Below, piece after piece: positions 1 to 64,000 of a DNA stretch of 64,000 nt. A program made the position numbers and the translations under genes. The stretch is from Plasmodium malariae (Eukaryota > Apicomplexa > Aconoidasida > Haemosporida > Plasmodiidae). Within the stretch, counting starts at the first letter, position 1; each line of letters opens with the position of its first letter. The stretch lies in NCBI RefSeq assembly GCF_900090045.1, contig NW_021638288.1:1-64000 (forward strand). The letters run 5' to 3'. The notes under the pieces were generated by a model, which made no database searches, was not told the DNA's origin, and worked only from the letters and a program-made list of their open reading frames with translations.

Positions 1-99
1 CCTGAACCCTAAACCTGAACCCTAAACCCTGAACCCTAAACCTAAACCTAAACCCTAAACCCTGAACCCTGAACCCTGAACCTGAACCCTAAACCCTGA
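1..99. repeat. Telomeric repeat array, degenerate CCCTRAA (C-rich strand)
   Basis: A continuous tandem array of 7-mers CCCTAAA (five copies) and CCCTGAA (four copies), interspersed with 6-mers CCTGAA (three, the first possibly cut by the window edge) and CCTAAA (two), ending in a partial CCCTGA. This is the complement of the Plasmodium TTYAGGG telomere repeat. The C-rich strand reading inward from base 1 places the physical chromosome end at the left. The mix of 6- and 7-mers suggests imprecise telomerase templating or drift in the inner part of the telomere. Confidence 0.97.
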
Positions 100-582
100 C
101 ACATTTATTATTAAATTAGAACTAATAATTTTTCTAATTACTTAAACAAATAGTAATTTTCTTCTAAAAAAGAAAAAAATAGTAAGCATTGTTTATATTA
201 GTTTAAATAAAAATAAACAAAAATACTCTATTAAAATTATGTTAATTCTACTGTTATGTAGGCTTTCTAAAGCACAAATATATACTTTTCATAGAATTCT
301 ATTTTAATAAGCAAATATATGTATTATTCAGTAATATATAATTACACAATATAATAATTTAAAATACAAATTTAAACAAATTAAAACATTCAAATCCATA
401 AAAAAACTAAGAACATATATTTTTATTCTTTGGAGTTAGAAAATGCACTAATATGTAATTGCTTGCATAAATTTTCAGCAATTAACTATATGTTTATTAT
501 ACACATAACTAATGACATTGTAAATATTACATCATATTAAAATATATGTTACCTTAAAAAAATAAATTCCTTATTATTCATT
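100..582. other. Telomere-proximal spacer, AT-rich, no gene seen
   Basis: About 480 bp of AT-rich sequence between the telomere array and the 3' end of the first fam-l gene. I see no tandem block resembling the long telomere-associated repeats of P. falciparum and no open frame of note. Confidence 0.6.
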
Positions 583-1508
583 TCACTTTTTACTGAACTT
601 AATTTTTTCATATTTTTTAGCTTTTTTATGGTAATAAAAAACGTACGATATAAGTGTAACACCTAATATTAAAAAAGGTATAACATATAATACAATATTA
701 AATAATTCTCCTAATACTTTTTTAGATTCATCTGCACCAGTCAATAACCACTTAAAATATTGCTTTAAAGTATCCTCGTAGGGACTTAAAATCGACTTTA
801 ATCCTGATAATTCCCAAAATACATCTACACTAGATAAACACAGAGATATATCTACTATGAGTAGACTAAATAATAAAAAAACAATAATAAAGTGATCCTA
901 ATCGTAATGAGAATTTTTTACGCATTATTTTTTTGTAAGTCTTATCACTAATATTCTTGTTCCTTTTAAGAAAATCTACAAAATCCAGTTCTTTGAATAT
1001 TTTTTTTTCAAGATGACTGTATTTTTTTGTCACAAATTTAGAATATTTATTGTTCATATCTTGTTTATGTCCATCATAATTATTTAATGAACCTCTATAA
1101 TTCTTTTTTTTTTCTGTGCACTCCTTTTCAGTATTAGATATATCCTTTTTTTTATCCATTCCATTATTTGATATCATCTCTTAACATTGCAACTTTTGAA
1201 TCCTTATCCTTTTTATATTTTGCTAGTAATCGATATATTCTGTCGTCTAATTTTATGGCAAGCGTGTACTTTTTGCCTACGTATTTGTTAAACGTAATCT
1301 AAAAATCCAAAATAAATAATAGTTATTTAATGAATAAATAATATATTGATGAAAACAGTATTCATAAAATATAAAATGAAAAATATAATAACAAAAATAT
1401 TCTTAAATAATTTTATCATACCACATGATTACTTAAATGGGGTATCCACGTTAAAAAGATAAGTACAACAATTTTAATAAATGAGAAAATCATAATGCTT
1501 TTTTTCAT
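583..1508 (-). pseudogene. fam-l exported protein, frameshifted pseudogene
   Basis: Two-exon subtelomeric gene. Exon 1 (1422-1508) encodes a 29-residue hydrophobic leader beginning MKKSIMIFSF. The intron (1299-1421) has donor GTATGATA and an AG acceptor. Exon 2 (from 1298) opens in phase 0 and carries the fam-l hallmark RLLAKYK at codon 23, a PEXEL-like export signal lacking the acidic fifth residue. A one-base frameshift lies near 1170-1180, before the segment SNNGMDKKKD; the following frame contains HLEKKIFKELDFVDFLKR. A second shift near 885-895 separates this from the two hydrophobic segments and the basic tail YHKKAKKYEKIKFSKK, which ends at TGA 583-585. All expected parts are present in order but in three frames. 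Known family role: exported two-TM protein of unknown function. The shifts are not in obvious long homopolymers, so real decay is more likely than assembly error. Assignment to fam-l rather than fam-m rests on the KKIFKELD block. Confidence 0.85.
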
Positions 1509-4500
1509 GTTCTGTTCTTTAATTATTTTAAAATATTTAGTAAAAGATTCATAAAAAGTTATACTATAACCTCTTAAAGGCAAAGGATATTATATTAGTT
1601 ATTTAATTCTAATTTTTTTTTTTTTCTCTATCTACTTAATAAAATTTATATAATTGTAGAGTATTTTATAACATCGATATACAAAAAAAAATATTATAAA
1701 GGTATTATATAATTTTTAACTTTATAGTGTTTATTAAAAAAAAATAACTTTCATCTAAATAAATAATTTTAATTTATATAAAAATATTCAAAATATATAT
1801 TTTAATTATTTAGCAAAGTAGTTTAACTAAATAAGTTTATTATTAATTTCATTCAGAATATATTATGAAAAAAGAGTATTTCCATATTATAAGGAAATAC
1901 GGAATTTATATACCATATAGATCGTATAGTATACATATAAAATACATTATTTCATACTCCAAACTAATAAGTAATGTTATGAATATCTTGTCATTAAAAA
2001 TTATAATTTTATTAACATGATATTTTGAAAAAAATTATTTGTAAAAAAATATTAATTATAACAAAACAAAAACAGTAATAATAAATGAGGATAACTATAT
2101 TTTACATAATATTTTGTAATATGTTAATATATCAGCATAATATATTTATGCATAAAGGAAATACGATCTTTTATATTCTAGACCATGCTTAAAGAATCGA
2201 GTATATATGGAAATACCTAATTTCTGAAAAAATATATAAAGTTAAATAAGGTCTAATTTTTTTGTTTTTTCGAAAACTTTTGAATGTTATAGATTTAATT
2301 AAAATAAATATATATCATTATTTCTAAGTGAAAACTATTTATATCTAACTACTTAATTATTTTTAATTAATTCTAAACATTTAGAAAGAATATTAATATA
2401 ATCAAAAAAAAAAAAAAAAAAAAAAAAAAAAGGAGATTAAAGATATAATAAGCATTAATATAGTACAAATAATTTAATTAATTTGGAAACATATATGAAA
2501 TAAATTTACAAATAATATACAGAATAAAAATGATTTGTAACAAATCATTAAGAAACAATATAATTTACTAAAAAGTATTGTTTAATAATTTTTCTATGTA
2601 TGATTTTCAAATAAATTTATTATTTTGTTTTTATTCATTTTAAAATACGCAATGCTTGTAATGTATTTTAACAGTAAATCATAATAAATCTATATAAATA
2701 TATAAAAAATAACATTTTATTAAATATACTTTTAATGGAAAAAACGTATTTTACCCCAATTGTTTATTTTCTCAAGAGCTAAAGTGGATATGAGAATTAT
2801 AAAAATATCATATTCATAAATATTTATTGTAATAATCTAATATATAATCTCAAATTATTCTTATTAAAAAGTCTTAGCCTGCAAGTTAATAAGTTGAAAA
2901 TTGAAATAGAGAAAAATTTCCTAAATTTAAAACGCCATTTTTAAATTATAAAAATTATAGTTAATATATATTTATTCCTTTAATGTATATATTATTATCG
3001 TAACAACACTTATTAATTCTTTTATTTAGTCTCTTTTAGGTTTTTCGCAAATTTTATTGTCCCATTTTTTTAATATCATTTAATGTTTCTTTACATAATA
3101 TAATTTTACCGATTTTAAAAATATATAATAATCCAAGTATATATCGTATAAAATAATATTCGAAAAATAAGGATATTACATAATGATATCCTTCCAAGCA
3201 ATTATTTAAAAATAGTATTTTTCTGTTCAAGAAATATTGGTGATTTTTAAGCTTTTTTCTGGGTCTTCTTGGAAAATATATCTTTATTTTTCACATTTAT
3301 TTATACCTCTCTTATGTTAGAAAATAATGAACTAATATTTTAATTTACTTGTAAAATTTTTATTTTTCTCCTTATTAAGTATATTTATCATGGATAAATT
3401 GTTCTGTTATATATATATTGCTCAGTAAAGTTAGCGTAATTTTCGTATTATGTATTTTTCACATTTAATAAATAATATAATTAATATTTAATGCATACAA
3501 ATTAAATAAGTTAAATATATAATAACATGAAATTTAATTATATTATTTACATTCCTGTGCAAGATATATAATACAATATCTACAAAAAATATGATATCAT
3601 TTAAATGTTCAATAATTATAGAATTTAATCCACGGTTTATAGGTTTCATCATAATTCACATACAGCAGCTTAAGTTTTTTCTTTTATACAAAATAGAAAT
3701 ATTTGAAATGTTTACTATTTTCTAATTTTACAGAATAATTATATGTTCTACTAGGTCTAATAAAATTTCATACGAAAAATAATAAATACACTCTTAACAT
3801 ACAACCTAAAATATGAACGTTTATATATTAATTATATAAATGGATGTGTGATACAGAAAATATCTAATATTTTTATTTAAGTACAAAATTTTAAAAATTA
3901 GTGAAGAATTCATAAAAATTATATTATTAAGTGCATAATTGTACAATTCTTAAAATTGTGATTATAAGTGAATCTATTCAATTATAATGAATCTCGATTA
4001 TAATATAATATTCACTAGAACAGTTATACGCGCAAGCATAATCTTCTTCTACTACTACTTTTTAAGTATTTATATTATAATTTCCAATGGTTATATTAAC
4101 ATTTATTTCATTACTTTTCATATATTTTCTCTTTTATAGCTCTATAAGTTATTCTAGCTAAAAAAGAGAATACCATTCCACCACCCCTGTAATATATGAG
4201 GACAGGAAATTTTTGGAGTAATAGTGTTTTAATTATATATATATATACATATAATTTATTAATACTAGTTATTTGGACTCCGTTAATGTCTTCAATAAGA
4301 AAAAATAATAATATTTTGAAATTTCTAGGTGAACCATTGGATAATATAACGATAAATGATCCTTAAAATGCAAATATATATTCAGACGATAGCATATATT
4401 ACATGACATATTATAATGTAAAAAATAACTTATATATATTAATAATAATAGTTTTTTTTTATATCAATTAATGTCCTAACAATTTTTTTTTGAAATTTAT

Positions 4501-7500
4501 TTAAAATAAATACAAAAAAAGGTTTCAAGATAATTTTTTTAATGATATTATTACAAAATTACAGATATATAAATTATTTAAGTCTAATAGAACTATAAAA
4601 AATACTTATATAAAGGTGTACGTAAACTACTTTAACAAAATAAACAAAAAATATTAATTATAGCATAAATATTTATGTAAATTTACATATTATGTGGAAG
4701 AGATAGATATAATATATAAATTCTTTATTATTAATATTATTACCCAAATATTTATTTAGAACATGGATTATTTGTTATGAGAAATCAATTCCTATTATAC
4801 GTATATAAGTGCAATTGAATAAATAATTTTGCATAACCTTATAATTATGTTTAATGGAAAGATAAAATTATCATTATATTTTCTAAAAAGTGGTTATAAT
4901 AAAGATATTCCACACATGAATGTAATTTTATTACATCAATAATGATTTTTACTTTATTATAGATAATTTTTCCAAAATATGAAAAATTATGTAACTCGTT
5001 ATTTCAAATATCAGTGCTAAAACCATAGAATATGATGTTAAATAAATTATATAAAGAAAGATAACAAATAATAAAAATATCTTTAAATGATATTAATATA
5101 TATATAACAATAATATCACATATTATACATTAAAATAATATGGATAAATGAAATTTATAACATTATACATGGAATTACTTAAAAAGTTATGTTTCTCCTA
5201 TGAGACATTATGCCCCTATATTTCTGCGTACAAGTGAAAGGATTAAATAAATTTGCAACATATTCAAAATAAAATAGATTTATTTATTTCTATTTTTTTC
5301 ATATATATTATTCTTTAAGACTGATATTATAATTAGAATGTATTGATAACTATAAATTCTATAAATGTTTGTGAACTATAAATTTATATTTGTATGTGCC
5401 TAGATATAGCAATATATATAACAGTTACTGTATTGAAAATTTATACATTATAAATGAAAAAAAATTTTCATATATTGTTTAAAGAAACATAAAAAAAAAA
5501 GTATTAATTTTATCTATATTCTTAGATGCATTCTGCGATGTTTTATACATATAGCAATAAAGTTGTTGAATTATATGATAAAAGTTTAAATGTGCAATAA
5601 AGCTATTTCATTGTTAAATATTATTTCTTAAATTAATAAATACTATATTCATAATAGTATCATGATATATTCAATAATAAATTCGAATTGCAATTAATTT
5701 TGAATTTATTTAAATTAATTGTTTTATATAAAATACAGTATCATAAAATTATTCTGATCTTAAAAAAACAAAAAATAGAATAATTATATCAAAAAAGAAA
5801 AATTTCTTTTTCACATATTTATAAAATAGTAAAAAAAAATAAAAATAAATAAATATTTTCATATAGATGTTTCAAATAAAATTACGCTCAATTTTATTCT
5901 TATTCTTACAAATATTTCAGAAAATAATATGGATTTTTTATTTTGTCATATATTCATTCACGATTATTAGTTCACTATATAATATTTTAATAATACATGT
6001 AATTAATATACTCAAATGAAATTATAAATATATAAAATTTCCTAAAACATCAGAAACTATTTTTATATATATTTCTCCATATATTCTTACTAAGCAATAC
6101 GATTTAAAATGGATTAGGACGCAATATAAAGGATTAAAATTAAAACAAACAATAGAAGGCACAAAAACCTTGTAAGAGATTAAATTAAGAATTAAAAATA
6201 AAGGCAATAATTACATTATATATTAGATTAATTATTCATAAATATTATAACTTAATTTTTATGTGAAATTATTATTTACAAATATATACTATCAATTAAA
6301 ATTTTTTTTTTTTAATTTCCTCACCATTATCTCTTATTTATATACATGTTTCAAAGGAAAAAATCTAATTAGAAATAAATACTTACATTATAATATAATA
6401 TCCTATATGGTTAGTAATACGGTTAGAAATTTCTGTAATTTCATTTACAAATTCATGTCTCAAATAATATTATAAAACTATATATAGGATTTTTATTTTT
6501 CATGCTAAATACATATTTATTAATATTGTTAAAAAGTTATTATTTTTAGATAGTTATTAAATGTATAAAAAAGAAAACAAAAATATATAACAATGTTTTG
6601 ATCTATTTATCCTAATATTTATACATATTATCAAAAAAAAAAATATAACTATGAGGCTTCAAAATAGTTTGTATTCTATAATGTAATACATTAATCTATT
6701 TACATGGAATTATAATATTATTAATTTTTATTTCAAACTTATAATATATTTTATTAATTTTTAACCATACATTATAATTAATTTTATCATACGTGTATCC
6801 TAATAATTTTTCACATTTTGTATAAGAAGCCAAATTTATTTTAATTAATTAATATACCTAAATGTACATTTAATTAATTAAAAATTAGTACATATGAAAT
6901 CATTCTTATCTATAAGTAATAATAGGAATATAACAAATAATATATGTATACAATAAATTATACTATTTAAAAATTATTCAATGGTAAAATATACACCATA
7001 AATATTTAATATTTAGGAAATTGATATATATACATATATATATATATATTTATGATATTAAGAGTTATAAGTACATTTTTATCGTATATACTTTTTACAA
7101 AAAATATAACATATATTTATAATTTACATATTATTAATTCTAATCTCTATAATATAGTAGCAAATGTAAATAATAATTCTAAAACTATAAATGTTTGTAT
7201 AAAAAGTAACAAACGTATAACAATTTCATGAAATAAAATATTAGTATTGTTAATTATTTGGTTTATAAATTATTTATTTTCAACATAAATGTGGATTAAA
7301 AAGATTTATTTACAGTAGTACTGATAATAATATTCATATTTATAAATTTGTATTAAGAAAAAAATAAAAAATAAAAAAAGACATATTACTTATAATAATG
7401 CAATCTTTATACAATAACTTTTATATTACTTCTTAATGTTACTCATATAACTTTATATTATTATTTATTTGTCTTCTTTATAGAACCAATAAGAATTTTA

Positions 7501-7949
7501 TATAAAAATATAAATATAACTATGATTTAAAATAAAATTACTATGAATATATTACCTGTGATATATTTATTAAACGTTAAACAATTTAATAAGCGTATAA
7601 AATAAATAATAATGTATTAAATTATTTTATAGATCTCATATATATTTTTACATATTTGAAATTTTATATTCTCTTTTAATTAATATATATTAATTAAAAA
7701 TAAACACGTTGATAAATAAAAAGATATGGTTTGTATTTTTACTACAGAATGTTGTATACAAAATCCTAGCGTAATAATAGAGTGTCACTATGGAAAAATG
7801 CTTTTCCTCGGTATTATTCGTTAATTTTTAATATGAATAAATTTGTACATATATTTTTATTAATGATAAAAAAAAATGATAATACAATAAACGTAAGAAT
7901 TAATTCTTATATAATTCTTAATAATTTTCATCAATTTAGCACTTAAATA
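1509..7949. other. AT-rich intergenic block, 6.4 kb
   Basis: No supported gene. It contains a 28-base A run at 2404-2431, a short TA tract near 7023-7050, and many direct TA/AAT-rich stretches. Slightly less AT-rich patches near 3010-3070, 3240-3300 and 4140-4220 could be ancient coding debris, but I could not match them to PIR, STP1 or fam motifs. Short frames such as 6263-6475 (+) have leucine/isoleucine/asparagine composition typical of translated AT-rich noncoding DNA. Confidence 0.55.
2404..2431. repeat. Poly(A) tract, 28 bases
   Basis: Uninterrupted run of 28 A residues, the longest homopolymer I noticed in the window. It lies in intergenic DNA. Its length should be treated as uncertain for sequencing reasons. 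Confidence 0.9.
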
Positions 7950-10450
7950 TTGGAGGAACAGGTTTTTTCAGATTTGTTCGCGATCAAGATTTTTAAAAAT
8001 ATTACTAAAAATATAATTGAGAAAACCAGTTCATTAAATAAAGAGAATAATAAAGAAGAATTCAGGAAAAAATGCCTAGATTTGGCTAATTATGTAGTTC
8101 ATAATAAGATAGCACCCTCATATCATAATCAAGTAATTTGGGAAAGAGCAATAAAGGGTTGGACACAATCTCACTATGAAAAGCTAAATAAATATGGAGA
8201 ATGCCCTTTTATTTTAGAGGAAAAAGATAAAAAAAATTTAGAATTAAAATATGAAGAAGTTGATTTTTGTGATAAAAGAAAGAAATATTTGGATGAAATA
8301 CAACGATTGAAAGAGAAACTACCAAGTAATTCTGATAAGTATTCATGTAGATGTAATGAATATAATGAGTGGATTGAGCAAAAGAAAAACTATTTTGAGG
8401 AAAAGAAAAGCCTTTTTGGAACATTCTACCAAAAAACAGACCAAAAAAAAAAAAAAAAAAGACGTTCAGAATATATATGCGACTTAATGAATGATCAAAC
8501 GTTCAAAAAACTTACTGACTTCCCCCCAGTAAATAAATTACAACGTCGTGAAGGTGAATCTGAAAAGGAAGAAATAGGTTCACAAACAAAAGATAAAGAA
8601 AAAAAGGGGGAATCACCTGTATCATATGATTAACCCGAACAAGCTGCACCTACAGAGGGAGCTGCCACTAATCAAATGAATCATGATACAAAGCATAATC
8701 AACATGAAGAGAAAAATAAAGAAGAACTGGAACCTCCATCTGCACCTGAAGTACAAACACTAGCTCATTTATCATCACTTGAATCTCCTTCTAATGAAGT
8801 TGAAGCTAATTCTGAAAATTCTTTACAGTCTCCGACACAAGCAGTTTTCTCAAATTCCCAACCATCCACAGAAGTATCAAGTGAATCTGTACCTCGTGCA
8901 CCAGTTCTACTAGACATAAAACCAGAAAATGCTTCCGAAAGCACACTATCTTCTCCAATATCAAAATCCCTTCCAAGTTCTTTAACTTCAACTATACCCT
9001 CTGTAACTTCTGGTGACCGTAATGCATCTTATTTTTCTAATTATGAATTAACAACAATATATGATATACATATTTAAAATGATATTACAGATCCCATAGG
9101 AAATTCATCTAATAAATACATATCATCTATTTTAATAACCTTTCTAATTATTATCGTATTTTCTCTTTTTATTAAAGTAAAATAAAACTTAAGTATTAAA
9201 AACACTATAATCATTAGTTTTCAGTAATAATATATTTCATGAATATGTATTTTTTATATGAAAGTACACATTAATGGGACAGTTAAAAAAAAAAAAAAAG
9301 ATAAAAAGAAGACAAGAAAAATTTCTTAAAATACTAATACCTTCACATTCGAACAGAAAAAAAGAATTTTTAACTCATAATCATTTGGAACACCCGTGTT
9401 ATGATGATGAAGAAATTACTAAAAAAATAAAAATACTTGAAGATAACATGATAAAAAATTTACATGAGTCTAAGCAAAAAAGGAAAAGGTCCAAAACTAT
9501 TATAGAAGTACATATGGAAGTGCTTCAAGAATGGAAAAATGAAGAATGGAATTACAAAAAAGGAGAATTTTTAGAAATATGCTTAGAAGTGTTCACAAAA
9601 AAGTTATATGAGCTTTATCCTAATTTAACAAATGATGAACTAATAACGGAAAATATTAAAAGTAGCAGTGATATTGAAAAACAAAAAAATTTATGGAATA
9701 AATGGATAGAAAGACATAGAAATATTTTGAAAAATTGAATAAAGTGGACTGATATAATAATTTAAAAAATGAATGGAAAAAGGAACTAGCTTCTATACAT
9801 GAAATTAAAGATTTAAAAAAGAAATCTTCTTATGAAAATCGCAAAATTTTATTTTTAGAAATAGAAAAAGATCTATGGAAACAATATTATCAGAAAACCG
9901 TAATATTATAGAACAATATATGGAACAAGAATGACTTAAGGTATTAACAGAGAAGTTGCCGAGTACATCAGAAGAATGTGTAAGTGAAGAAACCATAAAT
10001 TATATATCATTAATAAATGTAGAAGAATTGCAGCAGAAAGAAAATTATAAAGAATTATATAAATATATAAAAAAAAAATTATTCACAAGGATGCGTATTC
10101 TTGTTCTTATGTCAATATTAGAAGAATATACAAAAGAGGTGAATTTTGATAATAGGGAATCACACTTGGACAGTTCAATAAATTAATGGAAGGCAGAAGT
10201 ATATTCAGGTAACAAACAAGAAATTACAGAAAATACAATTGAATATATCAACAGTGATATAGAAAATAAAAGAAATAAGGAATTCCATACTCATATAGGG
10301 AAGGACAGTTTCGAAAATGAGATAAAGGATTGGATAGTAGAAGATGACTTATATGCAAGTTCTGTAGTTAATAATGGGACAGTCGAAAAATCCATTGATA
10401 TAGCCGGAAAACACATTTCACAAATTCATAGTAATACAACCAAAATATAG
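7950..10450 (+). pseudogene. STP1: STP1 (SURFIN/STP1-type) variant surface protein, pseudogene
   Basis: Two-exon gene matching remembered Plasmodium malariae/ovale STP1 proteins. Exon 1 (7950-9176) has the N-terminal domain (KCLDLANYVV, IKGWTQSHYEKL, CRCNEYNEWIEQKK), a Ser/Pro/Glu-rich stalk and a TM helix ending FSLFIK. The intron is 9177-9264 (GT...AG). Exon 2 (from 9265) starts YTLMGQLKKKKK and carries the Trp-containing cytoplasmic region (HLEHPCYDDEEITKKIKI, IIEVHMEVLQEWKNEEW, LWNKWIERHRN) to TAG 10448-10450. Lesions: the expected start codon is TTG (7950); TAA at 8631 and 9075; a frameshift near 9725-9735; TGA at 9750 where the family has Trp; another shift near 9890-9905; TGA at 9932, again at a Trp; TAA at 10184. 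With this load it cannot make full-length protein. Intact members are thought to be exported or surface antigens of infected red cells. Confidence 0.9.
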
Positions 10451-12540
10451 TTAGATTATATTTAAGATAAGGTGCAGCTAAAAAAAAAGTTTATTTAAAT
10501 TTTTTAATGCATGTAAGACATAAAGAAGAGGAATATAAAGTAACAAGTAATAAAAAAGAATAAGGCAAGAATGAATTATGAAGTTTGAAACTCCGATACT
10601 TAAAATATATTACTATTACATATGCAATTTTTTGTTTCTAAAAAAATATCCATTAGAATATTATATTAATACTCTATTTAATAAAATTGGTAAGATGATA
10701 TTATATATATCAAAAAAAAAAAAAAAAAATTAATAATAACTTTTTCCAAAATATTAAACACAGAAAAAATTAATATTTTGAATAATAAAAAAGAAGAAAA
10801 TAAAAAAATTTTAATACTATTTTTGAATTAATATAATATTATCACATAAATTTATATAATTATATTTTATTCCATTAAAAATTACTGTACAATATTTTTC
10901 AATTTTGAAAAGATAATTATTATGTAATCTACAAGTATTCGCATTATTTGGAAATTAATGTTTTAATTGATATAGTAAATCTTTTCATTAAAGAAAAATG
11001 ATGTTAAAATATATGAAAAGTTAATTATATGCCACATATATTTTATCTTATAAAAAAGTAAACCATATATTCCATAAAAAAATGTTAATCTCTATGCCCT
11101 AATAAATGTTCTCATATTAATAGTTCTCATTTATTATAAATTTATAATACTTTAACCGTTATATATATAATAATTTTTTCTTGAGTTATTTATATATACG
11201 CAAAATGAAAAAATCACATATAAAAATTCATTCTCTTAATAAAGAATTTAATTTTTTTTCTCAACAATATTGTGACTTTAACAAAAAGCTTTCATACATA
11301 TTTATGTACCTTAATATTATTAAAGTATTTATTTTTTTGTTTATATTAGTTTTATTAAAATAAATTTCAAATATCAATGAAATTATTAAAATGATAAAAA
11401 TTTGATAAAAATGAAATTATTCAGGATACATAATTTTTTATATTAACCTTATTATTCACTTTTAAAAAAAGATATAAACCGATAATTAAAAATGATTCTT
11501 ATGGTTTTATTGTTCTTTTTTTTTTACAAATTATAATTTATATATATTTTTATAATATCAAAGATATAAAATATAATTATAAAAAAGTATATAAGTAAAA
11601 CTGTACTAAATTGATAAGTTTCAACACTTTTCTAAATGAAATACAGATGAAACAGAATAAAATTATTTCATAGGAATTTCAAAAAATATCATATATTTTT
11701 ATTTTTTCCCTTTCAATTAAATACCTATTTTTATTATATTAATAAAAAAATTTGGACACTACCTCTTTGAGTTTTAAAAAGAATATATATATTCTAACTT
11801 TCAATTTTTTTCTCTTTTGATTTTTGTAATTATAGAATAATATTTTTCTTTTTAATATTTAGTTAAAAATATTTTTTCTTATATTTTTTTTTATTATTTT
11901 ATAAATTATACATACATATAAATATATATATATATATTTGTTTATAACATAAACCAATAGTAGATCTAATTGTTAAAATATTTAATCCATTTTGATACAT
12001 AATAATTTTTTACTTTTATCATATTCCATAAAAAATAAGTAAATTATAAATTTTTATTTACTAGTTTGTACTGAGTAAAAGCTATAATAACAGCATTCTG
12101 CTTATTTTTTAAACATTATAATTAATGCAGTAAAAATATTAATAAAAAAAATATGTTTCTGAATGAATTATAAGCATGACGATCAAATAACACAATCCTA
12201 ACTGAAATATAAATACTTATTTGTAATATAAAATCCTCATATTACGTAAAACATATATTTATAGTATATCAATAGTATTTTGTTAAGAAAACATTGTTTT
12301 TACTTATTAATAATATTAACGTTATCCATATTTCAAAAAATATTTAGTAAATTTAAATGAACTTAAACATTCTTATTTTATATTACAAATAATGAGTATA
12401 TAGTTCTTTTAGAGTATATTAGTTTAATATATATAAGGCTCGTTTAAAAAAATACTTTTATGTTTTATAATGTAATATATATATCACTTATATATTTCAT
12501 TAATATTGTGCATAAATTACAAGAATATTAATACGTATGT

Positions 12541-12567
12541 TTTCTTATATTTCTTATATTTCTTATA
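12541..12567. repeat. Tandem 9-mer TTTCTTATA x3
   Basis: Three perfect head-to-tail copies of TTTCTTATA followed by TTT, in intergenic DNA. It looks like a small minisatellite with no evident function. Confidence 0.9.
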
Positions 12568-13137
12568 TTTGATATGTGAACTTAATAAATTATATAATTT
12601 AACTATTATCATATAAACATACTGCAAGTACATTAAAAATATATTAAATATTTTAAAAAATATTAACATACATGGACTTACGAACATAGTTCTCATTTAA
12701 TATAAAATTCGAATAATAAAACCGTAATGTTTTGAAATATATAACGCGTCTTGATAAATATTATACTTTTTTAAGTTAATCGCTGATGTAAAAATTAAAA
12801 AAACAATTTTTAATATTATAAATAAAAAAATGATATAAGAGCAAAAGAATATCTACTACAAAATAACGTTAACTAATATTTATTTTAGCAATTATAAATC
12901 TTATTGTACTATTTAAAATTCTACATAGCTAATTAAGAAAAAGACGAATCATTACATATATGAAATAATAACAAAAACATATTTTTCTTTTATTTCATTT
13001 TTTAGTTTTTTTTTAAATATATTTCATTATATGTTAAATATATTAATTCAATTAAGATATATCTTATAATTTATATATCATACTAAACGTATATAATAGT
13101 TAGATAATTTAGAACAATAAAATATATATAAAAAAAA

Positions 13138-13158
13138 AATAATAATAATAATAATAAT
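13138..13158. repeat. (AAT)7 microsatellite
   Basis: Seven perfect AAT units preceded by a short A run, in the intergenic region upstream of the PIR gene. Confidence 0.9.
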
Positions 13159-14421
13159 TTAATATTATTTTCTAATTACATTGAATTAAATGTTATAATA
13201 TGTTAGAACTCATATGAAATATAATATCATAAATAAAATAGAACTGACATATACATAATTGAAAAATATTATAATATTAACCTTCGCAACTGTTTTATTA
13301 TATATTGAAATATAAACACATACCATAAACAACATTGCTAATAAGTTGTATGCTCTATAGATTATTATGATAAATATTGATTGACATATTAATCTATATT
13401 TTTGTTATGCTACATGTACAAATGAATTCAATAATAAATTTTACTAAAGCAATTAAGATAAATATTATATTATTTTGCTTTTTATTTTTAATACATAATA
13501 ATAATTATTCTATAGCATAAACATATTTACTTTTTCTGCATACATTTATATATCGAATATAAATATATATATTATCCCATTATGAAGTTTCTAAAGAAGA
13601 AAGTAAAACTTTAACTTCAGTATATAATACAATGAAGAGAATTAGCAGATTATTTTAAAATTATACGATATAGTGCATTCATGGAATATTATATTTATAA
13701 TTAAAATAAATTTTTTCAGGATGTATATTTTTCATTTAACAAATAAATGCCTATTTTCATGTACTATATTACTTTTTAGCTAAATGTCTTCTTTTATTTA
13801 GTTAAATTTAAATTTTAGTTATATTCATGAAGTTCGGTTTATTGACTAATATATATGTTATTGATACTTATAATAAATATTAAATTAAATAATATGAATA
13901 GTATTATTTTAATAATGAAAAAATAGTAATAAAATATAAGAGAAAATTATATATCTTATAAATAGTTAATATTTAATTATTTATAATATTTTTAAAGACC
14001 CAAATAGATTCCTAAACATATATTACAGTATAATGAGAAATTCATATGAGTATGTACTAAAATTAATTTATTTTTTTGTATAAAATATCCGTAGAATTAC
14101 ATAAGCTTCATATTAATAAAAATATAGAAAAGAATATTTTTTTCTATAATTATTTTTTAGTTACAATAAAGTGATCCTGTTTTTCAAATTATTATATTTT
14201 CAATTAAAGGATTTAATTTGTAGTGTACTAAGCATATTAAGTTATTTTAATATTATCAAAATATATAGAGAAACACTTACTTAGTTATGTTTTAAAATTC
14301 TATGTATGAAAAAAAAAAATACGTCACATATAAACATATTATATATTTATTTTTACTTATACTAAAATTAACATGATACCAATTTAATTATTTCCAATTT
14401 TGACACATATACTTATATATA

Positions 14422-15611
14422 ATGGCATCCGGAGATCCAGCAGAAAATGTAATAACTATTTTTATGTTATAATAATTATATGTATTATTATATTAAAGAA
14501 TCCTCCATTCTAGAAATGATATAGAAATATATTGCAACAAATTATGTTTTTGCGCACTTACATATTAAAATCGTACTTTTTTTCTTTTCAGGAAACTTCC
14601 GTGACATTATTTCTTAAATATAAAAAGGAATTTGAAACAGTTATCTTAGATATTCCTAACACGAAACGGGGAGGAAAAGGTGAAAATCCTGGAAGGAAAT
14701 GTGGTAAAATTCAGAGAAAATATCATGATTTTACTACACCATGCCAAGAAGTTGGTAGATATTTAATTGAAATAAAGGAACTCTATAAACATGATAGCCT
14801 CAAACGTTGTAAATACTTAAATTACCTAATCAATTCAGATGAAAAATACAATAATTCAAGTTGGTTTCAGGGATATAAAGATTTTTCGTCCCAAACAGAA
14901 AATATATGCACAGACGAAATAAAAACTATTCCGAAGGAATCTTTAGATAAACTTAAAAAAATATATGGCTATTATGATAATTTCAGCACATTTAATGGTA
15001 AAGACAATGACTCCGATGGTAATATTTGTAAAAGTGTTAGAGAATGTTATAACATTTATAACGATAATTACAATAAATGTCAAAAAAATAGCAATGACCC
15101 TTTTTGTGAGGAGTTAATCAATTTTAAGTATGCATATGATGATAAAATGAATAAATTCACTCCATGCGAAGGTTTGCCACAAACATTACCACAAACAGAA
15201 CAAATTTCAACACAAATATTACCACCTACAGAAGATGTAGATTACTTATTTGTTCCCATTTTAACAACAGCTATCGTATTACTAATGTCATTCACTATAT
15301 TTTTTTTATATAAGGTTAATAAGAATTATACTAAAAATTAATAATAATTTATCACATATAGAATAATTTATTTTCACAAAAATTATAAGAATATAAAAAT
15401 TATATTTTTAAATAAATATACATATATTTTGATGTAGTTTACTCCACTGAAATCTTGTATATATTATCGTTTACGAAAAAAAAAAATTATTGAACTTAAC
15501 AAATTTCAAGAAGAATCGATAGAATCCTTACAAAACCTTCATGAAGAAGTAAATAGAAATTATAAAGGAAGTTCTCATAATATAACTTATCAACCTCAAG
15601 GAAACACTTGA
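14422..15611 (+). CDS. pir: PIR (Plasmodium interspersed repeat) protein, intact, 307 aa
   Basis: Classic three-exon PIR structure. Exon 1 is 14422-14448 (MASGDPAEN), intron 1 14449-14591 with a TTTTCAG acceptor, exon 2 14592-15314, intron 2 15315-15437, exon 3 15438-15611. Both introns are phase 0 and the whole frame is open. Exon 2 encodes a cysteine-containing ectodomain (KCGKIQRKYHDF, PCQEVGRYLIEI, NICKSVRECYNIY, DPFCEELINFKY), a Pro/Gln/Thr-rich stretch and one TM helix (about residues 227-248, VPILTTAIVLLMSFTIFFLY). Exon 3 begins with the hallmark FTPL and gives a basic, then Asn/Gln/Ser-rich 57-residue tail ending PQGNT. Joining exons at LYK|FTPL is the usual PIR arrangement. Known role: large variant multigene family, thought to be exported or at the infected-cell surface; exact function unknown. 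The frame after FTPL passes through an 11-base A run (15476-15486), where a length error would break the tail. Confidence 0.93.
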
Positions 15612-18280
15612 TGTAAAATTAACCGTTTATATTATTTTCAATAGAAAATAAAATACTTAGTGATATATATGTTACACTTATGTACAAATTCATTAAAAAG
15701 CAATGTAAACAATAAATAAAGAAATGAATATATGTCTATAAAAATTATTCAAAAAAAAAGATAAAATAAATACGATACTATTTTTAAAATTAGTAGTAGA
15801 AAATTCCCTTTAAACGAGATTCCCCTTACAATGAGATATAAATAATTTTAAAACTTAAGCATATAACACGAGATGATAAAGCAAAAGTGGATATCCTTAT
15901 ATAAAAATATGAGACAGCGTTTATTATGTTAGTATTACAGAAGAAAAAACAAAATTAGAAACAACACCAATAATAATATTATATAAATAAAAAAATATAA
16001 AACCTTGGAATAAAAACACTAATCAAAATATAAAGTATATATCTACTTTTTCTTTATAACTTTATTCAAAATTTTTATTATTTGTCCACTTTCAACTTAA
16101 TGTTACTAAAAATGTTATACATTATGTAACAGTTTTAACGTTTTTTTTCTTCTAATGATATATATTATATGTGACATTGTTGACAGGGTATTTATGATTG
16201 GCACTAAGGTAGATGAATTCTAATTTTAATTGAATTCAAATGGGAAAAATCCTAACCATTATTTTATAATTCATAAATATGTTCTGCTTTAGCATTATTC
16301 TTATATTTTCTTAACTGCATTAATACCTTATTCTATATATAACATACATATGATTAAGAAAATTGATATATGATAAATAATATAAATAAATGTAACTACA
16401 TTATAAATTTTTTGATAAAGTAAATTTTAATAATAACAAATAGTATTTAAATGCATATGTTTCGTTTTTATTTTCTCCATATAAAAAGAAAAATACAAAA
16501 AATGTTCCCATAAATATAATAGCAAGTAACATGTTTATGTTTATAGAATGTGAGAAATAGAAATGTAATTCTTATTTTATTGAGTTTCCAGATAGAATAC
16601 ATTTCCATATTTTCTACACAATTTATTATCTATACATTCAAATAAGAATAACAATTTAGAAAAGGAAGATTTCATTTCTCATCGTATGAAATTTTTAGAC
16701 ACCATGGTAATTTCTTAATTGTAATCTTCATGTAAGCACTCATTTTTTTTATTGTACATAGTTACATATGTCTTTGTATTTTACTATAATTGTGAATTCT
16801 AGTTATTAACAATATATAATATATTTTGCACTATACTTAATATTGCGTTCAAAATAATAAAGAAAAATACATGTAATACTGAAATTATAGAAAATTATTC
16901 AAACACTGAAATATTCATATAGAAAGGATAAATGAAATAATTTTAATGATAATGAGGTAGTAAATTTTATTTTTAAACAAAGTTCGGAGAACATGATTCA
17001 TAAATATAATTAAAATAAAAGCAAAATTTAGTCTCTTATAATTGTTAATTATTGTTTTTATTTAAACAGTAATTATTTATTAAAATATATATTTACATAC
17101 ATTGTCAACCACATGCTGTGGCACATAACAAAAATCAAATATAAAAGTAATAACGTAATGTTATCCTACAACTTCATTTATTTAATATCGACTTAATATA
17201 TTTTAACCAGAATTAATCTATAAAAATTATTTACTTATTTCTAAAAATTCGATATATACTTAATTTAATTTCTATAAAAAAATAATTTTAGTACTGCAAA
17301 GGTTTCTTTCATTTATATATTAAAGATATATGATTTAAACAAGAAAACATTAACAATTAGAAAAATGTTTTTAAAATTAGAAATGTATTTCTTTTAACTT
17401 TTTTTTAAGTTTATATGTAAAAAAATATTTTATTTTCTTAAAACTATGAAGTATATTTTTTTTTTTTTAAATAATAATTGATTGTATATTTAATAATATT
17501 TATAAACTTATTAAATAAAATAAAATAAGAAAAGAAATGAAATTAAAATATAATCCATAAGTTCTTAACTAAGAATCCTATATAAAAGGATATTACTTAA
17601 TTATGTGTTTATAATTTTACTTTTATTCTGTGTAAGAAAAATTATAATTCTAATAAAAGCATTTTTACAATTGATATAATTTATAACACATTTCACTTAA
17701 TACATATTATATATAATAAATATTAAGTTCTTTCTTAAGTAAAATAACATATATATATACATCAATACATCGAAATATATTCACTATGGTTCTTTTAATA
17801 TAATCCAAGATATACTTGTTGTTAATTTTAAAATAATACACTTTCTTATTTACCTGAACAAATAATAATTTTAGATTACAATTCACAATATAGAAAGAAA
17901 AATATTTTATTACAAACATTAATTTCTAGAGTTCTAAATAATTATCTATATTGTACTATAATACTTAAACTTTTGAGAATAAACCCATATTTTTTATAGA
18001 AATATATTTAAAAATATAAATAAATACTTTATAACCTAGTTTTTATTAAGATACAATAATAATATCTATTCAAATTCAAAAGCATTAAAATATTTAAATT
18101 CAAAAAGAGCAAAGAAAATATATATATACTGTGCATTAAAACACCAGTTATACACTTATTCATTTATAATATTTTAGAAATTATATGTATTCTCATTAAT
18201 CAAATCACAAAAAATATTACGCTTATTACTTTATATTAAAATTTTCATTATATAAACATATGAGTTTTTTATTATTCATT
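15612..18280. other. AT-rich intergenic block, 2.7 kb
   Basis: No supported gene. The first few hundred bases after the PIR stop, including 15790-15920, are less AT-rich than the rest and may be the PIR 3' UTR. A minus-strand frame at 17707-17919 is composed of Ile/Tyr/Lys/Asn typical of random AT-rich sequence. Confidence 0.55.
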
Positions 18281-19178
18281 TTACTCCTTTATTAACTTAA
18301 TTTTGATATATTTTTCATTATTTCTTAAAATCGTATAGAACCCTACTATAAGCATAACAGCTAACATAACCATAAGTACGCTAAATAATGCTATAATAAG
18401 ATAGGACAGTACATCCTTTCCCCAACCTCCTACTGCTTCTTTCAAAGTATACCATATTGAACCATCTTCAGTAATACTGTCCCATGCGTCTTTCAAAGAC
18501 GGTAAACTTGATAATATGGGTATTGCTATTCCCAGCAAGAGAAAAATAACAAACATAGCAACTCCAATACCATACTTTCTAAATCTTATTTTTCTTAAAG
18601 CTATATCATGAATTCTCCTGTTTTTTTCAAGAAAATAATCGTAATCTTTTTTTTTTATCCATTTCTTATCAAAATGGAAATGCTTTCCATCAAACATTCC
18701 ATTATTATAATCTACAACTTCTATATAGTATTGTGCCTTATTTAATGAATTCCTTTTAGAACTTTTTCTCTTTATCAATGGATTCTTTTTCACTGTTATA
18801 TGTATTCCTTGTTTATTTACTTCTTTATTTGGAAACTTTTCTTTAAAATATATATCATTTGAATCATAATACTCATTATATTTTGCTAGTTATCGATAAT
18901 TCCTGATATTTAATTTTCTACCATCATTGGAGTTTTCATAAAATTTTTTTTAAAATATTTTCTAAAGAAAAAAAATAAAGTAAATATTTGTTATTTGAGG
19001 GATAAATAATTATTACTATAAAAAATTATTAATAAATATATAGCTCTTAAAATATGTATAATGCAAATACACATAAATAGTATTGTCATACCATATCATT
19101 GTTAGAACTTCCCATCCATATTAAATACATAAACGCAGCAATTTGAATAAGTAATAATAACTTATTTTTTTGTTACAT
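18281..19178 (-). pseudogene. fam-m exported protein, pseudogene by nonsense mutations
   Basis: Two-exon gene with all fam-m parts in one frame but three stop codons. Exon 1 (19092-19178) starts ATG TAA, so codon 2, usually Glu in this family, is a stop; the remaining leader KLLLLIQIAAFMYLIW is intact. The intron (18962-19091) has donor GTATGACA. Exon 2 (18281-18961) has TAA at codon 4 and another TAA directly after the Arg of the PEXEL-like box at codon 23 (RNYR-stop-LAKY). Downstream everything is open: the hallmark KHFHFDKKWIKKKDYDYFL, then LEKNRRIHDIALRKIRFRKY, TM segments near residues 161-178 and 215-237, and the basic end NNEKYIKIKLIKE. The long open C-terminal part suggests recent inactivation. 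An internal GTG (18791-18793) could initiate only a leaderless fragment. The family is exported and of unknown function. The fam-m label rests on the KHFHF-KKWIKKKDYD block. Confidence 0.85.
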
Positions 19179-21889
19179 GATATAAATCTTAAATATTTTA
19201 ATATACTATGTATAAATAAAATAGATAATAACATATTATACTTCTAATGATAAAGCATGCTATATTTATTTCTAAAATATCCTGTAACCGTTTTGTATAA
19301 AAATAAAAAAATGTATACAACAATAAAGCTTTTATAACATCTGCAAAGAAAATTAAATTTAAAAATATATGATATACATTATATTATATCATTATTTAAA
19401 ATAAAAACTAACGTTCATTAAAATAAAATAATTTGAATTTATTCATAAATATTAAAAATATATAATTTATATATTTAATGTATTCCACAAATTAAATAAT
19501 TTATTTATTATCATATTAGGAACAAACTAATAAATAAATATCATATTTCATATTAAATAATAATATTCGATATATATACTATAGAGAATGTAGATATTGC
19601 ATATATAATAACTTCATCTATATAATAAGAAAATAAATGCTAATTTTAAGGTTGTTATCCTGTTAATAATATTTATATCATATACCTTATATTGTACAAG
19701 AAAATGTTATTATTATTAAATAAATATTAATAATATAACGGCGTAATTGCAGCAGAAATTATAGAAGATAGTAATATATTGTGTTATGATAATTATAAAT
19801 ATGCCTTTGTTACTCATCAAATTCATACAATCTTTTATGGATTATAATATATTTAAAAAAATAATTTATATGTTACTACCTAATATAAGAAAAAATATAT
19901 ATTATAAAGAAAAATAACAATTCCTTTTTTACTTTTTTACCACAATTTTTGAAAAAAATATTTTTTAATTATGTATAATTAACATTATTACTTTTAAATG
20001 GAAAATCCTAACATGCATCTATTTATTTTTTAATATATATTTATAATTAATTATATATATTTAGAAGGAATATGAATATTCCTTAAACAAATATTATAAT
20101 CACAATAGAATTGTTCCATATACTTTTCTATATAAATACTGCTTAATTTAAATAAAATATTTTAGCAAATTATGGTAATACATAACATTATAAATAGGAA
20201 AACAAATAATAAGGAAAGTTGTTTTTTATATTAATGTTGTTTTTAACAATATTTTCAATTTTTCAATACAAAAATGTTTGTATATACCAATTTTACTTTC
20301 TCTTAGTCTTAATAATATTTTTAACGAAGAATAAAATATTCACAGATTATTACACTAAGAAAACCGTACAACATGAAACATACGTAATAGTTATAACTAA
20401 AATATTTTCTAAGGTTATATTATAAATTTCATTAGAATCAATAAAAAATAAAAATGAATAAACGAAATTTATATATTAAGTATACACTAAAAACAACTGA
20501 AAGTAGAGTGTTATACATTAAACTTATTTAATTAAACGTTGTATAAAAAATGGAGTTGCTTTTTAAATACACCTTACTAAAACATAGCTAATAAATAAGA
20601 GCCATGTTATATATTTATATATTATCTATAAATAAATATTTCTTTTTTTAGTTACGTTATGCTTAAAACATTATTTTTATTAATTTGATAAATTAACTAA
20701 TTCTTAATATAAATAATATATATTTTCATACATCCTTAATGTGACATTAATACTTCACGCTACCCATTTATAAAAATAATAAATAGAAAAAATATATAGA
20801 TAAATACCTATATATTACTGAGTGATTGCAAATAATGTATATTAATTTTTAACAATATTAATAATAATTTTTATTTATATAAATATGAAAAACATTTTTA
20901 GAGCTATAATTTGATTAAAAAAAAAGGGACAAAAAAGAAAAGCAATTCCAACATATAATCCACTAATATATAATTACATTTAATTAAGCTTATCCTTAAA
21001 TAATGAAAGAAAAAAAAATATATATACTTTATTTGTATTTTTTGAATCAATATATATTTAGTTATACTTTCCAAAATTTAGTAAGAAATATAATCCCGTA
21101 CAATTTTAATAAAATAAATGAAGTTGACTCTTTAATTAACTAAAAATATTTAGAGTTCCAAATTTAGTAAACTATTATAAATAACCCATACTTAATAAAT
21201 ACATCATTTAATTATATATTTATATTTTACCTTTTAAAATATAAAGAAAAAAGTAAATGTTTTTAATAAAATTTTTTACTATAAATATACAACTCATAAC
21301 TCATAAGACTTATATTATAAAAAAAATGTCAGGTTTCCAATTAAAAATATATATATCAATGTATTAAAATAAATTTAATGAATTTTGTTAAAAATAAAAC
21401 AAGATATATTCAATTTTAACATAATATGATGATATATCTTTTTAACTGAATTACCTAATAATAATATTATACCGAAACTACTAAAAATTACAAAGCACCA
21501 TTTCTTATATTTCAAATATAAATGAACATACATGTAGAAAATATTTACACGAAACATGCTATTATATATTAATGTTATCACACAAATCTATATTTTTCAT
21601 AAGCAATTCTTCATATATACAAACACAAATTTTTATCCAAAATATTTAATTAAACAGAATCAATATATTAAAATAAACATTTATAAAACATGAAATTCTT
21701 AGATTCACAAACACACTAACAAATTTCTTTTTTATTGCTCCATATAAATAAAGATAATTATAAATTGGATCATATTTTAATTTTTTGCAATATTTAAATG
21801 TTTATTAAGCATAGCATTAGATATATTGCAGGTATTTCTTCATATTAATAAGTCCTTTTTATAAAGGAACATATACCTTATTATACATT
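19179..21889. other. AT-rich intergenic block, 2.7 kb
   Basis: Runs from the fam-m 5' end to the 3' end of the intact fam-l gene. I see no coding features; frames at 20219-20425 (+) and 21375-21581 (-) have no leader exon, cysteines in register or family motif. It contains several 8- to 9-base A runs and TA-rich stretches. Confidence 0.55.
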
Positions 21890-22856
21890 TTATCTTTTCC
21901 TGAATTTTATTTTTTCATACTTTTTAAATTTTTTATGGTGGTAAAAAACTTTTAAAATAGCTATAACTCCTAATATAAGGAAAGGTAATATGTAAATTAT
22001 AATACCAAAAAAATTTGTAACAAGAGTAGAATAGGTTTTCTTACTACTACTATCAATAGATTTTGTGATTTTATATAACTCACGCAAAGGTTCTATAGAT
22101 AACCATGTATTAAGAGTTTTTATCCACTCAGTCAAAGATAATTTACGCATTACATCAAAAAATATATTTTGAAGTCCGCAACCCACAAATAAATCTAATA
22201 TTAGTGATACTAATAACAAAAATAAAAATAATACAGGTACAAGAAATCGTAATTCGTATTTTTTACGTATTATTTTTTTGTACAACTTGTTACTAATTGA
22301 CCTGTTGTTTTTAAGAAAATTCACATAATCAAGTTCCTTGAATATTCTTTTTTCTAAATGAGAACATTTTTTTGTTTCAAATATACAGGATTTAATTTTT
22401 ATGATTTCTTTATTTTTTAGCGCATTATTTTTTGAACTTCCATTTGACTGTTCCTTTTTTACTGTAGCATATTTCTCATTGTAAGATATATTATCTTTTT
22501 TGTTTTCCCCGTTATTATATAATTTTTCATTTAAATTTACTATATCTGAATACTTATCCTTTCTACATTTTGCTAGTATGCGACAATTTCTTTCACCTAA
22601 TTTTATAATAAGATTATGGTTATCATTAGAATATTTGGTGAATTCACTCTAAAAGAACAAAGTAAATTATGATTAATAATACTAATAAATAATATGACTC
22701 TAAAAAACATTATCAATACAAATATAATATAAAACATATAAATAAAAAAAATATCCATATATAACATTATCATACCATATGAATAAAATACATCCAACTT
22801 AGAAGTATAAATGTAATAATTTCAATGAATAACAGAGATTTAATTTTTTCTTCCAT
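21890..22856 (-). CDS. fam-l exported two-transmembrane protein, intact, 279 aa
   Basis: Exon 1 is 22776-22856 (27 codons, start MEEKIKSLLFIEII, hydrophobic leader with LLSW), the intron 22649-22775 (donor GTATGATA, acceptor TTTTAG), exon 2 21890-22648. The join is phase 0 and exon 2 is open for its full 252 codons. Residues about 50-54 read RILAK, a PEXEL-like RxL motif without the acidic fifth residue. The middle is Lys/Asn-rich, then comes the fam-l block CSHLEKRIFKELDYVNFL, followed by KLYKKIIRKKYELR. TM1 is at about residues 162-183 (FLVPVLFLFLLLVSLILDLF) and TM2 at about 241-262 (GIIIYILPFLILGVIAIL), with the basic tail KKYEKIKFRKR. The start was chosen because this ATG lies 27 codons before the conserved donor, as in its relatives. 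Known for the family: exported from the parasite, function unresolved. It is the only intact fam-l copy in this window. Confidence 0.92.
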
Positions 22857-25370
22857 GGTATAGATTTTTAATGCACCAATATACTCAGCAAGATATAATA
22901 AATAAGGATATAATATTCTCTTAATTATAAAGAACACTAATATTATATCTTTAATTTAAATTTTATTATATTTTTCTAAATATATAATAAAAAAAAGTAT
23001 AACTATAATTTCTTTTATAACAGCTACGAAGAAAAGTTATTTTAAAAGTAAACTAAGAACTTTTTATCTTATTGCTATTTACAAAAAAATTAGCTTTAAT
23101 TAAAATAATAAAAATTGATATTATTAAAAAATATCAAAAATATATGAATATTTATTTAATATAATAAAGTAATTAAATAATTTTTATAATAGTTATTTTC
23201 AAAATAAAATAATATACATACAATTCTTTAATATATGGAAATATTGAGTATATATAAAATATAGAATGTAGAGAATATAGATAATACATTTCTACATATT
23301 TTAAATGAAGCATTGTTCATTTTATTGATGTTTCCTTATTAATAATAAATTTATAGAAATTATACTTTTGTAAAACTGGTTATGAATAAAAAAATAATAA
23401 TTTATATATCCCTATAATAATAGTACTAATAAATGAAGAAAACAATAATTCAGACAACATTCTGTTTTATTTTATATATAGTATTCAATATAGTTATTTA
23501 GTAAACGTATTTATTGTTTTATTGCCTTTAATATATTTTTATTAAAGCAAGTCTATTAGAAAACAAACAATCTAATAAAAAAAAGTATATATTTCAAAAG
23601 CGCATAAAGAGTCATCTTTTACTTTTATACTAAATATTTTGAAGGTTATAATATATAATTAATTATAATTTGTACTATAATAACTAAGTAAAAATTTTGT
23701 AAATGTATAGTATTATTTTTATTTTAATTTAATATAAATATTTAGAATATATATAATAAATAAACGAAGTGTACAGTAAATGTTATATAAAATATATTAA
23801 TATAAGAGCTAACTTGGTAAAAAAATGCATATCGTTAATTATGCCAAGAGTATAATTTAATATAATTTTTATCATAGATATTTAAGTAAATCTTGTAAAA
23901 GGACTTAAATAAATAATTATGTAATTATAATAACAAAAGCAGCAATTCATTCATTTACTGATGTTGATATTAATACTCAAAATTAATAATCTACAATATA
24001 TACTTCATACTAAAAATTAAAAGTACAATAATGTATCTTACTCTTCTTTTAAATAAAATTTCACCTCAAACTCTAAACATTATATCATTGTGCATAAATT
24101 TTCTACTAATAAAAATATTTTTTTTAATGTTCTTTTGTTTAAAAAATAATTGTTATAAATTTGTATTAATTATTAGTTATCAATAAGAACAATAAAGATT
24201 TATTCATTTTAAATATAGTAATAATATTTTGATTCTTATATTTATAGGAATGAGTAACAAATAGCACAAGTACATAATTATTTATTTATGCATAATTATA
24301 TAATTGTAAATATGTAAACATTCATTTTCATTATTCGTATTGAAAACTTTTACTTTTATAGAAATATAACAAAATATTTTAAATTTATTATTATTAAATA
24401 GCAAAAATAATGTAATTTAAACAAATTATACAAGAATAACCGATTAAATTTTATTCATTAATATAAGCTTTCAATCATGTAAGTTATAAACATAATATAG
24501 AGAATAAATATTTATTAATAATCAATATAATATAATTAAGTAATTTTTTTAAAATAAATTAAATATGCACATACGTACAACAATAAGTTATTAAAATATT
24601 TTAGTTCTTCAATTAATTGTAAAGATTTATAAGTCCAAAATTATTTAAGGATTACATATAACCAATATTTAATGGAGGTATTATTATAATATATTTATAT
24701 TTTACTTAATAAAACATGAAAAAAAACTAAACATTAATTCATATGCTATTTGCAATAAACATGCTTTTTATAGCTTGTCATAATATTTATGTTATAGAAT
24801 AAATTTTATGCTTATTCATAAGTAATACATAAATATATATAATTCTATAAAATAATTGCATTTCGTTCTATTAAATAAAAAAGGACACACATTCTTTTTT
24901 TCAAAAATAATAATTGTCATCTTAAAATTACATCAACATATAATTATTGTGGACTACAGTAATATGAAAAATTCAAACGAGCACATATTTTGTTTAAATA
25001 CAAATTATCGCCCTACCATAAATTTATATAAAATGAACTATTATATATTAATTTGAACCTACAAACAAGTATTTGTCATTAGAATATGTTTAAATATACT
25101 AATATGCATATCACGCTATAATATCTAATTCAAATTAAACAATTCTCTAAAATAGATAATTGAAAACACTAAAACATTGAAATTTACAAATAAACTAGTT
25201 AAACATTTATTTATTCTTGTGTAACAAAAATTCTAGCTACCCATAAGTACGTTTATTTAATATAAGAAGTTACTCATATATTTATTTTAAATATATAACT
25301 AACTACACTATATTTATATATTCACGTTAATTCATATTCTAGAGAAAGAAAAGTATTTTTTTTATCCACT
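22857..25370. other. AT-rich intergenic block, 2.5 kb
   Basis: No supported gene or RNA. A frame at 24856-25056 (+) has no family features. The sequence is dominated by A/T runs and short TA repeats. Confidence 0.55.
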
Positions 25371-26195
25371 CTAACATTTCCTTTTCATAATACTTTTATG
25401 CTTTTTAAATTTTATATAATTCCAGACCATATAATCAATATAACAATTAGTATAACCAATAATACAAGAAATAATGTAACATCATAATATTTTACATCTG
25501 TTACAACACTCTTTTCATCAAAAAAACGTTCAATAATAGCTCCTAATGATACTAGTAACACCCATGAGAGTACCACGGTAGGTAAAAACATTTTATGTGC
25601 AAACATTATAGTTATTAATTTTTCGTATTTTATATTACAAAATAACACTCTTTTTCTGGTAAAATCTATGTAATCAAGTTGCTTGAAAATTTTTTTTTTC
25701 TAAGCGATATATTTTTTTCCTTTATATATTAATTTTTTTTTACCTTATATTATTTATTGAATCCTCTATATAATGAACTACTCCTTCATTGTATGTTTGT
25801 TTTATTTCCTCATTTTCTATTGTTATATACAAATTTTTCATTATTCTGTTCATCACTTGTTATCTCTTGCATAAAATATACATTATATGAATAAGTTTCT
25901 TCTTCAAATACTTCTAGATATAGAAAATTTTTTTAAATCTAATTTTATATTATACCTATGCTCTACCAGGGATATTTTAAACGCATTCTAATAGAAAGCT
26001 AAAATATTTATTATTTAAAAAAATAATCGAAATCTCAAAAATATAATTGACAAAAATAAGTACTGAATAAAAAAAAAATGCAAATTTCCTCAAATAATAT
26101 TATCATACATCTTTATTGTAAAAATTATATATCCAAGTTAGAAGGATAAACTCCACAATTTTAATAAAAAGGATAGGCTTTATTTTTTGTTCCAG
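25371..26195 (-). pseudogene. fam-l exported protein, decayed pseudogene
   Basis: Exon 1 (26109-26195) is a clean 29-codon leader except that the start is CTG instead of ATG (CTG GAA CAA AAA, then PILFIKIVEFILLTWIY). The intron (25988-26108) has donor GTATGATA. Exon 2 from 25987 begins NAFKISLVEHRYNIKLDL, then meets stops and loses the RxL box. The recognisable fam-l block HRLEKKIFKQLDYIDF-type sequence (25640-25710) contains a 10-base A run that is one base too long for the frame, so it is shifted. The final 78 codons (25412-25648) are open and hold two hydrophobic segments (LPTVVLSWVLLVSL and LFLVLLVILIVILIIW), ended by TAA; the usual basic tail continues in another frame to TAG at 25371-25373. 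Start loss, stops and shifts together make this non-functional. The A-run shift alone could be a read error, but the rest could not. Confidence 0.82.
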
Positions 26196-29100
26196 GAAAT
26201 ATAGTTTTAAAATGATACTATATTAATTAAGTAATAAACAAGAAATACTGTAATATTTTTTTAATTATAAAGGATATAATATCTATTTTATTAATTTTTT
26301 ATTTATTTACTAAAACGTAATAAAATATATCTAATTAAAATGTTTCTTACAACTAAAACGAAGAATAAAAACTTTAAACATATATTATATAATTTATATA
26401 ATAATGTCATTTATAAAAAATTAACTTTAATAAAAATAATATAATTTGTTTTTATTTATAAGTATCTAAAATATACAATTTAGTTATATAATATAGTACA
26501 GTAATTAAATAATTTTTTTTTTATTATATTTTAAAGTAAAAAATTTAGATTTTATTTCTTAATATTTATAAATATTCAAATAATACAAAATATAGATTAT
26601 ATGGAATATATATTGTGAATTTAAATATAAAATAAATGTGTAGAAACCAATTTTAATCATGCTTCGCTTTTAAAAATTCTAATTTTATACATTTTTTTGG
26701 TAGACTTTTTCTTTATAGTTAAATTATATTAATTTTTCTAGAAATAAAAACTATAGAATATGTATAACAATTTAAGAAAGATATTACTAATTTTATAAAA
26801 TATAAATTAGGATTTATCTAAAAAAATATATATGTTCTTTTGTAAACTTTTCTGTATTAATGAAATAAAATTTATTGCTACAGCGAAGTTTGTGAATTTA
26901 CATGTATATTTAACTCTAATATAATACTGAGGTTTTTAATTTTGTATAATGATTTTACAATATAATAATTTACATTTTAATTGAAATTAAATTTATTATT
27001 ATTTAATAAAATATTAAAAATTTTGTAATTTCCTAATTTTGATTACCTCTTTTATGAATGTATATAAATATATATGGAGAGAAATGCTAATGTAATAATA
27101 AATAAAAGGAACATAAAAATGAATTTGATATAAATGTATTGTATGCAACTAAATTATATTAGAAATATTTACAGCCTTATTATTTTACAAATGAAGGTGA
27201 AAAAAATAATATACTTATAAGATATATAAAAGGATCATAAACAAAATTTAGGAATATAAATAATTTACTAATTTTTATTAAGAAATAATTTAGAAAAAAT
27301 CCATGTAATTTTATTTTAATACATACTATTAAAAATATATCTTTAAGATGAAACTTAAAAAATTAATATTTTCAAATAACTTAAATATTTTTTATATTGA
27401 CAAAATTATTATATATCTTAGCAATATTACTCTAAGAATATTTACAACATAACTCACAATAATCAAAATCCTTATTCAAAAAAATATTATTATCAAAAAA
27501 AAAAAGAAGCAATTTTCTTATCTTTATATCAATAAGTTAAAGTGCATAAAAAACAAATTAATATATATAAAAGGTATGAATAAAAATATTTACAACAGTT
27601 AATTGTTTTTTTTAATTATTTAATCAAGTTGAAAAAATAGACATAATTATATATCATTCAATTATATTATATGTATGTACTTTAATATTCATAATGATAC
27701 AAGTCTTCTATCTTTTATATTCATTCATGCATTCAGATACATAAATTTTAAATAACTAAAAGAATTTTTTTACATTAAATATGTGGCAACTCTTAAAAAC
27801 TAATAATAGCAGATGCTTCTAATATGTATATTAAGAAATAAGTTATAAAAACATATACATTTTATTTAGTGCAATCATACTGTGTTAATTTTTTAACGTT
27901 CTCAATAACATAATCCACATTTATTTTTCTTTAATTCTTTTTCTTTTTCCTTTTATTTAATAAAAATATTTAATGATTTATTTTTTTAATTATGCCAAAA
28001 ATATAAATAGAATCCTTTTCTAAAAATCAATTTATTTTATCATAAATATTTAAAGATATTTTCATAAAATACACTTAAACCAAAATTATGCTTGTATAAT
28101 AATAAGAAGATGAATATAATAATCCTGTGATTCACTGAAATTATCTAGCAGTAATGCAAAATATTAATAATATTCCACAAAAATATTCTAAGAAAAATTA
28201 ACAAATAAATTCTCAATATTTTACAGAAATAATCTGATTCCTAATTAATGAAATATTTAAATTTTTCAATATTAAATGTATATAATATAAACATATGGTG
28301 TTATAATAAATATATATATTAACATTTTTTAAATTATTCTAGTTATAATATATAGTATAACAACCGCTTCTTTTGAATATTTATCCTATTATATTTGAAT
28401 ATGCATCTTCTAATCAATAACGTTATTAATGTTATATAATTATATGTTATATAATGTTTTTTATTCCAGTAAATTGTTTAAAAATATAATATAGTATACT
28501 ATATATATGTTTAAACAAAATATTATTGAACTACAGCTACATTAATTAATTATTTTCCACTGATATTTATTATAAATCTATTAATTTTTTTCAACTATTC
28601 TATTACTAGTAACTGAACTACAAAGATAGATCACCACAAACGTATATTCTTTAATTTATCATAATAATGTGTCAAATTTCTGTTTTCATCTAATGTTTTT
28701 TTGCATTAAAATTTTACATATTTTACCATAGTATTTTTTAATATAATTTTTTTCTAATTAATCTACTATTCTCAAAACTTATTTAATGCATTCGTACCTT
28801 ATATAAGTTTAAATATATTTAAGTAATATAACGCCAATGAAAAAAATAAATAACTTTATATTAATACGCCTATTATACAACGTATAATTCATTAATTATA
28901 CAGAATATTATATAGAATAATCAAATAAAATAACCAATTTTATTCATTAAACGCTTATTCCTTTTCCTATATATAAATGTTAATAAAAAAACTCATGAAA
29001 TTATAACTAAAACAGAAATAAAATGGATAATCTATGTTACACAAAACAGTGGAATCCACTATAAACCAGAAATTGTAATGTATAATAATATTTAAATATA

Positions 29101-31930
29101 ATAATACTTATAATTTTAAAATATTTAATTACATGTATACGATATATATATATATATATATATTTGTGATGATAAGTATTATTTTTAACATAAATAATTA
29201 TATTTTGGATAACTCTTTCTTAATCGGAAATAACATATGTATTTAATTTTCCTATGTTTATTCATTTGTAATGGGAAAAGTTGTATATCTTAATAAAAAA
29301 TTTATTTTGGCTTTTTTCCTTCAAGTAGTTTTAATTCATGACTAGTTTTATTTATGTACTCTAATTAATAAAATAAAATGCTCATTTGAATAAATATACT
29401 CACTTTTACAATTTTATTTATAATTTTTATTTTTATAAAATTTTTTTAAATATATTTTAGAATAATTTTCAAAATTCCCCTTGCATTACATTTACACACA
29501 GTAACATGGTATTTCTATAATTTCAATAGAATCTAAACATTTTATTAACAAATCTACAAATAAATGAAGATGAATTGTTAAGGAATATGAGTTTAAACAA
29601 TGTTTTAAATTACATTATATTAGTGTTAACAAAAATATTTATCATATATCAAAATAAAATTTTATATTAGTAAATCCTTGTCATTCATTTTTTTTTTATT
29701 TTCATCTATTCTACGCTACATAGATGAAAATAGTAAACACATAATTTATGAACAATATTAACATATTTTTTTGAATCTTTTTAATAAATTAAGTAATATA
29801 ATTTATGATTATGATTATTATTCATACATTAACATATATAATACCGAAAATTTTAAATTCCTTTTTTATTATATTAATAAGTCAACGAAAATAATTTGTA
29901 TACATATTACATGTTCTTTTTACTGACGCATCCACATTAAAATATTGAATTAATACTTTATATCAATTTAAAACTTTTCTCTACTTATGACACTAATATA
30001 TTTAAATCAAATATTGTAATTAATAAAAAAAAAAAAAAAAACTTAACGCTGTAGGCAGATCAAAAATATAATAAATAAAAAAAAATAATACATAAAATAA
30101 AAGTTTTTTTTTTTTTTTTAAATTCAGAATAGTATATATCACAAAAAATTAAAAATTATAATAATAAAAAAAATATATAAACATAATGTTATTTATAATA
30201 TATTACATTTATTGTTAACTCAAACTTAACAAATGTTATAATTCGAATATATTGTCCTATTTTACTATATATTATAAGTCAATATACATGTGTAGTATAC
30301 TAAAATGTTCATTAAATTAATATGTTATATGTTAATAAATATAGTTTTCTTGTATAACAAAAAAAATTAAATAAAATATATTATAATAAAAAAGTAATTC
30401 TTTTGCATGGTCATTTTAATGATATAAACTTTATTTAGTTTTACTATATTCCTCGTATTATACTTTAGAATTATATTTTGTATATTAAAAATTTCCTGTA
30501 ATTAGTCTATAGTTCGACATTATAGAATTTATTATATTTATGCAAAATTTTGAACAAATTTTTTCTAATAATTATTTCAACTTTTTTTTACATTTATGAT
30601 TTCTTATTTAATATTCTATATGTATGGAATTATCTTTTTTCTTTTAGTTTTATTTGTAAAAAAATCTTTTGGCCCATTTTTCTTAGAACAATTTTTAGGT
30701 AAATTTTGACGATCGTAAGAATATAAATGATAAAGTATGTCTTTTATGCTGAAAATATATTTTTTACTAACGTTAGTATGATTATATCTATTTTCTTCGT
30801 GGAAAAGATTCGAAAAACGCTTGTATATTATATAAATATAAAAAATACATATATTTAGTGAATATTGTTGATATTTTATATATTTTTTGTATTTTCATCT
30901 AATAAATATCCCTACAATAAGATTTGAATTAATAAATAAAATAGATTATTTTTAAAAAGAAAAAAGAAATTTCATACAATAAATATATATGTTTCCCATC
31001 CAATTAGCTTTATTCTATATTAATAATATATATTTGTTGAATATAAAGAAAATAAGAAATTTAGATAACGTGACATAATAAATAAATTAAAAACATAACT
31101 ACTAAAAAAGAGTAATATAAAAGTAAAATAAAGTATTATAATTAGAGTATTCATGAAAAAATAAACATAGAATGAACTGATGAGAAATAAATCTTTTGGT
31201 TATTATATAAATGAAAATGTTCTCTACTCTATTCAAATGTTGCTCAATAAAAAAATATCATATAAGAAATTTGAAATTTCAAAATATAAAATAGTTCTTT
31301 TTAATAATAGCATAATATTAATTTTAAATTTAATTAAAATACTATATTGCTTATTTTGATATTTTTGTCAATAAAATGCCGTTTTAATTAATATATGACA
31401 AACAACAATAAATGTTCACTAAATATATACACATATATAGAAAAATTAGGAAACGTAAAATGTTATAACCTAAATAATGTACATACATATTGAAGTACAC
31501 ATGAACTAATAGAAAATAATTTATTAAATTACTAACCTAGTAAAACAAGTAATAACAATATAAATATAATACAATAACTTAAACATAGTTTATTGGTAAT
31601 TTTTATACACATACAAATAAAAAAAATTAATAAATTAAAAATGTAGATATTTTTACAGCACTTATACAGAATAAATTATAAAGAAGAACTCTAAAAAAAT
31701 TAACAAACTATCCATATTAAGGAAAATATAAATAATTTTAAAAGATTTTATTTAGATTAAAGTTAAAAAAACTAGAATTCTCATATTACGTATTAAGAGT
31801 TTTTATATATATATATTATCTAAAAGATAAAATTACAGTATTCTAATATATAAGCATTCAATATATATATATCCAAGAATTACCCTATTTTTTATTCTTT
31901 ATATGTATTTAGAAATGCTCTTACGTAATT
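26196..31930. other. AT-rich intergenic block, 5.7 kb
   Basis: The longest stretch between recognised genes after 1509-7949. It holds an A17 run (30025-30041), a T16 run (30104-30119), a TA tract near 29144-29164, and one atypical open stretch on the minus strand (30619-30894, listed separately). No other coding features are supported. Confidence 0.5.
30616..30894 (-). other. Open, polar reading frame without a start codon; possible exon or relic
   Basis: The minus strand is open for 92 codons from just after a TGA (30895-30897) to TAG (30616-30618). The first third is hydrophobic/aromatic (around NICIFYIYIIY) and the rest is a mixed, polar, protein-like sequence, for example FHEENRYNHTNVSKKYIF and YDRQNLPKNCSKKNGPKDFF. 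No ATG lies in this frame; an ATG in a neighbouring frame at about 30896-30898 begins MKIQKIYKIST. The composition differs from translated AT-rich filler, which elsewhere here is dominated by I, Y, N, L and K. I do not recognise a family. It could be a second exon, a start-lost relic, or chance. Confidence 0.3.
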
Positions 31931-32714
31931 TTACTTATTATTACCCTTGTACATATTTTTCAATAATTTACAGTAAGTAACTAATACTGTTAAAATAAAT
32001 ATTGAAACAAATATTGAAAAGGTTAATGCGGAATAATCTTTTATATACGTTTCTTTTGTTAGCATTGCTAACACCAATGCAGCAATACTAAACAATATAA
32101 CTGGAATAATAACAAGAATACGCCTTAGAAATTTTTGTGCAAATTCACACTTAGGGTTATTTACTTCTTTGTTTTCATTATCAAATGCTTTTACCATTTT
32201 AATATCATATATATCATCTAATCCATTTTTAGGTTTAATAATGGATGGTGATACATTTTTTTCCTTTTTTGACGATTTTCCTTTTAATTTGCTAAGCCGT
32301 CCTTCATAGTTATCATTATTATATGATGTATCAGATGCCACTTTAAAGTTTTTTTGAGACATTTTTTTTAAAGGCATGCTTCCATTGGGGGAATGTAAAC
32401 CTCTTTCTTCATTTAATAATCTGTCTACTCTTACATATAATGAATTACTTAAATCAATTTTCTTAATATATGATATTCCATATGTATTTGTCTAAAAATA
32501 TGAGCAAATATTTGATATTAAATAAAAATATAAATATTTTTGCATGAATAAAATATTAATTTTTAAAATTAAAATGTATAATTACAAAAAAATGTATAGA
32601 AATTGTTAAATATAGAAATTATCCTACCTTATATGAATTCTGATATGTCCATATTAAAAGGGAAAATGCGCAGAATTTAATGAAGAAAAAGAATTTGTTA
32701 ACTTGTATCATCAT
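31931..32714 (-). CDS. Exported two-transmembrane protein with canonical PEXEL, 215 aa, unknown function
   Basis: Exon 1 is 32628-32714 (29 codons, MMIQVNKFFFFIKFCAFSLL, signal-like), the intron 32492-32627 (donor GTAGGATA, acceptor TAG), exon 2 31931-32491; phase 0, fully open. Residues 53-57 are RLLNE, a perfect RxLxE PEXEL motif 24 codons after the splice junction, predicting plasmepsin V cleavage and export to the red cell. A Lys/Ser/Asn-rich linker follows (KLKGKSSKKEKN). TM1 is at about residues 154-173 (RILVIIPVILFSIAALVLAML) and TM2 at about 183-203 (LTFSIFVSIFILTVLVTYC), then a short basic end KNMYKGNNK. The leader exon and two-TM architecture resemble fam-l and fam-m, but neither KKIFKELD nor KHFHF blocks are present, so I leave the family open (annotated elsewhere, I expect, as a Plasmodium exported protein of unknown function). 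Two adjacent ATGs exist; the first is used. Confidence 0.88.
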
Positions 32715-35700
32715 GTCAAAATTATTTACCGCCGCTAAAACTTATTCAATAATCAAATTATTATTTATATAATTATATCACTTATATTCAGTAGAAGATA
32801 GATTATAATTTTTTTTTATTGTTTCTGCCACATATATATTTTATAAATTGCATATATTATATAATTATAACATATAATTAAATGTATAAAGGGAAAAAAA
32901 AATTTAAATGTAATTAGTAAATTTTCTACGTAAAAATATTAAAATGATATAAATGGATTAGTTTATAAAATGACATTGAATGGTACATAATTAATGCAAT
33001 TAGACTTGCTGTAAAGATAATTTACTTGGAAAAAATTTACTTATATTTTATTTTCATATTATTTAAATGGTTTGGTTAATTCAGTTAGATTATTGGATAA
33101 AATATAATAAAATTATATAATATAAAATACATAAATTCTTCTTTTAAAAAATATTATTTTAAATTTCTTTGTTACGATTAAAATAATAAAATATCTTAAG
33201 TTAACTAATGTCTTATAAAAATTATTTTTAAAATAATTTGCTATAAGCAGAATAATTAGAACAAAAATATAGATATACCGTAACAATGATTTAATGGAAT
33301 TTAATTAATCGGAAGTATCAACAATGTCAGCTTTTTATATATTTTATGAAAAAACGATTAAAAGTCTGATAGATATGAATTATACGATATTTAAGCGAGG
33401 TTACTTTTATTGTTATATAAGATAAATTAAATTTTTAATTTTTTAATAATATATATGACATAATTTTCTTGCACTCTGACTTCGTTCTTGGCTTTTAATA
33501 TTAATTGAAAATATTTAATAATACAACAGTTTATAAATTAATATTAAAACTGAATACTTGAACGGACAAATATTCTTTTCTAATAATCGTTCTATTAAAA
33601 AATAAAATATAATTAATAAAAAAATTCAATGAATATTAAAGATTTATTACATGATAATTTAATCAATATTTATAAATAATTAATTAATTGACACTTTAAT
33701 AATACTTAAGACGCAATTGCTAGCCATTTTACCTTATAATATCATACATATATTAAGCTCAGAAAATGGATTCACATAGATATGTTTAAACGATTAATCG
33801 AAAAATAAGTATGAATAAATATATGTCCCATTATATGTAATAAAGTAATTAATACTAAAATTATATACATTATTTTTAAATATAGCTTTAAAACAGTTTT
33901 ATATTTTTTGCAATTCTTATTCATATGCTATTATTTACTCATATTTCTTGAAGCGTTATGAATATATTTCTTGTTTATTATGTAATTTTTCTACATAAAA
34001 AATTGATAGTTAGAAGGTAAATTCTTTACTTATATATTTATTAAGTTAATAATATATTAAATATAGTAATATTTAATAACTTTTTTCATATATATATATG
34101 CTTTGTAATAATAGCGTTTTTATATTTGGATGCTTAAATATATATCACTGAATATATAAAATATTTCATCATTTCATTTTAATTATATATATATATATTA
34201 ATTATATAATAAATATCATAAAAATATAGGCATATATTTATTGTATAAAATATTATATGATTAAATGTGATGATAAATGTATAAAAATTTAATGAAAATA
34301 AGTTTTATATGTAAAACTCTGTAATAAATACCCTTAACATATATTTATTTTAAATATTATGAATTTCTACGAATTTCTTTATGAATATAAGTGTGCTATG
34401 TATTATTAAAATATTTTTCTTTTTAATAACAATAAAATTTTTTAGAATTTAAAAAAAATTTTAATGTGACTTTCTTATGAAATATTGTTATATATATAAA
34501 ATACATGTATATTTATGACTGTACATAATATTTATTAGCTTTTTCCTGTCAGATCCTTTAAAGCAAAACAATAAAATTTAACTTTATTTGAGATTAATGA
34601 ATTTTTAGCCTTCTTTTTTTAAAATAAATCGCTAATGCGGATGATACAAAACTTAAAAAAATCCTCTTATATATGTATTTGATATGCACAATATTATTTT
34701 AAAAAACATTAATAATAATGCTGTTATTTTTATACTGTCAAAAATAAGATGTCATATGGCTTTGTCATAAAGTTAAATAACAAAAAATTAGAGAAAAATT
34801 ACATTGAAATTTTTTATTATTTTATACAATTAAAATATTTATTTATAAAAAATAATTTTAATATATTCTTCCTTTTTTCTCGAGTATCTATATAACATAA
34901 TACAAATAATAATATAATATAAAAATAAAGGAGAGAAATTTAATAGTACATTTTATTGCTTCAAAAATATTTCATTAAAATAATAAAAATAAGATAAATA
35001 ATTTCAGTATAAATATGATTTTCATCTTATTACTTAAATATTTTTACATCTATAATAATATACTACAGAAAAATAACAATATATCATAAGTTAATATTCT
35101 ATAATTCTCACATAGACTGTTGTACTAACTATAAAAAAATTGTATATATAGATCTAGGAATATATTATTATCCAAATTAAAGACATATAATATCATAAAA
35201 ATGTTTTTAGAAATAATTTAAAATAATGATCATATATACTAATTACCCAAAAATATTTTTATCGCACAATTTAGGTAATATATATTTAGAAATAAAAAAG
35301 AATATATATCATCTTCTAAGAATAAAGAACGTACTCATGGATGATACATTTGAAATTTTGTTTTATGTTTTTTTTTTTATATAAATATTTAGAATTTAAA
35401 ATATTTAAATATTAAATTGAATAAATAATGTTTAAACAAATTAAATATATAAAAAAAAAAATCGAATACAATATTAACAAATAACATATATATATTAAAA
35501 TAATTTTTATATAGAATCCTAATATACATTTTAACTTTATAATTGTGGGTGTCCGCTACCCAATAATATGTTATCGAATAATCTAAAGTATGTATAACAA
35601 AAAAATTAAAATAAAAATACATTTTAAAAATACAAGTAATACATTATTTATATTGTATGATTTCATTGAAAGAAATTACTTATTAAGGAGTAAAACAAAA

Positions 35701-36084
35701 TATATTGCTTAATATTTTATATAGCAATATTTTAATGTTTGATATATATATATTAACTTGTTATTTTATATATATATAAACATGTTTGTATATTCTTTTG
35801 AAACAAGTATTAATAAAACTTTCTTATACGTGTTCTTATTGAAAGAGAAAAATATTTATAATTATAATATATATTAAATAAATGAATTTCTATATTCATA
35901 TTTTATACTTTTTTTTTCTTTTATAATACTCATTTTGTAATTAATTTTCTTTATTCCATTCCCATGTAATGATATTTAATAAATATTTCTTATGTGTATA
36001 ATCATATTTCACTTTAATAACATTCTAATATATTTTATGTACTCCCTATCTATTACTGTTGTGTATTATTCTAATATTTTATAG
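32715..36084. other. AT-rich intergenic block, 3.4 kb
   Basis: No supported gene. A short minus-strand open piece around 34600-34690 ends with a hydrophobic run and basic tail (FVSSALAIYFKKRRLKIH) that could be the last residues of a lost exported-protein gene, but nothing upstream supports it. The remainder is A/T runs; the frame at 35389-35622 (-) looks like chance. Confidence 0.45.
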
Positions 36085-37130
36085 GATTACTCTACGGTAT
36101 TCTTCATATATATAGAATTTACATATGTATAATATCCTATCGAATCTATTACTTCCTAATAAATAATGATCTCATATTTATAACTATGAATATCCTAGTT
36201 TTTATTATTTTCCGAAGCGTAAATAATAGAACCAACAATATTTCTTTTTATCTGTTATTCTTTATATAAGTTGTCTTCTGTCTAAAATTCATTCATGCAA
36301 TTGTGCAGGTACGATGCACTATTTTCTATATAATATTATTTTTCATATTCTTCTAGTGCTATCAAATGTACAAATATAAACAGTTAGCTAAATTTTTTTT
36401 AATATATTTCTTCATCACATACTTTATTCTACAATTCTTTTATATTTTTTAATGGTTAATCATCTTTATTTTCTTCATTTTCATTTTTATCCAACTTATT
36501 TTGATATCCCTCTGTCAATATTTTATATCAGTCCTATTTCAAATATCTTATTACAATCATGTCCTTATTTGATATTCATTGCATGCCCGAAGCTTTTTTC
36601 CTATCTAAGAATGGAACACTTCCAATTACATTTAAGATATTCTCTTTTAATTTTTCATTGTTTTTTATGTAAGCATATTCTGTTTTCCATACTTTTTTCA
36701 AACTATATAACCAATGTTTTTCTACATTTCAGAAAAATTTTTATGTCCTTCCACTCATTTATTCCTTCCAATTTTTTGTTTTTTTATTGTCATTGCTGCT
36801 TTTAATATTTTCAGTTATTAACTCACCATTTCTTAAATTAAGATACGTTTAAAATTCCTCTTTTGCAGTAACTTCTAGGTGTAATTTTAATAATTTTCCT
36901 TCCTTAAATTCCAATTTCTCATTTTTGAATTTTTCGAGTACTTCCATATGTACTACTACAATAGTTTATGCCCTGTCCGTTTTTTAGTTCGACGTATTTA
37001 CATTTTTTATCGTTTTATGTTCATGTAATTTCATCCTCATAAAATATTTTACTAAACAATAATCCCTAAGTTACAAGTTCTAACAGAAACTTCAATCCAG
37101 TAGTCCATTTCTCAAACATACTTTAATGTA
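36085..37130 (-). pseudogene. STP1: STP1 second exon, heavily decayed relic
   Basis: Read on the minus strand, this stretch follows the STP1 cytoplasmic region in order, in several frames and with many stops. Near 37115-37130, TACATTAAAGTATGTTTGAG resembles the exon 2 start of the copy at 9265. IVVVHMEVLEKFKNEKLEF lies near 36890-36965, GELITENIKSSND near 36800-36835, LKKVWKTEYAYIKNNEKLK near 36640-36705, VPFLDRKKA near 36590-36610, and ALEEYEK near 36345-36360, with a degenerate end resembling YANSIVN near 36090-36130. No exon 1 (N-terminal domain or TM) is visible upstream. It is in opposite orientation to the STP1 pseudogene at 7950. A plus-strand 117-codon frame at 36452-36805 is just the antisense of this relic. 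It is clearly non-coding today. Confidence 0.85.
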
Positions 37131-39696
37131 ATTATATCGATATATTATATGGGATTACGATAGTTTACTATTATTGCGCTAATTCATATACTTTTATAAT
37201 TAATTCATTGTATATTTTAATTAAATATATTTTAATTTTTTTTTTTCAAGTACTGCGTTTGCTTAAAAATATAATATTATGCTAAATAGAAAAGCACTAT
37301 AAATTAATATACAATGGTTATGCATTCTTATAATGCACCACATTCAATAAAAAAATAAGTGCATTATGTATATTAACTATTTTTATTTATTTCTTAATAT
37401 AATAAAAAAAGTATATCAGTTTTTATGGTATTATATTCTGATGCATGCACAATAACTATTATCATAAATAATATTATTTTTCATAATTTATTACTAAGAT
37501 ATATAAAATATATTAATGGATTCACAAAATTAAATGTCCACTATTATCATCTCAGAAGCAATAAATATTATTATATTAAATTACCATAATACAATTTAAA
37601 ATGATGTTTAAATTTTAATTCTTTAAAAATTCATGTTAATGTATAAATAGATAAAATACTAAAATATATAATATACAATTAAAAATGAAAGTCTACTTAC
37701 TAGATAAACAAACAGTGGACGCGGAATTTTTAATACTCCTAGAAAATATATATAAATACATTTTTTAAAAATAAATACTTTAAAATAAATTAAAAAAATA
37801 CAATTTTATTTGCAAATATGTATTTATTTTATATATTTCAATATATAAAAATATAAAATATTTGGAATACAACAGATAACAAAATATTACAATTTATTAT
37901 CTTTTATCAAATATATTTTGGACCGCTGAAAATAAATACATATGAAAACTATAAACACAAATATTATTCCTGAAAAAAATGCGTTATGCTAAATATACTT
38001 ATTTCTGATACAAACAATAATTTATATTATATTTTACCATATTAATATATATACATTATATGCATAAAATTAAATATTTTAATAGCATACTCTGGTATCT
38101 AATATTAACTAAAGGGGAAATAAAATAATCTTATTTTATCTAAAATTTTATTATTATGTATATAAATATTCCAATTCACAATTATCCATTTGTTAGTTCC
38201 ACTTTTTTCTATCACATAAATTCATACATAAATAATTTAAAAATATATAAAACATAATTCACAGGACATGAGATTATAAATCTACAAAAATCTAATAATT
38301 CAAAAATATACTAAATATAACTTTTACATCTATTTGAATTTAAAGAAGAGATACATTATTATATGACGTCTAATCACCTAAAGCACTCATATATACACTG
38401 CATGCAAAATGTTATATTTATCTCTTTTTTAATTAAACCTTTTATATATATATATACATTTTTCATTTATTCAATTCTATTATAAAGTATCAATTTAATA
38501 ATAACTAAATGACATGTTTTTGTATAAAGCAATGTTATGTTCATTCACATTTATTACATTTTATTTCATTAAAAAAAGTAGAATCATTAGTGTCAAAATG
38601 TATGTAGTACTTAACTTCAATTTTGCACATTTTAAAATATATGTAATCTTTAATAACAATACTTTTTTCACACTTGTATACAAAACTACATAGTATCATA
38701 AACAGAAAAATGATGATTATTACGAAACAAAATAAGGTACATTACTAAAGGAAGGGTTAATAAACGTTTAATCCTTTTTCACTGGTATGCTCATATGTGA
38801 TATTTAAGCAAACATAAAAATGGAAGTGGAATATATATTTATAATTCTTCTTTACAATATATATTCAAGTAATTTTTATACATTGAATTAAAATAACATT
38901 TTATGGAATCAAATTATTTAGAATATTAATTTTTTATTTAGTTACGTTTATTAATGTTCCCGCAAATTATTTACCAAAAACAACTAACATATTTTTTGAA
39001 AAAATATGATACTGTTACAAATTTATAACTAATAATTTAAAACCTTAAAAAATTTAAACAAACTTTAAAAAACTTTTTGTTCCAAATACATGTATTAATA
39101 TTTTTAACATAATAAACTTTTTATTACATATAAATTACAATTTTATTACAAAATTAAATAAATACTATTTATTTATTATATATTTTTAAGAAAAGACATC
39201 TACATTTAATTTATAAAAATATCATACTTTGTCTTTTTAATTGAGTGACGAAATAATCCTATTTTACTAAAAAGAATAGAGGAAATCGAAACAAAATAAG
39301 TGCACATTCTAATGTAATAACATGAATTTCCTACCAATTTAACACAATTATAATAAAAGCATTTTTTTTATGAATTTTATGAAACATACATATATTTTAC
39401 AAACAAAAATATAATTAAAATAATATATATTGTATGGCCGATGTATTAAATTAAACACAAGGAAAATATTAAAATACAAATTTATAAAATAAATCAATCA
39501 AATTCAATAAAGGTTATGAATATATATTTTTATATTTTATATAAAAACAAATATGCAAGTTCAGGTGGTATTATAAAAATAATGTAACTTCATGTACTCT
39601 TCTTGTGAGCATAATATTCTTAAGAATGCTACATAACTATTTTTTGGAATTTAAAAGTTTTTTTTATAAATGAACTCTAGCATTATTACAAATTTG
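37131..39696. other. AT-rich intergenic block, 2.6 kb
   Basis: This is where the first exon of the decayed STP1 copy would be expected, but I find no N-terminal domain or stalk. The minus strand has a GC-richer 38-base segment at 37701-37738 flanked by strong splice-like signals (see findings). Otherwise A/T runs only. Confidence 0.5.
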
Positions 39697-40507
39697 TTAC
39701 TTATATTTATTTATAGTTCTATATTTTTTAATTTTTCTACAGGTATAAATAATGCCTAATACAATAGATAAGTATATCGCGAATGCAAAACCTAAAAAAA
39801 TTATATAGACGAGATAAGAATACGTACTTCCTGAATTAATTATTTGTTTTGACTTAGACACTAATCTTGAATATACTAAAGCTACCAATAAAAATATATA
39901 GGCAGGAATTAATAATAATTTTATCTTCTTTCTATTTATGGCTGTACACTTTTCCCAATTGTTCATTTCTTCGTTATTCTTTATTTTGTCAATGGAATGT
40001 AATACGCTGAATATTTGTTTTTCACAAAATACATCCGCTCTACTAGATAACGAAGAATTACTACTTCTATGCACTTTATGCCATTTTTCTCTTTTTAATT
40101 CACTTTCTTTTAATTCTTTGTTTTGTGATAATATATCTTGTTTATTTTTAGATATATGTTCTTCATCTAGCACTTTATTATATAGTCCATCAAAATTTCT
40201 ATTCACTGAATGATGTGCTAACTGTCGATTAGTAGTTAAGTTTAAATCTCTATATAACTTATACTTCTCATCCAATAACCCATTGCAGCTCTTCTAAAAA
40301 AAAAAAAGTAAACATATTATTTATAAGAACATATGTTTCTATGCTAAGAAAATGTTATTTTTAAAGATAAAATATTCAATAACAAAAAATAAAGTATTAT
40401 ACGAAATATTATTATAATACCAAATCATTGTTATAACGAATTATCCAAAATAAAAGAGTAAATATAAAGATTTTAATAAAAATGATGGAATTGAAATTTT
40501 TTTTCAT
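39697..40507 (-). CDS. Exported-type two-transmembrane protein, 227 aa, unknown function
   Basis: Exon 1 is 40421-40507 (29 codons, MKKNFNSIIFIKIFIFTLLF, signal-like), the intron 40294-40420 (donor GTATTATA, acceptor TAG after an A-rich run), exon 2 39697-40293; phase 0, fully open. Exon 2 begins KSCNGLLDEKYKL. Codon 23 of exon 2 starts RQLAH (residues 52-56), at the position where relatives have RLLAK or RLLNE, so it is a degenerate PEXEL-like box. The middle is charged (KNKQDILSQNKELKESELKR; SSNSSLSSRADVFCEKQ). TM1 is at about residues 154-173 (LLLIPAYIFLLVALVY) and TM2 at about 188-212 (YSYLVYIIFLGFAFAIYLSI), with a basic tail CRKIKKYRTINKYK. It resembles fam-l and fam-m in plan but lacks their central blocks; I treat it as a separate exported-protein family member. 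Nothing suggests that it is broken. Confidence 0.87.
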
Positions 40508-43500
40508 TGTATATATTATTAATTTTATTATATATTAACTAATACAAAAAATAACTATAGTTTTATATATTGAAAATGATAAAAGAAGCCATTCATATTT
40601 TATTTTTTTTTCATTTATTTAATTTATTTTAAATTTTATAAAATGAATTATTATATATATACTTCATTTATTTTTCACAAACAAATAAGAATTTTAAAAT
40701 TTAGAACAATTTTAATATAGATTATTATAGAAATAAAATTGAATAAAAATAAATGATAATTGTACATAATATTTTAATTAATTATTTAATAGCAAAGAGA
40801 TTAAATTTTTTTTTATAAATTAGTTTAAAAAAAAATATATAATACGAAGAAAATTATTAAGATGATATGAAAACAAATATTATTTATTCAGTGATAACAT
40901 TTTTTCATTCATACAAAAGAAAGAACTGTACGTAGAAAATGTATACTAATATATATTCACACAATAATTATGAATTTTTGTGTTCCTTCTAAGAAATAAT
41001 TCTTATTTTATACATTTTTTTTTGTATTACTTCACCTTCTACAGTTAAATAAATTGATTGTTGTTACCGTAAAAATAATAGAAAAAAAATATGAAGATAG
41101 GAAAAAATATTTTTATTTTATAGTATATTCATTATTATTTAACTACAATTTTTTCTTATATAAATTTTTATATATTAATAAAATAAAATTTTTAGTTATT
41201 AAAAAGTCTATGAAATTATGTATATATTTTTAAAAGTACCATAATAATTATTCTATTTTTGTATAATAATTTTTACAATTGTAAAATTTGTATCTAACTC
41301 CAAATGAAATTTATTTCTATCTAGTGTAAATTTTAAAAAATGTACAAATTAGCTTTTTTTTTTTTTTTTTTCTTTTAAAAATGTAAAGAAATATATATTT
41401 TGAAAAATATTTATATATCAGAAAAAAAACAAAATGAAGATAAAAATAAAATTAGCATATAAAACAATTTTGTGCAATCCAATAATTTCAGAAATATTTG
41501 TAGCAATTTAATATTACAAATAAAAGTAACATTAGCAATATAATTTTGGGATATACAAAAGAATAAATAAAAAATTTGAAAATTGGTATATGAAAGATTT
41601 AGTAATTTCTTTGATGAAAATATATAGAAATAACTTATATTGTATTGTTTTTTTATAAATAAATAAATTACAAATATGTTTTTAAACCACATGAATGTTT
41701 AAAATTTTTATATAATAAAAATATATCTTAATATAAGAAAGGTATTTTATATTTTATTTTTTTTATTCTTTTTACATTACAATACAGCTACTAATAAAAA
41801 AAGAATTATTATAAACAAAATAATATTAAAACCGATTATAAAAAAAAAAAAATATAAAGTAGAATTATAAAATATATATATAATTTTCATGGAAGAAATG
41901 TTTCATTAAAATATAATAATAATGAATAATAACAAAAAAAAAAAATATATACTTTCAATTAAAAATCTCACTGCATCATATTTATTTTTTGAATACAATA
42001 TTTTTCAAATATGAGGGTCTTATTTTCTTAATTTCTATGTACTCTTCTACAAGAAAAATATATGTATGTGTTATATAATTGATTAAATAATACTATTTAA
42101 TATTCATGTAAATATTATTACTAAAACATGTATTAATATTATATTTTCACGCTCATTTGAATCTATAAAGAACCAAATTTAATAATGAAAATTACTCTAA
42201 AAACAGCTGCATTTGAACCTTATATATTACGCTTATTTAGTTGAACATTCTAAAAAAAATATAGTAACATTTTTTATATATTTTATTAAAACTTCTCTAA
42301 AAAAGACAAATAGTACTACGTACTTATAAATTACCAAAAAATTTAGTTCAATTTTTCACTTTCATTTTTTTTTTAAATTATCTTAATTTATTGAAGAAAT
42401 TACCAGTTATTTCAAACTATATGTATATTTTGATATCCTTAAAATGATGTTAACAATATAGACTATATATTTATAAATAAGATCGAAAAATATAACATAG
42501 GTATATATATTTATCTACTTATCATTCCATTATTTCACAAAAGAACATATTGATTCTCATTACACTTAGTGAAAAATTTCATTTATATAGATATATAATA
42601 CATTTTTATAAGCGTATAACCATAAAAAATCAAAGATAAAAAAAGGAATAAATTACGAAACAATATCTATTAATATACAAGTTCATTTTATTAATTAATT
42701 TAAAATTTTAATGTTGTAAAAATAAAAAATATATAATGTATATTAATAAATTTTCAATATATATATATTTAATTCATTCTACTAAAATTGAACTAACACT
42801 ACAGTTAAGCATAATAATAGTATAGTAAATGTTTTTAAGTCCTAATTTAATTTTAAATATTTAGAAACACTAATTCGTTAAACTATTATGAATAATATAT
42901 ATATAAAAAACATTATTTTATCATATATTTATAACTTCACATAAGATTTCAAAAAAAAAAAAAAGAGGCAAGTATATATAAAAAATAATTTTACAACAAA
43001 TATATTTCATGATGCATTTCTCGTAAAATATAATTTACAGAAAAATAATTAAGTTTCTTATATTTAAAAAAATAAAACACTTATATCTATAAAAATACAG
43101 CAAAATACATGACTGTAGTCCCATTAAATACAAAACAAGACACATTTATTTTTAATATAAAATATACAACACATTTTCCTAATTAACTAAAAATGATAAT
43201 AATATATGAAAGGATAATGTTATGAATGTAGTATTTCTTGTAATTGAACTATATATGAGCACACGACTTCAATAAAATTATATGTACTTTCCTTTTAGAT
43301 ATATTAATTTTAACGCAAATTTATTTTTTATAAATATCTATTTAAATATACAAATACATTTATTAAGAAAAAATAATTAATTATGCTGAAAAAAAATCTT
43401 AAAATATAAAATGCAAGGTATTAAAACATTTTAATTTACCAAAACAACTAAGTCATAATTTCTTACTTTGTTTATCAAAAAGATCACGAGAATCGATGTA

Positions 43501-43605
43501 CAAAAATAAAAAAATAATAAAGTGTAGGAACCTTTAATAAGTATATAACTAAATATGGTACTCTTATTATTCCACACTAGAAATGATTTTATAAAAGGAG
43601 ACATA
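40508..43605. other. AT-rich intergenic block, 3.1 kb
   Basis: Contains an 18-base T run (41354-41371) and several A runs. The frame at 41411-41692 (-) is translated filler (I, Y, F, L, N, K) without leader exon or motifs. The frame at 43431-43649 (-) overlaps the end of the fam-l pseudogene in another frame and is not a gene. Confidence 0.55.
41354..41371. repeat. Poly(T) tract, 18 bases
   Basis: Uninterrupted run of 18 T residues in intergenic DNA. Confidence 0.9.
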
Positions 43606-44637
43606 TTATTTACTACATATTTTACTTTTTCTGCACTTAATTTTTTCATATTTCTTAGCGTTTTTATGATAATGAAAAACGCACCATATAATTGTGATAC
43701 CTAATATAACGAACGGTACCATATATATTAAAATACGGAACACTTGACCTAATATGCACGCATCAGTAACTGTTGTACCACTGCACAACATACATGTTGG
43801 CCAAGAATCCAAAATTTCCGAGTACTTCCAAAAATCAGTTATCTTTTTCAACACACTTACAAGTGTATATAATTCTCCCTCATTCTCATTCACTAATTTT
43901 TCTAAATGAGTTTTTTTCAAACCGAAGTAAGACAATAAACAATCTTTATCTGATAAACCTAGTGCTAATTCTACTATGAATACTATCAAGAAAAACAAAA
44001 ACAGCAAGGAAGGTAAAAGAACCTGTAGTTCTCACTTTTTAAATATTATTTTTTCATAAATCCTATCACTCACTGCTTTGTTATTTTTAATAACATTCGT
44101 ATAGTCAAGTTCTTTAAATATTTTTTTCTTTAAATGAGCATATTATTTTGTTTCAAATAAACAAAATTTATTTTTTGTATCCTTTTTGTTCTCACTAGCA
44201 TAATTTAATGTATTTCTGTACGTTTGTTTTTTCTTTTTCATAATGCCTTTTTTATTATAATATATATCTTTTTTTTCTCACGCTTCTTTATGTGGTATAT
44301 CTTCTATAAAATCTCTAATAAATGTATCATTATATCTCTTTCATTCTGCTAATAATCTACAATTTCTTATACCTAATTTTCTAATAAGGATGCATTTCTT
44401 CCCCCAATATATATTATACATACACTTAAAAAACGAAGATAGCATGTGTAATTTAAAGATAAATGCTACCAACATAAAAAAATATTATTAATAAACATAA
44501 TAAATGAAATATAGGAATATGTAAAATATGGTTAAATAATATTTTTATACCGAATCATTGTTAGAATGGCATATCCAAGTTAAAAGGATAAACACAAAAA
44601 TTTTAATAAATAAAAATATCGTAATATTTTGTTTCTT
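43606..44637 (-). pseudogene. fam-l exported protein, pseudogene
   Basis: Exon 1 (44551-44637) keeps 29 codons of leader (ITIFLFIKIFVFILLTWICH) but the start is AAG where ATG is expected. The intron (44425-44550) has donor GTATAAAA. Exon 2 from 44424 has the PEXEL at codon 23 as RLLAE, which here is a full RxLxE, followed at once by TGA. Further in-frame stops: TGA after DIPHKEA, TAA within ETK-stop-YAHLKKKIFKELDY, and TGA in KIIFKK-stop-ELQ. After the last stop the frame is open for 133 codons (43606-44007), with TM1 (PSLLFLFFLIVFIVELALGL), a cysteine-containing loop, TM2 (RILIYMVPFVILGITIIW) and the tail YHKNAKKYEKIKCRK, running a few residues past the usual end. All lesions are substitutions in one frame, with no shift needed. 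Non-functional, with an export motif that was canonical before decay. Confidence 0.85.
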
Positions 44638-47600
44638 GTTGTATAATCTTAATAATGTAACATATTAATTATATAATCAGTTAACAATAATAAAATACAC
44701 TGTTAATGACAAAAAACAATATAATTATTTATTTAACTATTTTCTATTTTCATATTAACGAAATAAAATATATATAACTCTAGTTTTTTTACAACGAATT
44801 GACTGAAAATTAACTTTAGAAATATAATATAAAATTTTTATCTTAATGTTATATACGAAAAACTAAAATTTACTAAAATAATATAAATTGAAATATTGAA
44901 AAATATTCAAAATACATTATTTATTTATTTAATATAACAAGTTAATTAAATAACTTGTTTTTTGATTACTTTTAGAATAAAATATGTATATTTATGTATC
45001 ATTTTATAATTTTTTGCTGTATTTCCTTGTTACAGTGTAGATAATTGAAATAATACACTGCTATGCATATTGATAAAATAATTTCTAATATTTAAAATGT
45101 TTTCTTATTAATACTTATTATATACATTATACTTGGAAAAATATTTTATAGCTAATATAATATTGATTATTATAACAAAATTATAATATTAATAATAAAT
45201 GTAGAAAATAATACTACTTTAATTTTATGTATTATATTATTTATAGCATTTACATTAGTTAGTACATGGGCATTTTCATTCTTATATTATCTTTTATATA
45301 TTTTAAAAAACTTTTTACTAATATACTACATATCATAAGTTTAAATAAATGTTTCATGTGTATAGAAAGAGTGATTTTTTATTTTTCTATAATTATTCTT
45401 GAAAATTATAATTTTTATTAAAGTTTAAATTATATGATTATTTCCAAAAAGAATGCTTGTAAATGAATGTATCTAATTACTACTCCTTTTAATTAAATGT
45501 ATATATATATATAAGCATTAAAAAATAAAAAAATTAAAACTTGTATAATATGTGCAAATATCAGAATAACCTAAATTATAAAATAGGTTTATATAATTTT
45601 ATGAACAATAAAAATAAAAAAAATTATTGTTTCATTCATTTGCTTTAGTATATATATTATAGCAATATTTATAAAATATAATTAAACCAAAATTACTTAT
45701 ATAAAAAATAAATTAATAAATATTGGTATCCTACTACTTATTGGAAAAGAAGAGTACTACACAAAATTAATAATTCCATACTTTTAATTACTACTAAAAT
45801 TAAATTATCATGTATATATATTGACTATTTTTTAGAAATAGCCCGAGAACTGACCTTTGAAAAATAAATTAAAAAGTAATATTATACTTATGCATTGCAT
45901 ATGAAAAAAATTCTTATTTTTTTACTTTTATTTTATTAAAAAAAATATAAATTATATATACTAAAGATTTACTAATAGTTTATATAAATTCTATGTATAT
46001 TTACATATTCCTAAAATAAAATAAAAACTTAAAATATTTATAGAAAACATTAAGATATATCTTCAATGCATAAATATATACCTATACATGATGAAACTGT
46101 TGTATAAAATATATTTTTGTTTTATTTTTTTTTAATGTCGATTTAAATTTTTGTAGATATATGTCACATTTTTTGAAATTCACTTCTATACGTATATAAA
46201 AAAAAGGATTTGTGCATACTATCTTTTAATATGTGATTAAATTTGATTCATTTATTTAATATTTTAATGACATAATAATTAAAAAACATTATACTATATT
46301 TACATATAAATTTTCAGTTTAATATAAATTTAATTAAATATTTTAATTATTAATTAACACAATAATAAAGAACAATAACAAAGGGATAATTATTTTTAAT
46401 TTTTCATTTAACTGTAATGATATATAATCCCAATTTAGAAAATAATTATAGATGATATATATTTTAAATGCCTATTCTTTCAATATTTATAAATTCATTC
46501 TTTTATGATGCAAAAAAACAAAATTTATGATAGATATATTTAAAGGGTAAATCCAAATTAGTGGTTTTATAATTTTATACTTAATAATTATAAATAGAAT
46601 CTAATAATTACTATATAATTTATATAAATATATTTTATTTATTATTACTAAAAGTAAATTTTTTAAAAATAAGAGTTCATTTATTTTCGTTATTTTCTAT
46701 TTATATTTTTTCCAAAAATAAAAAAAATTTATATCTTCGACAAAATATGTATATTTAAAAGAAAAAAAAATATAAAAAGTGAACATTGTATACAAACACC
46801 TTTAATAATTATGATAATTTAAAAGAATTTTAAATAAAATTACCTACGATATAAGATATCATCGTTACGAAATGTTAAGGATAATATATTATAATTTAGA
46901 TAAATATTCGATATATAGTTTTTTTCCTTGAAAATTCTATAAATGAAAGAAGCATTCGTTTATATTTTATTTATATGTAAATTATTACTACACAAAATAA
47001 TATATTGTATTAAAAATATGATACAAATCTAAATAAAATAAATTAACATTTTATGAAATAAACATAAAAAAAAAAATATTATATATTTAATGTATTTTTT
47101 ATTATGCAATAGTAAATTCTTATTAATATGACAAATTATATTACTGTTCTAAAAAATAAATTATAAATTAAGATAAAAATCATATTATATTTTTAATTAT
47201 ACCATGTGTTTCATACTATCCTGTGGCACTGACATTAAAATAAGATAATTATTTTTTTTATTTTATGCTTTTATATACATGTTGGATATATATTTATATA
47301 TATTATAAATATAATGTATTTGGAAACATAATCGTTTCATAACCATAACATATTCCATTATTTCACTTCCTCTTAATTTTCGAATATTACAAATTTCCAT
47401 TTCTACAAAAAAATATAAATGCGTATTTTAATTAATAGTTCTGTATATTATGAGAAATACATAATGATACGAATTATTTATAAATATAACTTTTTATTTA
47501 ATAAATGATTTTCGTATACTGATGTAACTAATTGAAATATTTATTTTTAGCAAAACTTATTTTTTCCTATATATTTTTTTATTTTTATATCCAATAAAAT

Positions 47601-48202
47601 TATTCGCCGCATTTTAAATTAATTGCTCATATTTATCCAAATATACGTATCATATATAAATAATTTAAGCTTATTCTCGATATATTTAAGTTATTACTAA
47701 ATAAATATATATATCATAATGATTATTAAATACATACATAATATATAAAACATCATTTATGCATTTTAAAAAAATACTATATAAAAAAAATAGGAAGATA
47801 ATATATCAGAATATATTAAATTTTATAATTCACATTAATCATCTTACGGTATATCAAAACATTTAATTATATCTTGGTGATTTTATAATGGTTACATATT
47901 TCCTGAATATACATCTACGGTGTATTATTCGTAAAAGTACTATATATTGTTTTAAATTATGTAATAAATGACTTTTTGCTGAAATATATTATGCATAAAA
48001 ATAAATCTAACTCTTCTTTTGATTACATCCTATTTTAAAGCTATAGTAAAATTATGTGAATGTTACATGGCATATACTAGCAAAAATTAAAACTTTATAA
48101 AATGTCTTTTTGAAACAAAGAGAAGGGATTAATAATATCAAAAGTGCTTCAGCAAGTAATAATTGTAAATCGCATAAATGTATTTTATTATAAACATTTT
48201 AA
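44638..48202. other. AT-rich intergenic block, 3.6 kb
   Basis: No supported gene. A short plus-strand open piece near 48100-48190 (around REGINNIKSASASNNCKSHK) is protein-like but has no start, splice or family signal. The rest is A/T runs and TA repeats. Confidence 0.5.
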
Positions 48203-48901
48203 TTAAATTTTGGTCTTTTTTATTTTTATCTTTATAGCACGGTACATCCAATGCACAATTCTAAAAATATATTTGCTGAAGGATTTTAAAGTATAACTTA
48301 TTTCTTCAGTAATAAATCTATTCCGATTTACAGCCATTAATTTATGTTTTAATTTTTTATATTTTTATTTAAGTTTTTCCTTATATATTTTAATTTAATT
48401 AGTCCTATATTCTTTAAATTATTATTTCATATTATCTTTTCTAATGTAGGTTTATTTTCCTATTTATTTTTTTTTGCTTTTCTTCGTTTTCTTTATTTCC
48501 ATATTAATCATATTCTGATGTCTTCTTGTTCAAAATTGCATTTTTTGCTTCATTTTCCCTCATGTATTTTTCTATTAAAATAAAATTTTTGTAATCTATT
48601 GAATAGTTCCTATTGTTCCTCTGGTTTATCGTTTTTCTAATCTGGAAATAAAAATAAGACTTAAAAATATATTTTATAAATTCATAATGTGTTTAACCTC
48701 ATAATAAGAAAATTGTGCTCACACAAATTAAGCAAACAACAGCAAAAAAAAAAAAAAAAAAAATAATAAACAAAAAGAAAAAAACCAAGTATAAATATTT
48801 TAATTATACTATATCATATTATTATTACAGTGACAACTTCATATACAATGGACAAATTAATAAATTTTTATGATGAGAAGGAACTTAATTTTTTTTTTCG
48901 T
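48203..48901 (-). pseudogene. Relic of a two-exon exported-type gene, family not recognised
   Basis: The leader-exon signature is visible at about 48816-48901: ACG (in place of ATG) followed by KKKIKFLLIIKI, then stops. A good acceptor (TATTTCCAG) at 48642-48650 opens a frame of 54 codons from 48641 (IRKTINQRNNRNYSIDYKNF, then YMRENEAKNAILNKKTSEYD), ended by TAA and further stops. The last 50 or so codons before TAA at 48203-48205 are open again in a frame reading KLMAVNRNRFITEEISYTL and FRIVHWMYRAIKIKIKK. RNYSIDYKN sits roughly where fam genes have RNYRLLAKYK. A 20-base A run lies in the presumed intron. The order leader, intron, polar exon matches neighbouring exported genes, but the C-terminal sequence matches none of them and no TM is evident. 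Confident that it is debris of a gene; not confident of the family. Confidence 0.55.
48744..48763. repeat. Poly(A) tract, 20 bases
   Basis: Run of 20 A residues inside the presumed intron of the relic gene at 48203-48901. Confidence 0.9.
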
Positions 48902-51601
48902 GACATTTTTCCATATTACACATAAATTTAGTATAAAAGAAACTGTTCATTATAATGATCATAATTCTATTTAAATAAAAGTTTCTATTTAAACTCTTCT
49001 AACATTTTAATCATATATTTTAGTTTATAGATATTAATTATTTAACTATACATATATATATATGTACACATTGTGTTTTAAATGATAATATAAAGAAGAA
49101 AAATACAATAATTATATAGTAATATTTCTTTATATTTTTACTTAATATCCTCTTAATATATTTTTAGTATAATCTATATAAATTAGGGTAGTAACCAATC
49201 CAAAATTTACTAGAAAGTTTATTTTTCTATAATACATAATTTCTGGAATAAAAAAATTACCTTTATACATAAAAAATAAAAAACATAGATAAAAAAAAAT
49301 TCAGCTAAAATTAAAAAATATATATTTTAAAAATTTTATTTTCATGTCTATTTCGTTTTGTTTTGTTTTATTTTTTTTCAGAAATAAACCATGATTATTG
49401 AAATACAAGGATATCACTATTTCTACTGATATTTGATGTAACTATAGTATAATGTTATAACTCCTCTACAAACAAAATGTTTAATCCTTCGAAATAATAC
49501 AACAAAACAATATATTCTACTTATTTCTGATGTAAATACTATATGGAATACTCATATTTTTAAAGAATATTTATATGATAAACAATATTAAATTATTTAA
49601 TACACATATTAATCATTTCTATTTTATATATTTTAAATATCATACGATCATAATAAAAGATTTCTTCTTAGATGTCTATTTTAGAAATCAAGTATAATTG
49701 TATCCATATTATTATTTTCTTCTTTGTTTTATTTTATTTTATTTTATTTTTTTCTTTATAAATAAAGAAATATATGCACATACATAAAACTATGAATTTT
49801 AGTTTTTTTAATATTAAACTAATTATTCTATAATTAACAAATACATAAACTTAATAAAATAATGTAAAATGGAAAGCGTAGAATAATTAAAAAATTAACA
49901 ATGACACTTATTCTTTTTTTTTCTTTTTACTTCTATACAAAGATAAGTACTTTCACTATAAATTTCTTTAATAAAAAAGAATTGATATTAATTTGTTATA
50001 TATAATATCAAATATTTTATTTACATTTTTTTATTAATTATATATATATATAAATATATAATATAAATATAAAGTAAAATGGGAAAAATTCTTTTAGTTT
50101 TTTTTTTTTATCGTGAACATGCCTTCAGCATCACATTACATATAACAGCACAATTATAAATTTTTTTTGTTCTTTTATTTTGAAGCCTTCTTAATTTAAC
50201 TTTATAAAATTTTATTTTAAAATTTTTTTTATAAATTATAAATATTATTTTATATACGTTATAGTAAACATATATCAAAAGCTAAAAACAAATAATAATA
50301 AATAAATAAAATATTTCATATAAATCCAAAATAAAACCCTTTCATTATACTCTTTTTTTTTTTTCTGCTAATTTTCATCTTATCTAGTAAAAAATCATTA
50401 TTCAAAGATTTTGTTGTAATACATTTAAACAATATGGCACTTTACTAATATTTTTGAATGTAGTCTTCGAAATGAAAAAATAAATATAATATTAATTAAG
50501 AGAAAAAAAATAACCTTAGTGCATAAAAAAAAATATCTTGAAATAAAAAAAAATAATGTGCGCAAATAATACTAGTAAAATGTTAAAAATTAAAATGTAT
50601 ACTTTTAATAATCAAATTTTAATTTAATTATTATTGCTTTTAATTTATCTTATATTATTTATTATTGAAGCTTTTATAAGATAAGGTATAATAACCACTC
50701 AAATATTATTGTTTTAATATAAATTTTTATAACTATATTATTGGAATTATTGATTTAAAATATAAATGTACATCATCCGCATAAGTTACAGCAAGATTGA
50801 AGTTATAATAAATAAAATTTTCATATATCTTATATAATGTAAAAATATAACTATGTATATATAAAATAATAATATTTTTTATCAACTAAGCATTTAATAA
50901 TTATGCTATATCAAATTATATCAAAATATAATACTATATATAATATAAATGTAAGTATAATATATTATAATTTTGTTACTGCTATACATATTCCTTCTCT
51001 TTTTTAATTAATAATTTTTATAAAAAATATTTTCAAAAATAATTACAAGATAGTAGATAATTTCTAAAAAAATATTACATTATATTTTTTAACTATAGAT
51101 CTAAATATAACTTTTCTAAAAATATTTTCTGAATATATTCTAATACATATTTTATTTCTAGAATTTTTTCTCGTATTATATCCTCATTAAAGCAATATTT
51201 TATCAATATATATTATGTATATAAATATATAATTGTTTTTCGAAATGAAATTTTGTTTGGTAAATTATAATATTAACACAATTATTTCGGTAATGTGCTC
51301 ATTAAATAGTTTTTTATTTGTTTTATTTGAATAATATTAATTAATAGTATTTTAATTATAGCTTTTACGAAAATATTTTTTTTAATTATAACTTTTTTAT
51401 TGTACTTCATTAAATACTACATTTATATTTATTTTAAAAAAAATTTAAAGAATTGTTGTATAGACAATATATAAAATAATTGAGTCATGTTCTAAGTTAT
51501 TCATGTACTTATTTTTTTTGAAAAATATTAAATATATCTACTAAAATATTATATAAGCTTTTACAACTTTAAAAATATCTATTATATAACAAAATACACA
51601 A
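48902..51601. other. AT-rich intergenic block, 2.7 kb
   Basis: No supported gene. Contains four tandem ATTTT units (49731-49750) and several T runs. It separates a minus-strand relic from a plus-strand gene, so promoters for both directions would lie here. Confidence 0.55.
49731..49750. repeat. (ATTTT)4 microsatellite
   Basis: Four perfect ATTTT units in intergenic DNA, followed by a T run. Confidence 0.85.
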
Positions 51602-52407
51602 ATGATCATTTTTTTTATTAGAGCCTTTATTTTTTCCTGTCTAATATGGATATTCAAATATTCTGACGAGGTATCATAGCTATTATACTTAAATTTTTTC
51701 CTTTTTTTTTTTATTTTATGTTTTTACATGAGAGGAATATTTTATTCATATAATATATAAATATATATTTTTTTAATATGAACTTATAGTCAAATATCTG
51801 CGATAAAACTCGGAACAAGAAATTGAACATAAATAACATATTAAATATTAAATATAGCAGATTGTTAAGCAGTGAAATAAGAGCATTTCTGGAAGATAAA
51901 CATAAATGTTTAAAAGAAAAAATATATGATTTAAAAGGAAAAAGTACTGCATCATTTGAAAAAAAACCATATGCATTAAAGCAATATAACTTTTTTCAAG
52001 AAGAAGATAATGAATCAATATACAATGATACATATCAAGAAGAATTGAATTATTTTATGCCACGTAAAAAACCTCAAAATCTTGGAGATTTTAACGTTAA
52101 ACATAATTTAAAAGAAAAATCTTTTACAGTAAAACATTATAATAATATTCAGAACAATAAAAACCTACACAAATCTTCAAAAAAGTTATACTCAGAGAAT
52201 GATTCATCTTCAGACCTCATCAACTCAAGTAATAAACGTAATTGTAATATTATTAAAGATAAAATTAATGATATTCTAAACATTCAGTAAAAACATCCAG
52301 TAAAATATGCAATTTGGTATGCCCTTTTTATGCTTATATTAATACTGTTTTTGCCGTTAGTTTATTGTTTAGGTTTTTTTTATAGTATCCGAGAATGCCT
52401 AAAATAA
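51602..52407 (+). pseudogene. Exported-type single-TM protein, interrupted by one in-frame stop
   Basis: Exon 1 is 51602-51670 (23 codons, MIIFFIRAFIFSCLIW, signal-like), the intron 51671-51789 (donor GTATCATA, acceptor TATAG), exon 2 from 51790 in phase 0. Exon 2 is open for 166 codons: SNICDKTRNKK, then SRLLSSEIRAF with an RxL core 24 codons after the junction (a PEXEL-like box with Ser as fifth residue), followed by a hydrophilic Lys/Asn/Ser-rich region (KKPYALKQYNFFQEEDN; SSSDLINSSNKRN). TAA at 52288-52290 ends it. The same frame continues at once with KHPVKYAIW, a hydrophobic helix (YALFMLILILFLPLVYCL) and a short tail FYSIRECLK to TAA 52405-52407. The TM was therefore lost through a single nonsense change; the shortened product (189 aa) could in principle still be made as a soluble protein. 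Family not recognised. It lies on the opposite strand to most fam genes here. Confidence 0.75.
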
Positions 52408-55400
52408 TTATGTCTCTTATTATTTCATATTATAATCCATTATATATTTGTATTACTAGTAATGTTGTTTTTATATTTCATTCTGCTTCCTTGCAGAATA
52501 CAACTGTTTTAAATTAATATATATAAAACTATCTCATAAATTAATGTAAGTCTAGTAAAAAGTGATAATCATTTATTTATTGCAAAAATTTAATTCTATA
52601 AATTTATTTTAGTAATCTGAAAGAAAATATAATTTTATATATTCAATTGTAAAAAAATGTATGCCACCAATACAATTATCTAATATATATGAATTTTTTA
52701 TATTTTTTTGCACTTATTATTAAAAAATTGTCTTTATATAATTTTATATTTCTTGTAATATAATTATATATTCTGTACTTTAATTTTTAGTTTAAATTAT
52801 TAAAGATTTGAAATATAATTAAAAATTTACTTTCTAGTCATATATATATATATATACTTTAATAAATTTTGCATATTTATCATATTATGACTTTTACATA
52901 TTTAATCTATACAATTAAAAATATTTATATAAAGAATAATATAACATTTCAAAATATTATAATCATATTTACCCAAGTTAAATAGTAAAATATTTACAAA
53001 TTATGTAATATTCACTTTAATAATCAGTTTTTATATAATTCAGTATATCGCTTATATGGAGATAGCTATAATATTTCTATGTATAACTACATATTTTGCT
53101 TTAAAATAAAAAAAACTTAAAAAATTTCGCTTTCTTATTTCTAATATTAATTAGAGAAGGCGTAAGTAGAACATATATTTATAGGAATTCGCATCATTAG
53201 TGAAATTCGAATAATTTTTAAAGAATTGTTTTATTATTATCAACTAGTCTAAAATGTTCTGTTAAATATGTATAAGAAATACATTAGGTGATAATGTTCA
53301 TATAATGTTATATAAAATGTATATCTTTTCTACATTTACTTAAGTTATTCACTGCTTAGATTATTAAATAATTAAGAAAAGACATATATATATATATATG
53401 TATATTAAAGCATTTAAACGAAAGCTATATAATAGGTATATAAAAAATGAATAATATAAATATATTTTCTATTTATTTAAATATTATTAATTAATTTTTT
53501 CTTAAATGCTGGAAAGCATATTTTTTATATACTCCTAAGAACTATACTATTCTTTTGATATTCACTAATTGTAGCATTAAATATGTTGAATATTTCATGC
53601 AATTTGCCATGATTATCGAATTAGCAACAATAAAAGCCTTATTTTGTTAATAATATGTGTTAGTTTTTTTATTGTATAAGCAGTATCCTTATTTTCTTTT
53701 TAAGTTAATTTTTGGATTGAGTTATTTCTTTACCTTTTTCTAGTGAGTGTAATGTATATATATTAGCATCGTCTAAATAAACGTATTAGAGAATTCTAAT
53801 TATGGAAATGATTAAAGAAATATTAGTTAATTATTCTTCAAGTGTTTTAATTTTTGTATTTATCCTTATATAAAGAATTTTTCTTTCCATACCTCCATAC
53901 ACAAAAAATTAGTTAATTAATAAGCATAATGTAATATATCCCCTGGATTGCTTATCAATTTGCTTGTCCAATATTCTATAGAATTTTAAATTTAGGATAA
54001 TAGCATATATATATATATATGCATCTTAAATTAGTATTTTTTTGTGGATATATATTTTGCAAGAAATGTATGTATGTCTATTGCGAGCTTTGTTTTCCCT
54101 ATATGGCATTAATAAGTAAAATACATTATATATATTATTAGTGATATTCTAAAATTTAAAAAGTTAATAAATTAATAAATTTAACACTTTTGCGATAATT
54201 TATATGTTTTATGATTATATATAATGTAATAGTACGATTCTTTTTATCATCATATCTATTACGTATTTACAAAAGGTTATTGCTTTGATTAAACTTTTAA
54301 AAAATATTTCTTAAACCTTTAACGAACTACTAAAAATTTCGCAATAGGTGAAAAGGTGAAGTAAAATAATATATTTTATTAATTTATCTTTAGTAGAAGA
54401 TATATAGGAATATAAAGTATTTATTAATAGATGTTATATAATTGTGGTACATTGGTGTTTTATTCGTTTATCCACTCATTTGACCAAATGAATATGCATA
54501 TAATTTTATATATCTATTTATTGACTTAGTAAATATTTAACAAATAAATGAAATATTTATGAATTCTTTACACTTAATTGTATACACTAAAGTAGTTTAT
54601 AATACCACATAATACAATTTAAAACAGAAAATTTAAATGAATGAATTATATGGAAAATATACCCCTTTAACACAATCGTTCAATTAAAGAAAATGTTACA
54701 TGAAACATATTTTCTAATTTAAAAAATTCATAAATTACTTTTTTTTTTTTTATATTTTTTCAAATTAATGTTCGACAAAAATGTATATAAAACATTATTA
54801 ATAAGGGTATATCTAATAGTTCTCTAAATATATGTGTTATTTTAACTGCTGAGTAATATTATAATTTGGTCATCCCAAGAGTATATCTATATTTACACTT
54901 AAACTGAACTTACACAATAACTAACAAATGTGAATAATTTTTCTTTTTAAATACTTTATTTTTAAACAATATAATAATAGGTAATACTATATTATATATG
55001 ATTAGCAGAAAAGAATTTTTTGGAAAAAATATTAAATTTGGATATTTTTCGAATATGTTAATTTTTTCATATAATATTATATTCTTTAGGACATAAAAAA
55101 TGTGAAGTATTTAATAATTATGTGCACATTTTTATAAAAATAAATTTTGTATATCACTACATACTTTAAAAAATAAAGAAAATATTTTTATCATCGCCAT
55201 TTCAATTTAACTTCAAACTATAATGTAAAGCAAGCATACAAATAAGTCTGAGGAAAAATTTTAACTTAAATATTAATAAATTAATGGATTAATTGGTTCA
55301 TTTGATATACTTAATATATTGAAGCATAACATATTTAAAGTAATAAACAAAAATAAGCCAGGATTATAAAAATAATTTACATATCTAATGGTAATTGTAT

Positions 55401-57179
55401 GATGACTATGATTAGAAATTATGAAGCATATAATTTATGGAATTTAACATATGGAGATTACCGAAATCTAAAATAAATAATCTAACATAATAAGAAAAAA
55501 TTTTTAAAAAAGTATTTAAGGAAGATATATTTAAACAAAAATAATTAAAGCATTTTATTTACATTATGCAATGTCCATTATTGTATTATTAGGTAATTCT
55601 GTGTAATCTCATGAGTGACAATAAGGTAATCTTACAGATGTTAATACCTCTAACCAAAGAAGTATATAACGTAATAAGTAAATTATAAGAACAAAATAAA
55701 TAAAAATTAACATATGATACCTTTTGAAAAAATATGCAATACTATTATTTTTTTTTATTCAATGTAAAAGGAAGTATTATTATAAGTTTTATTTTTTTTT
55801 CTAAAGAAACTTCATTAAGAAAACATACTTTTATTCGCATTTTTATTTTGCACTTAAACAAGTTATATTAATATTAGCATAATAAAATAATTTATTTATG
55901 TAGCAAAACAAAGGCATAGTATGAGAACCAGCAAGTTATGCAAACAAAAAAACAAAAAATAAAATGAAATTATATAAAATATAAATGTAATATGTAACAT
56001 AAAAAATATTTATTTTCTCTTATGCATAAAATTGACAGAAAATAAATCTTCTTTCCATGTATATTAATATATACAATATAGTTTGTAATGTTATTTTCTT
56101 AATTTTCATATGTTATAATTTTATTAAAACATGCTAATAATCGACTTATACCCGAATTTCAATATTTTATACATTTTTATTTTTAAAACACGGAATGTTT
56201 TATACATATATATATACTATATATGTATTTAAAAAAATAAGAAAACATTCTCTAATATTTTCTTAATTTACTGATATAATAAATTATGTTTTAGTTCATT
56301 TATCATTAAACAATAGAAAATGTATAAAAAGGATTAAATAATACATACAAATTATGCCTCATAATAATGTTCGTTTTAAATATTTTTTTAGTTTCTATGA
56401 AAAATTAAATAAATATTGCAAATATATTTCCAAAATTTAATATTAAACTATATCTAAATTATGCTAATTGCCTTTTAGTTATCTTCAAAATAATATTTTT
56501 ATTATGCGGGAAAAATAAAAATGTTTTTATTCTTCTTTTTAAGCGAATGAACATATTAATGTTTTTATTAAAAATTATTGATCTGATTAGTTTATTTTAT
56601 GCATACACGCATTGATGAAAAACATAATATACACTATGTGAACTGTAATAATGTAACAAAAAAAACAATATCGACTTACAATTCATTGTGGTCATTAATA
56701 CAGGTGAATTATTTGTACTATAGTTATATATATATATAGGGTGCCAAAAAATTAATGAAAATATAAATAAAATAAATATATTCCAAGTAAAATTCTTTAT
56801 AATATTGAAAACAATTTATTTGTTTGTGTTATATTTATTCTTTTCTTCAAATATTCTTCTTTATATTTACATATTTATAAATTTTGTAATATACGCTCGG
56901 CTAATTATGGTAATGCAGGTATAATATTATAGCGTATTCCACATAATAGGGTAAAAGATAATGTTTTAATGGAGTTATACTTATTTATGGAAAAATTATT
57001 TCTAAAAAAGGAAATTTGTTAATTTTACTGAGATACCATATTAAGATACATACAAATATTTAAAAGAATAAAAGTGCTTGAAAATGTATATATTACATGG
57101 CATTGCAATTTTTAATTTTTTATTTTAAAAATTATATTTTCTATTAAAGCAAATTGGATAATAATACTTAATTACATAT

Positions 57180-57242
<63 letters not shown>

Positions 57243-57424
57243 TATATGTATATAGTATAATGTTTAGCTATAATACATTTCGTATTTTTTACTATTTACT
57301 ATTATACCACATCAATGTTAAAGTTATTTAGATTTTAATTAACAATATTAATGTAATAAAAACAATACAGTTTTAATTATTTAATCTAGGAAATACATTG
57401 TTAAACGGAAAGTAAATTATAGAA
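52408..57424. other. AT-rich intergenic block, 5.0 kb
   Basis: No supported gene. The region 53640-53990 is somewhat less AT-rich and could hold old coding debris on the minus strand, but frames are short and no family motif appears. Ends in a long AT dinucleotide tract (57184-57239) some 190 bp upstream of the second PIR start. A motif ATGAGTGACAATAAG near 55611 resembles a PIR first exon but is not followed by a PIR second exon. Confidence 0.5.
57184..57239. repeat. (AT)28 microsatellite upstream of PIR gene
   Basis: Perfect alternating AT for 56 bases, about 190 bp before the PIR ATG at 57425. It lies in the presumed 5' flank or promoter region; such a tract can melt easily or exclude nucleosomes, but no regulatory role is shown by sequence alone. 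Confidence 0.9.
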
Positions 57425-59268
57425 ATGGCAGCTGTGGATTATGTATATTTTCATTTTTAGTTGAAATAATGATAGTGACTCTTTATTTAAATACTATTTT
57501 TCATATATAACATGAGAAACAATCATTCTTTATAAGAAGAATTTATGTATTTATGTAATTCTTTTTTCAGGATGAAATTTTAAAAGACTCAAATCCATAT
57601 AAGATATATGAAGAATTGAATAAACAGGTAAAAAATGCAACAGATGGTCAATATTGTAGTGAATTTGAAAATGTAGAACAAGATTACAGAGATAAATCTG
57701 TTAAACTTTGTAAAAAAGTAACAAATCTTTTAGAATTTGTATATGAAAAGGATAAATCGAAAGATTTTAAGGACTATTGTTCACATTATAAATACTGGGT
57801 ATATCAAGAAATAAACAAATTGTTTAATGAACACTCATCAAAAAGTGATATCGACGATGTTATTAAGAAATTTAATAAATTACAGACTGTCCTTTTCACT
57901 AAGCACAAGAAACGTGATTGTTCTTATAGATTTGATTATAATACCTTTGAGGGATTGAAATATAATATCGAAGAAAAGTATTTGTATGATTATTTTAAAA
58001 ACTATAACACTATAAAAAGTAGTGAAACTTGTAAAAAATGTAACAACAGTAAATATAAAGAATACCTCAAATTTATCAGTGATATATATAACAATGTGAA
58101 AGAAGACTGTTGTTTGTATGGGACATCAGTATGTGATAATTATTTTTTGACTTGCGATGATAAGTTTGATCCAAGGAAACTCTTATCGGCATTGCTATCT
58201 AAAGGTAGTGTCAATTGTGATGGACTAAGTAATATTACATCTAATTTTGATGAGGAAAAATTAAATTCTATGGTAACAGATCCAAAAATTCTAAACTCAA
58301 TTACTTATGGTACATGCTTTAATCTGAATAATCACGAACTTACATCAAGTAATGCAAAATACCCACATTGTAGTTTATTAGCAACATCTGTGACGTTAAA
58401 TAGAAGTGTGCCTACAGATGGAAATGCTGGAAGAGCTTTGCTTGATAGTGGATCCCCCCTGGATGGTGTGAATTTATTGACAGGGGATGGTCAGGTTGGA
58501 GAAAATTCACCACAAGAAGCTGCATCACAAGGTGAACCTCGTACAAAAACAAGAGGAGGGGATTCTCATAGCCCAGAAGAACTAAAGCAGGAGGCAACTG
58601 CTGAGGAAGATGCACCTGATACTTTTAGATGGAAATTTGACGGGGGAGGAACACTACAGTGTCAGACTAAAAGCAGAGGTAAAAATGAAGAAGTACTTTG
58701 CGAGTACATGGATGTATTAATTGAAGGAACCTTTGCTACACACATGAAAGATACTAAAAGTTACAAAGTGAAGGCTGGAATTTCATGGACAGAAGATGAT
58801 TTAAAACCAGCGCGCGAAATAGTGAGGAAAAGGAGGTCAGCTAATGAATCAAATATATTAAACAACATTTTTTTCCGTATTTCTACTGCAGTTACTCTAG
58901 TAATGGGAATTATTTTTATATTTTACCTTTTTTTTAAAGTAAATACAAAATTATTTTATGCTGTATGTATACATTATTAGTCACCATTTATAACATATTT
59001 TTCTTAAAATATTGTAATTGTGAAATAAACATATTATACATGTTTTTTACTTTCATATATATATTAGTTTACTCCCTTCGGATCACGTTTACGTAGACAT
59101 AGAAAAAGAAAACAAAGGTATAGACTTGATTTTGCCGATTTAAGTACACGCAAACGACCAAGACGCTTCTTAAAACGTACTTATAGACATTCTGACAGGA
59201 GGAGATTTAACGTAGTAAATATAGAAGATGAGCTTCTTTCATCAAATGATTTACGGAATATCAACTGA
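57425..59268 (+). CDS. pir: PIR (Plasmodium interspersed repeat) protein, intact, long form, 528 aa
   Basis: Exon 1 is 57425-57442 (MAAVDY), intron 1 57443-57570 (acceptor TTTTTTCAG), exon 2 57571-58938, intron 2 58939-59067, exon 3 59068-59268. All joins are phase 0 and the frame is open throughout. Exon 2 starts DEILKDSNPYKIYEELNKQ, typical of PIR N-termini, followed by a cysteine-rich domain (YCSEFENVEQDYRDKSVKLC, DYCSHYKYWVYQEINKLF, ETCKKCNNSKYKEYLKFISD, KEDCCLYGTSVCDNYFLTC). Residues about 290-400 form a Gly/Glu/Ser/Pro-rich linker coded by noticeably more GC-rich DNA (58400-58830). One TM lies at about residues 439-460 (RISTAVTLVMGIIFIFYLFF). Exon 3 opens with the FTPFGSRLRRHRKRK hallmark and continues very basic (KRPRRFLKRTYRHSDRRR). 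At 528 residues it is much longer than the 307-residue PIR at 14422. Likely a variant surface or exported antigen; precise role unknown. Confidence 0.94.
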
Positions 59269-62200
59269 TACATATCAAAGATATTAAGAAGCCCACAAAA
59301 TTGGATTATATAAATATTTCTATTTAGTAGAAATGATAAAGATCAAAGAATAGAAAGAAGAGCATAAATAAAATATAGACACTTTTATTTTTAACTTTTT
59401 ATATATATTTTCTTATTTGTCCTTTTAGAATAATTTATTTTTTCTAACTTTTTGTCAAATACTTTTTTTGTATTTATTTAATTTTTTTTTTAATGAATTT
59501 AATTTGAACTTGCAATAATATTTGTTATATATATGGAAAAAATAACTAAAATATTCCTATCTAATAATAGTTTAAGATTCTAATGTTCCACAATTCAAAA
59601 GCTTATATTGGCAAGGCATTTTTATTTCATTTAATTATACTCATGAAATTGTACCCTGACTTCTTATTATGTGTTCTTAAAGCATAACCCATTTGAGATA
59701 TATTATAGTTATATTTAAAGTAAAAATAAATTTCAATTTATTGAATTTATTTGGAACTGGTAATTTAGTCCTTATATTAGAACAATGCATCGTTAGTAAA
59801 TAAAATTGATGTAACTCGTGAAATAAAAACCAACTGTTTTATTTCTTTTTTACAAAAAAATATACTGACCAAATTATGATTAAATATTATACAATAATCA
59901 GTACTCAAACTGCATGGTTTTTCAATAAAAAGTATATATTCATATTTAACCAAATCTTTTGAATAAAATAGTATTGTATCTGAAGAACACAGTTTTTATA
60001 TATATAAAGTAAATATTATATACATAGCGCAGAAGAAATATTAAGCGTGTTGCTGGATTTTTTTATTAGTAATATATATTAAATATTAGAACAGTACATA
60101 GAAACTCTATAAAAATAAACTAAAAAAAGTTCATCATTAAAAATTTTAATGCAATTATTTGTATCAAATAAAACGAAAAAAAAAGTAAATATTATAATTT
60201 AAAATTTAATCCAAGGTACCAAAAAAATATGTAATAATTTCTTCCTTGATATGTACATAATCACAATTTTAAGTGTAATTCCATTAGAAATTATTATAGT
60301 AAAAACAGTTATATCATCTAAACATTGAATATTCAGAGAAAGCAATTTTAACTCATATTGGTAGAGAAAAAAAATATATATAAAATAAAATGCAAAAACT
60401 AAAAATTAATATAGGAATAAAAAAAATATTATTAACCCTCATATATTTTGACAATACAAAAAGTGTATAATAATACCATTTTACAAATATATATTTTTCT
60501 TATATATTTTTCCTAACATAGAATATTGCTTCCTATGGAAAAATTATATAACCATAAATATATGTTAATTTAGCATCCTTCCACATACAACTATAAAAAT
60601 AAGTAGAACAGTACATCCATTGCATATGCTTACAAGCATATCAGTAATTGTAATATTCCATTAATATATATATTTAATTTTGTGTAAATACGTCAGTATG
60701 ATTAAGATATCTTGAAGAAATTACTTTGTATACATAGAACATATAGCACAGAAAAAGTTTTAATAGTTTCAAATGCAATATTATATAAGGAAAATAAAAT
60801 AAGAATTACTTTTCATAACTTTTCATATTTTTTTTTTAAACAATATATTTCAATTAGTATCGGAGTTGTTACAATAGAAATAAATGATACACTTAAAAAT
60901 ATACAACTTAATTATGCGTTAATTATTTTAGGGTTCAGTAATTATTAGTGAATATAGGAAAAACAAAAAATAGTATTTAAATGTATTTTCATATAATAAT
61001 TTACTTCTATAGATTACTCTATTTTTCTATTATTTATAATCGGAAGTATGTAATTATCACGTTAAAAAATTAAAATAAAATTTGATTTCCTTTTTTTGCA
61101 ACTTTTTAAAACAATTAGGCTCAACCATTTTGGTAACATTATTTTTATGGAAACATTTCATAGTATACTTTTCAATCAAATAAATAAATGTATATATATA
61201 TATACATATATGTATGTGTGTATCCCTTTATTTATTTTGAACTCTGCTTCCATCCTATAATACTACGGAGAAAGAAAAATGACAATACTGAAAGATGTAA
61301 AGAGTGATATCGGTCGTGAACATAAGAACCCACGTATATCAATCCGAAACATAGGCTATTACATATATCCTGTGATTCTTGATTATCAGTTTAAAATTAA
61401 AATAACATTTAACTGAAAATTAGTTATAATATAACTATAAGCAAACGTGCAAATTGTATCATATCTGTACTTGAGATTAATGAAGAAAAACAGGAAAAGT
61501 GAAACATAGAGGGCACAAAATAGAAAACAATATATATGGCATAATTAATAGTTAAGAAGTTATTAAAATGTATAATTTATATAGCTTTAAATATATCGAC
61601 TATATTGTAAAAGGAGCAGTAATTAAAAATAAGAAATTTTTATAAAATTGCATGCATTAACATTTATAAATATATATATTAACTCAAATGTCAGACTTCG
61701 AAGGATAAAAAATGTTGAAATATTTATATAATAGTAAGAATTTAATATATTCTGCACAACGAAGGAATAAGAGGAATATGTGTATAAAGTATCATCACCT
61801 AAAAAGATAGAATGCTCTAAATTGTCTAGAATTCTAGGAATCATTCAAAGAATATTACAAAGAAAGAAAGATAAGAATATGCGCAAAAAGAACATGTACA
61901 AAAGTTTAATAAATTATTTAAGAGTAAGAGAAAGGTTAAAATGTGTAATACAATAATTTTGGAAAGTAAAAATTAATTTCATATGATCTTTCTTTATTGA
62001 TCACCAAAATACATAAAAAAAAAAAAATTGTTTACTCACCTATACTTATATACAATTATGTATAAATGTACAGCAAAAATATACATAGTAATGTATGATT
62101 TTAATAATTTTAATTAATCCATAATGGAAGAATTTAAATTATTTATTATTTATCCCTTTATAAGGTCAAAATGATTTATTAAGGAGTAATATATTTTTAT

Positions 62201-63379
62201 TATTTTAGGAAATTTTTATTATCTTATAATAAATAAAAAATCAAAGAAAAAAATTTTAATTTTAATACTATATTGCAAAAATGACGTATATAATTTTATA
62301 TAATAATTTATTTATTATTCGTAAAGCTTACTCATTTTTTTTTTTTTTGTTAGTTAATAATCTAAATATGATAGTTCTAATATATTTAAGAGTACCCATT
62401 TTTCTATCATGATACAAGTTAATTTCTTATATAATGTAAAATAACTAATAATTCAATCATAAAGTATCTTTAGAGTGTCATTAAATTATGTATGTATAAT
62501 TTTTTATAACAATTTTAAAATATATAAAATTATTATTTTTTATTAATTTATCATTTTTTATTTTTAATTATATCATCCTATTTCTAATCGCTTGAATAAA
62601 GAAAAAAATTTTTATATGTCCAAATTTTTATTTTTAATACTATTTATTATATTACCAAAAATTTTGAACTTCTGTTAAATGCAATTAAATCTAAAATCAT
62701 ATAATAAAATTACGTATAATAGTGTTAAAAAAGTATAAGATTAATTTATCTTATATAAGATAATAAAAGTAAACTATCTTAATTTGTATATTTTTGATCT
62801 CAAACAAAAAATTAAGCACTTTTAATTAAAAAATATATATTTGTAATATTGCATTACTACATTTGAATTAAATTTTATTAAATCATTATTATTATTTATA
62901 TTTTTTGTTATTTTAATGTATTGCTCATTGTCAAACCTTTATACTATAATTACTCTCTTAGTTTGAACAATTATTTTTATTCTGTTGTAAAATGAATACC
63001 GTTGTAATTATTCTAGAACAATTATTCAAGACTTATATAAAATATTTATTTTCGCAGTACCATTAACCTAATGCACATAGTATAAGTAAAAAATTACATA
63101 AATAAAAGAAAAAAATTTTAAAAAGTAAATGAAACACACAAAAGTTAAAAGTTATTTTGTCACATAAAAAATATCTTTATTCAATAATTCCACTTAATTA
63201 TAAATTTCCTATTTGAAAAATAGTTTACATCTTATCATTCCTAAATTGCTCCCTATGCGTCATTATCTTATAACCAGAAAAATATTAAAATTCCATGTTA
63301 TGCAGTATACTTATCTCCATACAAGTTGTACAAACTTCTTAATTATTTTTTTTAAAATATATACAAAAAAAAAAAGAAA
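59269..63379. other. AT-rich intergenic block, 4.1 kb
   Basis: Holds two less AT-rich patches on the plus strand, at 61279-61416 and 61771-61956 (the latter listed separately), and a low-complexity frame at 60712-60948 (+) that I do not accept as a gene. A TA tract lies at about 61191-61215. No RNA gene or recognised family motif. Confidence 0.5.
61771..61956 (+). other. Open lysine/arginine-rich stretch, possible relic exon
   Basis: After a TAA at 61768-61770 the plus strand is open for 61 codons to TAA 61954-61956, reading EEYVYKVSSPKKIECSKL, then LGIIQRILQRKKDKNMRKK and NYLRVRERLKCVIQ. The purine-rich, Arg-containing codon use is unlike surrounding filler. Upstream the same frame has several stops (RLRRIKNVEIFI then three stops), as expected of a decayed gene. 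A separate 46-codon frame at 61279-61416 (MTILKDVKSDIGREHKNPR...) lies 350 bp upstream and could belong to the same relic. No family recognised. Confidence 0.3.
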
Positions 63380-64000
63380 TATGAAGACAGAATCTAAAAA
63401 AAAAATTATAAAGAATTATACGCGGTACATACTAGAAATCAAACAGGAATACACAGAATTTAATATATATCATTACTAAATCCTTCATCTTTAGAATATA
63501 AATGGGAATTAGAAGAAAACCATATAAAACATATAAATCTACACCAAGGGATTTACCCAAAAGTAATTATGATTTCTATTCAATATTAACCAACCAATAT
63601 ATACGATTCTACTAATATGTATGCTTATGCCACAACATTTCATGCGACAAAGAAAAAGTAAGACACAATAATAAAAAAAAAAGTACAACTTAAAATGAGA
63701 AAAAATGTAAAAGTAAAATAAAAGCATCCAATGAAGATTCATCAAAGAATACGCAATATAATAAACAAGGTAAGTAATATAATTCTTATATATTTGAAAC
63801 AAAAAAATATTCATGTTTGGAAAAAAAAATATTCAAATAATTTAATTATCTAGGTTTTCTCAAGGAATATATGGCAATTAGTAACAAGACTTACAAAAAA
63901 ATAATACTTAAAAAATACGGATTAAGAATTATTTTACCTGTATTATTGTTCTTGTTTTTATTAATAATATCCACAATACAGTTAACATCACATTTCATAT
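63380..64000 (+). pseudogene. fam-l exported protein relic, cut by the window edge
   Basis: The plus strand near 63375-63460 reads KKKIIKNYTRYILEIKQE, which aligns by eye with the fam-l box RNYRLLAKYKQE, allowing an indel. A decayed middle with stops follows (63480-63790). From about 63791 the fam-l block is clear: FETKKYSCLEKKIFK, then TAA (63838-63840) in place of the usual Glu codon, then FNYLGFLKEYMAISNKTYKK, IILKKYGLR and the start of TM1 (IILPVLLFLFLLIIST), still open at base 64000. The leader exon could not be identified. TM2 and the basic tail should lie beyond the window. The decayed middle and the stop make it a pseudogene. It runs opposite in strand to the other fam-l copies here. 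Confidence 0.8.

Follow-up and report, generated by a model that had tools for sequence, protein, structure and literature searches.

Organization of the two-exon loci

The window analysed here, a stretch of 64,000 nucleotides from Plasmodium malariae contig NW_021638288.1, carries a series of genes and pseudogenes that open with the same 5′ module, composed of a short hydrophobic exon 1, an intron and an RxL motif early in exon 2 (Table 1). All eight loci listed in the initial annotation are present, and only those at 21890, 31931 and 39697 are intact; the pseudogenes at 583, 18281, 25371 and 43606 have in-frame stops and/or an exon start without ATG. A ninth locus, a fam-l-like relic on the plus strand running past the window end, had been overlooked. 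Locus models were built by direct reading followed by an HMM and splice-site scan, and two of them agree with annotated proteins: P0022 at 31931 (214 aa, 28 + 186), which starts at the second ATG, and P0001 at 51602 (189 aa, 23 + 166). In the latter, a stop lies ahead of the C-terminal hydrophobic segment that most of its relatives keep; these relatives have one such segment (judged by eye) and not the pair of a two-TM protein.

Table 1. Loci analysed for the exon 1–intron–RxL module, with coordinates in the window
Feature	Position (strand)	Components	State or match
fam-l-like pseudogene	583..1508 (-)	exon 1 1422-1508 (87 bp); intron 1299-1421; exon 2 from 1298; RxL 1224-1232 (RLLAK)	in-frame stop in exon 2
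fam-m-like pseudogene	18281..19178 (-)	exon 1 19092-19178 (87 bp, stop at codon 2); intron 18962-19091; RxL 18887-18895, middle codon a stop	PF12420 5e-40 on open piece
fam-l-like gene	21890..22856 (-)	exon 1 22776-22856 (81 bp); intron 22649-22775; exon 2 21890-22648; RxL 22574-22582 (RILAK)	intact; PF12420
pseudogene	25371..26195 (-)	exon 1-like stretch 26109-26195 (87 bp, without ATG); donor at 26108; RxL absent from usual place	exon 1 HMM 32.6 bits, unpaired
gene, family D	31931..32714 (-)	exon 1 32628-32714 (87 bp); intron 32492-32627; exon 2 31931-32491; PEXEL RLLNE 32408-32422	intact; annotated P0022
two-TM gene	39697..40507 (-)	exon 1 40421-40507 (87 bp); intron 40294-40420; exon 2 39697-40293; RxL 40219-40227 (RQLAH)	intact; PF12420
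fam-l-like pseudogene	43606..44637 (-)	exon 1-like stretch 44551-44637 (87 bp, start without ATG); intron 44425-44550; RxL 44350-44358	PF12420 1.8e-15 on open 3′ piece
gene, family E	51602..52407 (+)	exon 1 51602-51670 (69 bp); intron 51671-51789; exon 2 51790-52290; RxL 51859-51867 (RLLSSE)	annotated P0001
fam-l-like relic (ninth locus)	63400..64000 (+), about 63.4-64.3 kb, past window end	no exon 1 recognised	repeat I1

Families are designated L (fam-l-like), M (fam-m-like), D (that of 31931) and E (that of 51602). L and M labels follow the C-terminal motif as read by a script or, in broken copies, were set manually; the family names fam-l and fam-m are inferred. Counts cover genes with a readable partner exon and splice site; isolated exon 1 or exon 2 matches, among them L085, a broken fam-m-like copy, stand outside them.

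Exon 1 has the lengths first reported at all eight loci: 87 bp in six, 81 bp in one and 69 bp in 51602. In-frame codons ahead of the 51602 ATG can be aligned with the beginning of the 87-bp exons but contain no ATG, and the 69-bp version seems to be this exon with its start moved downstream. The introns of the seven loci other than 25371 measure 123, 130, 127, 136, 127, 126 and 119 nt in order of position, which reproduces the claimed range of 119–136. A phase-0 intron, ascribed to every locus, is readable in these seven, while 25371 shows a donor only. The donors cluster as reported, GTATGATA being found at 583, 21890 and 25371 and near variants at the other five loci. All junctions are predictions based on homology, GT-AG sites and deposited models.

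The families share more than lengths. Their exon 1 has a common residue pattern, F-I-K...L-L-x-W, and a 27-residue exon 1 alone is matched by the Pfam family PF12420 at 2.8e-6. Five PHIST genes of the same genome have leaders without this pattern, their best exon 1 profile score being 1.5 bits. It could be argued that unrelated exported genes arrived independently at the same exon lengths and offsets, given that Sargeant et al. (PMC1431722) describe the two-exon arrangement as common to most exported genes. The shared exon 1 pattern, its Pfam match and the ungapped alignment between families D and E described below speak against such convergence, which we consider very improbable.

Kinship of the downstream parts

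The initial annotation had described the C-termini attached to the module as unrelated. This holds only for the families of 31931 and 51602, which lack detectable downstream kinship; fam-l-like, fam-m-like and 39697 proteins are related without the module. PF12420 extends over the whole gene and takes in exon 1. With membership defined as a whole-protein score of at least the gathering score of 34 bits, 21890 (237 bits for exon 2), 18281 (137.7), 39697 (88.8), 43606 (57.5) and P0022 (51.8) score above the threshold and P0001 (25.1) below it. Once the module is removed, the match persists in exon 2 of 21890 (3e-61, from 1.9e-70) and in 39697 (1.7e-20), whereas neither 31931 nor 51602 gives a PF12420 match at E≤5. 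The similarity of P0001 is limited to residues 2–52, and 31931 exceeds the cut-off only with its module attached. The Pfam membership of the latter family rests on its leader, which calls for caution in family counts across Plasmodium genomes. Profile comparison of the regions following RxL gives the same division: L is related to M (99.5%, E 5e-23, from 32 sequences of L and 3 of M) and to 39697 (89%, 2e-6), and no kinship to L is detected for 31931 (1.0%) or 51602 (1.3%).

The L proteins have two C-terminal TM segments around a hypervariable loop and a basic tail. Nucleotide identity in the L alignment falls to 0.37–0.48 between TM1 and TM2 and reaches 0.77 towards the tail (nine near-identical L loci omitted). 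The predicted L structure, of middling confidence (pLDDT 64.7, pTM 0.46), places helices at residues 120–154 and 207–251, with TM segments judged by eye. An RH5-like fold has been claimed for fam-l and fam-m (PMC5326575); it was not recovered with this model, which has no PDB match at E≤0.001, and a search of solved structures with exon 2 of 21890 found no match.

Families D and E are related to each other by the module, which is their only detectable link. Their alignment runs over 53 ungapped columns, ending a few residues past RxL, with 34% identity (E 3e-6); a protein search with residues 1–60 of P0022 returned its own family only (9 proteins). Confinement of kinship to the module, together with loss of the PF12420 match once the module is cut off, is what would be expected if the exon 1–intron–RxL module had long ago been joined to unrelated downstream genes, a pre-sequence acquisition of the kind that Sargeant et al. 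propose for FIKK kinases and DnaJ proteins (PMC1431722). Against this stands the D model, which has the helix order of the L model and two C-terminal TM-like helices, albeit at very low confidence (pLDDT 46.6). In addition, the downstream part of D diverges faster than its module (L064 against the other seven: 0.39–0.47 amino acid identity versus 0.85–0.88 nucleotide identity), so divergence alone could erase kinship, and both modules are old and match their respective downstream classes. An old acquisition is a possible but rather doubtful origin for these two families. An account by pure descent must, for its part, assign their lack of downstream kinship to L to divergence.

Inheritance of the module

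A common ancestor and the reuse of a portable cassette had both been put forward for the module. The first is supported: the downstream parts of the fam-l-like, fam-m-like and 39697 proteins are homologous, and the module has been inherited together with the downstream part. The second, as a present-day process, finds no support in pairwise comparison of 71 genes: module identity is at least 0.80 in 121 of 2,485 pairs, and not one of these pairs crosses downstream classes. Within L, module and downstream identities are correlated (r = 0.77). Such co-inheritance points to descent and not to a currently mobile cassette. In the module tree (70 modules, after three duplicate places were dropped from 73), D is one clade, E is another, and the pair is separated from all remaining modules (100/98, 100/99 and 100/99).

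Separate phylogenies of module and downstream part had been proposed as a test for discordance. The trees do differ, L and M being mixed in the module tree and separated with 100/100 support in the downstream tree; however, the AU test does not reject a single M clade for the module (p = 0.225). An exchange of the 5′ part between L and M families would account for the mixing and also for the profile of nucleotide identity along the gene, where the L/M difference is 0.00–0.03 from 100 nt upstream to about codon 75 of exon 2 and then jumps to 0.18–0.31 (23 L, 15 M, ten near-identical L loci omitted). Yet the small 5′ differences are not nil, since none of 500 label shuffles reached them in 4 of the 10 pieces or windows that precede the jump, and no L–M pair exceeds 0.77 module identity, a value that within-class pairs do exceed. 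Intron and upstream identity lies near the shuffled baseline (comparison including 6 D and 6 E genes, the same ten L loci omitted), so lost signal accounts for the mixing of L and M, and their intermingling was rejected as proof of exchange. We regard such an exchange as distinctly unlikely, and descent of module and downstream part together is the preferred reading.

Distance from the splice junction to RxL

Seven of the eight loci have the Arg and Leu of motif positions 1 and 3 early in exon 2, with a stop between them in 18281. As first reported, the Arg is codon 23 or 24: codon 24 at 31931 and 51602, and codon 23 at the other five (583, 18281, 21890, 39697, 43606). Only 1.5% of residue shuffles place R.L at either codon. 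The spacing recurs genome-wide, being exactly 66 nt in 94 of the 100 rows listed of 171 matches (reversed-pattern control, 0), while the distance from TTGGAT to GTATGATAA is 22 nt in 77 of 81 cases (control, 6). In offset and distance counts that omit ten near-identical L loci and include L035 (first labelled O) as L, all 27 L genes have an Arg offset of 23, a single one with Met at position 3, as do 15 of 17 M genes, the remaining two M genes having 22.

The initial annotation took this distance to be held fixed. Within the family it is, and selection for a narrow range required by translocation or cleavage would explain both the constancy in L and the position of Arg in the five PHIST genes with an unrelated leader, where the likeliest phase-0 acceptors, picked from sequence only, put it at codons 21, 22, 23, 24 and 25. 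The stretch between RxL and the downstream core is almost equally constant, though (of 21 L genes, 18 have 67 codons and three have 66), and it is the intron that varies, with nine lengths among 27 L genes; ordinary coding-length conservation is thus enough within the family, and an exact constraint on the junction-to-RxL distance is unproven. The M genes with offset 22, the differing PHIST offsets and L009, an open member that is intronless and has a spacer seven codons shorter, imply that any constraint would be a range and no exact value. Mechanical constraint is unlikely as an explanation of the fixed spacing; a looser one is plausible in view of the PHIST genes.

Lysine at position 5 of the motif

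The canonical PEXEL reads R-x-L-x-E/Q/D. The unexpected part of the analysis is the lysine that occupies the cutting site in place of an acidic residue or glutamine: 41 of 44 sampled fam-l-like and fam-m-like genes have R-x-L-x-K, a figure that takes in broken copies and divides into 24 of 27 L and all 17 M genes with K at position 5. This count omits ten near-identical L loci and takes L035 as L and again as a one-row O line; since most of the L loci were sampled from the highest PF12420 scores and the M loci with a query starting LAKY, the lysine may be slightly over-represented among them. Genome-wide, the pattern RxLAK[Y/C] occurs 201 times (control, 4) as against 28 for RxLA[E/Q][Y/C] (control, 5). 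The fam-l-like and fam-m-like motif is a charge-reversed variant of the textbook PEXEL. Position 5 is H in 39697, and all 11 E genes have S or T there; the canonical E, Q or D occurs in 7 of 8 D genes.

In the assays of PMC10952997, a P2′ lysine prevented plasmepsin V of P. vivax from cutting peptides efficiently and lowered export, while in P. falciparum two of three lysine reporters were still mostly processed, so RxLxK may function well enough. The literature treats hundreds of fam-l and fam-m proteins as probably exported, in part because a PEXEL is ascribed to them; with R-x-L-x-K in the majority, that export is to be treated as unproven. For the two largest exported-type families of P. 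malariae, we tentatively suggest that either the plasmepsin V and export machinery of this lineage tolerate a lysine that impaired cleavage or export when tested with the P. vivax enzyme and in P. falciparum cells, or hundreds of proteins are matured at RxL and stay for the most part at the vacuole or the parasite surface, contrary to the assumed export to the red cell. A role at the red-cell surface or in invasion depends on where these proteins end up, and a conserved lysine where published work finds lost cleavage or export opens the assumption to direct test.

Origin of the loci and relation to known families

Taken together, the loci probably belong, as members or relics, to a subtelomeric two-exon superfamily of P. 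malariae centred on PF12420, with R-x-L-x-K in the majority, whose module comes from one two-exon ancestor and was multiplied by whole-gene duplication; 31931 and 51602 would represent older branches, either diverged past recognition or joined to the module long ago. Exon 1 would serve as a hydrophobic signal-anchor by which the chain enters the ER, the first 22–23 codons of exon 2 as a spacer, and RxL as a plasmepsin V-type cleavage site, where cutting would release a mature, mostly two-TM protein towards its presumed destination.

A shared secretion leader among relatives of one large gene family is ordinary, and the two-exon PEXEL architecture is the textbook one for Plasmodium exported proteins (Sargeant et al. 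2006, PMC1431722). Genes of this kind (PMC1431722; van Ooij et al. 2008, PMC2408878) have the signal sequence in a short exon 1, a phase-0 intron and an export motif early in exon 2, and the question of radiation versus pre-sequence acquisition is already raised there; the present loci differ in that exon 1 and spacer are homologous between families and lengths are tighter. The closest counterparts are PF12420 (DUF3671, 'Fam-L, Fam-M like protein') and the P. malariae fam-l and fam-m genes (Rutledge et al. 2017, PMC5326575), which agree in genome type, subtelomeric position, signal peptide with RxL and C-terminal TM segments, and differ in that the 'PEXEL export signal' ascribed to them implies RxLxE/Q/D. 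The 2TM superfamily (RIFIN, STEVOR, PfMC-2TM; PMC5951124, PMC3747859) is comparable in its semi-conserved N-terminal part, two TM segments around a hypervariable loop and lysine-rich tail, and PMC3747859 describes the larger superfamily as united by gene structure and not by sequence similarity. The P. vivax PIR-D/DUF3671 proteins have the same Pfam domain, according to PMC7432439.

Architecture of the gene starts

The 5′ module comprises exon 1, a phase-0 intron and the start of exon 2 through the RxL motif. Locus reading, together with a scan using exon 1 and exon 2 profiles made here from 36 clean copies, confirms the lengths and positions given in the initial annotation: a short exon 1, phase-0 introns of 119–136 nt and the Arg at exon-2 codon 23 or 24. 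The donors are GTATGATA or a near-variant, as claimed. Exon 1 peptides align around the pattern F-I-K...L-L-x-W, and the 69-bp copy looks like an exon of this kind whose start lies further downstream. The two-exon architecture itself is already known.

Coordinates and state of module-bearing loci and other features (window loci are named by start coordinate, the window covering the initial 64 kb of a 78,840-bp contig; L009, L039 and L057 are loci of the same P. malariae genome)
Feature	Position	Strand	Observation
Intact loci (3)	21890, 31931, 39697		By locus reading
Pseudogenes (4)	583, 18281, 25371, 43606		By locus reading
Locus of family E	51602		Open frame, ending ahead of a hydrophobic segment present in most relatives
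Copy of 51602 exon 2	G000:C54:24499–24996		Protein-identical (100% over 166 aa)
Intronless fam-l-like gene	L009:1498–2373	−	Open, 291 codons; leader-to-RxL spacer shorter by 7 codons
Family E gene	L057, ~1960–2140	−	Usual splice acceptor gone
Weak exon 1-like stretch	Window 48814–48900	−	KKKIKFLLIIKIY; contains stops; perhaps another family relic
fam-l-like relic	Window 63400–64000, on to ~64.3 kb of contig	+	Degenerate; no exon 1 recognised
fam-m-like gene L039	~66.9 kb of contig		Follows the fam-l-like relic; recalls published fam-l/fam-m doublets
63-nt repeat	Window 23149–23211, 26481–26543, 44922–44984		~285–355 nt upstream of three family members
Open frame	Window 14520–15341	+	Weak PIR (PF05795) similarity, E 3.8e-5, under the PF05795 cut-off

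Spacing between splice junction and motif

Genome-wide, 171 codon strings of the RxLAK[Y/C] type lie 51–81 nt after a TTTAG (reversed control, 0). Among the 100 listed of these 171, the distance is 66 nt in 94, 63 in 2, 65 in 1 and 55 in 3, two of the last being a second TTTAG within copies counted already. Similarly, TTGGAT lies 22 nt from GTATGATAA in 77 of 81 cases (control, 6), and the Arg is codon 23 in all 27 genes of a thinned fam-l-like (L) set in which the intron takes nine lengths. The proposed fixed junction-to-RxL distance holds within the family, but the distance from the Arg to a conserved downstream core is nearly as constant (67 codons in 18 of 21 L genes, 66 in 3). Near-fixed spacing is therefore a general trait of this family's N-terminal coding part. 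In five PHIST genes, which are exported genes of this genome with an unrelated leader, the likeliest acceptors place the Arg at codons 21, 22, 23, 24 and 25, and the exon 1 profile finds no match in these five leaders (best 1.5 bits); it is therefore the codon range, not the exact value, that is common to unrelated exported genes. Exceptions within the family are two M (fam-m-like) genes with the Arg at codon 22, the L009 gene, an L-class natural intron-loss member with the shorter spacer, and one family E gene, L057. P0018, the deposited model at L057, uses an acceptor 10 codons downstream of the usual one, which brings the Arg to codon 14 instead of 24.

Relationship of the downstream parts

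The downstream parts had been described as unrelated C-termini of at least four types. The Pfam family PF12420 (‘Fam-L, Fam-M like protein') covers the gene from end to end, exon 1 included; with everything up to RxL cut off, it matches 21890 (3e-61) and 39697 (1.7e-20), and gives no match at E≤5 to 31931 or 51602, which represent families D and E, respectively. When post-RxL alignments are compared as profiles, L joins with M (99.5%, 5e-23, over nearly full length) and with 39697 (89%), and D and E reach only 1.0% and 1.3% against L. The tested loci of the window therefore fall into three downstream groups; most are akin, and the description as unrelated stands for D and E, for which the module is the sole link seen. 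Full-length D and E align over 53 ungapped columns (88%, 3e-6) with splice junction and Arg in register, and the alignment stops a few residues past the motif. Both families are small, with 8 D copies at ≥58% identity (of 14 matches) and 18 E copies at ≥78% (of 50 matches) in the genome. The protein-identical copy of 51602 exon 2 suggests a recent duplication. Alignment and a structure model of L display two transmembrane helices, a hypervariable loop between them and a basic tail, the same arrangement as in passages describing the 2TM superfamily (PMC5951124).

A lysine in the RxL motif

Among the first 40 exon-2 codons of 41 aligned L and M genes, the most conserved are R23 (41), L25 (40) and K27 (39); selection of these genes required Arg at codon 23 and Leu or Met at codon 25 and set no condition on the K. 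Aligned as proteins, 31 exon 2 sequences from L and M keep R23 without exception and L25 and K27 at ≥90%, and in the thinned set motif position 5 is K in 24/27 L and 17/17 M genes. Genome-wide, RxLAK[Y/C] occurs 201 times (control, 4); its counterpart carrying E or Q, the two residues counted, instead of K occurs 28 times (control, 5). Both counts cover only motifs whose fourth residue is Ala and whose sixth is Y or C. Position 5 of the canonical PEXEL export motif is E, Q or D. Family D carries E there in 7 of 8 genes (RLLNE), and family E reads RLLSSE or RLLSTE.

According to one study (PMC10952997, section 2.2), lysine at position 5 kept P. vivax plasmepsin V from efficiently cleaving STEVOR (RLLAQ to RLLAK) and Hyp1 peptides. 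When such reporters were expressed in P. falciparum, Hyp1 was mis-cleaved and retained in the ER; STEVOR and KAHRP still underwent processing for the most part, but less of them was translocated. The fam-l/fam-m signal is termed a PEXEL export signal in a passage of Rutledge et al. (PMC5326575). Among open-licence PMC texts, no paper combining ‘RxLxK' and ‘PEXEL' was found, nor is there any mention of it in passages of PMC5880244, the one paper listed for fam-l together with plasmepsin V and P. malariae. The hydrophobic stretch of exon 1 would serve as a signal-anchor, and the spacer and RxL are conserved, with cleavage to be expected from published work on plasmepsin V. The assumption of export made in print is weakened here for L and M, whereas D is not affected. 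Two findings merit following: the kinship of the small families D and E through the module only, and the charge reversal in the motif of the large families, L and M.

Cassette or descent

Separate phylogenies, which the initial annotation proposed to check for discordance, appear to disagree for L and M. The module tree, built from 70 contiguous stretches, mixes the two, although the AU test does not reject a single M clade (p 0.225); in the tree of downstream proteins, 33 L and 9 M sequences separate at 100/100. D and E each form one clade on the module tree, both together apart from all others. Between L and M, nucleotide identity differs by 0.00–0.03 over a stretch that starts 100 nt upstream and reaches about exon-2 codon 75 (a difference that none of 500 label shuffles attained in 4 of the 10 pieces), and by 0.18–0.31 further on. 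Exchange between L and M as the source of this mosaic was set aside; because intron and upstream identities are near the shuffled level, the mixing reflects lost signal.

All 121 of 2,485 pairs (71 genes) with module identity ≥0.80 fall inside one downstream class (55 in E, 34 in L, 28 in D and 4 in M); the top cross-class value is 0.767, and within L module and downstream identities correlate at 0.77. No recent module transfer between downstream classes is seen in this sample, and a portable cassette in current use is not supported. The 5′ module itself is real and has been passed on by inheritance. Passages of Sargeant et al. (PMC1431722) already set out both radiation and pre-sequence acquisition models. 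The 63-nt repeat is possibly a shared promoter element spread with whole-gene duplication.
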